DNA from: an uncultured Opitutales bacterium
Lineage (GTDB): Bacteria; Verrucomicrobiota; Verrucomicrobiia; Opitutales; Seribacteraceae
Assembly: GCA_943789375.1 (NCBI GenBank)
Contig: CALSTX010000002.1
Coordinates: 186,001 to 250,000 of the forward strand
DNA length: 64,000 nt
Direction: 5' to 3'
Position numbers and translations under genes: made by a program. Of the stretch, positions 1-64,000 are shown in pieces. The stretch's first letter is position 1. Every line of letters starts with the position of its first letter. The notes beneath the pieces were generated by a model. That model did no database searches and had not been told where the DNA came from. It saw only the letters and a list, made by a program, of their open reading frames with translations.

Positions 1-811
1 TTTCATTTCGGCAGCAAAACATTCGCTGAGCGTTTAGTTGATCGACCCCAAAGGCACTTAAATTTTGGAAGGGGACAGCGATAATTGCTACCCAAAGGGT
101 AAAGCCAACTGCTGGATCGCTAGATAGATTAAGAAGGGTAAACTTATCAGCAGAGCTTCCAATCTCAATCATTTCCTTCCAACCGCCATCCAAGGTTGAA
201 AGAATCCAAAAGAGAGAGAACAGGCCGGCACTTACAAAGAGAAAAAATTGCATAACATCCGTCCAAATTACGGTTCTCATACCTCCCATTAATGTCCAAC
301 CAATAGCAAAGAAGCCAATAATCCAGATACATTGGTCGAATTCTAGGGGAGTGACGACCTTGAGTGCGAGAGCGGCCACTAACACCCGCACACTTTGTCC
401 AAGAATACCTCCAATTTGAAAGATGAGAGTAGCCAGCCGTTTCGCTCCTTCTCCTAATCGGTTTCCCATGTAGTCGTAAGGGCTAAAAATTTCTCTTTCA
501 TAGAAAACTTTGACAAAGAAAATACCCACTAAAATTCGGGCAATAATCGATCCAATTCCCCATTGAAGGTAAGTAAAGTTTCCACCTGCCGCGTAAACCA
601 TGCCGGGCACTCCTATAAAAGTAACACCACTTATCTCTGTGGCGATAATCGAGCCTGATACCGCGAGCCAGGGTAAAGATCTACCCCCAAGAAAGAAGTC
701 TTTGATTGTAGACTGCTTGCCCTTCAATTGGTGACCCACCCAAGTGGTAAGGGCTAAGTAAGCACCTACCACTATCCAGTCAATACTCGTAAATAACTCG
801 TGATAATCCAT
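1..811 (-). CDS. Sodium:solute symporter (SSS family), 3' part beyond window
   Basis: The minus-strand frame opens at an ATG at 811 and runs off the left edge, giving the first ~270 residues. The product is hydrophobic with several membrane segments. It starts with a short extracytoplasmic stretch (MDYHELFTSIDW), then a first helix and the motif FFLGGRSLPW at about residues 39-48, which is typical of sodium/solute symporters; a second helix follows with ATEISGVTF. The family takes up sugars, amino acids, carboxylates or other small solutes with Na+; the substrate cannot be told from this half. It is transcribed divergently from the gene at 934. The remainder of the protein lies outside the window, so intactness cannot be judged. 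Confidence 0.85.
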   Translation of the reverse strand, partial: MDYHELFTSIDWIVVGAYLALTTWVGHQLKGKQSTIKDFFLGGRSLPWLAVSGSIIATEISGVTFIGVPGMVYAAGGNFTYLQWGIGSIIARILVGIFFVKVFYEREIFSPYDYMGNRLGEGAKRLATLIFQIGGILGQSVRVLVAALALKVVTPLEFDQCIWIIGFFAIGWTLMGGMRTVIWTDVMQFFLFVSAGLFSLFWILSTLDGGWKEMIEIGSSADKFTLLNLSSDPAVGFTLWVAIIAVPFQNLSAFGVDQLNAQRMFCCRNE

Positions 812-933
812 CCAATCATTATCAAAGTATTTTCAGGTCCAAGTGGAAACGGAAAAAATCATTTCGTGAATAAATAATACTCTTGGGAATAAGTTCTTGT
901 TTTCAGTCTATGATTTATCTGAGAAAAAGAAGT

Positions 934-3681
934 ATGAAACCATTTACTTTGGTTATTGGCGCAACCGCGCTTTTTATAGCTGGTTGTGCTGCTTACTTTA
1001 GCGTTCGGGGTATTGCTCTTACCTTCGGTGCTGTTAGTTCCTTTACCATTCCGATCATTATAATGGCATCCAGCTTGGAGATTGGGAAGTTGGTCGCTGC
1101 ATCTTTCCTCTATCGGCATTGGAAAACCTGTAACCAAACTCTACGAACATATTTGCTGATCGCGGTTGTTTTACTGATTGGTATCACCTCCGCTGGAATT
1201 TACGGGTACCTTTCTCAAGCTTTTGAGGAAACTCTTAGCCAAGTGGAAGGATATGAAAAAGAGATTGTAAGTTTACAAAGGCAGCAAGGGGAGTTTGACC
1301 GTCTTATCCAAGCTTATCAAACTTCCGGTCAAAGAGGGTCCTTACTTCGAGAAGAAAAGCAAGGTGAGGAGAGAATTCGTCTTGAAAAATATATCGGGGA
1401 AAGAAGGAAAGATATTGTCTCCGCTGAACAATCAAAAGCACGTCTGGCGGATGAGACTGATCAAATAATAGTCGGCGAACGACAAAAACGAGAAGAAGAA
1501 AAAAAGAGACTGGAAGAGGTTATAAAAATTCGCCGTTCAGACATTTCCAAGTTGGAAGATAATCGGAAAGAGGTGAAGTCTGAAATCGACCAGAGGATTA
1601 CGAAAGAACTAGCTAAGGAAGAAAAAATTAACCAAAGACTTGAGGAATTGGATGCCGCAGTAAAAGTCTACCGAGATCAAGGACCGGGAGGTTTTTTGAA
1701 AGAAAATGGTTTTAAAAAAGCGTCCGAATTACTTAAGACCCAGGCAGAGGAGAGAGAGGGTTTACGCGGATCCCTCACCGAAATTAATGGTGCCATTGAA
1801 AAAGCCCGAGATGATTTAAATATTAGGTATGGGGCATTGGATGTAAGGATTGAATCGATCCAATTGGAAGTCTCTGATGCAAACCAAAAAATAACTGAGT
1901 TAACCACTGGAAGTGCGGAGCAAGCAGATAATGTGAAAACGGCCTTGGAAAACTTGCAGAAGGCAAGATCTTCCGTGGATGATAGAATTAAGTCTTTGGA
2001 GTCTGAAATTGCAGAAGCGAGCAAGAAAATCACTATTATGAGTGAAACTACCTCGGCCTTTGGCCCCGATAGCTCCGCTGAACTAGAAGAGAAAAAAAGT
2101 GGACTGCAGAATAAAAAAGAGGAGGCAGAAAAAAGAATTTTAGAATTAGAAGGAAAAATTCGGGCCACTGATATTGGATCTTTCAAGTTTGTGGCTCGGG
2201 CATTTGATCCAGACGTGGCAGCCGCGGAAGCCACCGAGAATCCAGTGCTGATTGAGGAAGCAATGAACCAGGCAGTTAACCGGGTGGTTAAGTGGTTTAT
2301 CTTGATCTTAGTTCTGGTATTCGACCCCTTGGCCGTGACCTTGGTGATTGCCTTTAATGCTTCTCTTATTCGTAAAAATGCTGATGTTTTCGCCCAAGAG
2401 AATTCAAAAAAAGAAACTTCTTCAGCGAAAGCGAAATCATCAGGCCCCAGTCCTTTTATTATACTTCTGATCGTAGGAGCATTAATTTACGGGGTCTATC
2501 ATGCCTTGCCAGACGGGAGGACTCCTGTCGCACCCCCCGGGGGATTAACGAAATCTGTCATCATAGATGATTTGGCGTCGAGTAAACTGGATGATCGTGC
2601 TTTGGCATATGTGCCCGAAAAAGCATTTGGTGTATGCAGTTTTTCAAGCCTTCGGATGGTCGAGGAAGTTGGTGTTCCCAAAATATTACCAATGGAATTA
2701 CTTTCTCGAATCCCATTTTTTAAAAATATGCTCTGGGATCCTCAATCCTGTGGCATCCAACCAAATGGGCGAGTGCTTTATTTTATGCAATTACCTGGTG
2801 GCTTTTACAAAGAAAAGCGACCGGGTGATGTTCTGTTTGGCTTGGTTTTGCCGATCGGAGATAATGCTAAGGCGAAAAACTTTATTCTCAATCAATTAGA
2901 TTTAAAATCCCAAAATCCCAGTTGGAAGGTTCATGAAAATATGCTTCCGGATTTTCATTCTATTCATCATGAATCCGCTCATATTTCGATGGGTATGGAC
3001 CAAAACTGTTTGGTGCTACTTACTTCTTGGTGGTCCGATCAACCTGATTCCAACTTCTTGGAAAAAGAAATGAAAGAAATTTTCCAATATGGACAGGTTT
3101 CAAATCGTCTCCACCCTAAACTAGTTTCTTCTTTGCGGGGAAATGATTATGATATTGCCGCTTTCCTCTTTGCTGAAAATTTCTTTTCTCCATTCCAAAA
3201 AACAGTGGAAGAAACAGAATTATTGAACACTTTTCGTGAGTTCTTGTCTTTTGATGTTACGATTAAAGCAAAAGCCAGTTTAGAGGGCGTTTCTTTTACA
3301 GGAGAATATGATTATGGAAAAGCAATGCTGGATGCTAGCTATGGATTTAAAATAGCGAGCCTGTTGGAAAAATTTCGGGAAAGCCCAAACTCTTCCGGTT
3401 TATCCAGTGTTTATGGTGAATTTGTGGAAATTTTTCTTCAGAGATTAGACTACCAAAGCGTAGTTCGTTTGCTAGAGAGAATTGATTTAGGCCAATCACT
3501 TGGCTTTGAATCTTTCACTTCTTTGGAGTGCAGTAGTGGAATGCAAGGGAGTCGAAAGGGAACATTTGCAGTGACTATTAATTCCAGTGAACCAGGCGGT
3601 GAAACTTTAAGACTAGCCATGGATTTATTTGTTGAAGCATTGAACCCTTTCAGTATTCAAAATAAAGAAAAATTCCGCTAA
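934..3681 (+). CDS. Multi-pass membrane protein with long central coiled coil, function unknown
   Basis: About 915 residues from the ATG at 934; the frame is open from 883, but 934 starts directly at the first hydrophobic helix (MKPFTLVIGATALF). Three membrane segments lie within residues ~3-92. A charged Glu/Lys/Arg-rich coiled coil covers ~100-450, then come two more membrane helices at about 453-475 (containing VFDPLAVTLVIAFN) and 505-525, and a ~380-residue globular C-terminal part of unknown fold. The layout (membrane helices, coiled coil, DPLA-type helix) recalls large membrane proteins of some phages and bacteria, but nothing phage-like is nearby. The stop overlaps the next start (TAATG), so the two genes are probably translationally coupled. 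No function is assigned. Confidence 0.8.
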   Translation: MKPFTLVIGATALFIAGCAAYFSVRGIALTFGAVSSFTIPIIIMASSLEIGKLVAASFLYRHWKTCNQTLRTYLLIAVVLLIGITSAGIYGYLSQAFEETLSQVEGYEKEIVSLQRQQGEFDRLIQAYQTSGQRGSLLREEKQGEERIRLEKYIGERRKDIVSAEQSKARLADETDQIIVGERQKREEEKKRLEEVIKIRRSDISKLEDNRKEVKSEIDQRITKELAKEEKINQRLEELDAAVKVYRDQGPGGFLKENGFKKASELLKTQAEEREGLRGSLTEINGAIEKARDDLNIRYGALDVRIESIQLEVSDANQKITELTTGSAEQADNVKTALENLQKARSSVDDRIKSLESEIAEASKKITIMSETTSAFGPDSSAELEEKKSGLQNKKEEAEKRILELEGKIRATDIGSFKFVARAFDPDVAAAEATENPVLIEEAMNQAVNRVVKWFILILVLVFDPLAVTLVIAFNASLIRKNADVFAQENSKKETSSAKAKSSGPSPFIILLIVGALIYGVYHALPDGRTPVAPPGGLTKSVIIDDLASSKLDDRALAYVPEKAFGVCSFSSLRMVEEVGVPKILPMELLSRIPFFKNMLWDPQSCGIQPNGRVLYFMQLPGGFYKEKRPGDVLFGLVLPIGDNAKAKNFILNQLDLKSQNPSWKVHENMLPDFHSIHHESAHISMGMDQNCLVLLTSWWSDQPDSNFLEKEMKEIFQYGQVSNRLHPKLVSSLRGNDYDIAAFLFAENFFSPFQKTVEETELLNTFREFLSFDVTIKAKASLEGVSFTGEYDYGKAMLDASYGFKIASLLEKFRESPNSSGLSSVYGEFVEIFLQRLDYQSVVRLLERIDLGQSLGFESFTSLECSSGMQGSRKGTFAVTINSSEPGGETLRLAMDLFVEALNPFSIQNKEKFR

Positions 3682-4982
3682 TGCCTTTTGGAGTACGGAA
3701 TATTTTCATACTCAGTTGTTTGAGCCTGCTCTGGTCCAATTGTGCCCAAAATGGCATTGACTTCAATGACCCTCAAAATACCCCTAAGGCAGCTATCACT
3801 AGCTCTTTGTCTCCAACTGTTCTATCGAACCCTCAATCGAAGGAACCCGCAAAGCCATTATCTGGGGAATCAAGGAAAGCAGAAAATGCGAAGGTTAAAC
3901 CTGGAGATCGGAAGGGCGTAATTTTTACAAATGAAAAACGAAAAGATTTAAAGGGTAACAAAAAGAAAGGTAAGGAAATACGGGAGCCTAAAGAATCTAA
4001 AGTATTCGCGAACAAAAAACCATTTTTGATGAAGAAAAAATCAAATGTTCATTCATTGCCGAGTACCAAGCATTCAATTCCTCCCCTTGATTCTTCTACC
4101 CAAGTTCCTGAAGATGTAAGCGGTTTCTCAAATTCTGCTCATACAACCCTAAAGCCGAAATCAAAAAAGCAAATTCAAACAGAGTCCAAAATGTTAACTA
4201 CCATCGACAAGCCCGATATTTCTAGGGAGAAAAGAAAGTCACCAGACCAAAAAGTTACAAAAAATGCTTCAAGCTATCCCGTAAGAAAAAAAAATATTTT
4301 GCCACTACCTTCAAAATCCGAAGCTGAAAAATTACATTCTCAGAAAAAAGAAGTCTCTAAGAAAGTTGTAAGCGGAAAGAATGATTTGACCAAATCAATT
4401 TCTTTGATTCAGGGTGAGCCGATTCCCGGAAAGGGTGGAGAGCCAAAGCAAAGTATAGGTAAACCTGAAAAGGTACATCCACTTTCAGTTATTCAAAATC
4501 TGGACAAGCAACCAAAAGGAGTTGCTGCATCTGATTCAAGCTCAGGACGTCCCATCTCTTTGGTACATTCCAACTATAGACCAAAGTCAGTGGAGGAAAT
4601 AAAGGGGAGCATGCCGGATGTGAGTCTGTTGGGTAACCAAGTAGAGCTAAATGCTACTGAAAGGGCAGGGGTTGCCCTAGGTTGGAAAGCTGAACTGCTG
4701 AGATCGGAGGCGAAAGATAAAGACAAGTCTAAGTTTAAAAATCAATCATTCCCTGAGGGGAAAGGGAACACTCAGGGGTTTAGCCAAGCAAAAAGCTACC
4801 TTAACCGTTCGACTAAGACCTCTGAAATAGACATGGATTCTAAAAGAAATCTCAACTCTCTGGAAAATAGTAAGGATTGGAACCAAGGACGAGGAAGAAG
4901 AGCGATTAAATTATCTGAGCAAAACCTAGATGGTCCAAGATTTGAGGAAGCTTTAAGGTGGATACAGCAAAAAGGTAAATAG
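3681..4982 (+). CDS. Exported low-complexity Lys/Ser/Pro-rich protein, possible lipoprotein
   Basis: 433 residues beginning MPFGVRNIFILSCLSLLWSNC. This is a signal-peptide-like start with a Cys at the position expected for a lipoprotein, although the residue before it (Asn) is unusual for a lipobox. Almost all of the mature protein is low-complexity, rich in Lys, Ser, Pro and Glu, with no recognisable domain; only the last ~120 residues look more structured. The start codon shares its A with the upstream stop, so it is co-translated with the coiled-coil membrane protein and the two probably work together, perhaps spanning the envelope. That role is inference from coupling and signal peptide only. 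Confidence 0.7.
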   Translation: MPFGVRNIFILSCLSLLWSNCAQNGIDFNDPQNTPKAAITSSLSPTVLSNPQSKEPAKPLSGESRKAENAKVKPGDRKGVIFTNEKRKDLKGNKKKGKEIREPKESKVFANKKPFLMKKKSNVHSLPSTKHSIPPLDSSTQVPEDVSGFSNSAHTTLKPKSKKQIQTESKMLTTIDKPDISREKRKSPDQKVTKNASSYPVRKKNILPLPSKSEAEKLHSQKKEVSKKVVSGKNDLTKSISLIQGEPIPGKGGEPKQSIGKPEKVHPLSVIQNLDKQPKGVAASDSSSGRPISLVHSNYRPKSVEEIKGSMPDVSLLGNQVELNATERAGVALGWKAELLRSEAKDKDKSKFKNQSFPEGKGNTQGFSQAKSYLNRSTKTSEIDMDSKRNLNSLENSKDWNQGRGRRAIKLSEQNLDGPRFEEALRWIQQKGK

Positions 4983-5004
4983 GCAGAAATAGGCTGACTG
5001 TTAC

Positions 5005-5142
5005 GTGAAAAACTCTTTCTCTAAGCCCGTCTTTGTTATTTTCATGGTTGCCTTGGTATGCTTATTTCTTGGGCAGTTGGGATCTCTACTGCATGAAATG
5101 TTTTCTTTTTTCGACTTTATTCCCAGAGGACTCAGGAATTAG
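5005..5142 (+). CDS. Small single-pass membrane protein (45 aa), hypothetical
   Basis: A GTG-initiated frame of 45 codons starts 22 bases after the preceding gene on the same strand. It reads MKNSFSKPVFVIFMVALVCL at its start, continues with a hydrophobic helix to about residue 30 and ends FIPRGLRN. A short basic N-terminus followed by one membrane helix is a common small-protein layout, and the spacing suggests it is the third gene of the operon that begins at 934. No clear Shine-Dalgarno sequence precedes it, and I know no family. It could be a chance open frame. Confidence 0.45.
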   Translation: MKNSFSKPVFVIFMVALVCLFLGQLGSLLHEMFSFFDFIPRGLRN

Positions 5143-5151
5143 TCGAGATGT

Positions 5152-6195
5152 CTATTTGAATAAATAGACTAAGCGAATGTAATACTTTATATCCATCTCC
5201 TCTTTTGATTCTACTGGAGTTGAATTGTAGGTCCCGACCAAGCCAGACCGTAAATTCCAATTTATTTCTTTTGTGAGCGGAAAGACCACAGCGGTGTCGC
5301 TTGAAAACAAGAATTTTTCTAGGTTACTCAAACTGGGGATGAAAGTGAGGTCACTTTCCAGAGCAAGGTAATCTTTGATATCGTGAGAGTATTCCAAACC
5401 TAAGTCGATAGCTGGATCATTTTGATTCTTGGTATCAGATGAACCTGATTTTTCGTACCTAAATGCCAAACCAGAACGAAGCGCGATTTTGTAATCCTGT
5501 TCTTCAATCCAGTTATATTTTAAACCCAGTGCAGTCGTTGCCCTCAGGTCAATTTCTTCCAGTTTGTCATTTTCAAGATCAGCCTTGGCATACCAAGAGA
5601 GGGTGTCATAAAAGCGAGAATCATACTCGGCTCCAATTTTTGTTTCATCCTCTACAACCGTGCTGTCATTCTCCGCCTTGTTATATGAGAGGTAAATGTC
5701 GTACCCTCTAAATTGATTGCTGAATGAACTATCCAAGCGAATACCAAGCCCAAAATTATCAACATTTCCAGAAGAACCGGTGAGGTCCAAGCCAAGTGCA
5801 TGGATCCAGTTTAAAAGTAAGGCCTCGGCTTTTTGTTGGGCAGTAAGAATAAGCGGGTCGTCCGCATCTTCCTGCCAAAGGTGGCGAACCATTGGAAGAG
5901 AGAAAATTTCATTTTGATTCTCTAAAGAGAAATTCCCATTTTCCGAGAAATCTATTTTTCCCCGAAAAGTGCGGTTATCTTCGGTTCTTACCGATAATTC
6001 TCGAGTGCTTGAGATAGCAGAGATTTGATCTTCAGGAATCTTTAAGGTTCCAGCATATACAGTTTCAATGCTTACATTTCCATCAACCATACCAAGGATG
6101 TCACCTTGAAGAATGGATCCGTCCAAAGTTTTTATTTGGTCAGACCAAGCATGAGCCTGAAAGAAAAAGCCAATTATGAAAAATATTTTATTCAT
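5152..6195 (-). CDS. DUF481 family outer-membrane beta-barrel protein
   Basis: 347 residues from the ATG at 6195; the frame is open further upstream, but this start gives a clean signal peptide (MNKIFFIIGFFFQAHAWS). The N-terminal ~100 residues look like a small beta-rich domain (IKTLDGSILQGDI and a related second repeat). The rest alternates polar and hydrophobic residues in beta-strand fashion (for example GIRLDSSFSNQFRGYDIYLS) and ends YYIRLVYLFK, typical of a small outer-membrane barrel. DUF481 proteins are porin-like or stress-related envelope proteins of unknown substrate. It starts 16 bases after the HIT gene stop and is probably the last gene of the pfkB-tmk-holB-HIT operon. Confidence 0.8.
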   Translation of the reverse strand: MNKIFFIIGFFFQAHAWSDQIKTLDGSILQGDILGMVDGNVSIETVYAGTLKIPEDQISAISSTRELSVRTEDNRTFRGKIDFSENGNFSLENQNEIFSLPMVRHLWQEDADDPLILTAQQKAEALLLNWIHALGLDLTGSSGNVDNFGLGIRLDSSFSNQFRGYDIYLSYNKAENDSTVVEDETKIGAEYDSRFYDTLSWYAKADLENDKLEEIDLRATTALGLKYNWIEEQDYKIALRSGLAFRYEKSGSSDTKNQNDPAIDLGLEYSHDIKDYLALESDLTFIPSLSNLEKFLFSSDTAVVFPLTKEINWNLRSGLVGTYNSTPVESKEEMDIKYYIRLVYLFK

Positions 6196-6211
6196 GCGAG
6201 AATTTTTATCA

Positions 6212-6550
6212 TCACCCAGGAGGCCAATCGAGTTTTCTGCCTCCCAGTAAATGAACATGCAGGTGAGGAACACTTTCCCCGCCGTCGATCCCGTTATTGA
6301 TCACAATCCGAAAACCATTTTCTAAGTTTTCTGCCTTGGCGATCTTTTGCGCGTTAAGTAAAAGCTGGCCAAGAATGAATTGGTCATCTGCTTCTGCGAG
6401 TGCAATTCGCGGAATTAGCTTTTTAGGTATGATTAAAATATGAACCGGTGCTTGGGGTGCAATATCTGGAATCGCAATACAGGTTTCGTCTTCAAAAAGA
6501 ATATCAGACGGAATTTCTCTGTTTATTATTTTTTCAAAAATTGTGCTCAT
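6212..6550 (-). CDS. HIT family (HinT-like) nucleotide hydrolase
   Basis: 112 residues, the normal length for a bacterial HinT. The N-terminus MSTIFEKIINREIPSDILFE and the C-terminal histidine triad HLHVHLLGGR are both diagnostic. The family hydrolyses purine nucleoside phosphoramidates such as AMP-lysine in the cytoplasm, with the middle triad His as nucleophile. It lies 18 bases after holB on the same strand and is probably co-transcribed with it. Confidence 0.95.
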   Translation of the reverse strand: MSTIFEKIINREIPSDILFEDETCIAIPDIAPQAPVHILIIPKKLIPRIALAEADDQFILGQLLLNAQKIAKAENLENGFRIVINNGIDGGESVPHLHVHLLGGRKLDWPPG

Positions 6551-6568
6551 GATAAAAAAAGTAAAAAT

Positions 6569-7495
6569 TTATTTAGCAGACCAAATACGCAGGGAGGAAA
6601 GATAAAAATCTTCCAAGGCGGCCTCATCCTTCAGATTAACTTCCAGTAATCCAGTATTTTTTTCCAAGTTATTGATTACCTTGGCAAACCGGTTGCTGAG
6701 CTTACCCATTTCTTCTGGAGTTTGCCCGAGCTTTACAACCACGGATCTAGTAACCTCTGAGACTTCTCGGAGGAATTGAGAGCGAATACTTTTACGGACC
6801 CCAGTTTCAAAAGCGTCTTTTTCTTTGTCTTCCATTTCTGTGGTAAGAGTTTTTACCGCCGCTTTACATTCGGCTTCTGATTTTTCACGAATGATCTTTA
6901 ATAAATCGGCCGTAAGCCCGTAAGCAGCAAAAATTGGAGTAATTCGATCCTTTGCCAAAGCGGCACGGTCTAAGAGGGATATGATCCATTGTTCGTACTT
7001 GTTTTTCCAGGCAAGCCAATCCTCATCTCTCCTGGCTTGATACTCGGTGCCCAAGCGAACGGACAGACAACGGCTTCTAATGGTGGGAAGCATGGAATTA
7101 GGCCGAGTTGTAAGAAGGATTAAGTAGGTGTCAGGGGGAGGCTCCTCCAGGGTTTTAAGAAAGGCATTGGCAGCTTCTTTTCTCATCCTGTCAGCTTCGT
7201 GGATCAGGGCAACTTTGGCACCGCCTTGGTTGGATGTTCTGTAAAGCTCTGATAGTAAAGCCCGCGTTTTCTCAACCGTAATAATTCTCATTTTACCAGT
7301 TGGTCGAAGGTGAAATAAATCAGGATGTTCTTGTCTACCTTCAGCCATACATAAGATGACTGATGACAGGTCAAGGGCTTGGGTTTCAACCAAGGCAATG
7401 GGGTCACCTTGAAAAATTAAGCCATGGTGCAATTCTCCAGCAGAGAATCTTTCGAGTAGTGCAGCCTTCGGACTTTTATGTTGATCCTGCTGCAC
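6569..7495 (-). CDS. holB: DNA polymerase III subunit delta' (HolB-like)
   Basis: 308 residues from a GTG at 7495, five bases after the tmk stop; tmk-holB adjacency is a widespread arrangement. The clamp-loader AAA+ core is recognisable: VEKTRALLSELYRTSNQGGA, then KVALIHEADRMRKEAANAFL and KTLEEPPPDTYLILLTT (sensor region) with SMLPTIRSRC. It loads the sliding clamp as part of the clamp-loader complex. Two usual features are missing: the N-terminal region (HHGLIFQGDPIAL) has no intact P-loop Lys, and the four-Cys zinc-binding motif is absent (a single Cys in VILCMAEGRQEHPDLFHL). Loss of ATP binding is normal for delta'; loss of the zinc motif is less usual. Confidence 0.88.
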   Translation of the reverse strand: MQQDQHKSPKAALLERFSAGELHHGLIFQGDPIALVETQALDLSSVILCMAEGRQEHPDLFHLRPTGKMRIITVEKTRALLSELYRTSNQGGAKVALIHEADRMRKEAANAFLKTLEEPPPDTYLILLTTRPNSMLPTIRSRCLSVRLGTEYQARRDEDWLAWKNKYEQWIISLLDRAALAKDRITPIFAAYGLTADLLKIIREKSEAECKAAVKTLTTEMEDKEKDAFETGVRKSIRSQFLREVSEVTRSVVVKLGQTPEEMGKLSNRFAKVINNLEKNTGLLEVNLKDEAALEDFYLSSLRIWSAK

Positions 7496-7500
7496 AACCT

Positions 7501-8151
7501 TCAGTCTTCGTTGAAGAATCGGGAATGGATTTCATTCCAGATGAGAATTTCAATATCATCAATATCTCCAAGCCCATCGACAACGAAGAAGCGGTCAGGC
7601 AGGCTTCTTGCCAAATGCAAATACCCTTCTCTGACTTTACCATAAAATTCGACATTTTCTTGTTCCATTCGGTCTGGCATGTCGGAAACTCTGTGCTTTA
7701 TACGTTCAAGGCCTACCTCGGGGGGGATATCAAGTACCACGGTTAAGTCAGGAACGACATCCCCAACTGCAAAGGCATTGATTTGAGTTACAGGGTCATC
7801 TGCAATTTGCCTCGCCACTCCCTGGTAGACAGTTGTCGAGTCCAGGAAACGGTCGCAAAGAACAATTTTCCCATCTTGAACGGATGGGTAAATGACTTCG
7901 CGTACAAGTTGAGCCCGACTTGCGGCAAAAAGGAGAAGTTCTGTTTCCGGGAAAATGTTTTTGGAAGAATCTGCATGCATTAAAAGGTGTCGAATATCCT
8001 CTCCTATGACTGTCCCACCGGGCTCACGGGTGACGACAACATCACGGTGGTCTTCATCTTCTAAGCGATCAGCTAATCGTCGAATTTGCGTTGATTTACC
8101 ACACCCTTCGGAACCTTCGAAGGAAATTAGAATGCCAGTTTCATGACTCAT
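7501..8151 (-). CDS. tmk: Thymidylate kinase
   Basis: 216 residues, standard for dTMP kinase (dTMP + ATP to dTDP + ADP). The P-loop is FEGSEGCGKSTQ near residue 12, the substrate-binding TREPGG is at about 40, and the DRF motif with an adjacent serine (LCDRFLDSTTVYQG) is near residue 97; TVVLDIPPEVGLERI follows. The start is only three bases after the pfkB-family kinase stop and the end five bases before holB, so the cluster is one transcript. Confidence 0.97.
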   Translation of the reverse strand: MSHETGILISFEGSEGCGKSTQIRRLADRLEDEDHRDVVVTREPGGTVIGEDIRHLLMHADSSKNIFPETELLLFAASRAQLVREVIYPSVQDGKIVLCDRFLDSTTVYQGVARQIADDPVTQINAFAVGDVVPDLTVVLDIPPEVGLERIKHRVSDMPDRMEQENVEFYGKVREGYLHLARSLPDRFFVVDGLGDIDDIEILIWNEIHSRFFNED

Positions 8152-8154
8152 AAA

Positions 8155-9273
8155 TTATAAAATAGTTGCTTGTTTTAAAAGTTCGATCACTTGGCCAGTG
8201 CTAGGACTTTGGGCCGTTCGAACATAATGACCGGATGTACAGGTAGCCATCGCGAGGGAAGTGAGGGGCGAAAAACCGCATAGACGGGCGGTGGAAAACC
8301 CCGCATTAAAGTGATCACCGGCACCTGTTGTAATCTTCGGGTCTTCGGTATAGGGACCTTCAGACCACCACTCTCCATCCTTAGTTGCACAGGCAGCGGA
8401 GTCAACCGGATGGACCACCACGCAGGAAATTTCTAATTTTCTTCTGATCTCTTTGGCCATTTTCTTCAGGGAATCTTCACTCTTGTCCCCTCCGTTAAGT
8501 CCCAGTGTTTCGCAAACCTGTAAGGCTTCGTTGTAGTTGAGGCCAAGGGTGGCTTCAGCATGAGCTTGGAAACGGCTGATAACCTCTAAAACTTCAAAAA
8601 TGTCTTCAGTGGATCTCTTGGCCGGATCAGTAAGGTCAAAAAAGAAAGAGCGGGTATCACGAGGTGGAAGGTTCGGGAGGATACGGTCGACAAGTTCCAC
8701 TAAAATGGATGTCATTTTTGGAATCATTGTCCAGTTGACGACAGCAACCACATCAGCGTTTGCCATCATTTCAATGAATTTTCCTTCCTCGCAACACTCA
8801 ATAATTCTTGAAAAGTCAATTTCTTCCAAGCTGCGGGTATTGCCAAGCATGAGTTTACCATCTTTAAATTCCAATGCGGTTGTAATGCCAGGCTCTGCAA
8901 GAGAAACTGCATTGGTTTTTTGGGCAAATTCTTCAAAAACGCTGTGAATAGCAGGGTGGCCTAAGGCTCCAATGTAGCGAACAGAAAGACCGAGGGATAG
9001 CATGGCATTAGCCATAATCGGACCATTTCCTCCTAATTTTTCAAACCGGGGGAAAAGTTCAAGGTTGGCACTTTTCCCAGCTGCCGCTGAAATTCTTTCT
9101 CCTAAATCAGCGATCGTTTCAATCGCATCAAAATTTTCAGCTTGGCCATGCCTCTTATCAACAGGGGTAACAATCTTGTCTACAAAGCCGTCCAACCCTA
9201 CGACCGATGACTTTCCAGCGGTGGAGAAAGGTTTTTGATTAATTTCGGAGATAATTTTTTGAGAAATCCTCAT
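8155..9273 (-). CDS. PfkB family carbohydrate kinase
   Basis: 372 residues from the ATG at 9273; a TTG 36 bases upstream is also in frame but less likely. The ribokinase/PfkB fold is shown by the N-terminal VVGLDGFVDKIVTPVDKR, the sugar-binding GGNGPIMANAMLSLG and the C-terminal anion-hole/catalytic-base motif TTGAGDHFNAGF. The substrate is unknown; the GLDGFVD start is seen in a subgroup of sugar kinases of uncertain specificity. It is the first gene of a tight minus-strand run with tmk, divergent from exbB. Confidence 0.88.
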   Translation of the reverse strand: MRISQKIISEINQKPFSTAGKSSVVGLDGFVDKIVTPVDKRHGQAENFDAIETIADLGERISAAAGKSANLELFPRFEKLGGNGPIMANAMLSLGLSVRYIGALGHPAIHSVFEEFAQKTNAVSLAEPGITTALEFKDGKLMLGNTRSLEEIDFSRIIECCEEGKFIEMMANADVVAVVNWTMIPKMTSILVELVDRILPNLPPRDTRSFFFDLTDPAKRSTEDIFEVLEVISRFQAHAEATLGLNYNEALQVCETLGLNGGDKSEDSLKKMAKEIRRKLEISCVVVHPVDSAACATKDGEWWSEGPYTEDPKITTGAGDHFNAGFSTARLCGFSPLTSLAMATCTSGHYVRTAQSPSTGQVIELLKQATIL

Positions 9274-9418
9274 GTTTGCTTGCCTAAATTTGTTTGCTGC
9301 ATGGGGCAAACTTAATCGCTCATGATTGTTGAAACTCTAAGAGAGACATAATTTTTAATTGATTAAAAGACGGGAAATAGTGAGAAAAGGGTAGTGGTGT
9401 TTTAAAAAAAGAAAGAAT

Positions 9419-10111
9419 ATGAACATGGGTATGGAATCGGACTTAGTAAATATAGTTTTTATAGCGGATACAGGACTGCTCGACTATTTTGTGGACTCGA
9501 ATATGGCAGGAAAGGTCGTCATCATTCTGTTAGGAGTCATGAATTGTTATGCCTTGAGCCTGATGCTCTCCAAGTACACTGAGCTTAAAAAAGCAGCTAT
9601 CAACAATGCAAGAGATCAAAAGAGAATTAACGACCTTCCCTCTATATTTGACTATGATGATGCCTTGTTTGCTGGCGAGGGCAGTCCCTACCTGATCCTT
9701 TGCTCGCGGGCAATGGACGCGGCCCGTAGGACAAAAGCCACGGGCGAGGTACGTATGAATTATGTGGAAAATGCAATTCGTCGTGCACTTGCTGAGGTTG
9801 GAGACCGCTATGAAGGAAAAATGTTTTGGCTAGCTACCATCGTTTCGGGTGCGCCTTTTCTTGGTCTTCTGGGCACAGTGTGGGGAGTGATGGACGCTTT
9901 TGGTACCATGGAGAGTGGAGGCGCTACGATTGAGCATTTAGCTCCCGGTGTGTCTGGTGCCTTACTTACCACAGTTGCAGCCCTTTGTGTCGCCATACCC
10001 ATTGTGTTCGCATACAATGGTCTTTTAGGGAAAGCAAGAGGTGAAATGACCAAGCTTGAGAATTTTGCAAGCAACCTCGCTGACCGAATTGAATTAGAAA
10101 AGAACGCTTAA
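9419..10111 (+). CDS. MotA/TolQ/ExbB proton channel family protein
   Basis: 230 residues with the usual three membrane segments: one near residues 25-45 (VVIILLGVMNCYALSLML) and two in the C-terminal half, around ATIVSGAPFLGLLGTVWGVM and GALLTTVAALCVAIPIVFAY. The GLLGTVWGVM..F motif is the family signature. With ExbD it uses the proton gradient to energise an envelope process (TonB-dependent uptake or Tol-type). Several alternative starts (9419, 9425, 9431) are possible. It is followed eight bases later by exbD; no tonB is next to it. Confidence 0.92.
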   Translation: MNMGMESDLVNIVFIADTGLLDYFVDSNMAGKVVIILLGVMNCYALSLMLSKYTELKKAAINNARDQKRINDLPSIFDYDDALFAGEGSPYLILCSRAMDAARRTKATGEVRMNYVENAIRRALAEVGDRYEGKMFWLATIVSGAPFLGLLGTVWGVMDAFGTMESGGATIEHLAPGVSGALLTTVAALCVAIPIVFAYNGLLGKARGEMTKLENFASNLADRIELEKNA

Positions 10112-10119
10112 TTTTTTTC

Positions 10120-10539
10120 ATGGCTAGAGACTTTAAGAGAGCCAATAAATTGGCGGTTATATCTGACCTCAATGTCACCCCTCTCATTGACCTGGCTTTC
10201 TCGCTCCTGATTATTTTTATGATTACCACCCCGGTGATCGAGCAGTACAATCGAATTGATCTGCCAGACCAATCATCGAATGATACCCAACCACCCCCGA
10301 AATTAGATGATCAATTTATTACCATCGATGCAGAAGGTATGTATCATTGGGGGCAGGATCCAATTAGCAAGGCTGAGCTCGAAGTCCGCTTGGACGAGGT
10401 AGCGATCAGAGAAGGTGAAAAACCTGTGATCCACATTCGGGGTGACCGTTCCTTGAGGTACCAAAAGATTTTTGATGTGATCAACATGCTGAAAGCTCGA
10501 AATCTCACTAAATTAAGTTTAGATACCAAAGCCATCTGA
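10120..10539 (+). CDS. ExbD/TolR family biopolymer transport protein
   Basis: 139 residues with one N-terminal membrane helix. The sequence SDLNVTPLIDLAFSLLIIFM carries the family's conserved Asp (PLIDLAF) that takes part in proton movement, followed by a periplasmic domain ending with VIHIRGDRSLRYQKIFDVIN, typical of ExbD/TolR. It partners the ExbB-like protein encoded just upstream. Confidence 0.92.
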   Translation: MARDFKRANKLAVISDLNVTPLIDLAFSLLIIFMITTPVIEQYNRIDLPDQSSNDTQPPPKLDDQFITIDAEGMYHWGQDPISKAELEVRLDEVAIREGEKPVIHIRGDRSLRYQKIFDVINMLKARNLTKLSLDTKAI

Positions 10540-10591
10540 TCCTTTGATTGGCATAAAGCTCCATTGATCATAGTATAGTCTCATCTTTATT

Positions 10592-12028
10592 GTGAATTTA
10601 CCCAATCTATCTGAAGCGACAACTATCTTAAAGGAACAGCTTGGGGATATCGTAAAAGTAAGCTCTGATGAATTGTTTTCAGCCTCTTATGATGGTTTAA
10701 AAGTAGCCGGAGAAGTTGCTGCTTGTGTGCAGGTTGAAAAACCTGAAGAGGTTGGTGATGTGCTCAAACTAGCAAGTCGATTTGAAATACCTGTGACCAC
10801 CAAAGGTTCTGGTTCCAGCTTGACCGGTGGTGCGACGCCAATTTGCGGAGGGTGGGTATTGGACTTACATAAGCTCGACTCTCTCGAAGTAGACGAAAAT
10901 AATCGGGTTGCCCGTTGCGGAGCTGGTGTAATTGTATCAAATCTTCAGAAACAAGCACAGGAAGTTGGCCTTTTTTATCCACCTGATCCATCGTCCAAAG
11001 ATTTTTGCACCATTGGAGGAAATATTGCCTGCAATGCTGGAGGCTTAAGATGTGTGAAGTATGGTGTAACCAGGGATTACGTTTTGGCACTTTCTGGTTT
11101 TCTTGCATCCGGTGAAAAAGTTTCTTGGGGAAGGGCAACCCGTAAGTTTGCTACGGCTTACAATGTTCGTGATCTTTGGATCGGTAGCGAAGGCACTCTC
11201 GGGGTGGTAACGGAGGTAACTCTTCGTTTAATTGAGTACCCCAGTAATCGATCTACTTTTTTGGCGGCTTTTGGAAATGACCAGACTGCTTTATCTGCCC
11301 CGCTTGCCTTGTCGAGGTTGAATCTTCGACCTTCTATTCTTGAGTACATGGACAAGTGGACAATTAATTGTCTACAAGATTATGTGGGAGAAAAAGTATT
11401 TGAAGGCGTACCTGCCTCCCCAATGCTATTGATCGAGCTCGATGGAGAAGAATCAGAAGTCCACCGCCAATCCAAGCTGCTCCAATCATGGATGAAGGAA
11501 AATGCGTTAGCTTATCGATCCGCAGAATCAGTGGGAGAGGCGGAAAGATTATGGGCGGTTCGGCGTCAGGGATCATCCGCGATGAAGAAACTGGCAACAA
11601 CCAAGTTAAATGAAGATATTGTCGTGCCTCTGGCTAAGCAGATTGAACTTGTGGCATTTGTGGAAGAACTGCGACTTGAATTTGATCTAAAAATAGGAGT
11701 ATTTGGGCACTGTGGGGACGGAAACCTTCATGTGAATTTCATGTATAATGAGGAGGATACTGAAGAAACCGAACGGTCGGTTAAAGCGCTCACTAAATTA
11801 ATGAGCACGGTGATTTCCCTTGGTGGGGCAATTAGCGGTGAACATGGGGTTGGGCTGGCTAAGACCCCTTTTGTAAAAGAACAGTTCAACCAAGCCGAGT
11901 GGGATGCGATGCTTTCGATCAAGAAATGCCTCGACCCGAAAGGTATTTTGAATCCAGGTAAAATTTTTGAAGTTTTCAAGCCTTGGGAAACAAAAAAACT
12001 AAAGGTTGACCTTCACTGGGAGAAATAA
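10592..12028 (+). CDS. FAD-binding oxidase, GlcD-like (glycolate/D-lactate oxidase family)
   Basis: 478 residues from a GTG start. The VAO/PCMH-type FAD domain is shown by IPVTTKGSGSSLTGGATP, DPSSKDFCTIGGNIACNAGG and LWIGSEGTLGVVTEVTLRL. The C-terminal FAD-oxidase domain carries GVFGHCGDGNLHVNFMY and GGAISGEHGVGLAKTPFV and ends LDPKGILNPGKIF. These mark the GlcD / D-lactate dehydrogenase group, oxidising 2-hydroxy acids such as glycolate or D-lactate. No glcE or glcF partner is adjacent, so it may act as a stand-alone enzyme or with a partner elsewhere. Confidence 0.9.
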   Translation: MNLPNLSEATTILKEQLGDIVKVSSDELFSASYDGLKVAGEVAACVQVEKPEEVGDVLKLASRFEIPVTTKGSGSSLTGGATPICGGWVLDLHKLDSLEVDENNRVARCGAGVIVSNLQKQAQEVGLFYPPDPSSKDFCTIGGNIACNAGGLRCVKYGVTRDYVLALSGFLASGEKVSWGRATRKFATAYNVRDLWIGSEGTLGVVTEVTLRLIEYPSNRSTFLAAFGNDQTALSAPLALSRLNLRPSILEYMDKWTINCLQDYVGEKVFEGVPASPMLLIELDGEESEVHRQSKLLQSWMKENALAYRSAESVGEAERLWAVRRQGSSAMKKLATTKLNEDIVVPLAKQIELVAFVEELRLEFDLKIGVFGHCGDGNLHVNFMYNEEDTEETERSVKALTKLMSTVISLGGAISGEHGVGLAKTPFVKEQFNQAEWDAMLSIKKCLDPKGILNPGKIFEVFKPWETKKLKVDLHWEK

Positions 12029-12046
12029 CAAAAATTTATTATTACT

Positions 12047-13786
12047 ATGAATGTACTAAACAAATGCTTCGCTCTTTCCTTGATTTTTGTAATTGGCCAT
12101 CTTGGGCTATTCGCTCAAGCGATTCATTCATGGACTGATACTCAGGGACGCACCTTACAGGCATCTTTTATAAAGCTTGAGGGGACGCTTCTCACCATTC
12201 GTATGAACGGTAAAGATTTCCCCTTAGACCTTTCATACTTTAGCCCTCAATCTCAAAGCCTAGCACGGCAGCTTGCTGCTTCGGTTGTACCAGCACCAGT
12301 AGCGACACCGGCACCACCCCAAGTACAACCTGCTCCCGCTCCAGTCGCCCCCAAGCCAGTGGTGAAACCGGCACTACCAAAAATATTATCCGATGATTCG
12401 GCCTTGGCAGCAGAATATGAATGGAAGAGTGTTGATGATCGAACTCTGTACGCAACCTTTTCATCCTTGGACGGACAAGATCTCAATATAAGAATGAAAG
12501 GGTCACGGGCAGAGCAGACCATTCCATTAAGCCTTCTTTCAAATAAATCAGTTGCTCTAGCTAAAAAGCTTCATGGCCTAGTTCTTAAAAAAAGGAAAGC
12601 CCAGGGGGAACTGGCAAAGCAAAGAAAGAATGTAAAGATTCCAGAACTCAAGCCCGAAGACCTTAAAAGCTTTTTGGATTGGACAAGTTCTGATGGTAAC
12701 AAAATTGAAGCAGCTTTTGTTGATTCCAGTGCAAATGCTGTGACTGTGCTGATGAAAAGGAGTCCTGACCGACCTATTGAGATTCCCTGGGAAAGACTGA
12801 GTGTTGAATCTCAAGCTATGGCCGAAGGGCTAAAAAGATTGAAAGTGAAGTTAACACCCAAAGCTCCCAGACTAGGTGCCTATGTGGAGGGCAAAATGGA
12901 TGATGAAGGTTTATTGAAGTCCTCGGCTGTTTTACCACGATACCTAGACGGAAAATGGAAAAATTATAATACAGTATTGGAGAGTGCTGTTTATGATGTG
13001 GCCTTAAGTTCGAATGGTAAGGATGTTAGGATTTGGTTGAAAAACGCATCGGCAGTGGAAGATTCAGCCGAAGGGGAGCGAGCGAAGCGTCGCCCTCTTT
13101 CTGTCCACTTTCGTACCTGGTATGATGCCTCACCAGATGATAAAACAACTGGCTGGAGAGACCGGAGGGTTGCCTCCTTTAAATCTCCTCCCCAAGTCTC
13201 GATGGAACGAGATAAAACAACGGTGAACGGTACCTTGGATAACGGAGCCACCTTTGAGTTTAATATGGATATTTCCCATCGCGGGTTAAGCTTTTGGGGC
13301 AAAGTGAAGGAAAAAAGATCGGAAAAATACCCTACGACTCTGACCATTTCTTTTTATTCTCCTAACTTTATCCCCAATGTTACAAATATGGCTATGAAAG
13401 ATATTGAGCCATTGGTCGGGAATGGAGTGATGTACCTGGATCCACTTGAGTCCAAGAGACAAAAAATTGATATGATGAAAAAATGGACCGATATTATGAA
13501 TAACGCGAAAGGTACAGACTGGAATCCTATCAAGTCCGCTGAGTTTGCCGGCACTCCATTTGGGGCCCACAAAATAAAGATAACGCCAGCTAGTACCCGC
13601 GGTATGTACTTAACCTGGGGGAAGGGCTACAGCGGGGTTTTCCCTTTCCAAGGCATTCACCTTTCCCACCGGACAGAAGACGCCTACAATGCCCGTAGGT
13701 CTGGAGATTTTGATGAGTACAAAGATAGGTTGACGATATCCAAAAGCAATCGCCTCCAAGTCAATATTTCTCGTGGTCGAGGGTAG
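12047..13786 (+). CDS. Exported protein with three SHD1-like repeats
   Basis: 579 residues with a signal peptide (MNVLNKCFALSLIFVIGHLG to about residue 25). Three related ~50-residue SHD1 (SLA1 homology 1) repeats follow, beginning HSWTDTQGRTLQASF (~residue 26), YEWKSVDDRTLYATF (~125) and LDWTSSDGNKIEAAF (~208); the first two are separated by a Pro/Ala/Val-rich linker. The C-terminal ~300 residues are a separate, unrecognised domain. SHD1 proteins are frequent in Planctomycetes and Verrucomicrobia, with unknown role. The end overlaps the start of the next gene by 14 bases, so the two are probably co-expressed. Confidence 0.85.
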   Translation: MNVLNKCFALSLIFVIGHLGLFAQAIHSWTDTQGRTLQASFIKLEGTLLTIRMNGKDFPLDLSYFSPQSQSLARQLAASVVPAPVATPAPPQVQPAPAPVAPKPVVKPALPKILSDDSALAAEYEWKSVDDRTLYATFSSLDGQDLNIRMKGSRAEQTIPLSLLSNKSVALAKKLHGLVLKKRKAQGELAKQRKNVKIPELKPEDLKSFLDWTSSDGNKIEAAFVDSSANAVTVLMKRSPDRPIEIPWERLSVESQAMAEGLKRLKVKLTPKAPRLGAYVEGKMDDEGLLKSSAVLPRYLDGKWKNYNTVLESAVYDVALSSNGKDVRIWLKNASAVEDSAEGERAKRRPLSVHFRTWYDASPDDKTTGWRDRRVASFKSPPQVSMERDKTTVNGTLDNGATFEFNMDISHRGLSFWGKVKEKRSEKYPTTLTISFYSPNFIPNVTNMAMKDIEPLVGNGVMYLDPLESKRQKIDMMKKWTDIMNNAKGTDWNPIKSAEFAGTPFGAHKIKITPASTRGMYLTWGKGYSGVFPFQGIHLSHRTEDAYNARRSGDFDEYKDRLTISKSNRLQVNISRGRG

Positions 13787-14681
13787 AAAAGTTTTTCTTT
13801 CTTTATTCTTTGGGTTTCTTCTTTCTGCCTGCCTTGCAGAGGCATATACTCTGCGGGTTGCTTCGGTCAATGTAGAAAACTACCTGCTAATGGATAGGTG
13901 GGTAGATGGAAAGTGGAGAAGGGATTATCCCAAGCCATCGAAAGAAAAGCGTGCACTCCGCTCGATGATTAACCAAGTGAATCCCGATATTCTCGTAATC
14001 CAGGAGATAGGGGATGAACCGTTTTTGAATGAGTTATGGATGGATTTAAATGTGACACAAGGAACTCAATTTTTATATTCTTCGTGGATGCATGGCTCTT
14101 ATGAGGAGGAAGAAAGACATCTTGCTATTCTTTCTAAAGTCCCTTTCCAATCAGTACGAAAGCATGAGGATATATCCTTTACTTATTTTGGTGAAAGAAA
14201 GAAACCGAGTCGTGGACTCATGGAGATTAATTTCAAAACGAATGGGCAAAGCTGGACGATCTTTAATTTGCATTTAAAAAGTAAGTGGACGGAAAGAAAA
14301 GATGACCCGGAAGCTAACATTCGGAGAGAAAAAGAAGCCAGAACTATGCGGGATTTTATTCGGGGTCAATATCCCCCAGCCTCCAATCCACGTTATATCG
14401 TTGCCGGTGATTTTAATGATCATAAAAATTCGCAAGCTTTGAGGCGATTTACTGAAGTTAGCGAAACCAAGCTTTCTTCTATGCTTCCCTGTCAGGACCA
14501 AAATCGTCATTTTTGGACTCATTACTATGCCAAGGAGGACAGCTATGCTAGGTTGGACTATCTTTTGGTATCTCCAAGTATGCAAAAGCAATACAAGACT
14601 GATTCAGCTAAAATTTATGATGGTTACCATACCTTAATGGCTTCTGACCATCGTATGGTTTATGCAGATTTCAGGTTTTAA
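13773..14681 (+). CDS. Exported endonuclease/exonuclease/phosphatase family protein
   Basis: 302 residues from a GTG start lying inside the 3' end of the SHD1 gene. A signal peptide (VFLSLFFGFLLSACLAEAYT) precedes the EEP fold: RVASVNVENYL (metal-binding Asn), DILVIQEIGDE (Glu), WTIFNLHLKSK (His), IVAGDFNDHK (Asp-Asn), RLDYLLVS and a final MASDHRMVYADF (Asp-His pair). All catalytic positions appear present, so it should be an active metal-dependent phosphodiesterase, possibly an extracellular or periplasmic nuclease. The tail overlaps the convergent gene by four bases. Confidence 0.88.
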   Translation: MVEGRKVFLSLFFGFLLSACLAEAYTLRVASVNVENYLLMDRWVDGKWRRDYPKPSKEKRALRSMINQVNPDILVIQEIGDEPFLNELWMDLNVTQGTQFLYSSWMHGSYEEEERHLAILSKVPFQSVRKHEDISFTYFGERKKPSRGLMEINFKTNGQSWTIFNLHLKSKWTERKDDPEANIRREKEARTMRDFIRGQYPPASNPRYIVAGDFNDHKNSQALRRFTEVSETKLSSMLPCQDQNRHFWTHYYAKEDSYARLDYLLVSPSMQKQYKTDSAKIYDGYHTLMASDHRMVYADFRF

Positions 14682-15316
14682 TAACAGTGTAAGTCCGTAG
14701 TAGTTACTCCCTTGCGGCACGGTCCAATACTTTGAAAACGAACAACTTTGTTAGCCTTTGTAGTTTTACAAATTTTTGGATATCTCCAGGAATCGTCGAC
14801 TAGAATAAATCCTTGCGAATTGATCCAATCTTCCGCTCTTTCAAAGCATGTTTCCCTTGAGGACCATTTTAAATCAGGACCAAAGGCATCTTCTCCGTCA
14901 ATGACAATAAAGTTAAAATTTTCAGATAAAGCCTTGAAGTAATCACATTCTCTAAACTGTTGTTCGTTGGTGAGGTTCAGTGTTTTTTTTACAAGATTAA
15001 CATTGTTAATTTTTTTTGATTCTAACTTTTTTTTGGTTTTTTCTAACCATTCCTCATTATTCTCAACAGAAGTAAGTTGCTGACAATATTTGGAAAGAAA
15101 CACGGTGGACCCACCTGAACCCCATTCAAAGATCTTACCTTGAGGCTTTATATGCTTTTTGACCCAGTCGATAGCTTCATATGACCACCAAGGTAAACTA
15201 TTATCTAAAGGGCTTTTTCCAAAGTAACAATCTCTTACATATCGAACTATATTGGCAGGATTTCGAATTAAATAGTCTAAAACTAAATGTACTCTCTTAG
15301 GATTACTCAAATACAT
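14678..15316 (-). CDS. Class I SAM-dependent methyltransferase-like protein
   Basis: 212 residues. The SAM-binding glycine loop is GKIFEWGSGGSTVFLSKYCQ with the acidic residue of the next strand in LTSVENNEEW, and NFIVIDGEDAFG marks strand 4. This resembles proteins that sit beside glycan-biosynthesis genes, but no such genes are here. Its DNA is visibly more A+T-rich than its neighbours, with runs of A and T, so it may have arrived by transfer. It overlaps the upstream EEP gene tail-to-tail by four bases. Confidence 0.75.
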   Translation of the reverse strand: MYLSNPKRVHLVLDYLIRNPANIVRYVRDCYFGKSPLDNSLPWWSYEAIDWVKKHIKPQGKIFEWGSGGSTVFLSKYCQQLTSVENNEEWLEKTKKKLESKKINNVNLVKKTLNLTNEQQFRECDYFKALSENFNFIVIDGEDAFGPDLKWSSRETCFERAEDWINSQGFILVDDSWRYPKICKTTKANKVVRFQSIGPCRKGVTTTDLHCY

Positions 15317-15328
15317 GACGAGTGTATT

Positions 15329-16780
15329 TTAGCTCGACCAGAGCCCCTTGCTTTCAATCATTGCGACCACCGAGTCAGGCAGGCTCTCCGTCCAACCTTC
15401 ACCTCGTGTCCTAACTCGCTCTAATATATCTCTGGAAAAAAGCTGCATGTTTTTACGATCACAATCTTCGATTGATATCAGGAATCCATTTTCTCTGACA
15501 TATTTATAGAGATTTCTTAAGTTGGGGGCGACGAGGAGATTGTCAATGGTAACAAGCCCGTCGTCATTGACTTCGGTTTCAACATTGTCTCCCCGACCTA
15601 TTTGTTTGCGATAGCGTTCAAAATTTCCGTGTTCGATTGGGTAGGAGTAAATTTTTACATTTTCTTTAAAAAGCACCCCGAAAGCTTCTAGAATCCCACC
15701 ATCTAATTTTGCATAATATTCTTCTTTAAAAATATCGGCGAGGTTATTTAACCCCATAACCATGCCAATTGGATTTTTCACATGCCTGCGGAGATAGGCA
15801 GATAAGCGGAAGTATTCAAAATAGTTGGATACCAATACCCCATAGCCACATGCATTAATTACCTCAATGCGGGCGAGGAAGTCTTCCGGATCAATATCTC
15901 CTTCCGTGAGTAAATTACCCAAGGTAAGTTCCATGAACACTTCAACTTTTTCTTCTTCCACATCATCGCGGGAAACAAATTGAGTTTTAGCTTTTTCAAG
16001 CATATCCAGATTGACCTGGGTAACTGGTCTGAAGCTCCCACGTTCTATAAGGCATGACTTTTTGTAGAGCTCTTCCGCTGCCTGAACTATGAAACCTTCC
16101 CGGTTGAACATAATGGCGTTGGACAACCCGCGTTCAACGAGATTTAAGCACAGAATCCGATTATCAAATTTCTCAAAATTCGGCCCATTGAATTCAATCA
16201 TATCAACTTCGATTCTCTCTTCCCCGATATCATCAATCAGGCTGGTGATGAAGTTCTTCGGGTTTCCAGCAAGATGAAAGGCACCATATACAAGGTTTAC
16301 GCCGAGCATACCAATCGCTTCTTGCTGCAGGCGATTCTCGCGGTCTAACATTCTTACATGCAGGATGATATCATGAAATGGACCATGGGGCTCGATTTGA
16401 AAGCGTATACCCATCCAACCATGGCATTCGTTTGTTTTATGATAATTCAGTGCTGAAACCGTTGTGGCAAAAGCAAAAAAGTAAGTTTCATCCCCCCGGG
16501 CATCTGAAAGGCGTTTTTCAAGCAGACCGTATTCATGGCTCATCATTTGTACAAGCCGTTTACGCGAGACATACCTACCAGCTTCCCCATAAATTGCATC
16601 GCTGAACTTCATGTCGTAGGCAGACATGGTTTTGGCAACTGTACCCGCTGCCCCTCCAGCCTGGAAAAAATGACGGGCTACCTCCTGGCCGGCACCAATT
16701 TCTGCAAAAGTACCGTATTTACTCGAATCAAGATTAATTCGTAGGGCTTTTCTTTCGACAGTTAATTCTTCTTCATTCAT
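15329..16780 (-). CDS. Conserved protein of unknown function (often mislabelled family)
   Basis: 483 residues, apparently soluble, starting MNEEELTVERKALRINLDSS and with highly conserved-looking stretches (YGTFAEIGAGQEVARHFFQA, TMSAYDMKFSDAIYGEAGRY, HGWMGIRFQIEPHGP, YYAKLDGGILEAFG). From memory this family is widespread in Bacteroidetes and related phyla and carries conflicting labels such as nicotinate-nucleotide adenylyltransferase or TonB-dependent receptor; neither is supported here (no nucleotidyltransferase HxGH motif, no signal peptide or barrel). It lies alone between a methyltransferase and the divergent sppA. Function unknown. Confidence 0.75.
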   Translation of the reverse strand: MNEEELTVERKALRINLDSSKYGTFAEIGAGQEVARHFFQAGGAAGTVAKTMSAYDMKFSDAIYGEAGRYVSRKRLVQMMSHEYGLLEKRLSDARGDETYFFAFATTVSALNYHKTNECHGWMGIRFQIEPHGPFHDIILHVRMLDRENRLQQEAIGMLGVNLVYGAFHLAGNPKNFITSLIDDIGEERIEVDMIEFNGPNFEKFDNRILCLNLVERGLSNAIMFNREGFIVQAAEELYKKSCLIERGSFRPVTQVNLDMLEKAKTQFVSRDDVEEEKVEVFMELTLGNLLTEGDIDPEDFLARIEVINACGYGVLVSNYFEYFRLSAYLRRHVKNPIGMVMGLNNLADIFKEEYYAKLDGGILEAFGVLFKENVKIYSYPIEHGNFERYRKQIGRGDNVETEVNDDGLVTIDNLLVAPNLRNLYKYVRENGFLISIEDCDRKNMQLFSRDILERVRTRGEGWTESLPDSVVAMIESKGLWSS

Positions 16781-16864
16781 CAGGAGCTAACTTGCGCTCT
16801 TTTTAAAGGCAGGCAAAGTTTTTCTTCGACGAATCGCGAAAATAAAGGTTTTGTAAGAGTCTGT

Positions 16865-18718
16865 ATGAAATCATTTTTTAAGGATATTCTTAAGCGCATG
16901 GCGGTCACTCTGGTTTCCAGTATTCTCTTCGCCATCTTTTCTCTTTTTTTACTTAGTGCGTTGATTGCTTCTCTTGTGGATGATGGAAAAGTTGAGCACC
17001 AACCTGATTCAATTCTTACTTTGAACCTTACGATGAACCTAACTGATCGCCCCGGTGGTTTTGGGTTTGAAGAATTGACAAGGCAGGCACTCACAGATGA
17101 ACAGGAACCTCCACAGATGCACCTTTGGGAAGTGCTCCAGGCTTTACAAAAAGCAAAATCGGATCCCAAGGTAAAGGCCCTGTATATCAAAGGTGGCTTT
17201 ATGCCATCCGGATATGGGTGTGGATATGCCACTATACAAGAGCTGTTACAAGGCATTGCTGATTTTAAAAAATCAAAAAAGCCAGTCATTGGATATATGC
17301 GCAATCCTTCTCAACTCGACTATCTGGTCTATTCAACTTGCGACCAGTTATCCATGGATCCAAGCGGTAGTTTACTGCTTAAAGGTTTGTCCAGTGAGGC
17401 TATGTTTTTCGGGGAAGCCTTTGAGAAATATGGTGTGGGTATACAAGTTGTTCGAACCGGAGATTTTAAAGGAGCCGTTGAGCCATTTATCTCGACTCAA
17501 TTTAGTGATGAAAACCGCGTGCAAATAAATCGCCTTCTTCGATTGAGATGGAACGATTATGTCGCCACCATTTCGAAGAATCGCTCGCTAACCCCAAAAG
17601 TAATCCGACAAAAACTTGCAAAAGACTATCTTTTTAAGCCAGAGGATGCTTTGTCACAAAACCTTGTAGATTCAATTATTCCGTATGATCAAATGGTTGA
17701 CCATCTTATCGAACTTGGTTCGTTTGATGATAAGTTTAGTTTTACTGAGATCGATTTCATTGACTATCTTGATCGGCCAGACTCCCAAGAAAAGCTTACC
17801 CATGAAACAGGAGTGGAGTCCCCAGAAATCAAAATCATTTATGTGGAAGGTGCCATTATTGATGGCTGGGGGGATGATGGGGAAGTCGTTGGAGGGCATC
17901 AAATTGCAAAGCGCCTTCGGGAAGCACGTGCTGATGGAAATTGCCGAGCGATTGTCTTACGGATCAATAGTCCGGGTGGCAGTGTTTCGGGGTCAGATGC
18001 CATTCTTCAAGAACTCCGCCGGGTACGAAAGGACGGGATTCCGATTATCGTATCAATGGGCTCAGTGTCAGCATCCGGAGGGTATTGGATTGCGACCGAG
18101 TGCGACCGCCTGCTGGCATCCAAGCAAACCATAACCGGATCGATCGGTGTCTTTGGCTTATTGCCAAACCTAAAGAATATAGCAGCTGGGTACGGTTTAT
18201 ACTGGGATGCGGTCAAGACCCATGACCATTCAGATATTATGTCTGTATCGAGGCCCAAATCACCTCAAGAACTGACTGTTATTCAAGAGCATGTTGAATC
18301 ACTTTATGCGAAATTTATTCACTTAGTGGCAACGGCAAGAAATATGGAAGTAGAAGAAGTTCAAGTGATTGCAGAGGGGAGAGTATGGACAGGGATAGAT
18401 GCAAAAGCCGCGGGATTGGTTGATGATTTTGGAGGAATTAAGGCAGCGGTTCTTGAAGCAGCCAAGCTTGCAGAACTTAGAGATGATTACGAAGTTGTTG
18501 AAATTCCAGGCGTTGAAACTCCTTTGCAGGCTTTCGAGGAAATGTTTGAAGTATCATCCTCTACATCTCCAGAATACTTTCCTACAAAATCGGATTCGGT
18601 AACCAAAATAACAAACGAGATTCAGCATTACCTTTCTTTCCTGCAAAGCCTTAATGATCCGAGGCAAGCTTATGGTGTTTTACCATGGTACCGTAGAGGG
18701 TTTGGCTTTATTGACTGA
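16865..18718 (+). CDS. sppA: Signal peptide peptidase SppA, long (67K) type
   Basis: 617 residues with an N-terminal membrane anchor (residues ~12-37) and two S49 peptidase domains, as in the E. coli-type enzyme. The general-base Lys lies in the first domain (VVRTGDFKGAVEPF, about K202) and the nucleophile Ser in the second (SMGSVSASGGYWIA, about S404), preceded by LRINSPGGSVSGSDAI. Both catalytic residues are present. It degrades cleaved signal peptides in the inner membrane. sufT follows 34 bases downstream. Confidence 0.95.
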   Translation: MKSFFKDILKRMAVTLVSSILFAIFSLFLLSALIASLVDDGKVEHQPDSILTLNLTMNLTDRPGGFGFEELTRQALTDEQEPPQMHLWEVLQALQKAKSDPKVKALYIKGGFMPSGYGCGYATIQELLQGIADFKKSKKPVIGYMRNPSQLDYLVYSTCDQLSMDPSGSLLLKGLSSEAMFFGEAFEKYGVGIQVVRTGDFKGAVEPFISTQFSDENRVQINRLLRLRWNDYVATISKNRSLTPKVIRQKLAKDYLFKPEDALSQNLVDSIIPYDQMVDHLIELGSFDDKFSFTEIDFIDYLDRPDSQEKLTHETGVESPEIKIIYVEGAIIDGWGDDGEVVGGHQIAKRLREARADGNCRAIVLRINSPGGSVSGSDAILQELRRVRKDGIPIIVSMGSVSASGGYWIATECDRLLASKQTITGSIGVFGLLPNLKNIAAGYGLYWDAVKTHDHSDIMSVSRPKSPQELTVIQEHVESLYAKFIHLVATARNMEVEEVQVIAEGRVWTGIDAKAAGLVDDFGGIKAAVLEAAKLAELRDDYEVVEIPGVETPLQAFEEMFEVSSSTSPEYFPTKSDSVTKITNEIQHYLSFLQSLNDPRQAYGVLPWYRRGFGFID

Positions 18719-18752
18719 TCCCTATTGTCAGGTAACTATAGATAAATTTATT

Positions 18753-19298
18753 ATGATCAAAGAAATTACTCTTCAAAAAAATTGCGTTGCCACGATCATT
18801 CCTGCGGGAGATGAAATTACCTTGGCTGAGGGAGCCACTTTCTCGATTGCCCAGTCACTGGGAGGTTCCATTACGCTCCGTGATGCCAGTGGTATGTATA
18901 GGGTGGGGCAAGAGGGCCTGGATGCGTTGGGGGAAGAAGTGAAGCAACAGGTTCTATCGACGAAAGAGCCTGCAAAAGACCAAGGCCCTTTTAGTGAAGA
19001 TCAGGTATGGGAAGCGATGCGTGGGTGTTATGATCCTGAGATTCCAGTCAATATTGTAGATCTCGGCCTTATTTATGATATGCAGGTTGAAGAAGGAGAG
19101 AAAGGGAAGCAAATATCGGTGAAGATGACCCTGACTGCTCAAGGATGTGGCATGGGGCCCGTCATTGCCGATGATGCCAAGCAACGTATCCTCGCCTTGC
19201 CCGAAGTTGATTCTGCGGAAGTCGAAATTGTCTGGGATCCTGTATGGAACCCCCGCATGATTTCCGAGGAAGGCAAAAAAGTGCTGGGACTGGGATAA
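18753..19298 (+). CDS. sufT: SufT-like Fe-S cluster maturation protein (MIP18/DUF59 domain)
   Basis: 181 residues from the ATG at 18753; the frame stays open into sppA, but this start fits the family (MIKEITLQKNCVATIIPAGD). An N-terminal ~70-residue beta-rich domain precedes the DUF59/MIP18 domain with YDPEIPVNIVDLGLIYDM and the conserved Cys in TLTAQGCGMGP, ending VEIVWDPVWNPRMIS. SufT assists iron-sulfur protein maturation. No other suf genes are in the window. It converges with the PQQ-like gene four bases later. Confidence 0.9.
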   Translation: MIKEITLQKNCVATIIPAGDEITLAEGATFSIAQSLGGSITLRDASGMYRVGQEGLDALGEEVKQQVLSTKEPAKDQGPFSEDQVWEAMRGCYDPEIPVNIVDLGLIYDMQVEEGEKGKQISVKMTLTAQGCGMGPVIADDAKQRILALPEVDSAEVEIVWDPVWNPRMISEEGKKVLGLG

Positions 19299-19302
19299 TC
19301 TT

Positions 19303-20535
19303 TTACCTGCTTATATCGTAGCAGTGCAGCAGTTCCTGGTCACGCAGGTACAGCTTACCGTTTGAGATCACTGGATGTGTCCAGATTTTACCCCTTGTAC
19401 TTCGTCTCTTAGTTTGAGGAGTAATGGTGAATTCTCCCCGTGCTTTCCACCCAACTGGGTTGGCTTCAATAAGTACAATATTCCCTTCTCTTTCGCTTAG
19501 GCAATAAAACCGATTATCGGCATAAGCGATCGCCCCCTTACCCAATGCTTTTTTCTCATTCCATTGGAGTTCTCCTTTTTTGAAATTCAAGCATACCCAA
19601 CCGTATCCGTCAGAGTAGCCATAGAGAAAGTCTTTATGTTTAATCACGCCGCCATGGTGGTTTTTCATGAATTTATTTTCATAAACATCCTTTGCATCTC
19701 CAGTTTCAATGTTTACTAATTTACAGCCCACTCCATAGCCTGTGGTTATAAACACATGGCCATCATCATGAATCGGTGTGGGAATAACTGCAGTCCTTCC
19801 AGACCAAGGCGATTTCCAAAGTAATTTCCCGGAATTTGCTTCGATACCGACCAGGTTTTTCATCACCAATTGAATGTACTGTCTTTTTCCTTTGTGGGTT
19901 ATTGCAATGGGGGAGGAATATTGAGCTTCATCAGTGAACTCTGTACTCCTCCATAAAAGGTTTCCGGTTTTGGCATCAAGAGCGGCAATGGTTCCTCGCT
20001 TCCCACCCGGTGTACAGATAACCCGGTCATGATCAATCAAAACGGATTCAGTGTACCCCCAACCAGGTACTTTACCCCCTAAATCTTTAACCAAGTGAAC
20101 CTGCCAAATTCTTTTGCCGGATTTGACATCTGCACATAACAGACTCCCTTTACCTCCCAAAGCGTAGACTTTTCCATCCGCAACGCTTGGGGTCATCCTG
20201 GGGCCATCTCCCCAACTGTTGGTTAATAATTCGCCAACCGGAAGCGACCACAATTTTTCCCCTGTATTGGCATTAAACGCAAGAAGTTGCTCTTCCTTTC
20301 CAAAAGCTCCAAGTGTGAAAAGTGATCCATTCGAAATCGAAAAGCCGGAGTATCCCAGTCCTGCTTGGTCAGTTGTCCATCTCTTTGGGGGACCGCCTAT
20401 TTGCCATTCCTGTAATAATCCGGTCTCTTTTGACAGTCCATCCCTGTTGGTTCCGCGCCAATTGGGCCAATCACTTCCATAGGAGAATGAAAAAAGAATA
20501 GAGAAAGAGAATAAGAAGTGAAAAGATAATTTCAT
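19303..20535 (-). CDS. Exported PQQ-binding-like beta-propeller protein
   Basis: 410 residues with a signal peptide (MKLSFHFLFSFSILFSFSYG) and the opening DWPNWRGTNRDGLSKETG, typical of secreted PQQ-like propellers of Planctomycetes and Verrucomicrobia. Blade motifs recur: LLAFNANTGEKLWSLPV, LLCADVKSGKRIWQV, IAALDAKTGNLLWRS, LVGIEANSGKLLWKS. A scaffold or binding role in the periplasm or outer membrane is likely; dehydrogenase activity is unproven. A paralogue is encoded at 62529-63740. Confidence 0.88.
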   Translation of the reverse strand: MKLSFHFLFSFSILFSFSYGSDWPNWRGTNRDGLSKETGLLQEWQIGGPPKRWTTDQAGLGYSGFSISNGSLFTLGAFGKEEQLLAFNANTGEKLWSLPVGELLTNSWGDGPRMTPSVADGKVYALGGKGSLLCADVKSGKRIWQVHLVKDLGGKVPGWGYTESVLIDHDRVICTPGGKRGTIAALDAKTGNLLWRSTEFTDEAQYSSPIAITHKGKRQYIQLVMKNLVGIEANSGKLLWKSPWSGRTAVIPTPIHDDGHVFITTGYGVGCKLVNIETGDAKDVYENKFMKNHHGGVIKHKDFLYGYSDGYGWVCLNFKKGELQWNEKKALGKGAIAYADNRFYCLSEREGNIVLIEANPVGWKARGEFTITPQTKRRSTRGKIWTHPVISNGKLYLRDQELLHCYDISR

Positions 20536-20596
20536 CTTAAAAATCTTTTTTTAATCATAAAAAAGAGCAAGACTAATCATACATGGTAGGGGCATA

Positions 20597-20625
20597 AAAA
20601 AGCCGGAGCAGAGCCCCGGCTTTTT
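20597..20625 (-). terminator. Rho-independent terminator after Gfo/Idh gene
   Basis: Perfect 10-base arms AAAAAGCCGG (20597-20606) and CCGGCTTTTT (20616-20625) flank a nine-base loop. The A/T ends of the arms give a U-run on either strand. Its position just past the stop of the minus-strand oxidoreductase gene suggests it ends that transcript; it could act bidirectionally, but no plus-strand gene ends here. Confidence 0.85.
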
Positions 20626-20653
20626 AAATAAATGTAATCCGACTTTTCTAGCT

Positions 20654-21835
20654 TTATTTTGCTTTGGAACGGATCTTACCCACTTTTTTCCAGCGACCTG
20701 TTTTTGCCGAGTCTAAAACCGCCTCACAGATGTACTGGGTCTCTAATGCATCCCGGAAGTCGGGGCGTAATGGGCGTTTCTTACGGGAACCATACCCAGC
20801 AACAAAGTCAGCAAATTGATTGATGAAACTGTGCTCATACCCGATGTTAAGGCCTGGCACCCACCATTTATCCATGTAGGGGTGTTCACCTCCGTTGTCT
20901 GAAACATGAATCGATCTCCACCCACGAGTCTTTGGATCCTCCTTGTCGTAGTCGTAGTACTCAAGTCTGTGAAGATCATGTAGATCCCAAGCTAGAGAAC
21001 CATCTGCTCCATTAATTTCTAGGGTGTATAACGCCTTGTGTCCGCGGGCATAGCGCGTGGATTCAAATATAGCCAAAGAACCATTGGCAAATTTGGCTAG
21101 GAATGCGCAGGCATCATCAATCGTGACTTTTGCTTTCTTACCAGTCTTGGCATGGACCCGTTCTTTGACAAAAGTTTCGGTCATGGCACTGACTTCGACG
21201 ATGGGGCCGTTCAACCAGATTGCGGTGTCGATACAATGGGCAAGTAAATCGCCCGTTACTCCACTTCCGGCAATCTTGGCATCCAGACGCCATAGACCTT
21301 CTCCTCCTTGCGGTAAGTCTGTATTGATCGTCCAGTCTTGTAGAAAGTTTGCCCGATAATGATAGATTTTACCCAAACGGCCTTCATCAATCATTTCCTT
21401 GGCCATAGTCACAGCCGGGACGCGGCGGTAGTTGTACCAAACCATATTGGGTACACCTGCTTTTTCCACTTCGCGTACCATTTCCTCTCCCTCTTTGCAG
21501 TTTAACGCGAGGGGTTTTTCACAAAGTATTGCTTTGCCTGCTTTGGCTGCAGCGATAGCGATTTCGTGGTGAACATTATTAGGTGCGGCAATATCGATGA
21601 CATCGATGTCATCCCGGGCGATGAGTTTTTTCCAGTCAGTCTCTACTGACTCATAACCCCATTGTTCTGCAAAGTCTTCAGCTCGTTCTTTATTTCGAGC
21701 ACAAACAGCAGCAAGTTCAGGTTTGTACTTCAGGTCAGGGAAGAAGTTAGGAACCTTACGGAAGGCGTTGGAGTGGGTACGCCCCATAAAGCCGTATCCA
21801 ATTAATCCGATGCGCAATGGTTTTTTAGTAGCCAT
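20654..21835 (-). CDS. Gfo/Idh/MocA family oxidoreductase
   Basis: 393 residues. The N-terminal Rossmann fold is shown by [18 protein letters not shown] and the family signature by [17 protein letters not shown]; the C-terminal alpha/beta domain follows with [20 protein letters not shown]. It is an NAD(P)-dependent enzyme acting on sugars, inositols or similar; the substrate is unknown. Enzymes of this group are abundant in Verrucomicrobiota that degrade polysaccharides. It has its own terminator and lies downstream of the MFS transporter gene, separated by another terminator. Confidence 0.93.
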
Positions 21836-21895
21836 AATTTATTCTTTGATGGGTTATATTTAATTTAAGTCTGATTGAGGAAGTTGTGTAATTAC

Positions 21896-21930
21896 AAAAA
21901 AACCACATCCCAAAGGATATGGCTTTTTTT
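21896..21930 (-). terminator. Rho-independent terminator after MFS transporter gene
   Basis: An A-run followed by CCACATCC (21903-21910), loop CAAA, then GGATATGG and CTTTTTTT (to 21930). The arms pair with one bulge and one wobble. It lies between the MFS stop at 21953 and the start of the Gfo/Idh gene, so it ends the MFS transcript on the minus strand. Confidence 0.75.
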
Positions 21931-21952
21931 GTAAAGTTAATAAAAGTAACTT

Positions 21953-23524
21953 TTATATCTCGACTGGCTTGTATCCGCCTCTACCCTTGAAGTAGAAAAT
22001 AAGAGCGAGGTAGCAGGCGAGCATAAAGACCGGAAAAATAGCGACACTTGCAAGTGATCCTTGCTTTCCACTTTGTATGCTTTCTTTGACTTCTTTCTGT
22101 TCTGTATCAGGGAGACCAGCCACCTTGCTTGCATCTACTGCAGTGTAGTCACCAAGGAAGTAGGTGCTGTCATTGGATATTGATTTGTAGGTGTCTGCTG
22201 AAGTTGATGCTTCCACGGAAGCTTTGATAGAATCTTCGGTCATTTTACCGATGACGGGACCACCCAAGATACCAACCGCAAGCATTCCAATACCTGCAAT
22301 CGCATTGAGGGTAAGGGCTCCACCCTTGGGGCACTGTTCAGATACAACTCCGAGAGTGGTGGGCCAGAAAAAGGTCTTACCAAAACCATAAAGGGTGGCA
22401 AAAACAAAAATCATGGTCAGTCCAGTTGCAGAACTTAATAGATAAAGCCCGGCGATGGCGAGAACCGCTGAGGTAGCCAAGAGCCCCAAAGGTCCAAGCT
22501 TGGCAACGATTGGCCCAGCGAACCAAAAGCGTAACACCATCATGATTGCTGATGTATAAATAAGCACCCATAAGCCGTTATATCCAGCAGCTTTCATAGG
22601 TTCTTCCATCAATCCTGATATCGCTCCATCTGTCCCCAACTCTGTTGTGGCCAGGGGAATCATAATGATGCACATGAAAATCAAGAGGGGACGCCCCAGG
22701 GATTTACAGTAAAGGAAGTAGGCTATGGTCGACACGGCGGTGAGGATATATACAACATTATCTTCCCAACCGAAAACCATGCCAAGCTGTCTGTAGATTA
22801 AATAACCTGCGATGAGGGCGCCAATGGCACCAAATTCCGCGAGCATTTCTTTGTAGGATGTACCAGACTCCACACGCTCATTGACAGGGAACTTTGCTTT
22901 CATAAGCATGAGCAGGTAAACAACGGCAGGTATTGCGATGAGATAGATCAAAATTCTCCAGTCTTCGGCTGCTTGTGCACCTAAAAGAATGGTAAGGATC
23001 CCACCAATCACCAAACCACCCGGCCATCCAGCGTGCAGGATGTTGAGCCATTTGGTTTTGTCCTTCTTGAACATGGTCGCAACCACTGGGTTGATAAAGG
23101 CTTCCACGGTTCCGTTTCCAAGGCCAAGAATGACTGATCCCCAGTACAGGCGGTCGTAAGCTGCGGCCTTGGGCAGCTTTGAGCTCCTCCCCGGCTAGTC
23201 CTTCGGCCATGACCACACCGTAGGCCTGGAACGCAAGAAATGCGTAGACCGGCGTAGCAGACGAAGCTGAAAACCATGGCTGCTCCGGTAACCAATCTGA
23301 TCAATGATCAGGCTGAATACGATGATACTGATCGCGAACGGCCAGATGCCGGCCCCAAAGAGTTCTCCTGCCTGGACCTGGTCCAGGCCGAAGGTGCTTG
23401 GCCAGAAAGGGCTCTGCGTTTACCAGGAATGCCCTCGTGATGAAAGGCAAAGGCCGTGGTGATGAGGGCGATAAAGCACCCCCAGAACAATTTCATATCC
23501 GGTTCCGATTCTTGTATTACTCAT
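21953..23524 (-). pseudogene. MFS transporter, 5' part frameshifted
   Basis: The last 384 codons (21953-23107) are open and encode a multi-pass carrier with about ten membrane helices (for example WLNILHAGWPGGLVIGGILT, GFGKTFFWPTTLGVVSEQCP), ending GGYKPVEI. The first ~130 residues can be followed only by changing frame several times between 23107 and 23524: MKLFWGCFIALITTAFAF, then LFGAGIWPFAISI, then AAMVFSFVCYAG, then AEGLAGEELKAAQ. The likely true start is the ATG at 23524 or 23496. The intact 3' end suggests base-level errors rather than decay. The substrate is unknown; sugar uptake is plausible by neighbourhood. Confidence 0.75.
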
Positions 23525-23652
23525 AGTTTATTTATTTGGGCTGTGTGATTGTAGGACTTATCTGGGGTAGCGATCATGGCTATATGATCTGCAAATGGAC
23601 TAGCCAATGGCAAGCCCGAATACTGGCCGGGGGGATCTGGATGAAGGGCCGG

Positions 23653-25360
23653 TTACTTTGTTGGCTTTGTAGCCCAACTGTCCCGCATCGCCACGCTACG
23701 ATTCAGGACGAGCGTTGCCCATCTTCCTGTCCGATTCCGGGTCGATGCAAAAGTATCCTACCCGTTCCAGTTGGAAAGGGTTACCCGTGCCAACCGATAA
23801 TTCTTGTACACTCGGTTCAACCAGAGCATCCTCATGAATTGTCAGTGATTCTGGATTGAGGTGGTCGATAAAATCTTTGCCTTCCTCGCCATCATCTGGA
23901 TTGGGGACTGAAAAAAGACGGTCATATAGATGAGTGCGGCAAGAAATCGCGGATTTTGCATCCACCCACTGAATGGTTCCCTTCACTTTTCTTCCATCCG
24001 CTGTGTCGCCTCCGCGACTTTCACGGTCATAGGAGCAAATAAGTTCCACGATTTCCCCTTGGCTATCTTTGATAACTTGTTTGCAAGTTATATAGAAGGC
24101 ATATTTCAGTCTCACTTCTTTTCCGGGAGCCAGGCGGAAATACTTCTTGGGAGGTTCTTCCATGAAGTCATTACGATCAATAAAGATTTGCTTGGAAAAT
24201 GAAATAGGTCGCATACCAGCCTCTGGGTCTTCTGGATTGTTGACCGCGTCTACTTGGTCAGAATGATCTTCAGGGTAATTATCGATGGTTACTTTTAAGG
24301 GATTTAAGACACCGAGCCTTCGGACTGCTTGTTTATTGAGGTCATCCCGCAAGCAATATTCAAGAAGTTCCATTTCAATCACATTTTCTCTTTTAGCCAA
24401 CCCCACACGGTCACAAAAATTACGAATGGAGCGGGCAGTGAAACCCCGTCGACGCATCCCGCTCAGGGTGGGCATGCGTGGGTCATCCCAACTGCGTACA
24501 TGTCCTTCTTCGACCAAGCGTAACATTTTACGCTTACTCATAACGGTGTAATTTAAGTTTAACCGTGCGAATTCAATTTGCTGGGGATGGTGAATATTCA
24601 GGTTTTGGCAAAACCAGTCATAAAGAGGGCGGTGGTGTTCAAATTCTAAAGTACACAGAGAGTGGGTGATTCCTTCCAGGGAGTCTGATTGTCCGTGGGC
24701 AAAATCATAGGATGGGTAGATTTTCCAATGATCACCAGTTTTTGGATGGGTTTGGCCTATTATACGGTACAATACGGGGTCGCGAAGATTGAGGTTAGGT
24801 GAAGACATATCTATCTTAGCCCGCAGGGTTTTAGTGCCTTCAGGGAATTCTCCCTTTTTCATTTTTTCAAGAAGACTGAGGTTCTCCTCCACGGATCGAT
24901 TGCGGCAAGGGCTTGCTTTACCTGGCTCAGTAAGATTTCCCCGGTGAGCCCTCATCTCTTCAAAATTGAGATCACAAACATAAGCTTTGCCTTTATCGAT
25001 GAGTTGTATGGCCCATTCATAAAATTGTTCAAAATAATCTGAGGCATGAAAAAGGCGATCTTCCCAGTCAAAGCCCAGCCAGCGAACATCTTTCATGATC
25101 GCTTCGGCATATTCGGTCTTTTCTGCAGTTGGATTGGTGTCATCCAAGCGTAAGTTGCACACCCCGTTGAATTCCTTGGCTATGCCAAAATTTAAACAAA
25201 TACTCTTCGCATGCCCAAGATGCAGGTACCCATTGGGCTCAGGTGGAAAACGAGTGTGGACCCGCCGATCATTTTTCCCACTTGCCTGATCTTGTTTGAT
25301 CTTCGCGCGTATAAAATCCAGGGGTTTTTCTTCGGAACATTCTTCTGTATCTGAGACCAT
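23653..25360 (-). CDS. glnS: Glutaminyl-tRNA synthetase, last residues frameshifted
   Basis: Charges tRNA-Gln. The open frame 23696-25360 gives 554 residues: class I HIGH motif as [12 protein letters not shown] near residue 42, KMSKS as [16 protein letters not shown], and the anticodon-binding barrels in the C-terminal half. The C-terminus of the open frame ([15 protein letters not shown]) is not family-like; in the next frame the DNA reads [20 protein letters not shown] before a stop at 23653-23655, which matches the usual ...NRTVTLRDSWAK end. One indel near 23710 therefore separates the last ~20 residues. GlnS beside GltX implies direct glutaminylation. Confidence 0.93.
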
Positions 25361-25377
25361 GATAGTGATTTCTTTAC

Positions 25378-26930
<1,553 letters not shown>

Positions 26931-27071
26931 TTATAGGTTTTTAATCAAAGAAGGACGAACAAAATCTGACACCCTGCCTTGTTCCTGTCAGCAAATCATT
27001 CCTTTTTGAAGGACGATCAAATTCAGTCATTCCTTGCTTCACCCGGATCATTCCTGTAACCACATAAACTT

Positions 27072-27738
27072 ATGAAAACCCTGATTGTTGGAGCCAATGG
27101 GAAGGTGGGTACCATCCTCAGCGGAAAAATGTGGGCGGCTCATGATTTTTCTCCGGTTGCCCTAATCCGAGATCCCGTGCAGCAGACCAAATTCACCGCC
27201 CTGGGATTGCCCTCCGCGGTGGGAGATTTGGAGGCGGGGTAGCCGATTTTTTGCCCGGTATGGATGCAGTGGTTTTTACCGCCGGATCCGGGGGACATAC
27301 CGGCCCGGAAAAAACCATTGATGTCGACCAGAACGGGGCGGTTCGCTTGATCATGGACTGTAAGAAGCATGGGGTTCGCCGGTTTGTTATGGTCAGTGCG
27401 ATTGGGGCAAGATCCCAACAGTGAATCTCCCCGTATCCAGAACTATCTGCGGGCGAAAGGTGTGGCGGATGGCGCTCTGCGGGCTTCCGGGTTGGATTAT
27501 GTGATCCTCGCTCCTGGAACCCTTGCTGGAGACAACCAGGCACCGGGCGGATCGAGGCGGCTCAGGAATTGGGTCATCATGGCTACCTGCCCAGGGAGGA
27601 TCTGGTGGACTGTATTATCGAGTCTATGCGCAATTATCATTGTGTGGAAAAACGGTGGAAATTGTTTCGGGAGGTAAAAAAATAAAGGAGGCAATTGGGG
27701 AAGCCGTGGGTGGTCAGGCCATGCCTGCCATATTGTGA
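27072..27738 (+). pseudogene. NAD(P)-binding SDR-like (NmrA/atypical SDR) protein, frameshifted
   Basis: Starts MKTLIVGANGKVGTILSGKM (glycine-rich nucleotide loop GANGKVG) and stays open to VGDLEAG near 27240. It then continues in other frames: VADFLPGMDAVVFTAGSGGH, RRFVMVSAIGA, a short piece around NYLRAKGVADGALRASGLDY with VILAPGTLAG, and finally GKTVEIVSGGKKIKEAIGEA to a stop at 27738. Assembled, it is a ~220-residue atypical SDR of the NAD(P)H-binding type. At least three indels interrupt it. It is divergent from gltX. Confidence 0.7.
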
Positions 27739-27848
27739 GTAACATTTCCCCTTTCCTTCTTGAGGGATTTCCAAAAATTGGCATAAAGAGTTTCAATTCC
27801 ATCTTCCTTCTGAATTGAACCCTAATATTGCAGATTCTTACCAACGCC

Positions 27849-27872
27849 GGCTCCCCGAGGAGCCTTTTTTTT
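27849..27872 (+). terminator. Rho-independent terminator just upstream of carB
   Basis: GGCTCC (27849-27854), loop CCGA, GGAGCC (27859-27864) and eight T residues. The T-run ends 17 bases before the carB start codon. It could end the SDR transcript or act as an attenuator in the carB leader; see findings. Confidence 0.85.
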
Positions 27873-27889
27873 GATTTTAAACAAGTTGC

Positions 27890-30800
27890 ATGCCTAAGAG
27901 AACTGACATCGAACATATCCTGATCATTGGATCCGGACCTATTATCATTGGCCAAGCCTGCGAGTTTGATTACAGCGGTGCCCAGGCCTGTAAAGCCTTA
28001 CGCGAGGAGGGATACCGGGTATCGTTGGTCAATAGCAATCCAGCCACGATCATGACCGACCCCGAGTTTGCCGATGCCACCTATGTCGAGCCCCTCACGG
28101 TTGAGAGTGTGACCAAGATTATTGAAAAAGAGAAACCCGATGCTCTCCTGCCCACTCTTGGGGGCCAGACCGGGCTGAATCTTTCCCTCGACCTTTTTCA
28201 TGCCGGTGTGCTGGAAGCCCACGGAGTGGAAATGATCGGGGCAAAACCGGATGCAATCAAGAAGGGTGAGGACCGGGAGCTTTTCAAGCAGGCGATGCTA
28301 AAAATCGGGCTGGATGTTGCCCGTTCATTCTCAATTAACACTTTAGAGGAAGCCCGCTCCCATCTCGACGAGCTTGGAGACTTTCCTATCATTCTCCGAC
28401 CAGCCTTCACCCTCGGTGGAACCGGGGGGGGGATTGCATACAACCGCGAGGAATTTGATCAGATGGTCAAGAATGGCCTGGATGCATCTCCGGTCAGTCA
28501 GGTGCTTATGGAGGAATGCCTGCTTGGATGGAAGGAGTACGAGATGGAGGTGATGCGTGATTACAAGGACCAGTGCGTGGTCATTTGTTCCATCGAAAAT
28601 TTTGACCCCATGGGCGTGCACACGGGTGACTCCATCACCATTGCTCCAGCGATGACCCTTTCGGACAAGGAATACCAGTTGATGCGCGATGCCTCTTTTG
28701 CCTGCATCCGAGAAATTGGTGTGGAAACAGGGGGAAGTAATATTCAGTTTTCCACTGACCCCAAGACCGGCCGTATGGTGGTGATCGAAATGAACCCGAG
28801 AGTATCCCGCAGTTCCGCCCTGGCATCGAAAGCGACCGGATTTCCCATTGCCAAGTTTGCCGCCAAATTAGCGGTGGGGTATTCGCTGGATGAATTGCGC
28901 AATGATGTGACCAAGGAGACGCCCGCTTCCTTTGAACCTTCGATTGATTATGTGGTTACCAAGATTCCCCGTTTTACCTTTGAGAAGTTTCCAGAGACCG
29001 ACTCCACCTTAACTTCTGCGATGAAGTCGGTGGGCGAAGCCATGGCTATCGGCCGTACCTTCAAGGAATCCTTCCAAAAAGCGATGCGTTCCCTGGAGAT
29101 TGGACTCAAAGGATTTGAGTCCGGCAAACTGGCGGATCAGGAATTGGATAAGTCTGCGGTACGTGCCGGAGTAAAACGTCCATCCGCGGACCGTCCCACC
29201 TATTTATACAAGGCACTGGACATGGGCATGACCGCGGAGGAAATTTCCAGGCAGTCGGGGATTGATCCATGGTTTACCGCCCAGCTTGAAGAAATCCACG
29301 CGATGGGTCAGTTTTTGCGAGGTACAAATTTGCAATCCATCGATCAGGAATCTTTCCGCCAGGCAAAGGAAGCGGGTTTTTCCGACCGCCAGCTTGCGGA
29401 TTACTGGGGTTGCGAACCGGCTGAGGTGCGGGCAAAGCGCGTGTCTATGGGGATTGAAACCACTTTTCGCCTGGTCGATACCTGTGCCGCAGAGTTCGAG
29501 GCGTTTACCCCTTACTATTATTCCTCTTACGGGGATGAAAATGAGATTAAAAAATCGGATAAGAAAAAGATCATGATTCTTGGAGGCGGGCCCAACCGGA
29601 TCGGGCAGGGGATCGAGTTTGATTACTGCTGTGTGCATGCTTCCTTTGCCCTTCGCGAAGCGGGGTATGAAACGGTAATGGTCAATTCCAATCCGGAGAC
29701 CGTGTCCACCGATTATGATACCTCCGACCGTTTGTACTTTGAGCCCCTTACCCTTGAGGATGTCCTGGAAATTTATCACCAGGAAGGCTGTGACGGAGCC
29801 ATCGTGCAGTACGGAGGCCAAACGCCCCTTAACCTTGCCACAGGTCTGGAAGCAGCCGGGGTCAATGTAATTGGAACTTCTCCAGAAAGTATCGATCTGG
29901 CAGAGGACCGGGAGAAAGTTTAAACATATCCTTGAGGAGATCGGGCTCAAACAACCCCAGAATGAAACGGCGATGTTCCCTGAAGAGGCCGCTGAAAAAG
30001 CCGCCCGGATTGGATATCCTATCCTGCTCCGCCCGTCCTTTGTTCTGGGTGGGCGTGGTATGTTCATTGTCTATGATGAAAAAGAGTTGAATGGTGTGGT
30101 CAAGGAGGCCTTTGCGGTGGCTCCAGGAAAACCCGTGCTGCTTGACAAATTCTTGGAGGAAGCCATCGAGCTTGATGTTGATTGTATCTCGGACGGAGAA
30201 ACCACTGTGGTCGGAGGCATGCTTGCAACATATTGAATTTGCCGGGGTGCACAGCGGAGATGCGGCCATGGTTCTTCCACCCCATGATTTGGAAGCCGCG
30301 ATGATTGATGAGGTGCGCCAGGCTTCTCATGCCCTGGCCAAGGCCCTAAAAGTAATTGGGCTGATGAATATCCAATTTGCAATCAAGGACGGGGAGCTTT
30401 TCCTGATTGAGGTGAATCCCCGTGCCTCCCGTACCGTGCCCTTTGTCAGCAAAGCAATTGGGGTTCCGCTAGCCAAACTCGGTGCCCGGGTAATGGCTGG
30501 AGCAAAGCTTACAGATCTCGGTTTTACCGAAGAAATTATCCCCCAGCACTGGGCGATCAAGGAAGCGGTCTTTCCTTTTAGTAAATTCCCCGGTTCCCCC
30601 ATTGTGCTCACTCCGGAAATGCGCAGTCCACCGGTGAGGTAATGGGGCAGGACGAAGATTTCGGTATGGCATTATGCCAAGACCCAGATGGCTGCCAAGC
30701 CGTCCCTTCCCCTTGAGGGCAGTGTGTTTTTCAGCGTTAAAGGACTCAGACAAGCCCAGGGCACTGGAAGTGGCCAAGGGCCTGGCACGAACTGGGTTTC

Positions 30801-31117
30801 TAGTCTTTCACTTCCACCGAAGGCACGGCAAACTTTCTCAATCAAAACGGCATTCCGAAGCTGGGACTACCCTGCGGATCAGCGAGGGCCGGCCAAATGT
30901 GGCCGACCTGATCAAGAATGGAAAGGTGCAGTTGGTCATCAATACCCCACTTGGCTTAATTCCACGCCGGGATGAGAATGGTATTAGGAGTGAAGCGGTA
31001 TTAAATAGCGTGCCCGTGATCACCACACTAGGTTCTGCCTTCGCCGCTCTGGATGGAATACGTTCGCTGAAAGACCGGAAGTTTTCGGTTAAGTCTCTGC
31101 AGGACTACGCCCGATAA
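27890..31117 (+). pseudogene. carB: Carbamoyl-phosphate synthase large subunit, 3' half frameshifted
   Basis: Makes carbamoyl phosphate for pyrimidines and arginine. The start [20 protein letters not shown] is canonical, and the first 677 codons (to 29923) are open, including the first ATP-grasp domain and the second [15 protein letters not shown] half. The rest follows in other frames: RPSFVLGGRGMFIVYDEKEL (to ~30225), [20 protein letters not shown] through [20 protein letters not shown] (to ~30635), then GSVFFSVK, STEGTANFLNQNGIPKL and NVADLIKNGKVQLVINTPLG of the MGS-like allosteric domain, ending at 31117. The span is 3,228 bases, matching the usual ~1,070 residues. At least five indels; likely sequence error since the gene is core. 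carA is not in the window. Confidence 0.9.
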
Positions 31118-31135
31118 TGTAATGTTCATTCACTC

Positions 31136-31990
31136 ATGAACCCCTCGGTTATCGCTCTACTCCACGGTCCAGATAAACCGGGAATTGTGGCGAAGGTGTC
31201 CACATGGATTCATCAGCGTGGAGGTAATGTTTTACACGCTGATCAGCACCTGGACCGTCAGGAAAATGTATTTTTTCAAAGGGTGGAGTGGGAGGTTTCT
31301 GCAACCCATGAGCCAAGGCAGGAATCAGATGATTTTGTATCCTTTGTTCAAAATGAACTGGATATGCAGGTTCGGATTGGGTTAAGTAATGATCGGCCCA
31401 AGGTGGCCATCATGGTATCCAAAGCGGATCATTGTTTTCACGACTTAGTTCTACGGGTTAGGGCAGGGGAGTGGATGGCAGATTTTGCCGGGGTGATTTC
31501 AAATCATGATCACTTACAATCTGTTTCCGAATCTTACGGTTTACCCTTTTACCATCTTCCCGTGACACAGGAAACCAAGCAGGATGTCGAAGACAAACAA
31601 GTTGCATGGTTACAGGATCAAGGCGTTCAATTGGTCATCCTTGCCCGCTACATGCAAATATTAAGTCCTTCTTTTTTGCAAAATGTTGGATGCCCTGTGA
31701 TTAATATTCACCATTCATTTCTTCCTTCTTTTGCTGGAGCACGTCCCTATCACCAAGCTTACCAGCGCGGAGTTAAATTAATCGGGGCCACTGCCCACTA
31801 TGTAACTGAAGATCTCGACGAAGGTCCCATAATCGAACAGGATGTTGCCCGGGTAAGTCACCGTCATGGCCCCAAAGACCTTATCGAAAAAGGGCGAGAT
31901 CTTGAGAAATTGGTTCTCTCCACCGCGGTTCGTAGGCACTTGCAAAACCGGGTATTGGATTACCAAAACAAAACCGTAGTCTTCGATTGA
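31136..31990 (+). CDS. purU: Formyltetrahydrofolate deformylase
   Basis: 284 residues, standard for PurU (10-formyl-THF + water to formate + THF). An N-terminal ACT domain (ALLHGPDKPGIVAKVSTWIH) is followed by the formyltransferase fold with VAIMVSKADHCFHDL, LARYMQILSPSFL and the catalytic region NIHHSFLPSFAGARPYHQAY, GATAHYVTEDLDEGPIIEQD. The catalytic His and Asp appear present. Starts 18 bases after carB, so possibly co-transcribed. Confidence 0.95.
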   Translation: MNPSVIALLHGPDKPGIVAKVSTWIHQRGGNVLHADQHLDRQENVFFQRVEWEVSATHEPRQESDDFVSFVQNELDMQVRIGLSNDRPKVAIMVSKADHCFHDLVLRVRAGEWMADFAGVISNHDHLQSVSESYGLPFYHLPVTQETKQDVEDKQVAWLQDQGVQLVILARYMQILSPSFLQNVGCPVINIHHSFLPSFAGARPYHQAYQRGVKLIGATAHYVTEDLDEGPIIEQDVARVSHRHGPKDLIEKGRDLEKLVLSTAVRRHLQNRVLDYQNKTVVFD

Positions 31991-31999
31991 TATTTCCTG

Positions 32000-32215
32000 A
32001 TGACTTTTAATATGGAGGCAACCCTCTGGTATCTTCTTGTTGCCGATTGTGCCTTTGCCAATGTGGTTGCCTGGTTTTGTCCAGATTGGTACGACAAATC
32101 ATACCCAAGTATTTCCAAACTTTTTCCAGCCACAAAACCTTGGTGTGTGGTTTACCTTCTCCTAACCCTATGGTTGGGCATTGCTTTAAAGCGATCCGGT
32201 ATCTTGCCTTGGTAG
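32000..32215 (+). CDS. Small hypothetical two-helix membrane protein
   Basis: 71 residues (67 if the second Met, at 32012, is used), starting nine bases after purU. Two hydrophobic segments, around TLWYLLVADCAFANVVAWFC and WCVVYLLLTLWLGIALK, flank a short polar loop with DWYDKSYPSISKLFP. No family recognised. Spacing suggests it is in the purU transcript. Confidence 0.6.
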   Translation: MTFNMEATLWYLLVADCAFANVVAWFCPDWYDKSYPSISKLFPATKPWCVVYLLLTLWLGIALKRSGILPW

Positions 32216-32531
32216 GTTTTATCCGTTCAAAGAGGCTAATCTTTTGTATTCTCTCATTTGGGAAATGACGGAAGAAAATCGGTTGAAGTTTGGAGGAGAG
32301 CTGCCGGGGTTGCTTTTGGCCAAGTTACTTTTTAATCTGTCAGCTCATTGGTTTTGGGTAAGCCGGCTAACTACTTGGGTATTGTGAAACTATCGAGTTT
32401 TAGGAAGAGAGAATTGGTAAATTTAACGAAGTGCCCTGCTGTTATGAAACTTGGGCGGAACTAGAAGAATTGTCAGAATCTTAGGATTTTAAACAATACT
32501 TAGGTGCTTAAAGATTGTTATCTTTATGGAT
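32216..32531. other. Intergenic stretch between converging units
   Basis: No recognised gene. A 40-codon plus-strand frame (32265-32387, starting MTEENRLKFGGELPGLLLAK) has one hydrophobic segment and could be a tiny membrane protein, but support is weak. A short hairpin AAAGAT-TGTT-ATCTTT (32510-32525) lies just beyond the stop of giant gene B, without a clear U-run. Confidence 0.3.
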
Positions 32532-32855
32532 CTATTTCTCTGGATGAATCAACGGACCTAAGTCATCCTCTTGATTGGTGAACTCTAGGGACTTTTTGGA
32601 GTAGTTGTAAAACATTGGGATGCCATCGATATTCTTTATTAGATATAACCATTCACTGGTCTCATGTTTCCATAAGTAAGGCCAGACTTCCTCTTTGGTC
32701 CATAGCCATTCATAGCCCTCCAACCACAACCATAGCCCACCACTAAGATCTGGTTGAGCATGTACCCAATGGAGGGTTTCATGAAAGAGCCAACCGTTGT
32801 CGTAGGGCCTGAAACTTCCAAACCAATCAGATGTTCGCCATCCACCTTGGGATTT
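32532..32855 (-). other. Trp-rich C-terminal domain of gene B
   Basis: About 105 residues with more than a dozen Trp. Pattern: W...GSF...DNGWLFHETLHWVH, GLWLWLEGYEWLW, EEVWPYLWKHETSEWLYL. It is homologous to 44505-44800 and 57440-57753, always at the extreme C-terminus. Possible sorting or surface-anchoring domain by position. Confidence 0.75.
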
Positions 32856-33329
32856 CTTGACTTCGATGACAATGGGCTGCTTGTGTTGGTAACCGAATCG
32901 GTCCTCGACTACAACTTCCCCCCAATGCTCCCAGGAATCGCCCTCCAGCCAAAAGGGGATAGCCAATTCATATAACGTCCGTATGTAGCCATTTTCATCG
33001 ATCTCAAAGTGGTCAAATATTCCTTCTGCAGGTCTGAACATCAGATCGTCATCTCCCTGCAACTCTTCGTTTTCATAAAGAAACCAAAAGCTAGATCCTT
33101 GTGAAACACCATCCAAGGGGACGATTTGGGCTACAATACTGCCTGCAGGCAATCCTTCGGAGATTGAAATTCTGTTGGAGAAAAAACCATATGGATTCGC
33201 TTCCCTGTTATAGAGATTCATGATGTCCTTTTCGGATAAAGCCCGATCATACACCCTCATTTCATCGATAGAGCCATTGAAGAATTCATCGTTTCGATTC
33301 AAGGAGTTCGAGCCAATTACCAAGGGCAT
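32532..33329 (-). CDS. Giant gene B, C-terminal piece: LamG end, cadherin-like, Trp-rich tail
   Basis: 265 codons. It completes the third LamG module (FFNGSIDEMRVYDRALSEKD), then a cadherin-like repeat (ISISEGLPAGSIVAQIVPLD), then the Trp-rich domain from about 32,855: GGWRTSDWFGSFRPYDNGWL, HWVHAQPDLSGGLWLWLEGY, EWLWTKEEVWPYLWKHETSE. It ends with a polar tail. The Trp-rich part matches the tails of gene A and of the stub at 57.4 kb. Confidence 0.75.
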   Translation of the reverse strand: MPLVIGSNSLNRNDEFFNGSIDEMRVYDRALSEKDIMNLYNREANPYGFFSNRISISEGLPAGSIVAQIVPLDGVSQGSSFWFLYENEELQGDDDLMFRPAEGIFDHFEIDENGYIRTLYELAIPFWLEGDSWEHWGEVVVEDRFGYQHKQPIVIEVKKSQGGWRTSDWFGSFRPYDNGWLFHETLHWVHAQPDLSGGLWLWLEGYEWLWTKEEVWPYLWKHETSEWLYLIKNIDGIPMFYNYSKKSLEFTNQEDDLGPLIHPEK

Positions 33330-33342
33330 GGAGCCATCCGTA

Positions 33343-34290
33343 TTAAATTCCGTGTAATAAGAACCGAGGCTTTCCTGTATTCAAATAAACATTCCCATGG
33401 TTTCCATCATAGGTCACGACAAGTTGATTCCAGTTATTATACAAATTATTCGACCTAAAAACGAAATCGTTTCTCTCTCCTATAAGGGCTACTTGGTCTT
33501 TTCCTTTTCCATTCATTAAAAGGGAAAATCGTGCATTTCGAGATCTTCCGTTTCCAAAGGTAAACAGATTGCCAAAATGGCTAGGAGAATTGAACCAAAC
33601 GGAAACCGTACGAGGAGAGGATCCACTGGGCCAAGGACCATCGGCGACTATCTTGGATGATCCTTGGAAGTCAAAAGCACTCTCATTCTTTCCGAATCGA
33701 TCGGTTATAAAACCTGCTCCTCTTCCATAGTGAATTTTTCCTGCATATTCGCTGGTGACTTTGTTAGAAATAAATTCCGAGCGAGATAGTTCATCTCCGT
33801 TTGTGCCTTCAAAGTCATACCAGGCTAAAAGACCCATATTTTCACGGGATGAATTGTGATTATTGGGATCCGTTCCCAAAAGAAGTTCTTCTGTATTTGA
33901 GTATCCATCTCCATCCGAATCATTGGAAGCCCAGAACCTATATCCTTCAATATTATCACGAATCGAGATATAAACAGTCTGAGTACCTTCCATAGCTCCT
34001 AAAATAAGATCCGTGTCTGCCGAAGGAGGATAGCCAAAATAATGAACTTTTAATTCAAAGTGGTTCGGATCACTTTCAAAATCCAAAGCTTTACTAGTTC
34101 GAATATTACCGTCTTGATCGATGTAAAAGAACTCCGAGTCAGTCAGCAAAGATACATCGAGCCAATCTTCATACCAATTCGATAGGGCTCCGACAATGGT
34201 ATTAGCCGGTTGGTTTTCAAGGACATGAAACTCGGGTTCCTGGTCCGTTACGAAGATGTAAAAACTCATCGGTGTAATCGATTGGTTCAA
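33343..34290 (-). CDS. Giant gene B, third piece: cadherin-like, Ca-binding linker, LamG start
   Basis: 315 codons, continuing the polypeptide from the central piece. A cadherin-like repeat (FHVLENQPANTIVGALSNWY ... FYIDQDGNIRTSKALDFESD) is followed by a thrombospondin-3-like calcium linker (NDSDGDGYSNTEELLLGTDP) and most of a LamG module (MGLLAWYDFEGTNGDELSRS). The frame ends prematurely inside the LamG fold (YLNTGKPRFLLHGI); in the next frame it reads LGSYYTEFNTDGSMPLVIGS, the normal continuation. Not a separate protein. Confidence 0.7.
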   Translation of the reverse strand: MNQSITPMSFYIFVTDQEPEFHVLENQPANTIVGALSNWYEDWLDVSLLTDSEFFYIDQDGNIRTSKALDFESDPNHFELKVHYFGYPPSADTDLILGAMEGTQTVYISIRDNIEGYRFWASNDSDGDGYSNTEELLLGTDPNNHNSSRENMGLLAWYDFEGTNGDELSRSEFISNKVTSEYAGKIHYGRGAGFITDRFGKNESAFDFQGSSKIVADGPWPSGSSPRTVSVWFNSPSHFGNLFTFGNGRSRNARFSLLMNGKGKDQVALIGERNDFVFRSNNLYNNWNQLVVTYDGNHGNVYLNTGKPRFLLHGI

Positions 34291-37200
34291 GAATCAATCC
34301 CTCCGGACCATCGGGAGCACCCCAGAAATGAACTTGTAGTTCAAAGTGTTGGGGATCACTTTCAAAATCCAGAGGCTTATTGGTTCGAATGTTACCGTCT
34401 TGATCGATGTAAAAGAACTCATTGTGCTCCTCCGAAAAGAGGGAGACATCCAGCCAGTCGGGTTTGGTTCCAAACTGGTCTTTGACGGCAGAGCCGACAA
34501 GAGTATCAGCAGGGTCATTCTCCGATACTTTGAATTCCTCTACATCTTCGAGTTGAATTGAAAAGGCCTTCTCAATAGTCGCGTTATATTTATCCTTGGC
34601 TTGTATTAGAATATAATAAGAAGAAGCGTTGGATTCGTAGTCCAAAGAAGCTTCTGTTTTCAAGACTCCATCCGGGGATACTGTAAAAAGATTGTTATCT
34701 CGATCAGTTGGAGCCAGACCTTCCAAGTAGAAAACCTTTCCGGGATAAGAGAAGCCTAGCGGGCCAGAACCGGATGCGGAGAGAACAGAATTTTGTGCGT
34801 TTACGGCTTCTACGATTTTACCAACTGGATCAACTGCATCATCAGCAAAAAATCCTTTCGGAACCCAGATGGTTAAATCCGTATCCGAATACCATTTGGG
34901 TTTCACATAAGACTGCTGAAAGTATCGAATATGAATAGAGTAATTCATGTCGGAATCTGTTTCGAATCTCACTCCGCCTGCTTGGAGAACAGCTTTTGCA
35001 GAGTTCTCTGTCAGAGAGTAAGTAAGAATATCCCCATCGGGATCGGATGCACTAAATTGACCAACAATTGTCCCAATTGGTTGGTTTTCTTGGATGGTGT
35101 TATTGGAAAGAGCAAAGTCATTTGATCCGTAATTTCTTTGATACACAACCCGAAGAACCACCGAGCCAACTGCCCCTAGCCCCTCGTCTGGGAAAGAAAC
35201 CACTACCTTATTTTCATTTTGTACATAGTTGGCAGGCACACGAATAATCTTACAAGTTGCGTAGTCCTGCCCGTTATCCAATCGGATGGCTACATCTTCG
35301 TAAGGGACATTCAGTTCATTACCATTTAAGCTAATGTTAACGGCACGGCCTGTACCACTCTCTTTGGAGACTCCTACCCTTAACTCCGCGTACTCAATCA
35401 GCTTCAGGTCAGGTACTGAAACCGTAATTTCGCTCGTGCCCTCCACCGGTACCCGAATAGAATCACCGTAGTGTGGGATTTCATCTATCTCTTGGTCAAA
35501 TTTCAGGCCTTCGTAACCAAGAACCAACACGATTGATTCTCTACCCTTTATCTGCAGCGCATTTAGGTCACCCGCATCTTCCTCCAAGAAATAAGGAGTA
35601 AAGTCCAAATTTCTACCAAATCGCCTAGCCGTTTTAGTCGTGGGAGTAGGAATGGAAAGACTAAGGTTGTGAGTCGTATTGGAAAGATTGTTCAGCAAGA
35701 CATATACTTTATTTCTATTTGCAAAGCCCTGAATCTGTATATCTGGGTCAGGGGAATGAACTGAGATTCTTTCCCCACTGACATCTCTCATCAACTTGTA
35801 AAAGTAAATTTGCTTGGTTTCCACCCAATCATTTTTATCAGTAAAATTTCTCGGCACATATAGTGTGGCATAGTAGTGAGGATCCCAGTCCATACTATCC
35901 ATCAGGATGAATGGAGTCGCCTTTTTAACTACATGGGGATGATCCATAAAAACCATGGTGTTGGCAATCACACCGCTGACCATATTGAAGTCAATAATGC
36001 TTCTCTTTTTCATTTCCCACTCAAATCCCTCACCTGGAAAGTGCTTATTGGCCAATTCTTCCGCCAGTTCGACGGTCCCGTAGGCACCGTGCTCACTCAA
36101 CACTACATCCACCTCTTTCCCGTATTGGTTTGTGGTGTAGTTGGAAACCAAGTCCAAGACCGACTCCAGAGGCATACCGCTGGTTATTCTACCAGGGTTG
36201 GAAGGGTCATCACCCCCATCGAAACCACCATTACCCCTACGTAAAAAGTCGTATGCGTGGAAGGAGTAAAAATCCAGCTCGGCATTGGTACCATCAATAA
36301 ATGACTTCAATCCATCAAAGGCACCGTATTGGCTGTTATAATAATACGCGACGGACAAACACGGCCCACCCACAGCCACATTCAGACCCATTGCCTGAAC
36401 TGCCTGATGTGTCTTGGTATGCCACTGCTGGAAAAGTGGTTGATTCCAAAATGACCAATGAGGTTCATTTACCGGCTCATAGTAGGCGGGGCGGTCAAAA
36501 TCATTATATTTCCACTTAAGGGTATTTACGGATAGTTCCGCAGCCGCATCAATATTTGTAGGATAGTAATCATCTTCACCCGAATAATCGGTAAAACTCT
36601 TACCCATAAATTCGGGAAACGCACTCTTGTGCCCATGAGCAGCAATATCCAACCGTCCGCCGAAATCGATTTTGAATGCTTCGCCCGGCTCCTCTGGCAC
36701 TCCTTTGTCCTTAAGTACCTGTTTTAAGTATTCAATATCTGCAAATCCGGGCCGAGCTGTGTCTTCGCGAACTGCGTTGTCCCAACGAATCAACGGTTCA
36801 ACAACTCCAAGTCTTCTTCCTGGAGTAATACCCAATTCCTTAACCAGGTAATCATACCTTTCCTGAGACTTCACTCTTTGGTCAAATTTTGTGCCAGCAT
36901 CGCAAATACTAAAGTAAGCTTCCCTCCTTAGTTCACTTATTCCTCTGATTTGCCTTATGGTTTTAGGAACAACCGTAATGTTTACAGGCATTGAGGCAAC
37001 TGCTGGAACTAAATAGACAATAATCGTTTTTTCAATAAACCTGCCTTTGTCATCCGTAGCACGCACCCGGATGCTTTGTCTTAGTTGATCCGTTTCGTAG
37101 TCTAAGACATCATTAGTTTTCAAAATCCCTGATTCATCTAATTGGAAAAATGGATTTTCAGAGTCTCCTGCTTCACTGACCAAACTGTAAGTCAAATTTT

Positions 37201-39094
37201 CTCCATCCAGATCGTTGGACTCAAACTGAGTGACAACTGTTCCGATTTCCGCGCCACTGGAAACGATCAAACGGTCTTGGGAGTCCAGAATATTCTTGGA
37301 CGGAGAAACTTTTCGTAGAGCCAGACGAAATCCCACAAAATAGTTCCTGTCACCTTGGTTCGTGGCGTAGGTTCCCCTTCTGGCGGCCCTTAAGGTATCC
37401 GAATACCAGTCACCCCCACGCACATAGTGCTCTGAGTCGATGTCTTCAAAGTCCGGGTCAGTTATGTCACCATCTGGATAAACGCCGTACCAACCCATTA
37501 CCCATTCAGAAACATTCCCATGCATATCAAATAAGCCCCATGGATTGGGAGCATAATTGCCAACGGTTCTGATTCTAAAATCAATCCCTGTATCCCATTC
37601 ACCGTCCCAATTATAATTTGCCCGACTCGGATTTAATTCATTTCCCCATGAGTAAGCGGTATTTGTTCCAGCCCGGCATGCGAATTCCCACTCAGATTCG
37701 GAGGGAAGGGTAAATTCCCAGCCTGCTGAGACTAGATCAAGATGACTATTATTTAAGTACCTTAGGAAAACCTGAACATCTTGGTAGGAGACTCGTACGA
37801 TGGGCTTTTCGGGGTCTTTAAACGCTGAACTAACCGGGTTAGCATCCAGTCCATCGGTGTTACCTTTTATGACTGCCTCGTACTGAGCCTGAGTAACTTC
37901 AAACTTTCCTAAGAAAAAGCCTTTTGAGAGGGTTACATTGTGTTCGGGTTCATTGTGATGACCTGAAACTTCATCCCTTCTCCCTTCTTCCGTTTCTGGA
38001 CTACCCATGGTAAAGGTACCCGGGTCCACCCAGACCATTTCCAATCTGACGGAGGAGTTGAGTTCAACAATGTAATTTTCTCGGGATGGTTCGTAAACAT
38101 CTTCAACCATTATACGAATCGTCTGTTGGTCATATAATCCACCAGAGTCGGTTGCCCGCAAAGACACCTCGTAGTTATTGTTCTGGTCATCGTCCAGGGG
38201 GTTCTCGTAGTCAGCACTAAGAAAGGTCAGTTCCCCGTTAGCAGCATTTATAGTAAACTTGGCTGCATCCGCACCGCCGGTTATCGACCAAGCGAGCGTA
38301 TCCCCATCGGGGTCTATGGCGTGGTGGTTACGGTTGCCTTCGGCATCCGTCTTTACGATCCAGAAATCGCGGTCTCCCCGTCTTACTTCACTTTTGTCAT
38401 ACCCAATGCTTGACCAAGAATCACCGCCAACAAGATATCCACCATCAGATGTGGCGAGTATGCTTTCTCCCCAGTCATCCCAGGTGCCTCCCAAATTCTT
38501 GTCCCATAGTATACTTCCACGATCGTCGATTTTAAGTACCCAGTAATCTGAATTACCGTGACTTGCTTCGCTACGGTCCCCACTAGCACCTTGCCCCCAC
38601 GCCCGACCGACTAATACAAAGTTGCCATCATTCGTTGCTATAGCCGCGGTATTCCATTCATCTCCATTAGAGCTAAAAGTTTTATCCCACAGCTTTGTTC
38701 CATTTTCATCAATTCGTACAGACCAGTAACTATAATACCCCCCACTGGTTTCGCTCTTGTCCCCAGTTGCGTTCGACTCGGAACTACCAGTAAGCAGAAA
38801 ACCACCATCTTTTGCCGGAAGAAGTTTTGGGTGCCATTCATCTCCGCTTCCCCCAAAAGTTCTGTCCCATATTTTACTTCCATTAGCATCGGTCTTAATA
38901 ATCCAGAAATCAGATTTACCTCTTGAATTCTCGCTCTTATCTCCTGATAGGTCAGACAGCGAATATCCACCCAATAAATAACCTCCATCCGGAGTCGCTA
39001 AGATTTGTTTCAGGTTCATCCGCACCGCTTCCTCCAAAACGTTTGTCCCAAAGTTTGCTTCCATTGGCATCGGTTTTAACGATCCAAAAATCAC
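34217..39094 (-). CDS. Giant gene B, central piece: propeller 2, FGE-like, GH86-like, cadherin-like
   Basis: 1,625 codons. The first residues are out of the true frame; from LKQILATPDGGYLLGGYSLS it continues blade 4 of array 2. Then follow the second half of a cadherin-like repeat (LAWSITGGADAAKFTINAAN), a second FGE-like domain (38,045-37,315), a cadherin-like repeat, the GH86-like catalytic and carbohydrate-binding parts (36,970-35,130) and cadherin-like repeats (ALSNNTIQENQPIGTIVGQF). The frame breaks near 34,265 at a T-run, where the next piece resumes with FYIFVTDQEPEFHVLENQPA. Predicted role: binding and cleaving an algal galactan at the cell surface. Confidence 0.85.
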   Translation of the reverse strand: MIFGSLKPMPMEANFGTNVLEEAVRMNLKQILATPDGGYLLGGYSLSDLSGDKSENSRGKSDFWIIKTDANGSKIWDRTFGGSGDEWHPKLLPAKDGGFLLTGSSESNATGDKSETSGGYYSYWSVRIDENGTKLWDKTFSSNGDEWNTAAIATNDGNFVLVGRAWGQGASGDRSEASHGNSDYWVLKIDDRGSILWDKNLGGTWDDWGESILATSDGGYLVGGDSWSSIGYDKSEVRRGDRDFWIVKTDAEGNRNHHAIDPDGDTLAWSITGGADAAKFTINAANGELTFLSADYENPLDDDQNNNYEVSLRATDSGGLYDQQTIRIMVEDVYEPSRENYIVELNSSVRLEMVWVDPGTFTMGSPETEEGRRDEVSGHHNEPEHNVTLSKGFFLGKFEVTQAQYEAVIKGNTDGLDANPVSSAFKDPEKPIVRVSYQDVQVFLRYLNNSHLDLVSAGWEFTLPSESEWEFACRAGTNTAYSWGNELNPSRANYNWDGEWDTGIDFRIRTVGNYAPNPWGLFDMHGNVSEWVMGWYGVYPDGDITDPDFEDIDSEHYVRGGDWYSDTLRAARRGTYATNQGDRNYFVGFRLALRKVSPSKNILDSQDRLIVSSGAEIGTVVTQFESNDLDGENLTYSLVSEAGDSENPFFQLDESGILKTNDVLDYETDQLRQSIRVRATDDKGRFIEKTIIVYLVPAVASMPVNITVVPKTIRQIRGISELRREAYFSICDAGTKFDQRVKSQERYDYLVKELGITPGRRLGVVEPLIRWDNAVREDTARPGFADIEYLKQVLKDKGVPEEPGEAFKIDFGGRLDIAAHGHKSAFPEFMGKSFTDYSGEDDYYPTNIDAAAELSVNTLKWKYNDFDRPAYYEPVNEPHWSFWNQPLFQQWHTKTHQAVQAMGLNVAVGGPCLSVAYYYNSQYGAFDGLKSFIDGTNAELDFYSFHAYDFLRRGNGGFDGGDDPSNPGRITSGMPLESVLDLVSNYTTNQYGKEVDVVLSEHGAYGTVELAEELANKHFPGEGFEWEMKKRSIIDFNMVSGVIANTMVFMDHPHVVKKATPFILMDSMDWDPHYYATLYVPRNFTDKNDWVETKQIYFYKLMRDVSGERISVHSPDPDIQIQGFANRNKVYVLLNNLSNTTHNLSLSIPTPTTKTARRFGRNLDFTPYFLEEDAGDLNALQIKGRESIVLVLGYEGLKFDQEIDEIPHYGDSIRVPVEGTSEITVSVPDLKLIEYAELRVGVSKESGTGRAVNISLNGNELNVPYEDVAIRLDNGQDYATCKIIRVPANYVQNENKVVVSFPDEGLGAVGSVVLRVVYQRNYGSNDFALSNNTIQENQPIGTIVGQFSASDPDGDILTYSLTENSAKAVLQAGGVRFETDSDMNYSIHIRYFQQSYVKPKWYSDTDLTIWVPKGFFADDAVDPVGKIVEAVNAQNSVLSASGSGPLGFSYPGKVFYLEGLAPTDRDNNLFTVSPDGVLKTEASLDYESNASSYYILIQAKDKYNATIEKAFSIQLEDVEEFKVSENDPADTLVGSAVKDQFGTKPDWLDVSLFSEEHNEFFYIDQDGNIRTNKPLDFESDPQHFELQVHFWGAPDGPEGLILEPIDYTDEFLHLRNGPGTRVSCP
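35130..36970 (-). other. GH86-like (beta-agarase/beta-porphyranase) catalytic region in gene B
   Basis: About 610 residues. A TIM-barrel-like part starts REAYFSICDAGTKFDQRVKS, with GRRLGVVEPLIRWDN and EFMGKSFTDYSGEDDYYPTN. The putative acid/base Glu is in YYEPVNEPHWSFW (codon 36464-36466), DFYSFHAYDF follows, and the putative nucleophile Glu is in VVLSEHGAYG (codon 36092-36094). A beta-sandwich tail (VLLNNLSNTTHNLSLS) and a galactose-binding-like part (LRVGVSKESGTGRAVNISLN, VVSFPDEGLGAVGSVVLRVV) match the domain order of GH86 agarases and porphyranases. The substrate is inferred to be agar or porphyran. Confidence 0.7.
37315..38045 (-). other. FGE-like domain 2 in gene B
   Basis: A diverged copy of domain 1: LEMVWVDPGTFTMGSPETEE, LGKFEVTQAQYEAVIKGN, LPSESEWEFACRAGTN, PWGLFDMHGNVSEWVMGW, YVRGGDWYSDTLRAARR, FVGFRLAL. 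It also lacks cysteines in the RGGDW region. It lies directly before the GH86-like domain, separated by one cadherin-like repeat. Confidence 0.85.
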
Positions 39095-39591
39095 TCACCC
39101 CCTCTGCTTGTTTGACTCAGATCCCCGTCAGACCATGTGGAAGATGTTCCACCCAGTAAATATCCACCATCTGATGTATGAATAGCATCCGTGCAATATT
39201 CGAAGTGACTACCACCGTATGCTTTGTCCCATAATATACTCCCGTTTATATCGATTCGAACTACCCAGAAATCCTGATTACCCTTGTTCTGTGCAGTTCT
39301 GTCTCCCCCTGCTGGTGAGGTGGATCCTCCAAAAATGAGATAACCTTTTTCTGCAACTTCAATTGCACCGTTGCATCGATCTTCCCCACTTCCTCCGAAA
39401 GTGCGATCCCATACCTTGTTGCCATGGGCGTCCAGTTTTACAACCCAGTAATCTTTGCCTCCACGGCTATTTTGAGATTTGTCTGTTGAGGCATTGGATT
39501 CGGAGTATCCAGATAGTAAATAGCCACCATCAGATGTCTTGATGGTATCTGTTAGTCTATCTTCACCATTCCCGCCAAAAGTGCGGTCCCA
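38327..39591 (-). repeat. Seven-blade repeat array 2 in gene B
   Basis: Seven ~60-residue repeats of the same type as array 1, beginning WDRTFGG, WDRTFGG, WDKAYGG, WDKRFGG, WDRTFGG, WDKTFSS and WDKNLGG. Two indels (near 39,085 and 39,007) fall inside blades 3-4. Like array 1 it sits between the halves of one cadherin-like repeat (SDTITLSEST before, DPDGDTLAWSITGGAD after). Confidence 0.82.
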
Positions 39592-42500
39592 GGTTGGGAA
39601 GATGGAGGTAGTGGTGGTGCTTTCCGATAGGGTGATGGTATCGCTTCCCACTAAAGTAGGTGCCTCATTGACATCAGTCAGGGTAATCTCAATGTTTTGA
39701 TCGGAAAACAGCCCATAGCTATCGCTTGCCCGAACAACGACTTCAAAAATATTATCCCCATTGGCATCCTGCAACCTTTCAAAGTCGGGTGAGGTCTTAA
39801 AGGATAGCTCGCCGGAAGAGGCATTGATTTCCAAAAGCGAGGCATCGGCTCCCGCGTTGATGGAAAATGTAATTTGATCACCGAGAGGGTTTGTATCGGT
39901 GGCGAATATATAGCCAATGGTCGTTTTGTTTTCCTGAATGGAAAAGGTTGCGTTTTTATCATGAAAGCTGGGTGCATGGTTTGCATTCAGTAATGCAAGC
40001 CGGAAGCCGATGCCGCTGTATGTCGCATTTGTTTCATATGCATGGCGACGAGCAGACCGAACATAAGGAGAGGGAGAAGCATATGATCCGCCTCTCACTA
40101 TTTTCTCGGAACCCATGTCCGGACCCTTGGGGTCGGTTACATTATTTTCCGGATAGCTGGCTTTCCAATCGTTTGTCCATTCCCAGACATTCCCATGCAT
40201 GTCAAAAAATCCCCAGGGGTTTGCATTGTATTGACCTACATTCTGCGTTTGATTGTCGTCATTTGTATTCATCCAATTGGCATCACTGTCCGAAATTGTA
40301 TTACCCCACGAATAGGATGTGATGGTTCCCGCACGGCAGGCGTATTCCCACTGGGCCTCGGTAGGGAGGATATACTCCCATCCGGCAGGAATATTTTCCG
40401 CCTCTTGTTCATTTAAAAACTCGAGGAATGACTGGATATCATTCCAGGATATTTTTTCCACTGGACGATTGGGGTTACCAGACCATCTGGATGGAGTGGC
40501 ATTTGCATCGGAATGACTTTTCATAACCGCCTCGTATTGTGCCTGGGTAACCTCGTACTTGCCCAAGTAGAATCCCTTGGTCAGAGTGACATTGTGTTCC
40601 GTCTCATCCGAGCTTCTTCCTGGTTCACTGGTTGGACTACCCATCGTGAATGTGCCCGGTTCCACCCAGATCATTTCGAGGTCCTTGGCAGAATCGACAA
40701 AATGATTCGAGCTCGTTGTCTGATATAGTAATTCTACTTCGCGCTTAGACAAAGCACGGTGATATACCCGAACATCATCGACCGAACCGGTGAGATGCTG
40801 CGTGCTGTCCCATCCTCCGGCAACCGAGTCCTGATCCGGCCCGATCCATAGCCCATTTTCCGCAACATCCAATGATGTATTTGGCTGATTTACTTCCATG
40901 TAAGGCTTACCGTCCACAAAGATATGGGATTCATAGGACTCACGCACCAGGGTAATCATTCGCCAGTGATCTACCCAGTTGCTCCTATTTTCCACATCCC
41001 CCTTCACAATAGCAGAACCGGAATCCCAAAGTTCCAACTTTTCGGATTTGCCCATCTCAAGGAGTAATAGATTGCCCGCGTATGAAATGGTATTTGCCGC
41101 ACTTATGAAGCCGGCGTACGGTTCACTGGCATCCGTTGATTTATACCAGAGATTATAAGTGAATTGCACTCTGTCGTGGAGCAGGGAGTAGGGGATTTTT
41201 ACGCGGTCATCGGTGCCGTCAAAACTCAGGGCTTTATCCGGTTCACCCATCCTGTCAGTTCCGGGCACAGGACCGTAGAGCGTGCCATCATTTCCATTGC
41301 CGGACATATCGGAGGCATTTCCATCAAACGGATACCAGGCAACCAATCCAGAATGCAGGAACTCATCCCCATTGGCTTCATTAAACGGGTACTCAATTGC
41401 CACTCGGACAACCTGCTCTGCATGTAAACCACTTGAATCCGTTGCCCGGATGGTTACCTCATAGGTATTATTCTGGTCAGCATCCCGTGGGTTCGCATAA
41501 TCCGCACCCGCAAAAGAAATTCCCCCATTGCTTGCATTGATCTCAAAATAGCCTGTATCAGCACCACCGGAAATGGACCAGGTGAGTTCCCCTCCCTCCG
41601 GATCATGCAGAGTGTTTACCTTATTCCCATGCTCATCAAGCTTCAGCACCCAGTAGTCGCCTATCCAGCTGCCTAGACTGTATCGGGGATGGGTTTTATC
41701 AAAACCAGCCATTGCATAACTCCAACCGCCTAAGAGAAAACCTCCATCGTTTGTTGGGATTATACTTTTGGAATCCTCGTATCCTCCTCCCCCGTATCTT
41801 CTGTCCCAAATTTTGTTTCCGTACTGATCAATCTTGATCAACCAATAATCGCTATCCGAACCTCCAGTATTTCTTTGTCCCCCAGATATATCTCCAGTGG
41901 CCTGACCGCTAGCACCAGAAGATATTAAAAAACCTTGCCCACCAAGAGGGATAATCCGGCTATTCCAGCCCACTCCTTTTTCACCACCATAGCTACGCTC
42001 CCAGAGGATAGAACCATTGGCATCTGCCTTGACCACCCAGAGATCACTACTTTCCCCTTTGGCTGTGGATTGCCGGTCTCCTGTATTTCCAGAGGCGGCA
42101 TAGGACAGGCCAACCATAATGAAGGAACCATCCTCCTGAACCAAAGCATCATCAAAATAATCATAACTTGCCCCTCCGTAGGACTTATCCCAAATCATCG
42201 ATCCATTTTCATGATTTACTTTGATTACCCAATAATCATCTCCTCCTTTTTTAGTTGCTGTCTTGGAATTACCGGGATTGCTGGAAGAATACCCAAAAAC
42301 AAGCCAGTTCCCATCCGATACAACTTCTACCTTAATAGCGAAATCGAAAAAATCGCCACCATAGGTGTGGTCCCAAATCTTGGTCCCATTCTCATCCACC
42401 CGAATCAACCAACTATCGGTATGGCCCAAACTGCCATGGGTCTTATCTCCAGAAATTCCTGATCTCGAGTATCCGCTGAGAGCAAAATCTCCATTCTCCA

Positions 42501-44415
42501 ACTCCAGTGCATATAAACATTTGTCCTCGGATCCTCCCCCATATCGCTTGTCCCAGATCTTCGATCCATTTTCATCGATCTTTATGATCCAGAAATCATT
42601 GGAGCCCTGCAATCCTTGGGTTTTATCCCCATCTGCCGGTGAAACCGATGCACCATAAAGAAGATAATTTCCATCTGCGGTTGGGATGATACCCGAGCAA
42701 TTATCATCCTCACTCCCGCCATATCTCTTATCCCAGAGCACATCTCCGCCTTCATCAATCTTTACCAACCAAAAATCTTTTCCTCCCCTGCTGGCTTCAG
42801 TTTTATCATGGCTGATATTGGAATCCGAGCTTCCTGCCAAAAGATAGCCACCATCATGAGCCGGTATCATTTTAGCTAACGAGTCTTCGCCCACACCCCC
42901 ATACACACGATCCCAGGTAAGCGAACTCCATGACTGCCCCTCCGGGATCGTGAACTCGACCACTTCGGATTTTGTGGTAGGTGCATCATTTGAGTCGACT
43001 ATAGTTACTGAAAACAACTGGGTGGAAGTAGCACCCAACTCATCGGTAGTTGCTACCCGGACCTTTTTCCACTGATGAATGGTCTCGTAGTTGAGAACGG
43101 TTGCGGTTCGCAAGGTGCCGTTTGCATCGATATTAAAAAATTCGTTATGTGTTTCCCAAGTGTTCGAAGCGAGGGAGTAGGTGAAGCTGTGTCCTTCTGG
43201 GTCTGTACCATTGAATTCACCCACAATTGTACCGACAGGCTGGTTCTCGGCGATGGTAAGTGCGGTTGTTGAATTGAGATCGGTTGGTGGCTCATTCACA
43301 TCCAATAAAGTCACCGTAAAGTTGCCCACGGTAGTGGCGTTTAGCTCATCCTTTGCCTGCACGGCAATGACATAGCTCGAGGCATTACTTTCGTAATCAA
43401 AAACAGTGGCGGTCCTGAGCATGCCGTTTTGATCGATTGAAAATAGCTCGTCATTTGAATGAACTGCTCCAGTAACGGATATATTCCATTTTGCTCCAAG
43501 ATACTGCTCCACAGAGGTAATCTCGGTAGCAGTTAATTCTTTATCTAGAATAATTAATTCCCCAAGGTTCCCTTTCCAAAATCTATTCCAACCCCGATCC
43601 TTACTAAAATTTGTGGCATTCACATTTCCCGTGGTCACATGGGAAACAACAGATAACTGATGGGGTTTCTGGGTACTTTGCCCATTGATCGACACACCAT
43701 TCAGGCGTGTTGCCCCATTGTATACCTTCGGGTCTCCATAGGATGCACTGAAAAAGTTTCCATTGCCGTCGTCATGCCAGATACCACCAGCGTTTGCATC
43801 AGATGTACCCAAAAGAAAGCCATAACCAGATGCGTCAATATCCTCGGACAACACCCAGAAGACGGTGCGGATATCGGTAATTCCATCAAATTGGTGATAC
43901 TGTGCGGAACCACTGTAGCGCATAACTTTTAATCCACTCGGTTGGTGTAGTGTCAATAGGGGTGTCCCCACTTTGGTTGCATCATTTGCGGAATTACTCC
44001 GGTCAGGCCATGTTGTTTCTGCCTCATTTAAAGCACTTGCGTCCAACCAAAGGTTTGGATTTAGATCGGTTGGAAATTCTGGTCTCAATGCATAAGTAAT
44101 GGAATGATCTTCTGCATCCGTTGCATTGAATTCCCCAATAATTGTACCGATTGCGGAGTTCTCAGCGATGGTCAGGTTGCTTGCATTGATATCAGTAGGT
44201 GCAGAATTACCTTTCAAAGAGACACCATGTAACAATATAGAAAAGACAAGGGTGCAAAAGAGAGAAGTCAAAGAGGATGCAGGAGCAAGGGATACCCATT
44301 TCCTGAGCGAAATATTAGAAAAAATAACTTTCAAAATGTTGAATTGTGTAATTTGGAGCCTAGACGAAAGAAGGGCATATTTTAGTTCTAAAATAGAATA
44401 TTTTTTTAACATCAT
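39091..44415 (-). CDS. Giant gene B, N-terminal piece: signal, cadherin-like, LamG, propeller 1, FGE-like
   Basis: 1,774 codons. After a hydrophobic export signal (around LFCTLVFSILLHGVSLKGNS) come: a cadherin-like repeat starting DINASNLTIAENSAIGTIIG; a LamG-like module opening LWLDASALNEAETTW (~44,065-43,465); two more cadherin-like repeats; seven ~62-residue blades (42915-41617); the rest of the interrupted cadherin repeat (LTWSISGGADTGYFEINAS); a second LamG (HSGLVAWYPFDGNASDMSG, ~41,370-40,725); an FGE-like domain (40,688-39,990); another cadherin-like repeat and the first three blades of array 2. The frame ends at a GGGGG run (QTSRGGE), where one base fewer lets the blade continue. Probably an exported calcium-dependent surface protein. 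Confidence 0.85.
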   Translation of the reverse strand: MMLKKYSILELKYALLSSRLQITQFNILKVIFSNISLRKWVSLAPASSLTSLFCTLVFSILLHGVSLKGNSAPTDINASNLTIAENSAIGTIIGEFNATDAEDHSITYALRPEFPTDLNPNLWLDASALNEAETTWPDRSNSANDATKVGTPLLTLHQPSGLKVMRYSGSAQYHQFDGITDIRTVFWVLSEDIDASGYGFLLGTSDANAGGIWHDDGNGNFFSASYGDPKVYNGATRLNGVSINGQSTQKPHQLSVVSHVTTGNVNATNFSKDRGWNRFWKGNLGELIILDKELTATEITSVEQYLGAKWNISVTGAVHSNDELFSIDQNGMLRTATVFDYESNASSYVIAVQAKDELNATTVGNFTVTLLDVNEPPTDLNSTTALTIAENQPVGTIVGEFNGTDPEGHSFTYSLASNTWETHNEFFNIDANGTLRTATVLNYETIHQWKKVRVATTDELGATSTQLFSVTIVDSNDAPTTKSEVVEFTIPEGQSWSSLTWDRVYGGVGEDSLAKMIPAHDGGYLLAGSSDSNISHDKTEASRGGKDFWLVKIDEGGDVLWDKRYGGSEDDNCSGIIPTADGNYLLYGASVSPADGDKTQGLQGSNDFWIIKIDENGSKIWDKRYGGGSEDKCLYALELENGDFALSGYSRSGISGDKTHGSLGHTDSWLIRVDENGTKIWDHTYGGDFFDFAIKVEVVSDGNWLVFGYSSSNPGNSKTATKKGGDDYWVIKVNHENGSMIWDKSYGGASYDYFDDALVQEDGSFIMVGLSYAASGNTGDRQSTAKGESSDLWVVKADANGSILWERSYGGEKGVGWNSRIIPLGGQGFLISSGASGQATGDISGGQRNTGGSDSDYWLIKIDQYGNKIWDRRYGGGGYEDSKSIIPTNDGGFLLGGWSYAMAGFDKTHPRYSLGSWIGDYWVLKLDEHGNKVNTLHDPEGGELTWSISGGADTGYFEINASNGGISFAGADYANPRDADQNNTYEVTIRATDSSGLHAEQVVRVAIEYPFNEANGDEFLHSGLVAWYPFDGNASDMSGNGNDGTLYGPVPGTDRMGEPDKALSFDGTDDRVKIPYSLLHDRVQFTYNLWYKSTDASEPYAGFISAANTISYAGNLLLLEMGKSEKLELWDSGSAIVKGDVENRSNWVDHWRMITLVRESYESHIFVDGKPYMEVNQPNTSLDVAENGLWIGPDQDSVAGGWDSTQHLTGSVDDVRVYHRALSKREVELLYQTTSSNHFVDSAKDLEMIWVEPGTFTMGSPTSEPGRSSDETEHNVTLTKGFYLGKYEVTQAQYEAVMKSHSDANATPSRWSGNPNRPVEKISWNDIQSFLEFLNEQEAENIPAGWEYILPTEAQWEYACRAGTITSYSWGNTISDSDANWMNTNDDNQTQNVGQYNANPWGFFDMHGNVWEWTNDWKASYPENNVTDPKGPDMGSEKIVRGGSYASPSPYVRSARRHAYETNATYSGIGFRLALLNANHAPSFHDKNATFSIQENKTTIGYIFATDTNPLGDQITFSINAGADASLLEINASSGELSFKTSPDFERLQDANGDNIFEVVVRASDSYGLFSDQNIEITLTDVNEAPTLVGSDTITLSESTTTTSIFPTWDRTFGGNGEDRLTDTIKTSDGGYLLSGYSESNASTDKSQNSRGGKDYWVVKLDAHGNKVWDRTFGGSGEDRCNGAIEVAEKGYLIFGGSTSPAGGDRTAQNKGNQDFWVVRIDINGSILWDKAYGGSHFEYCTDAIHTSDGGYLLGGTSSTWSDGDLSQTSRGGE
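39990..40688 (-). other. FGE-like (formylglycine-generating-enzyme fold) domain 1 in gene B
   Basis: About 230 residues: LEMIWVEPGTFTMGSPTSEP, YLGKYEVTQAQYEAVMKS, PVEKISWNDIQSFLEFLN, LPTEAQWEYACRAGT, PWGFFDMHGNVWEWTNDW, IVRGGSYASPSPYVRSARR, GIGFRLAL. The fold is complete, but the active-site cysteines expected near RGGSW are absent, so sulfatase-activating activity is not expected; a binding or structural role is more likely. Confidence 0.85.
41617..42915 (-). repeat. Seven-blade repeat array 1 in gene B
   Basis: Seven consecutive ~62-residue repeats, each of the form WD+xYGG...DGGxLLxGxS...GDK......G..DxWxxKxDxNGxxI. They begin WDRVYGG, WDKRYGG, WDKRYGG, WDHTYGG, WDKSYGG, WERSYGG and WDRRYGG. 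The count and length fit one closed seven-bladed beta-propeller. Flanks are the two halves of one cadherin-like repeat (VEFTIPEGQS before, DPEGGELTWSISGGAD after). Confidence 0.85.
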
Positions 44416-44510
44416 TGGGGGAAGATGTTATTGTGGGGAGTTGACAAGGTGAGTACCCTTTTATTTTTACTGTGAAATGACATCAGAAATCTACTTTACT
44501 GAGGTTATTT
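44280..44510. repeat. Duplicated gene junction, copy 1 (between A and B)
   Basis: The stretch from the start region of gene B back to the stop of gene A resembles 57265-57445 base by base in patches: TTCAAAATGTTGAAT at 44331-44345 and 57270-57284, ATTTTAG-ACTA in the minus-strand leader, and GTTGACAAGGTGAG (about 44440) against TTTGACCGGGTGAG (about 57386). It therefore carries the leader of B and the trailer of A, which the other copy repeats. Confidence 0.6.
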
Positions 44511-44800
44511 CGTAGAGAAGTTAAAAAAGATAGTTTGTTTACCTGGGTAAAGATAGAGCCAATCCCCTGTGTTGTCGGACCAAAAATAGGGCCAGACATC
44601 TTTTTGGGTCCATAGCCAGTTTTCCTGTTCCATCCACAGCCATATACCATCCTTTACATCCGATTGAGTATAGACCCAGCCAAGGCGGGTGTGATAGATC
44701 CAGTCGGTGTGTTCAAATCGTTGGAAGGTTCCAAGCCATGGAGATTGTATCCATCCATTTCCGGCATCCCGCATGGATGTCCACCAGGCATCGGGCTGGG
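44505..44800 (-). other. Trp-rich C-terminal domain of gene A
   Basis: About 95 residues: WWTSMRDAGNGWIQSPWLGT, HTDWIYHTRLGWVYTQSDVK, GIWLWMEQENWLWTQKDVWP, YFWSDNTGDWLYLYPGKQTI. Nearly identical in layout to the stub at 57440-57753 and related to the end of gene B. Confidence 0.8.
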
Positions 44801-47800
44801 GCAGGGCAGGTATCTTCAATCGCTTAGGAGCACCGTGTGATTCCCCTATTTTATTTCGGGCAAACGCTCGATAATAATAGGTTGTGCCAAAGGCTAAATC
44901 TGTAATTTTTATATGGAAAGTATTTCCATAAGGTTCCGCGATGTAGCTTTTATATGTTTGAAAGGAAAAGGAATCACTGATTTCAATGCCAAACTCTTCT
45001 AATTTCACGCCAGCATTAGTGAGGATACGACCCTTGAAAACATAGATACCTTTCTCATTTTGTGTAACCTCCTGAGTTTGTACTATAGGATGATATTTTA
45101 GGGTTTCCGGTTGTAGTACAGGGGGATCGGTTTGGCTCTTGTTATCATCCACCCCTGAATTGTTTCCATCTATAACAGGAGGCTGAGGGCCGATGGGGTT
45201 TTCTGTTTTGTTTTGGTCGATAAGAGGAGGTTCAGTGTTATTGAGGTCATCGGATGTATTTTGATCGATTACAGGTGCTATGGTTTTATTGTCATCTAAA
45301 TTAGGGGGCAGGGTGGTGTTGTGGTCATCGTTGTCCTTTGGTTCAGTTACTGGTTCTTCCGTTTTATTATCATCCAGGACAGGAGAGGTGTCGTCGCTTG
45401 GGTCATTCAGTAGATTAATTATAAAGGCTTGGCTGAAGCTTGCCTTATGCTCATCCGTGACCTGAATCCGTACCGAGAAATTGTGCTCACTGTTCTCGTA
45501 ATCAAAGAATTTTTGAGAAATGAGTTGGTTGTCCGCCTCTATGGTGAAAGAGGAATTATGGCTATCACCCGGTCCCTTTGACAGGGTGTAGGCGAGGGTG
45601 CTTGAGTTATCAGGATCAGTACCAGTAAATTTTCCGACAAGGGTGCCAACAGGTTGGTTTTCCAAGATAGATGACTTGGATAAAGTAAGGGCAGTGGGGG
45701 CAGAATTGGCAACCGAACGGGGATCAAAGGGATCCGAACCATAAGCCAATTCTTCGGCATCGGAAAAGCCATCATTGTCGTTATCTGGGTCGTAGTGGTC
45801 CTCAATGCCATCCTTATCCATGTCTTCAACCACATTTTTAACCCGGATAGAAATGTGTTTTTGGTCATATTCACCCTTGGGGTCAACCACTTGCACCCAT
45901 ACCTGATAGGTATTTTCTTTAGTAAGATCCTTGGGGTTCTCGAAATCTGGGGCGTGGGTAAAGGCGAGGTTACCTGTCGTTGTATTGAGATCAAATAACC
46001 CCTGTTCGAAACCACCTGTCTTTTCAAAGATAAGAGTGTCCCTGTCTTCATCAGATGCTTGAAGTTGCATGATATGAGTTGAATTTTCTGGTATCTCAAA
46101 TTGAACTGCCAAAGAATTTTCTGAGGGAGAAGTAAATACAGGAGCATCGTTTTGATCCTGGAGGGTAAGAGTCAATTCTTGTAGTAAGGATGCATTGTGC
46201 TCATCGGTGACCTTGATCAGCAGGGTGTAATTTGTCCTATTGCTTTCAAAGTTAAAGATGGCTGCGTTTTTAAGTGTCCCATTTTGTTCCAGGCTGAAAA
46301 GAGCATGGTCAGTTTCCTTATCTGTGGTTATCAATTTGTAAGAAAGGGATGCATTGCTATCGGGGTCTGTCCCATTACATTCTGCAATTACACTACCAAT
46401 GGGTTGGTTTTCCCAAAACCTTACATGGCTAAGTTTAAGCAAAGAGGGTGGGGCATTGGCCACCGAATTGGGATCGAGGGGGTTGGAACAGTAGGCAAGT
46501 TCGTCTGCATCGGAGAAACCATCGTTATCGTCATCCGGATCAAGATCGTCCGAGATGCTGTCATTATCATCATCTGTGTCGTAATGATTTTCGATCCCAT
46601 CTCCATCGAGGTCTTCAACTACATTGGTAACCCTTACGAGAAAATCTTTATCATAGGATGCATTGTACTCATCGAATACCCGCACCGTGATGGTGTGGTT
46701 TTCATCTGTTTCAAAATCTAGTTCTTCTCGAGTCACAAGAGTTCCATTCTGCTCCATTTTAAAGAGCGGATGCTCAATCGGATCATGCATGGGCAATGCC
46801 CACTTTTCTCCCAGGTAAGACTCCACCAGTTTACGATCCACTTCGGAAAGGCCTTCATCAAAAACCATAAATTCAGCAACAAAACCCTTAGGGAATTGAT
46901 TAAGGTCATTATTGGCAAAGAGGCGGAGAACATGCCTCGGGTGCACAGCAGTTTGGTAATCCGTTGTACCTAGTGATTGACCGTTTAATAATCCGTGGAT
47001 CGTTCCCATTTCGTAATCAAATGAGACTTGGTACAAGGCTGGGCCCATATCACTTTGTGGATAAAATTTATGTGAGGTAAGACTACCACTATACGAATGA
47101 TGCCAGACACGGGATTTAAAACGATACTTATCCCCTGCATCCCATTGCATAAAACCACCCCCCGAAAAACTATCGTAGGAAACAAGTGAATCAGATTCAC
47201 TGTTCACCCAATCAAATCCAGCCACAGCAAACATGGTGAAGTTTGGACTCAGCGGGAACGCCCCATTGCTATACATGTAATCACTCCCCAAAAACTCGAC
47301 CACTGGAAGTTCATTCAGTTCAAGGTCAGTCATTTGTGGTTGCCGATTTTCCTCATCCTGGATCAGCGAAGGACCACCCCTTTTATCCGTCCATCTCATA
47401 ATGTAGGATCGGTTCAAATCGAGGGTCTCACTGGCATTGGCGTCAAGCCAAAGTGAGGGAGATAAATGCTCGGGGTAATCCGCAACCAATCCAAATTTCA
47501 GGGACTGTCCCGAATCTGGATCAGTCCCAGTAAAATTGCCGACGAAGGTTCCAGCATCTGCATTTTCAGATATGGTCAATGCACCGCTTGCTGAAATACC
47601 GGTTGGTAGTTGATTTGTGGACTGGTCATCATAGGGGTCCGTTCCATTGTCCAACTCAGTTTCGTTGTTTATACCATCCCCGTCCGCATCTTCATCGATG
47701 GCATCCTCGATACCATCCTCATCGATATCCTCCACCTCATTGGAGAGAAAGACGACCAATTCCTTCTCAATAACTTCTCCGTACGGATCAGTCGCCCGTA

Positions 47801-50800
47801 TGCGAATCGTACGATTGGCATCCTCTTCATAGTCCAAGGAAGCGGTGGTGGAAATGGTTCCGTTTTCATCGATCACAAAGGATTCATTATCCAACCCATC
47901 AACAGACCGGTTCATCGGGATTCCCCACTTGGATGCTAGGTGATTTTCCAACCTTTCCATCTCCATCGCAGACTTTCCGTTCATCACAATCAATTCCTTG
48001 ATCGAGCCTCTAAGAAATCCATTGGGTGAGGAAAATTCATCCGCATAAAAAGCACCACCAATTGCAGATCTGTTCGAGCCCGAGTATGTGATCTCGCCCG
48101 TGTCAGCTATATTAGAAATGACTGCACCATTGTGTGCCAGAAATCGTCTTTCATCTTTCCGAAAAGCAGAAACCAAAAAGTAGTTTCCTTGAGATGTCGA
48201 AGTATTCGGTGCCGGATCATCAGTTCCATTTGTTTTTCTTATAGTAAAAGTTAATTTGAAAATACTATCATGCTGTCGAACACGCCAACCGGTAGAGGTA
48301 TTCATAGAGTCATACCCTGCTATTGAGTTAGCCCAGTCAGCACTCTGGTTCCATTTTGCCACCACTACTACTGCTGGTTCCTGCAATTCATGGAATGGGT
48401 CCTTAGATATTTGCATGATGTCGTTGCCATCGAACTCGATACGGTTGTTGATGCGAACGGGTTGGGCATCGGGGTTAGATTGGACCGCGTGGTTGCCCTT
48501 GCCACTAAGGTCGCGCCACTCATAAATTCTACCATCTTTTTCAAGGATGGAGTCGGTATTATTTGCATCCAACCAAAGGATTGCATTCGCCCCTGCCGTA
48601 CGCGACACCAGGTTGTATTTGAAGCTTTCATGGTTGTCTGTATCGGAGGTGGTGAGGGTACCCACTACGGTGCCTGCGTCGGCATTTTCCAATACGCTTA
48701 ATGCACCGGATATATTGGATGGTGCAGTGTTGGGGATGGACTCCTCATCGTTGGGGTCAGACCCGTAAGCGGTTTCTTCCGCATCGGAAAATCCATCATT
48801 GTCCAAGTCCTCATCCGCATCGCTGATGAATACCGGGTACGTCTTTTCGGAAACCAGTGCCCCGTTGCTCGTTGCCCGTACCGATATTTTGTACTCGGTG
48901 GCGTTGGTCTCATAATCAAACACCACAAGGTTGGATAGCGTGCCGTTCTCATCCATGGCAAACAGATGATTATGGTTGGATGAATTTGCCTCACTCAGGG
49001 AATAAGTATGCGATGCATTGTAATCGGCACTCACCTCCGAGATTGAACCAAGGTTCGTACCAGCTGCCTGCCCTTCGATCGATACGAATTTCTCATCATG
49101 ATTGAGTAGTTTATGATGGGGGTGATCATTAGGTAATTTTGCCTGCAATGCCCACTTGTGACTGAGGTAACCTTCTACCAACTGTTCGTCATCATAACTA
49201 AGTTTTTCTTCAAAAATTAATAATTCAGCGAGATGCAAAGAGAAATCTTGCCCTATTTTTAATGGCTCAGAAGGTAGTGAACCAATGCTACCACTCGCAC
49301 TTACTGATGCATTCAATGTACCATTAATCTTATTAGCAAAAGATCCATCACCGAAAGACATTACAAATAAACCGACATCATCTTTGAGGGATTGAGTCCT
49401 TAGATTTGCATCATCTTTGTAATAATTTGTGCCACCAGAATTTCTGGCTCTCATAAAATATAAAGGAGGATCATAATCTCCTCTTCGAACTCCAAAATGC
49501 CATGCTGTATCGGCACTGCTATTTATATTTGAAGTCTTACCCAAAACTCTTTTCCATGTTACATGGTTAACTATTTGGAATACTCCAAAAACATGCAGTT
49601 CAGACCATTCGTCAAAATCTGTCTCACTGTTTTCGATTTTCAAAGTCGATGAACTTAAGTCGACTCCTGGTTTGGAATTTATCAAAGAAGCTTTCCAATT
49701 TGGTCTTTTATGTGATTCAGTGATAGCATCGTAATTATTTCCACTTTGATCATACCATCTTGAGAATGCTTCTTTATCAGAAGTTAAAGGCTGATCGTCA
49801 GCATTTAATAAATTTGCTGGGTTACTTGCATCTAGCCAAAGCTTTAGATTTGAACTTATTTCTGTGACCAGTGGGAAACGATTTTGTTTTAGAACAATAC
49901 TTAGCGACCTTTCGAATGACTTGTTAAATGAATCAGCTACTCGTACCCGGATGCTCATCTGGGTAGCGTTGTTTTCGTAATCAAAACGATGGAGGGCTCG
50001 TAATTCGCCAGCCAAACTCATGGAGAATAGATCGTTGTAAGTATCTCCCCCACCGGAAACCAATTCAAAGCGGTGGAAATCACTTACATCCTCATCCTCG
50101 GCAATCAATTGACCGACCAATGAATTAACCACAGAATGTTCTTTGATTTTTAGACCAGTATCCGAGGAAATATCCGTGGGGGCATGATTAGTGGAATCAG
50201 GATTGTCCGGATTGGATCCATTGGCTAGTTCATCTGAGTTGGACAATCCGTCCCCATCCCGGTCTGGATCGGAATCATCTGGGGTGCCATCGTTATCGTC
50301 ATCCGGATCGGATGCATCGGCAATGCCATCCCCATCCGCATCTTCCAACGAATCACTAATTTGGATAACGAGTTCTTTTTCCACTGCGTTACCCTCTGTA
50401 TCACTCACGCGGATTCTCACCGTGTGGGAAACTGCGGTTTCATAATCAAAATATCGAGTGGGAATCAATTCCCCCGTTTCGTTCACATAAAACCTCGCAT
50501 TATCATCCGCTCCTTCACCGCTGACCAATTGGTAGGAATACTTTTCTGCGAGATCATAATCTCTGACATCCAACACCCCGACTGGTTTTCCCACCGGATG
50601 GTTCTCAAATATTTCGCTTGGGGTAAAAAGGGTAAAATCGGTATGCGGGCGGTTGGTGAAGTTTGCCTCTAAATTTTCATAACCACTGGGGGATGGGTTT
50701 TGGAAAAATGAATGAGTGCTGGGTAAATCCTCTTCCATGCCCCACTTGTGGGCAAGGTAGCCCTCGATAAGCTCCCGATCATCCTCAGGCAGAGCATAAC

Positions 50801-51992
50801 GGAAGATAAGGAGTTCCCCCCACCTGTAAGTGTTCCCAATCCGCACAGGTTCTTCATTAGGTAAAAGGCTGGGCGTTATATCATTGGTCTCCTTAATGTA
50901 TGAACCATTGGCGAAATATTTGAGAGTTGTACTTGGCCCATCGTACCAAACAGTAATGATTTTTGGGGATATATCGGCATACATGGAAAAAGACCCACTA
51001 AGCCTTGCAGCGTACCCAGAAACCTTAGGGTACCCCAACCATAAAGCTGCTCCTTGGCTTACTCCTGTATTCATCCTATCAAACGACCATCCAGATGGTA
51101 TATAATTACCAGCCCATGATGAATGTTTCCATATACCCGCAGTCCAATTAGAACTTGAAGTCCATTGGTAGACAAAGGCCATGGTCATACTATCCCACGC
51201 ATCAAAAGAGTTCTCAGAATTTTGCACAACCAGTGCATCTCCATCTGTACGGACTGAGGGGAAGTAACGGGAAAGTGAATTTTCTTCGTATTTAGACTGA
51301 CCGTTGCCCACCGCATGGTGCCCATATCCACTCTTGTCCATCCACATCCCAACGGACTCACCATCCTCGGGCAAATCATCAGCCATCTCCATATTGCTGG
51401 ACACTCGCATGGAGCCACGGTCTCCCGCATCGAGCCAGAGCATAAGCCCCTCATTGATAGAGACTGGGGAAAAGCGGACATCATCGATCAAGGAAACAGT
51501 GAATGACTTATCGAATCCCTGCCCGTAGGGATCGACCGCCCGGACACGGACCAGGTAGCTGGAAGCATTGTTTTCGTAGTCAAAGACCACGGCAGTGCGC
51601 AAACCACCCTCTTCATCTATGTGGAATAAAGCATTGTTGGTCGACCCTTCGCCATCCACCAATTCATAGGCGTAGCCAACGCTCCCATCCACATCCACAG
51701 GGGTAAGCTTGCCCACCAGGGTGCCGATGGGCTGGTTTTCCAGAACAGCCAAAGTTCCACTTGAGTTTAAGTCCGTGGGCGGGCGGTTGGTGGAGGTAGG
51801 ATTGTTGGGATCGGAACCATAGAGGGCTTCATCGGTATTGCTGAGGCCATCGCCATCTCGGTCGGGATCTGAACCATTGGGAATACCATCCCCATCGATA
51901 TCGGTTTCGAGGTGGTCTTCCACTCCATCCCCATCCAAATCCTCAAACACATCGAGCACGGTAAAGGTGAGGGCTTGTTGAGTAAGCCTCAT
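44505..51992 (-). CDS. Giant gene A, C-terminal piece: cadherin-like/LamG repeats, spacer, Trp-rich tail
   Basis: 2,495 codons; the first few (MRLT) are out of the true frame, which comes from the piece upstream. It opens with a long calcium linker (VFEDLDGDGVEDHLETDIDG), then alternates cadherin-like repeats (LAVLENQPIGTLVGKL) with LamG-like modules at MLWLDAGDRG (~51.45 kb), KLWLDASNPA (~49.85), ILWLDANNTD (~48.6) and SLWLDANASE (~47.45). Later repeats lack LamG. A low-complexity spacer (~45,400-45,125) precedes a fibronectin-III-like segment (FGTTYYYRAFARNKIGE) and the Trp-rich domain (DAWWTSMRDAGNGWIQSPWL to DWLYLYPGKQTIFFNFSTK). Exported, probably surface-bound. Confidence 0.88.
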   Translation of the reverse strand: MRLTQQALTFTVLDVFEDLDGDGVEDHLETDIDGDGIPNGSDPDRDGDGLSNTDEALYGSDPNNPTSTNRPPTDLNSSGTLAVLENQPIGTLVGKLTPVDVDGSVGYAYELVDGEGSTNNALFHIDEEGGLRTAVVFDYENNASSYLVRVRAVDPYGQGFDKSFTVSLIDDVRFSPVSINEGLMLWLDAGDRGSMRVSSNMEMADDLPEDGESVGMWMDKSGYGHHAVGNGQSKYEENSLSRYFPSVRTDGDALVVQNSENSFDAWDSMTMAFVYQWTSSSNWTAGIWKHSSWAGNYIPSGWSFDRMNTGVSQGAALWLGYPKVSGYAARLSGSFSMYADISPKIITVWYDGPSTTLKYFANGSYIKETNDITPSLLPNEEPVRIGNTYRWGELLIFRYALPEDDRELIEGYLAHKWGMEEDLPSTHSFFQNPSPSGYENLEANFTNRPHTDFTLFTPSEIFENHPVGKPVGVLDVRDYDLAEKYSYQLVSGEGADDNARFYVNETGELIPTRYFDYETAVSHTVRIRVSDTEGNAVEKELVIQISDSLEDADGDGIADASDPDDDNDGTPDDSDPDRDGDGLSNSDELANGSNPDNPDSTNHAPTDISSDTGLKIKEHSVVNSLVGQLIAEDEDVSDFHRFELVSGGGDTYNDLFSMSLAGELRALHRFDYENNATQMSIRVRVADSFNKSFERSLSIVLKQNRFPLVTEISSNLKLWLDASNPANLLNADDQPLTSDKEAFSRWYDQSGNNYDAITESHKRPNWKASLINSKPGVDLSSSTLKIENSETDFDEWSELHVFGVFQIVNHVTWKRVLGKTSNINSSADTAWHFGVRRGDYDPPLYFMRARNSGGTNYYKDDANLRTQSLKDDVGLFVMSFGDGSFANKINGTLNASVSASGSIGSLPSEPLKIGQDFSLHLAELLIFEEKLSYDDEQLVEGYLSHKWALQAKLPNDHPHHKLLNHDEKFVSIEGQAAGTNLGSISEVSADYNASHTYSLSEANSSNHNHLFAMDENGTLSNLVVFDYETNATEYKISVRATSNGALVSEKTYPVFISDADEDLDNDGFSDAEETAYGSDPNDEESIPNTAPSNISGALSVLENADAGTVVGTLTTSDTDNHESFKYNLVSRTAGANAILWLDANNTDSILEKDGRIYEWRDLSGKGNHAVQSNPDAQPVRINNRIEFDGNDIMQISKDPFHELQEPAVVVVAKWNQSADWANSIAGYDSMNTSTGWRVRQHDSIFKLTFTIRKTNGTDDPAPNTSTSQGNYFLVSAFRKDERRFLAHNGAVISNIADTGEITYSGSNRSAIGGAFYADEFSSPNGFLRGSIKELIVMNGKSAMEMERLENHLASKWGIPMNRSVDGLDNESFVIDENGTISTTASLDYEEDANRTIRIRATDPYGEVIEKELVVFLSNEVEDIDEDGIEDAIDEDADGDGINNETELDNGTDPYDDQSTNQLPTGISASGALTISENADAGTFVGNFTGTDPDSGQSLKFGLVADYPEHLSPSLWLDANASETLDLNRSYIMRWTDKRGGPSLIQDEENRQPQMTDLELNELPVVEFLGSDYMYSNGAFPLSPNFTMFAVAGFDWVNSESDSLVSYDSFSGGGFMQWDAGDKYRFKSRVWHHSYSGSLTSHKFYPQSDMGPALYQVSFDYEMGTIHGLLNGQSLGTTDYQTAVHPRHVLRLFANNDLNQFPKGFVAEFMVFDEGLSEVDRKLVESYLGEKWALPMHDPIEHPLFKMEQNGTLVTREELDFETDENHTITVRVFDEYNASYDKDFLVRVTNVVEDLDGDGIENHYDTDDDNDSISDDLDPDDDNDGFSDADELAYCSNPLDPNSVANAPPSLLKLSHVRFWENQPIGSVIAECNGTDPDSNASLSYKLITTDKETDHALFSLEQNGTLKNAAIFNFESNRTNYTLLIKVTDEHNASLLQELTLTLQDQNDAPVFTSPSENSLAVQFEIPENSTHIMQLQASDEDRDTLIFEKTGGFEQGLFDLNTTTGNLAFTHAPDFENPKDLTKENTYQVWVQVVDPKGEYDQKHISIRVKNVVEDMDKDGIEDHYDPDNDNDGFSDAEELAYGSDPFDPRSVANSAPTALTLSKSSILENQPVGTLVGKFTGTDPDNSSTLAYTLSKGPGDSHNSSFTIEADNQLISQKFFDYENSEHNFSVRIQVTDEHKASFSQAFIINLLNDPSDDTSPVLDDNKTEEPVTEPKDNDDHNTTLPPNLDDNKTIAPVIDQNTSDDLNNTEPPLIDQNKTENPIGPQPPVIDGNNSGVDDNKSQTDPPVLQPETLKYHPIVQTQEVTQNEKGIYVFKGRILTNAGVKLEEFGIEISDSFSFQTYKSYIAEPYGNTFHIKITDLAFGTTYYYRAFARNKIGESHGAPKRLKIPALPQPDAWWTSMRDAGNGWIQSPWLGTFQRFEHTDWIYHTRLGWVYTQSDVKDGIWLWMEQENWLWTQKDVWPYFWSDNTGDWLYLYPGKQTIFFNFSTK
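45125..45400 (-). repeat. Asp/Asn/Pro/Thr-rich spacer with repeated P-V-I-D-x-N motif in gene A
   Basis: Low-complexity stretch in the encoded protein with recurring motifs PVLDDNKTEEP, PNLDDNKTIAP, PVIDQNTSDD, PLIDQNKTENP and PVIDGNNSG. Probably a flexible, strongly acidic spacer between the repeat stalk and the C-terminal fibronectin-like and Trp-rich domains. Confidence 0.8.
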
Positions 51993-53325
51993 TGTGCTCG
52001 TCCTTCACCTCCACCCGGATGGACAGGCTCTGGGCACTTTCATAATCCAGAGGGGCGTTCAGACGAAGTTGCCCATCTGGCAAAAGAGAAAAACTGGCAT
52101 TGCCCGCATCCCCTTCCCCGCTGATGAGGGTGTAGGAGAGAACCGGGCGAAAATCCGAATCGGTAGCCACCAACTGGCCGACGATCGAGCCCACAGCGGT
52201 ATCTTCCGCTGCCTCCAATGTCCGGACGGAACGAATCTCCTCCGGGGCATTGTTTACGGAACCTGCATCCTTGGGGTCGTAGCCGAGGGAAACTTCCAGA
52301 GTGTTGCTCATCCCGTCGCCATCGATGTCGGGATCGGTGGAGTCGGTGGCACCGTCCCCGTCCAGATCATCCACACCATCGGTTATGGAAATAAGATGAG
52401 TGTTTTCAATGGACTGGTTGTTCTCATTGGTCGCACGCAAGAGAATGGACCGGGAGGTACCCAATTCATAATCCAACCGGGCGGTCGTGCGGAGGGTTCC
52501 ATTGTCGTCCACGCTAAACACATTTAGCGTGCGCTCGATGGGCAGGGCCCATTTGTGGGCAAGGTAGCGCTCCACCTCCTGCATCTCCAAGTCTCCCAGC
52601 GTACGGTCGAAAATAATCAATTCTCCAAGCTCACCCGTAAATCTGGAACTATTCCCCCCCTTACCAAACCTGCTTGCATTAAGGTCGGCCGAGGAGCGAA
52701 AAGACACAATTTCGAGGTTTTGCGGTGGCAAGGTCTGGGAGCCATCCACTTTTAACCCGCGGATAAAAGTATCTCCGCCCAGTACGGCATCGGCCGCAAA
52801 CCCGGTTGCCCAAAATGCCTCCCTGTTAGAGAAGAAGTGGGTGTTACTCACATCGCCCAGTAAAGGCCCCGTTGATCCATTCCGGCGAGCAACCGCCCAG
52901 AATACCGTGCGTACATTTCCAATCTCCTCAAAATCATGATAAGCCATGGGGGCCCCGTTGTAGTGCATCACCGAGTGACCGTTTTGGAAGTTTTTGAGAA
53001 TGGTGGGGAATCCCTGAGCGGATCCATTGCGGGTGGCATGGTTGTTGGATGAGCTTTTGTCCTGCCAGGTCTCCCCGGCGTAGTTCAACTCGCTTGCATC
53101 CAGCCAGAGCACCGGGTTTGCCGAGGTGGGCAGATGCGGGATTAATTCGTAGGACTTGATCGGGCTGGCACTATCCACCAATCGCTCAAACTGGCCAACC
53201 ACCGTACCCACAGCCGCATCTTCGGATACGGTAAGTGTACTCTTTGGTTTAAAGCTGGTAGCCGGCACCACCGGAGATGAACCATTCAACGGATCACTTC
53301 CAAGAATCGCTTCATCCAGCATCAC
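51943..53325 (-). CDS. Giant gene A, third piece: cadherin-like and LamG
   Basis: 460 codons. A calcium-linker end (EAILGSDPLNGSS) leads to a cadherin-like repeat (LTVSEDAAVGTVVGQFERLV), a LamG-like module (VLWLDASELNYAGETWQDKS, ending near VERYLAHKWALPIERTLN), a DLDGDGATDSTDPDIDGDGM linker and one more cadherin-like repeat that breaks at EVKDEHNEAYST; the next piece resumes with QALTFTVLDVFEDLDGDG. This part is clearly more G+C-rich than the rest of the gene. Confidence 0.75.
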   Translation of the reverse strand: MMLDEAILGSDPLNGSSPVVPATSFKPKSTLTVSEDAAVGTVVGQFERLVDSASPIKSYELIPHLPTSANPVLWLDASELNYAGETWQDKSSSNNHATRNGSAQGFPTILKNFQNGHSVMHYNGAPMAYHDFEEIGNVRTVFWAVARRNGSTGPLLGDVSNTHFFSNREAFWATGFAADAVLGGDTFIRGLKVDGSQTLPPQNLEIVSFRSSADLNASRFGKGGNSSRFTGELGELIIFDRTLGDLEMQEVERYLAHKWALPIERTLNVFSVDDNGTLRTTARLDYELGTSRSILLRATNENNQSIENTHLISITDGVDDLDGDGATDSTDPDIDGDGMSNTLEVSLGYDPKDAGSVNNAPEEIRSVRTLEAAEDTAVGSIVGQLVATDSDFRPVLSYTLISGEGDAGNASFSLLPDGQLRLNAPLDYESAQSLSIRVEVKDEHNEAYSTSPHLYRARCV

Positions 53326-53400
53326 TCAACCCATCCCCATCGATGTCCAAATCGTAATGGTCTTCCGTACCGTCCCCATCCAAATCCTCCACCACATTGG

Positions 53401-56400
53401 TTACTGATAGGTAAAGTTCTTATCGAAGGATACATTGTGATCATCCGTTGCACGAACCATGATGGTGTAGTTATGATCGTCGGTTTCGTAGTCAAAAACA
53501 TTGGAAACTAATAATGAGCCATTGGCATCCATAGAGAAAAGATGATTATCGAAAGATGTATCAATTCCTAGATTAGGTGCCATCGATTTTCGACCGTGCG
53601 AAGCAGGCAGTTTAGCCTGCAGATTCCATTTGTGAGCTAAATAGCCTTCTAGATCTTCAATCTCTTCCGAACTAAAACTATCTTCATATATTAAAAATTC
53701 TGAAATTTTTATTTGGTTTAATCCATTACCATTGGAAAAACCAGAGATGGTCACATCCAAGTTAGGTTTTGATATCAAGGATCCTTCTGCTGAGAAGTTT
53801 TGAGTAATTCTTTGCCCATTTAGTTTTAGAAATAAATTTCCTGAACAAAAACTCATAGAGAGTAATGATGGCCCAATTTTATCTACAGCGAATCTGTACT
53901 TACCAGTATCTGCGTAAAAGGCACCTTTGTTTGTTCTCAAAGCCGGGCCCCAAAGATCTAAATCTGCCCGATGACTATTAAGACTCCATGCAATATCACT
54001 AGTTTCATTGACCCATCCCGAAAAGTTTGTCTTACCAAAAAAGGAAGAAAAGTTATCCGAATTCGTCTGCTGAAGAGTAGCCAACACCGTAAGTTCACTC
54101 CATTCGTCGAATACTAGTTTACTGTTATCCAAATACATGGATGCATTTTGTAGAATTACCCCTGGCTTGCCATTGAATGTAGTAGCATTCCATACAGGAT
54201 TGTTACTGAGTTTTTTTGCATGATGACCATTTCCGGTTTGGTCATACCAAATAAATACATTCTCGTTTTTATTGGGGATTTCTCCGTCAATTGCACTTGT
54301 GGTAGAAAAATTCTCAGGATGACTCGCATCCAACCAAGTTTTCAAATTTCCTGTAGATAATATTCGATCCCCTTTCCGAACTAGTTGGTAATTTAATTCA
54401 CCTCCCTCCGGATCGGATGCATTAAATTCAACAATTATAGAACCAACACTTTCGTTTTCAGCTACTGAAACAGCACCCAAAGGGAACAAGTTTGAGGGTG
54501 GACGGTTGCTGGAGCCAGCATCCCAAGGGTCGGAGTTATAAGCAAGTTCCTCCGCATTGGTCAGTCCGTCCCCATCAATGTCTGTATCGTTATGATCTTC
54601 CGTTCCATCACCATCCAAATCCTCCACAACATTGGTAACAGAAATGGTAAATATTTTATCGAAGGATACGTTATGTTCATCCTTTGCACGCAGGATCAGA
54701 GAATAATTAGATTCACCTTCGAAGTCTAAATCTTGAAGAGTTGATAAGGTGCCATTTTCATCCAAAGAAAAATCGGAACTGGCGGATAAATTATTATCTA
54801 TCTGCCATTTACAGGCTAAATAAGATTCAATCCTAGATTTCTCATCTGGAGTATGCAGACCAGCAACAAACAAAAGCTCGGAAATTTTGTTTTGCCCATA
54901 TTTCCCATCACTATTTTTTCCGAGATAAAAAGAATTATTGCTATATTTTAGGATATGATGTGAAGAGAAATAGAAATACTCTCCATAGCTTACTTGGTCT
55001 CCCCTTGAGCCACTGTAAATTGTTCCACCTCTAACCCTACGGTAGGTTTCATAATCGCTCATGTAAGTAGATAGCGAGAGCCCACCTGAATACTGGTATG
55101 CAACATCCACTATACCTGAAGTTGAGGAGCCAAGATTTGCACGAGAATTCGAAAGAACTCCATACACAGTTATATCTCCTGATGGTTTGTAATTTGATAT
55201 TTGTAAAAAGTCTCCATTGAAGTAAACGCTTCGCTCAGTGCTGGAGTAAAAAGGCATGCGGGAAATATTGGTTTGAGTAGCATTTCTGTCATTACCACTT
55301 TTATCATGCCATTTTGTGACTCGACCATTTGAGATCTCCAAAGTGGATGTATCGGAAGCATCTAACCAAAGTTGAATATCAAGCCCATCTGGCAGTTTTG
55401 GAACTATCGAAATGCTTATGGATGAATTCCCGTCTGGATCGGTCGCATTAAACTCGCCAATCACGCTACCAATTACTGAGTTCTCGGCTATGGTTAGGTT
55501 ACTGGCATTGATATCACTGGGAGGGCGGTTACTGGAACTCGCATCCCATGGATTGGACCCGTACAGCACTTCATTCAGATTTGAAATTCCATCACCGTCG
55601 ATGTCCGTGTCATTATGATCCTCAATCCCATCACTATCAAAATCTTCAGAAATATTGGATATTGAAAAAGTAAACTTTTTATCAACTGACATATTATATT
55701 CATCAGTTGCCCGAATCGTTACACTGAAATTTTCATCGATCTCATAATCGAATAAACCTCTGGTTTTTAAACTGCCATTATCTTCCAATGAAAGTCCAAA
55801 GTTTGGGTAGGAAAAATTAGCAAAATCTCTGTAGGAATGCCCTTCAGGCAAAGAATCATTTAGATCCCATTTATCAGCTAGGTAGCCCTCAATCCATTGG
55901 GAATCGTTTAATTCAAATACATCATTAAACACGATAAACTCAGACAAATATAAATCAAATGCCGCAGGCCAGGAAGAATTTGCATCCCGACCAATGGATA
56001 AGGGAACATCTGGAGTACTTCTTATGATTCCATTTTCGGTTGTTTCAGACAGTAAGGTTCCATTAAATGCTATCTGCCTTTTACCTCCTCCAAAAGATAA
56101 TCGAAGAATACCCGCATTATGCAATGATCCAGAGCTTGTTTCTAAAATATCTGTTCCATTCGTATCACTTATTCGAAACCTGTAAGCAGGCGGACTCAGG
56201 TCGGGTCTTCGGGCCATAAAGTGCCAAGAAGACTCTGTAGACGAGTTTAACCCACCTGTTTTACCAAACCAAGTAGCCCATGTTCTGTAACGAACCTCCT
56301 CAACCACAGCAAATACCGTTAATTCGTTCCATCCATCAAATTCAACTGCACTGTTTTCTACAATCATTAGATCTTTACGGAAGGCTACTGTTGGTAAACC

Positions 56401-56754
56401 TCCATTAAATCCATCTGGTATGTAATCTGGCATATTGTAGTAAGATGGAAATTCAGTATCCTCAAAAGCTACCGCATGATGCCCATTACCAGTTCGGTCA
56501 AACCATGTACCTACAACTCCCCCATCTTGTGGATACCAACCAGTACCGTTTCGCTCACTCCGCATAAAGCGAACATCACTCGCATCAAGCCAAAGTTTCG
56601 GATCATACAATAAAGAAAATGTAATGTTCGTATCCCCGTCCGGATCGGTGGCATTGAACTCGCCGATTACGGTACCGATTGCGAGTTCTCCGCGATGGTC
56701 AGGTTGCTGGCATTGATATCGCTGGGCGGGCGGTTGATGGAGCTCGCATCCCAT
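53401..56754 (-). CDS. Giant gene A, second piece: cadherin-like/LamG repeats
   Basis: 1,117 codons; the first ~30 are out of the true frame. Three complete cadherin-like plus LamG-like units are seen, with LamG openings KLWLDASDVR (~56.6 kb), QLWLDASDTS (~55.35) and KTWLDASHPE (~54.35). Each ends near a (Y)LA(H/D/C)KW motif, followed by an FDYE-type cadherin end (LFDYEIDENFSVTIRATDEY) and a calcium linker (DFDSDGIEDHNDTDIDGDGI). The frame stops at NFTYQ near 53,400; the next frame continues VTNVVEDLDGDGTEDHYDLD. Confidence 0.82.
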   Translation of the reverse strand: MGCELHQPPAQRYQCQQPDHRGELAIGTVIGEFNATDPDGDTNITFSLLYDPKLWLDASDVRFMRSERNGTGWYPQDGGVVGTWFDRTGNGHHAVAFEDTEFPSYYNMPDYIPDGFNGGLPTVAFRKDLMIVENSAVEFDGWNELTVFAVVEEVRYRTWATWFGKTGGLNSSTESSWHFMARRPDLSPPAYRFRISDTNGTDILETSSGSLHNAGILRLSFGGGKRQIAFNGTLLSETTENGIIRSTPDVPLSIGRDANSSWPAAFDLYLSEFIVFNDVFELNDSQWIEGYLADKWDLNDSLPEGHSYRDFANFSYPNFGLSLEDNGSLKTRGLFDYEIDENFSVTIRATDEYNMSVDKKFTFSISNISEDFDSDGIEDHNDTDIDGDGISNLNEVLYGSNPWDASSSNRPPSDINASNLTIAENSVIGSVIGEFNATDPDGNSSISISIVPKLPDGLDIQLWLDASDTSTLEISNGRVTKWHDKSGNDRNATQTNISRMPFYSSTERSVYFNGDFLQISNYKPSGDITVYGVLSNSRANLGSSTSGIVDVAYQYSGGLSLSTYMSDYETYRRVRGGTIYSGSRGDQVSYGEYFYFSSHHILKYSNNSFYLGKNSDGKYGQNKISELLFVAGLHTPDEKSRIESYLACKWQIDNNLSASSDFSLDENGTLSTLQDLDFEGESNYSLILRAKDEHNVSFDKIFTISVTNVVEDLDGDGTEDHNDTDIDGDGLTNAEELAYNSDPWDAGSSNRPPSNLFPLGAVSVAENESVGSIIVEFNASDPEGGELNYQLVRKGDRILSTGNLKTWLDASHPENFSTTSAIDGEIPNKNENVFIWYDQTGNGHHAKKLSNNPVWNATTFNGKPGVILQNASMYLDNSKLVFDEWSELTVLATLQQTNSDNFSSFFGKTNFSGWVNETSDIAWSLNSHRADLDLWGPALRTNKGAFYADTGKYRFAVDKIGPSLLSMSFCSGNLFLKLNGQRITQNFSAEGSLISKPNLDVTISGFSNGNGLNQIKISEFLIYEDSFSSEEIEDLEGYLAHKWNLQAKLPASHGRKSMAPNLGIDTSFDNHLFSMDANGSLLVSNVFDYETDDHNYTIMVRATDDHNVSFDKNFTYQ

Positions 56755-57009
56755 GGGTCGGAATTATACGCCAGTTCCTCCGCATTGCTCAGCCCGTCCC
56801 CATCGATGTCCAGATCGTAGTGATCCTCAGTGCCGTCCCCGTCCAGATCCTCGACGACATTGGTACAGTTATGGTAAAGTTTTTATCGAAGGAGGCATTA
56901 TCGGTCGTCAAGGACCCTGACGATAAAAGAAAAATTACTGTCATAAGTTTCATAATCAATGAGTCCGGAAACCTTTAAAGTGCCATTAGTTTCAATAGAG
57001 TAAAAAGCA

Positions 57010-57273
57010 TTAGACACTAGGTAGGGAGAAACTGAAAATTCCCTCCCCGTCCGGATCGGTGGCATTGAACTCGCCAATTACGGTACCGATTGCGGAGTTC
57101 TCCGCGATGGTCAGGTTACTGGCATTGATATCAGTGGGGGCAGAATTTCCATTTAAATTGAATCCAAGTAGAAAAAAGGAAAACGCAAAGAACCAAGGGA
57201 GGGGAGCCCAAGAAAGATTAGAAATAGGAGACACCCATTCTTTTCGCAAAATATCAGAGAAAATAACCTTCAA
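57010..57273 (-). CDS. Giant gene A, N-terminal piece: export signal and first cadherin-like repeat
   Basis: The frame is open from 57849, but the upstream part reads through the wrong frame of the C-terminal stub. The homologous start with gene B is the TTG at 57273: MKVIFSDILRKEWVSPISNL, a hydrophobic stretch LPWFFAFSFFLLGFNLNG, then APTDINASNLTIAENSAIGT. It breaks at FSFSLPSV; other frames continue with NAFYSIETNGTLKVSG and FIVRVLDD, then FDKNFTITV and NVVEDLDGDGTEDHYDLDID across 57,010-56,760. Confidence 0.65.
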   Translation of the reverse strand: MKVIFSDILRKEWVSPISNLSWAPLPWFFAFSFFLLGFNLNGNSAPTDINASNLTIAENSAIGTVIGEFNATDPDGEGIFSFSLPSV

Positions 57274-57445
57274 AATGTTGAATCGTGTACTCTTAACCCT
57301 ACATTTGCTACGGGTATTGTCTAGTCCTAAAATAGTATGATGGTTGCTTTTTGATACGAAGCAGTAGCTGTTGGAAGGATTTGACCGGGTGAGGACACAT
57401 TTATGTTTTTTCCGTGAATTACCACAGCAGAAATCGGGTCTACCG
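57265..57445. repeat. Duplicated gene junction, copy 2 (between stub and A)
   Basis: Counterpart of 44280-44510. It carries, on the minus strand, the stop of the Trp-rich stub, a non-coding leader with CTCACCCGGTCAAATCC and ATTTTAGGACTA, and the TTG start region GATTCAACATTTTGAAGG of gene A. Confidence 0.6.
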
Positions 57446-57856
57446 ACTGGAACTCGTTGAGAAGTCGTAAAAGATTGTTTGTTTTCCTGGGTAAAGGTAA
57501 AGCCAGTCGGATGTCTTGTTGGACCACATGTAAGGCCATATCTCTTCCTTTGTCCAGAGCCAGCCTTCCGGTTCCATCCACAGCCAGATGCCATCCGCGC
57601 TCTCCGCGGGTGCATAGATCCAACCGAGTTGGGTGTGATAGATCCATTCCGTTTCCTCAAATCGTTGGAAAGGCTCCGAACCATGCGAGACTCGGATCCA
57701 GCCATTTCCGGCATCTCGCATCTTTGCCCACCAGGCGTTGGGTTGGAGCAGGGCGGGTATTTTAAGTCGCCTAGGACTGCCCTTGTTTTCTCCCGCTTGG
57801 TTGAGGGCGAAGGCTCGCTAGTAGTAGGTGGTGCCTGAGTCCAGGTCATCGAACAT
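57440..57856 (-). pseudogene. C-terminal stub of a third giant paralogue
   Basis: The minus strand encodes FDDLDSGTTYY, an in-frame TAG where paralogue A has a Tyr codon (YYYRAF), then RAFALNQAGENKGSPRRLKI, WWAKMRDAGNGWIRVSHGSE and the full Trp-rich domain to TIFYDFSTSSSR and a stop at 57440. Similarity to gene A ends just upstream of 57856. Nothing of the cadherin/LamG stalk remains, so this is the truncated tail of another family member left upstream of gene A. An AAGGAG lies 14 bases before the ATG at 57856, but the TAG after 12 codons prevents full translation. Confidence 0.75.
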
Positions 57857-58050
57857 ATCTTCTTTTATTACTCCTTTTGTAGATTATTCAATGGATAGAA
57901 TCAAGAGAGGGAAGCAGAAGTAAACCCATTCTGGTTGACTCCGGGAGAAAGCAGCGAGAGGGAATGGGATCGGGCGATTAGAGCTTGGAATCCTGCCGTT
58001 GACTTTAGGCAAAAAATAGAGATCATTGACCGCTTTCCCAATAATGCTCC

Positions 58051-59304
58051 ATGGCCAACGAAGACAAAGAAAAACCATCCGAAGAAAACGAATTACCCAA
58101 AGATGCTGAACAGGCACCTGAAGGGCTATCTGCTGAGCAAGCGGCTGAGTCTCCCTATGACGAAAAAGAAGCATGGGATAAGAGTAAAAATTCTTTGTTT
58201 ATGATTTTGGGTGCGATTGCTTTGGGCGTGGCCGGTGTTTCTTTTTACAATCAGTCTCAAAGTGAGGACAAAGCAGAGAGAAGTTTGCGATATTTGACCG
58301 CAAGCTCAGAGGCAGAGGGAGCGGAGGAGCGTTTTCTTTCTTTTTCAGAGGATTATGATGATAAATTAGGGGGGATGGCTCTCTACCAAGCAGGTATTAT
58401 CCAGTATCGAGATAAAAGATACGGGGAGGCTGCGAAGAATTTTGATAGTGCAGCTAAGAGACTTGCCGGCAATGCTTTGCAGGGGCGGGTATTATTGGGG
58501 CACGCGGTATCCTTGATCAAGCACGGTGAAGATGTAGATGCAGGAAAAATGGCCCTTAAAACTTTGGCTTCCAATGCAGAGGTACTTCCCGCAGATCGAG
58601 CGGAAGCGAGTTTTCTGCTTGCGGTGCAGGCTATTGGGGAAGGTGATGAAGAAAATTACATAAAGTATAACGATGTACTGGCAGTTGATGAAAATGCGAG
58701 CTACTTCTCTTCCCGTTTAGATGAGTTACACCGAACCCATAATTTATTGAAAGTTGCCAAATCCCTACCGAATATCAATGCGGATAAGGGTGCGAAGTTT
58801 TTGAGTGCAAATAAAAAGCGCAAAGGGATTAAGGAATTGGAAAGTGGTTTGCAGTATAAGGTTATCAATTCTGGAAAAGGAAAAAAGAACCCCATAGAAA
58901 CAGACGAAGTGGAGGTTCACTATCATGGTACTTTGATCTCAGGAGAGGTATTTGACTCTTCCATCGATCGGGGAGAGCCAGCAAAATTTAAGCTCAACGG
59001 GGTTATAAAAGGCTGGACTGAGGCCCTGCAGTTAATGAAGGAGGGTGACAAATGGAAGTTATTTATACCAGGGGATCTAGCTTATGGTGAAAATGGAAGC
59101 AATTCCATTGGTCCAAATGAAACTTTAGTTTTTGAGGTTGAGCTCTTAAGTATAACTCCGACGGACGAGCCTGAAGTAATCTCTTCGTCAGCAGATGCAA
59201 AAATTAAGTTGTCTGACTTCAATGCCACACCCAAGGTGGATAAGGCAAAGTCTTCTCCTCAGAAATCGAAGGCAAAAGCGAAAGACAAAAATACTTCGAA
59301 GTAA
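58051..59304 (+). CDS. Membrane-anchored FKBP-type peptidyl-prolyl isomerase with TPR-like region
   Basis: 417 residues. An acidic cytoplasmic N-terminus is followed by one membrane helix (~48-66, [20 protein letters not shown]), a helical TPR-like region like that of YfgM proteins ([20 protein letters not shown]), and an FKBP domain (~265-370) with [53 protein letters not shown] and [20 protein letters not shown]. It ends in a Lys/Ser-rich tail. The anchored isomerase faces the periplasm and should help fold exported proteins, possibly including the giant proteins encoded next door (inference). Confidence 0.9.
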
Positions 59305-59313
59305 GTCCTCTAA

Positions 59314-59862
59314 TCAAGAGGCGTGAATGGATGCCTTGATTTCCTGCGCTTTCTCAGTTCCAAATAACTGTTCCACCAAAGCTAGGCCAAAGGATAGTGC
59401 GGTGCCAGCCCCACGTGAGGTGATGATATGGCCACTTACAAGGGTGTCATGCTTGGGGTCAAGGTTGGGCAATTCCTCTTGGGTTGAACTATGTGCAGTG
59501 TAGGCAACGCCTTCTTCCAAAATCCCTGCATCAAGCAAAAGTAAAGGGGCTGCACAGATAGCCCCGACGGGGATATTGTCAAAATGAAGGCGGCGAATGA
59601 GATCGAGAATGCGGGGTTTTTCCCGTAATGTAAAGACAGCTGGACCACCGGGGAGGACGAGTAAATCAAAAGATTGATCGATCAATTCTGACAGAAAGCA
59701 GTCCGCAACTAAGGTTATCTGTGAGCGCCCTGTAACCAAGAGGTCATCTCCTGTACTGGCAATAATCACATCTGCTTCTGCCCGACGAAGTAAATTGACT
59801 GGGCAGGTGACCTCGATTTCTTCAAAACCAGGAGCGAGAAGGACAAGCACACGCACAGTCAT
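59314..59862 (-). CDS. DJ-1/PfpI family protein
   Basis: 182 residues, the YajL/DJ-1 length. VLVLLAPGFEEIEVTCPVNL carries the conserved Glu, FDLLVLPGGPAVF the GGP loop, and VGAICAAPLLLLDAGIL the nucleophilic Cys elbow; the C-terminus has ITSRGAGTALSFGLALVEQL. The family includes glyoxalases, chaperones and repair enzymes; which applies is unknown. It converges with the FKBP gene nine bases away and follows the zinc-ribbon gene. Confidence 0.93.
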   Translation of the reverse strand: MTVRVLVLLAPGFEEIEVTCPVNLLRRAEADVIIASTGDDLLVTGRSQITLVADCFLSELIDQSFDLLVLPGGPAVFTLREKPRILDLIRRLHFDNIPVGAICAAPLLLLDAGILEEGVAYTAHSSTQEELPNLDPKHDTLVSGHIITSRGAGTALSFGLALVEQLFGTEKAQEIKASIHAS

Positions 59863-59889
59863 TCGAATCTGGGGGGACGAAGAAAAAGA

Positions 59890-60231
59890 CTAGTCTTTAG
59901 CCTTCCCTTTCGCGGGCTTGGCTGTTGTCTTTTTTTCTTTCGCTCCAGGTGATGTGGAGGGTGAGTCTGACGACTTAGAAGAAGAATCTCCGCTGGAGTC
60001 TGAAGACTTGGTCTGCGGGGGGCTTTCTTTTTTATCTTCACCCTTTTTGACTTTGTAATCAGTTTCATAAAAACCGGTGCCTTTGAAAATGATACCGGCT
60101 CCTAGTCCAAGAAGGCGTTTGGCTTTACGTTTTTTACAAGAGGGACATGACTTGACCGGGGAGTCATTCATCGATTGAAAAAGCTCCCATTCGTGCCCAC
60201 AGGCTTGGCATTGATAGTCGTAAGTTGGCAT
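59890..60231 (-). CDS. FmdB-family zinc ribbon protein
   Basis: 113 residues. MPTYDYQCQACGHEWELFQS and SCPSCKKRKAKRLLG give the two CxxC knuckles of the FmdB/CxxC_CxxC_SSSS family, followed by the usual FKGTGFYETDY. The C-terminal ~45 residues are Ser/Lys-rich and disordered. Role unknown; the family is often called a putative regulatory protein. The gene ends 27 bases before DJ-1 on the same strand. Confidence 0.93.
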   Translation of the reverse strand: MPTYDYQCQACGHEWELFQSMNDSPVKSCPSCKKRKAKRLLGLGAGIIFKGTGFYETDYKVKKGEDKKESPPQTKSSDSSGDSSSKSSDSPSTSPGAKEKKTTAKPAKGKAKD

Positions 60232-60276
60232 AGTAAGATTCTAGTACAATAGATCGAAATGTTTCGGGATAAGGGA

Positions 60277-60867
60277 TTACTTCGCGAATTGCAAGGCAGT
60301 CGAATAAGCGATCAACACCCAAACGCCAAGAAAAAAAGAGATTCCATAAAGGGGGAGGGCGAGTAAGAAAATTCCCCAGAATGCGATAACCGGAAGCCCG
60401 AGTTTTGGCCAGTATGCCAAGGCAGAACGATAGACTCTTTGGATTTGGAAGCTGTTGGCAAAAATATCGTCTTCCAAATAAGCATGAAGAGAGGCTAAAA
60501 AAAGAAAGGGGGCGGAAAAGCCTGCGGCAGCCAAGGGGAAATAAGCAATAATACCAAGCATGCCAAAGCTAAGGCCCAATAGGAGCAGGCTAAGTAACCA
60601 GCCTGCAAGAAGTGGAATACCTACAAAAGCAAGCAGGAGGAGTAGGAAACGAATGCCGGAGACAAGAAGGGTCGGGACATCCTGCTCCCGCCACTCAGGT
60701 AAATCCCATTGATTTGAGTGGCGTACCCGTCGTCCGTATTCAAGTAAATATCCAAAGGCAAAAAGATTAAGAATGGGTATGAAGCACAGGGCTCCCCCCC
60801 ATAAAACTTTTGGGATCCAACCAGGGCGACCAAAAAGCCTTCCACAGACCGCTTCCAAACTTGGCAT
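60277..60867 (-). CDS. DUF4013 membrane protein
   Basis: 196 residues from the ATG at 60867 (MPSLEAVCGRLFGRPGWIPK); the longer frame would overlap the divergent prenyltransferase start. Hydrophobic with about four to five helices. WGGALCFIPILNLFAFGYLL and EYGRRVRHSNQWDLPEW match the typical start of DUF4013 proteins. Function unknown. Confidence 0.82.
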   Translation of the reverse strand: MPSLEAVCGRLFGRPGWIPKVLWGGALCFIPILNLFAFGYLLEYGRRVRHSNQWDLPEWREQDVPTLLVSGIRFLLLLLAFVGIPLLAGWLLSLLLLGLSFGMLGIIAYFPLAAAGFSAPFLFLASLHAYLEDDIFANSFQIQRVYRSALAYWPKLGLPVIAFWGIFLLALPLYGISFFLGVWVLIAYSTALQFAK

Positions 60868-60907
60868 AATCGATTTATCATGACATGGTTTGTTGAATCC
60901 GCAAGTC

Positions 60908-61792
60908 ATGAATTTCAAAGAGAAGCTATCCCAATGGCAGGTTCAGGTGAACCAAAGCCTCAAAAAATGCCTGCCCTCAGGTGATGTGCATCCGGAACGG
61001 TTGCATCAAGCGATCCGCTACAGCTTAGATGCGGGAGGGAAACGATTACGTCCAATCTTGGTCTTGGCTGCCCATGAACTTTTTCCAAATGAACAAAATC
61101 CTATGCCGGCAGCTTTGGCGGTGGAGTGTATCCATACTTACAGCTTGATCCACGATGATCTGCCCGCCATGGATAATTCCGACTTGAGGAGGGGGCTGTC
61201 CACCTGCCATAAGGCATTTGATGAGGCCACGGCAATCCTCGCCGGGGATGCCCTGCAACCAATCGCGTTTGAATTGTTAGCTCGGGGCTATAGGGATGAT
61301 CCGTTGCTGGGGATGGACCTGGTATCTATTTTGGCCCAAACTGCAGGTAGTCAAAAACTAGTGGGTGGGCAGATGCAGGATTTAATCTCGGAGGGTAAAC
61401 AACCAGATGCCGAGAATTTATATTACATCCATGAAAATAAGACGGCCGCCATGATCCGTGCATCTTTGGAGATGGGCTTTCGTATTGGCGGAATGGGAGA
61501 GGATGATGACAGGATGAGCAAAATCCAGGAGGCAGGCACGGCTTTGGGTCATGCCTTTCAGGCGGTAGATGATTTGCTAGATGTAACCAGTTCAAGCGAG
61601 GAACTGGGCAAGGATGCCCACCATGATTCTGAGCAGGGTAAAGTGACCTGGGTTACCTTGAAAGGAGAGCATGCTGCCCGGGAGTTGGCCGCTGACTATA
61701 CCGAGCGAGCCCGTCATGCCCTGGAAGCTTTGGGGGGAGATCTTAGTTTTTTGCTGGATCTTACATCCTACATGCTTAATCGAAAAAATTGA
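60908..61792 (+). CDS. ispA: Polyprenyl (farnesyl/geranyl) diphosphate synthase
   Basis: 294 residues from the ATG at 60908. First Asp-rich motif LIHDDLPAMDNSDLRRG, GGKRLRPILVLAAHEL before it, and second Asp-rich motif FQAVDDLLDVTSS; GKVTWVTLKG follows. Length and motif spacing fit the IspA-type short-chain trans-prenyl synthases that make FPP or GGPP from IPP and DMAPP. The exact chain length is not decided here. Divergent from the DUF4013 gene. Confidence 0.92.
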   Translation: MNFKEKLSQWQVQVNQSLKKCLPSGDVHPERLHQAIRYSLDAGGKRLRPILVLAAHELFPNEQNPMPAALAVECIHTYSLIHDDLPAMDNSDLRRGLSTCHKAFDEATAILAGDALQPIAFELLARGYRDDPLLGMDLVSILAQTAGSQKLVGGQMQDLISEGKQPDAENLYYIHENKTAAMIRASLEMGFRIGGMGEDDDRMSKIQEAGTALGHAFQAVDDLLDVTSSSEELGKDAHHDSEQGKVTWVTLKGEHAARELAADYTERARHALEALGGDLSFLLDLTSYMLNRKN

Positions 61793-61809
61793 AGTAAAGG
61801 GTTACGGGG

Positions 61810-62496
61810 GTGAGCCAAGATAAAGAGGGAAAAGAAATCCCAGAGTTAAATTCCCGGGACTGGAGGGAGCGGTTGTCGACTTCTCGCGACTTGGGTACGG
61901 GCTTTGCTGCTCCTGGGGGTGAATTTACCCGGGCTTTGTATGAGTGGGCCCTGACTGAACAGGGGCATTTACTGAAGGATTTATTAAAGGGGCGAAGGGT
62001 GGTCGAACTGGGGGCGGGAATGATGCCGTACGGCTATGCCTTGGCGGCGACTTGTGAGGCGAAGAATTTTGTGGCGGTGGAACCTTTTTATTCCGATTTA
62101 CAGAGAAATTCGGTGGCTGGATTGATTGAGGAACGGGGAGAGACTTTAAACCGTATTCCCTACAAGGTGGAAGGGGTGGATATGCTGGAATATGTAAAGG
62201 GAGAACCGGATGATTTACTTTGTGTGTTGGCTTGCGGAATTGAAGACTGTATATTGCCTGGCCCGGATTACCGAAAGAAGGTGGAGGGGGAACTGGTACG
62301 GGTATTGGAAGCGGATGCTTTCTTTTTAAGCTCCCACAGTGATCTTTTCCCCAAGGATTTGAAGAGTGTGGAGGTTCATTTCCCCAGGCCATCAAATCCA
62401 CGGGTAACCGATCGGTTGCGCCTGCATGGAGGACCCGAGGCTTTTGATCGTTACGGGAAGAATATCGAGAATCTTAGCCTAGGCAGTCTTTCCTGA
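61810..62496 (+). CDS. SAM-dependent methyltransferase-like protein
   Basis: 228 residues from a GTG, 17 bases after ispA. RRVVELGAGMMPYGYALAAT is a glycine-rich SAM motif I and NFVAVEPFYSDLQRNSV the acidic strand-2 end. Beyond that no specific family is recognised; DDLLCVLACGIEDCILPGPD occupies the strand-4 position. Probably co-transcribed with ispA; the substrate is unknown. Confidence 0.7.
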   Translation: MSQDKEGKEIPELNSRDWRERLSTSRDLGTGFAAPGGEFTRALYEWALTEQGHLLKDLLKGRRVVELGAGMMPYGYALAATCEAKNFVAVEPFYSDLQRNSVAGLIEERGETLNRIPYKVEGVDMLEYVKGEPDDLLCVLACGIEDCILPGPDYRKKVEGELVRVLEADAFFLSSHSDLFPKDLKSVEVHFPRPSNPRVTDRLRLHGGPEAFDRYGKNIENLSLGSLS

Positions 62497-62528
62497 GAAT
62501 TAGTTACAGGTAGAAATCAATTTGCGTT

Positions 62529-63740
62529 CTACTTTGATAAGTCGAAGCAAACCAAATCGCCTCGGGCATTTCGAATATAAAGGAATCCGTTGGCTAGTAC
62601 CGGCATGGTCCAGCATTTGCCTCCCATAACCTGTTCACGGGAAATTTCATTAAACTTTTCCGGAGTTGCCTGGGCGATGACCATTTCTCCCTTCTGACCG
62701 AGGGCAATGATCCGGTCACCTGCAATTAGAAGTGAGCCAATTTGTAAGCCTCTGTCTGTAACCCGCCATTGCACTTTGCCTGAAGAAAAGTTGAGACAAA
62801 CAAAGTCCTTGGGACCAGCCATGTGCACATTACCGTCAAAGCCGTAGAGGTGGTCTTGGTATAAAATTGCATGACTCATATGGGTTGAAAGATTTTTATT
62901 TTCGTACCGTTTGACTAGTTTATCTTTTTTCCATTCAAAAAGAGCGCAACCTCGACGATAACCTGTAGATATAAAAAGCATAGTATCGCGAACAATTGGA
63001 GTGGATGCATTGGTGCGATAGCTGGTTTCCCACGGTACAAAATCCAGAGTTTTTCCATTTTTTGGATCGAGAAGCACAAGACCGTCGGTTTTAAGTACAG
63101 CAATAATCTCCTGACCATTGGGGCGAAAAATTGCCGGAGTACCGTACGCAGGGCGATAATTTTTACTCTTCCACATGACTTGCCCAGTACTTTTATTCAG
63201 GGCATAGGTGGCACCGGCTTCGATCAGGAGTAAGTCGCCCAAAATATAAGGAGAGGCGGCAAATCCCCATTCGGGCGGTTTGTTCATCCCAGAAATGGAA
63301 AGCATGTCCTGTTTCCAGATTTTTTCCCCATTTTTGGTATTATAGGCGTGGAGCAGTCCGTGTTTGCTCAGGCAATAGACCAGGTCACGGTCGATCGTGG
63401 GGGTGGAGCAAGGTCCGCCCTCATGGAGGTAGTCGATGAGCGGAGCGGGATAAGAATCGGACCATAGAAGTTTGCCGTTTTTCGGATCGAGGCAGGACAC
63501 GATTTCCTTCCCGTCCTGTTTTTTCCCGTCATGACCGATGGTGAATAGCCTGTTGTCCGCGACGACTACGGTAGAAAAACCGATGCCCACTTTCTTCTTC
63601 CACTGAATATTTTCGAGGTCAGACCCCCAGTTTTTCTCAGTGGATAGCCCATCCTTGGTTGGTCCAAGCCAATGGGGCCAGTCCACAGAAAAGAGGGAAA
63701 AGGGTATGAGGAGGGAAATCCAAAAAAATTTAGTTATCAT
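62529..63740 (-). CDS. Exported PQQ-binding-like beta-propeller protein (second copy)
   Basis: 403 residues from the ATG at 63740; an in-frame TTG at 63758 is less likely. Signal peptide MITKFFWISLLIPFSLFSVD, then WPHWLGPTKDGLSTEKNWGS as in the paralogue at 19303-20535. Blade motifs include IVSCLDPKNGKLLWSDSYPA, LHAYNTKNGEKIWKQDM, TYALNKSTGQVMWKSKNYRP and LVLLDPKNGKTLDFVPW. Likely periplasmic or surface; activity unknown. It lies 24 bases after the DUF4432 gene and may share its transcript. Confidence 0.88.
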   Translation of the reverse strand: MITKFFWISLLIPFSLFSVDWPHWLGPTKDGLSTEKNWGSDLENIQWKKKVGIGFSTVVVADNRLFTIGHDGKKQDGKEIVSCLDPKNGKLLWSDSYPAPLIDYLHEGGPCSTPTIDRDLVYCLSKHGLLHAYNTKNGEKIWKQDMLSISGMNKPPEWGFAASPYILGDLLLIEAGATYALNKSTGQVMWKSKNYRPAYGTPAIFRPNGQEIIAVLKTDGLVLLDPKNGKTLDFVPWETSYRTNASTPIVRDTMLFISTGYRRGCALFEWKKDKLVKRYENKNLSTHMSHAILYQDHLYGFDGNVHMAGPKDFVCLNFSSGKVQWRVTDRGLQIGSLLIAGDRIIALGQKGEMVIAQATPEKFNEISREQVMGGKCWTMPVLANGFLYIRNARGDLVCFDLSK

Positions 63741-63764
63741 TACGTTGAGATTAACCAAAGGGGA

Positions 63765-64000
63765 TTACTTGTAGGAAGGAGGTTCTTGTATAATTTGAAG
63801 ATTGGCCTGAGATTGTAGGTTTGTAGCCTCAGCAATTAGTTTATCCACCTCTGTTCTGCCTCGATGAATACCAAAACTGAGGGTGAAGGTACGGGTTTCA
63901 CTCGGTGCCAATCTGGGAACCCTGCCATATTTTCTCTCCACCAACCGGTTAAAAGGGTAGCTCGTACCGGGCTCAATTCCGGTCACATATCCGTCCTCAG
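63765..64000 (-). CDS. DUF4432 (aldose-1-epimerase-like) protein, 5' part beyond window
   Basis: The last 77 codons of a minus-strand gene whose start is outside the window. The sequence YVTGIEPGTSYPFNRLVERK followed by GRVPRLAPSETRTFTLSFGI matches the C-terminal end of DUF4432 proteins, a galactose-mutarotase-like sugar-binding fold with proposed roles in sugar metabolism. Intact within the part seen. Confidence 0.75.
   Translation of the reverse strand, partial: EDGYVTGIEPGTSYPFNRLVERKYGRVPRLAPSETRTFTLSFGIHRGRTEVDKLIAEATNLQSQANLQIIQEPPSYK

Follow-up and report, generated by a model that had tools for sequence, protein, structure and literature searches.

Giant adhesins are already known from several bacteria, and those built from cadherin-like repeats are among the described systems closest to the locus reported here. 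CabC/CabD of Saccharophagus, BapP of Pseudoalteromonas and SiiE of Salmonella are large secreted proteins with tandem cadherin-like repeats, and CabC/CabD are said, in the part of the source cited, to bind carbohydrate (PMC12153261). Fibrillar adhesins, according to the sections of PMC8286594 used here, combine stalk repeats and adhesive domains in one long chain, and a table row in that paper names Opitutaceae bacterium TSB47. The Giant1-5 cluster of Apilactobacillus kunkeei comes from a lactic acid bacterium and has other folds, and no enzyme is mentioned in the cited portion of PMC12863079. The Verrucomicrobiota of diatom blooms are described as consumers of sulfated methyl pentoses in PMC8857213, and the word GH86 is absent from its main text.

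The two genes analyzed here, A and B, appear from their sequences to share with the cadherin adhesins several tandem cadherin repeats in a long protein, with an export start that is similar in both. They differ from CabC/CabD, BapP and SiiE in having lectin-fold domains inside a cadherin repeat and a Trp-rich end; no RTX family was among the Pfam matches at E 0.01 in the A and B pieces scanned, and the end is this Trp-rich domain. Compared with the fibrillar adhesins, as far as the cited sections of PMC8286594 describe them, the adhesive-type domains lie along the stalk and not at a single tip, and the C-terminal domain lacks an accepted name. It is the putative socket loop and the Trp-rich tail that deserve to be followed up.

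The source is a 2.73-Mb draft genome in 27 contigs, and the window is the whole 64,000-nucleotide stretch analyzed (C2:186001-250000). The array occupies positions 32532-57846 of the window, about 25.3 kb, on the minus strand. Gene A (44505..57273, about 4,250 codons) is followed in tandem by gene B (32532..44415, about 3,900 codons), both delimited by frame-broken ORF pieces and domain searches. The pieces of A lie at 57267-57010, 56754-53401, 53325-51943 and 51992-44505, and those of B at 44415-39091, 39094-34217, 34290-33343 and 33329-32532; they fill most of 57267-44505 and 44415-32532. A TTG at 57273 is a candidate start of A, and the start of B has two options, ATG 44415 or TTG 44334. 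Upstream of A lies X (57440..57835, minus strand), a truncated third copy that retains only the last ~130 residues, including the Trp-rich tail, so the array holds three tails (A, B and X), not two. The initial annotation's picture of two giants in tandem was borne out, whereas its plain-stalk A and its single-scaffold history need correcting. We consider it probable that A and B are exported surface fibres capturing galactan, that B also cuts it, that the tail attaches or sorts the proteins, and that the array arose by tandem duplication.

The Trp-rich C-terminal domain expected at the ends of both genes is present in A (44508..44762) and B (32592..32846), and also in X (57455..57709), all on the minus strand; all three were located by sequence search, and that of B was also modelled. 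The tail has 34 or 37 matches genome-wide. Because it is common to many proteins of the genome, it does not by itself prove an A/B duplication and was rejected as such proof. The B tail is up to 53% identical to some tails of other records and 41% identical to that of A, while the X and A tails are 67% identical. A tree of 49 tails, built on 96 columns with a bootstrap that had not settled, joined A and X with support of 100/99 and placed the B tail elsewhere without support; a clade of the A, B and X tails was neither shown nor rejected (p-AU 0.211). The model of the B tail shows a 100-residue unit of ten strands with no helix of at least four residues (pLDDT 92.6), and the tail is thus predicted to be an all-beta domain. 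PEP-CTERM-like sorting tails have a short C-terminal hydrophobic helix and a basic end, which the modelled B tail does not match.

Pfam and NCBIfam searches of two sets of tail members (23 and 29) found no family in more than three members. The matches, given as E-values without family cut-offs, were OCRE in three of the 23 (best E 0.0058); DUF6600 in three (0.078), WW in one (0.00044) and OCRE in one of the 29; and, for NCBIfam, a best value of 0.086 in one member. In 4/29 and 5/23 cases, over 60 residues separate the tail from the end of the ORF. In a sample of the phylum, 7 of 387 genomes had tails, and the named records with tail relatives consist mainly of MAGs (Opitutales, Opitutia or Verrucomicrobia) and other drafts, many of them presumably marine. 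The tail could also be a secretion signal for an outer-membrane exporter, like the C-terminal domains of type IX cargo, and not an anchor. This is the strongest competing explanation, and we rate it at about one chance in three. The C-terminal position and the variety of passengers are just as compatible with a sorting signal. Against it, no type IX C-terminal-domain family is among the Pfam and NCBIfam matches listed, and SprA (TIGR04189) was found in 0/27 genus genomes; the latter absence is weak because none of the 14 control genomes gave a match either. The preferred reading is a tail that would attach the proteins to the outer surface or sort them there.

The frame breaks in A and B are likeliest to be sequencing errors, because some neighbouring genes show breaks as well but are whole in the closest sister genome (G421). 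In the window, carB (27890-31114) runs through frames 2, 3, 1 and 2, and a gltX-like gene (25381-26915) through three frames; each is a single ORF in G421. The suspicion of indels voiced in the initial annotation is thereby strengthened. The alternative that the pieces are truly separate genes is opposed by a single LamG_3 domain of B (33222..33621, minus strand, Pfam), which is split between the ORFs at 33343-34290 (profile 16-98) and 32532-33329 (profile 118-150); as it runs across the last break of B, those two pieces are not separate genes. The breaks could nevertheless be partly genuine. Full decay, with A, B and X as three pseudogene stages of old giant adhesins, is unlikely: at least four frame changes are visible by eye in about 300 bases near 57010-56710, X is truncated, and some neighbours are whole (purU, the compared part of gltX and six genes right of the array each give one unbroken match), but carB and the gltX-like gene are broken as well, long ORFs (2495, 1774 and 1625 aa) are still intact, and both glutamates of the GH86 enzyme are kept.

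The common start of A and B was confirmed. The export start and first cadherin half lie at 57055..57273 in A and, by sequence comparison, at 44116..44334 in B (both minus strand), with 59% protein identity over B residues 6-100. A search of 29 genomes (G421 not included) with the B head gave 38 rows, namely B itself, A and 36 others. These 36 start at residue 40 or later (31/36 at 60 or later); they span the cadherin half and take in no more than the end of the hydrophobic stretch, so the first 39 residues of the export start matched only A and B in this set. The junction formed by the tail, the spacer and the next start is also repeated, 44116-44888 against 57055-57835, at 72% identity over 788 bp, which is not expected by chance. 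X itself is headless and begins at about 57835, and the FKBP 5' flank ceases to be homologous to the sister genome at 57846. That X and the junction are artefacts of assembling a repeat-rich draft contig seems improbable to us; the genome is a draft of 27 contigs, the sister's assembly is also broken at this locus and repeats inside A reach 95% identity, but the 67% identity of the X and A tails excludes a mis-copied duplicate, and the spacer and head differ as well (72%).

The initial interpretation is supported for the duplicated export start and spacer, the tandem layout and the enzyme and propellers specific to B, and is not supported in its proposal that only the middle was re-equipped, because A too carries ligand-type domains and its tail pairs with X (100/99). 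From sequence, B looks like a shared head with a different body and perhaps a different tail. The array probably originated by tandem duplication around the head and spacer that A and B have in common, with later exchange of domains.

Domain searches run on the uncorrected pieces found cadherin, TSP3, LamG_3, FGE-fold, propeller and GH86 domains; the propellers, FGE-like domains and GH86-like enzyme proposed for B were each recovered by Pfam, NCBIfam or PDB sequence. B carries one WLDA-type concanavalin-like domain, two propellers, LamG_3, two FGE-fold domains, cadherins and GH86, all features below being on the minus strand. Propeller 1 (41626..42915, seven blade motifs) sits between an apparent cadherin first strand and the remaining cadherin, and propeller 2 (38321..39591, five blade motifs) is split by the frame break near 39091; the two propellers are CylK- and SBBP-like. 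A LamG_3 domain lies at 40735..41220 (Pfam, E 7.5e-15). The FGE-fold domains at 39994..40677 and 37319..38041 match PF03781 (E 2.2e-42 and 4.1e-47), a match they have in common with FGE, PvdO and TvpA, and their PDB matches include PvdO and Treponema variable protein 1 (TvpA) as well as true FGEs. Formylglycine-generating enzymes have an active-site cysteine pair; in contrast to true FGEs, each B domain has a single Cys and hence no catalytic pair, which rules them out as working sulfatase activators.

The GH86 agarase/porphyranase-type enzyme (35144..36952) matches PF18206 (E 1e-11) and PF18040 (E 3.5e-9), covering the catalytic and beta-sandwich domains, and matches the PDB chains 5ta1 (E 3e-25, residues 737-1317), 8h97 (E 9.4e-25) and 4aw7 (E 1.3e-16). 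Like these beta-agarases/porphyranases, it has the catalytic region, the beta-sandwich and C-terminal domains, and both glutamates; unlike these solved chains of 591-742 residues, it lies inside a ~3,900-residue protein with propellers and cadherins. Glu877 (NEPHW) and Glu1001 (LSEHG) of ORF 34217-39094 (codons 36464-36466 and 36092-36094) align with Glu in 5ta1, and the second position is Gln in 5ta0; we take these two residues to be the GH86 catalytic pair. PF18206 was found in 1/27 genus genomes (57-96% complete), with 14 control genomes silent and the window's own match as the sole positive control, so GH86 was rejected as a genus-wide trait.

A had been described as a plain stalk of repeats, which does not hold: besides cadherin repeats and TSP3 it contains eight WLDA-type concanavalin-like domains, and these lectin-like domains rule out a bare stalk. 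PF00028 cadherin matches ORF 44505-51992 with E 7e-63 in seven stretches, and further stretches occur in the other pieces. Six of the eight WLDA domains are nested in cadherin repeats (55858..56598, 54796..55374, 53617..54342, 52540..53112, 47913..48578 and 46788..47456, minus strand), and two lie between repeats without being nested (50733..51440 and 49143..49844). The WLDA domain of B (43477..44055, minus strand) is nested in the first cadherin repeat, and the unit 43297-44208 containing it was modelled. Pfam, on the A pieces scanned, listed no LamG match for the eight WLDA domains, while LamG_3 matches the WLDA copy of B (E 0.0049) and one from the related locus L067 (E 1.1e-9).

The insertion site, placed by sequence and model, is one cadherin loop flanked by the '...YSL' and 'FSIDENGTL' strands. 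Using N and C cadherin-half profiles trained on the window and L044 units, both halves were found flanking the insert in 7/9 window copies, and nesting was not seen in 2/9 of these or in 6/18 of a larger copy set; the proportion of 19/92 in the giant regions is not a genome-wide rate because those regions were picked for tails or long ORFs. In the model, the cadherin is re-formed from its two halves, although confidence is middling (69/304 residues with pLDDT <50, from a shallow alignment). That the concanavalin-like domains merely sit between cadherin repeats with degenerate ends is very unlikely, since this arrangement fits the two window copies between repeats but not the halves on both sides of the other seven, the bimodal N-to-C gap between halves or the re-formed cadherin of the model. 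The same loop carries at least two other domain kinds in the giants of relatives. LamG_3 was dropped as a separate fourth kind because it matches the L067 WLDA copy, and the kinds were counted as three: concanavalin-like/LamG, C-type lectin and a 180-residue domain without a name.

A and B are probably exported, surface-held fibres of cadherin repeats joined by TSP3 repeats, which are of a calcium-binding type. The cadherin chain would act as a stalk and the loop as a display socket, which would let several lectin heads project along one fibre. A would capture polysaccharide, possibly an algal or agar-like galactan, and B would both capture such a galactan and cut it at the cell surface. More broadly, the group may have a modular display system, with a cadherin socket loop for unrelated ligand-type domains arranged serially on giant fibres, a new lineage-amplified Trp-rich fold holding or sorting dozens of proteins at the surface, and enzymes such as GH86 dropped into the chain; this wider proposal we put forward tentatively, at slightly under an even chance. 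If true, this would explain how a bacterium whose draft genome is small (2.7 Mb) could display numerous sugar-binding heads together with an enzyme on a single molecule. The tail would then be one candidate for the anchors that fibrillar adhesins are missing and would yield a prediction that can be tested on dozens of proteins together, and the cadherin would supply protein engineering with a naturally occurring repeat whose loop tolerates insertions.

In the window, A, B and X lie between purU and the FKBP gene. Syntenic copies were sought in relatives and largely not found: purU and the FKBP gene are both present in 12/20 fetched loci, and in 11 of these 12 the gap is shorter than 2 kb with no such array between. 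An ORF of ~500 aa lies in this gap in 7/11 short-gap loci, and the only one scanned (L076) encodes a sulfatase. The twelfth locus (L067, genome G020) has one tail-bearing cadherin giant of 3108 aa between the two genes, and L064, L066, L072 and L079 have tail-bearing genes on the opposite side of the block. Base composition gives no support for a foreign origin, as GC is ~0.45 in both the array and the rest (0.450 in the GH86 stretch; 0.40 to 0.55 among pieces of A). In the sister genome G421, the contig ends at the array locus. A's large piece had no match there at E 1e-40 (12/57 candidates scored), and the best match of B's second piece was 45% identical, in the FGE-fold region (19/38 scored). 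At the DNA level, the right side of the array is 95.7% identical to G421, compared with 81.9% and 79.3% on the left side, and this difference suggests recombination near the array.

Nucleotide identity to the closest sister genome, G421, differs between the two sides of the array of giant cadherin-type genes: it is approximately 79–82% on the left (window 24288–32151) versus 95.7% on the right (57846–64000), as though a recombination boundary might lie near the array. Within the array, the pieces of gene A (44505–56754, minus strand) vary in GC content from 0.40 (53401–56754) to 0.55 (51943–53325), with third-position GC ranging from 0.33 to 0.61, a spread as in a patchwork gene. Several frame breaks were found in both carB (27890–31114) and the gltX-like tRNA synthetase gene (25381–26915), each of which is a single ORF in G421, and comparing the broken genes with their intact sister versions provides a convenient measure of the sequence quality of the window.

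The interval between purU and the FKBP gene, which flank the array, contains an ORF of approximately 500 aa in seven loci from relatives, and the one at L076:7492–8985 encodes a sulfatase; no such ORF was seen in the window's interval (31990–58051). In the sister locus, a gene divergent from FKBP (L062:11472–12401) extends to the contig end. By eye, its product looks like a secreted beta-helix protein; a Pfam search at E 0.001 gave no match, and none of the window pieces compared with it matched.

A third kind of insert, an unnamed domain of approximately 180 residues, occupies the cadherin loop, the site between the YSL and FSIDENGTL strands, at L067:12612–13214 and 9447–10034 (both minus strand) and at L044:1304–1891. 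Identity to the first copy is 49–55%, and searches of Pfam and PDB returned no clear match.

Two Trp-rich C-terminal tails (L060:6927–8288 and 11115–12815) were found on a contig labeled Deltaproteobacteria, possibly indicating spread beyond Verrucomicrobiota or else a binning error. In the window's own genome, two tails, L036 on contig C1 and L037 on contig C11, together with the sequence preceding them, match residue for residue across 249 positions, reflecting either a recent duplication or a split repeat.
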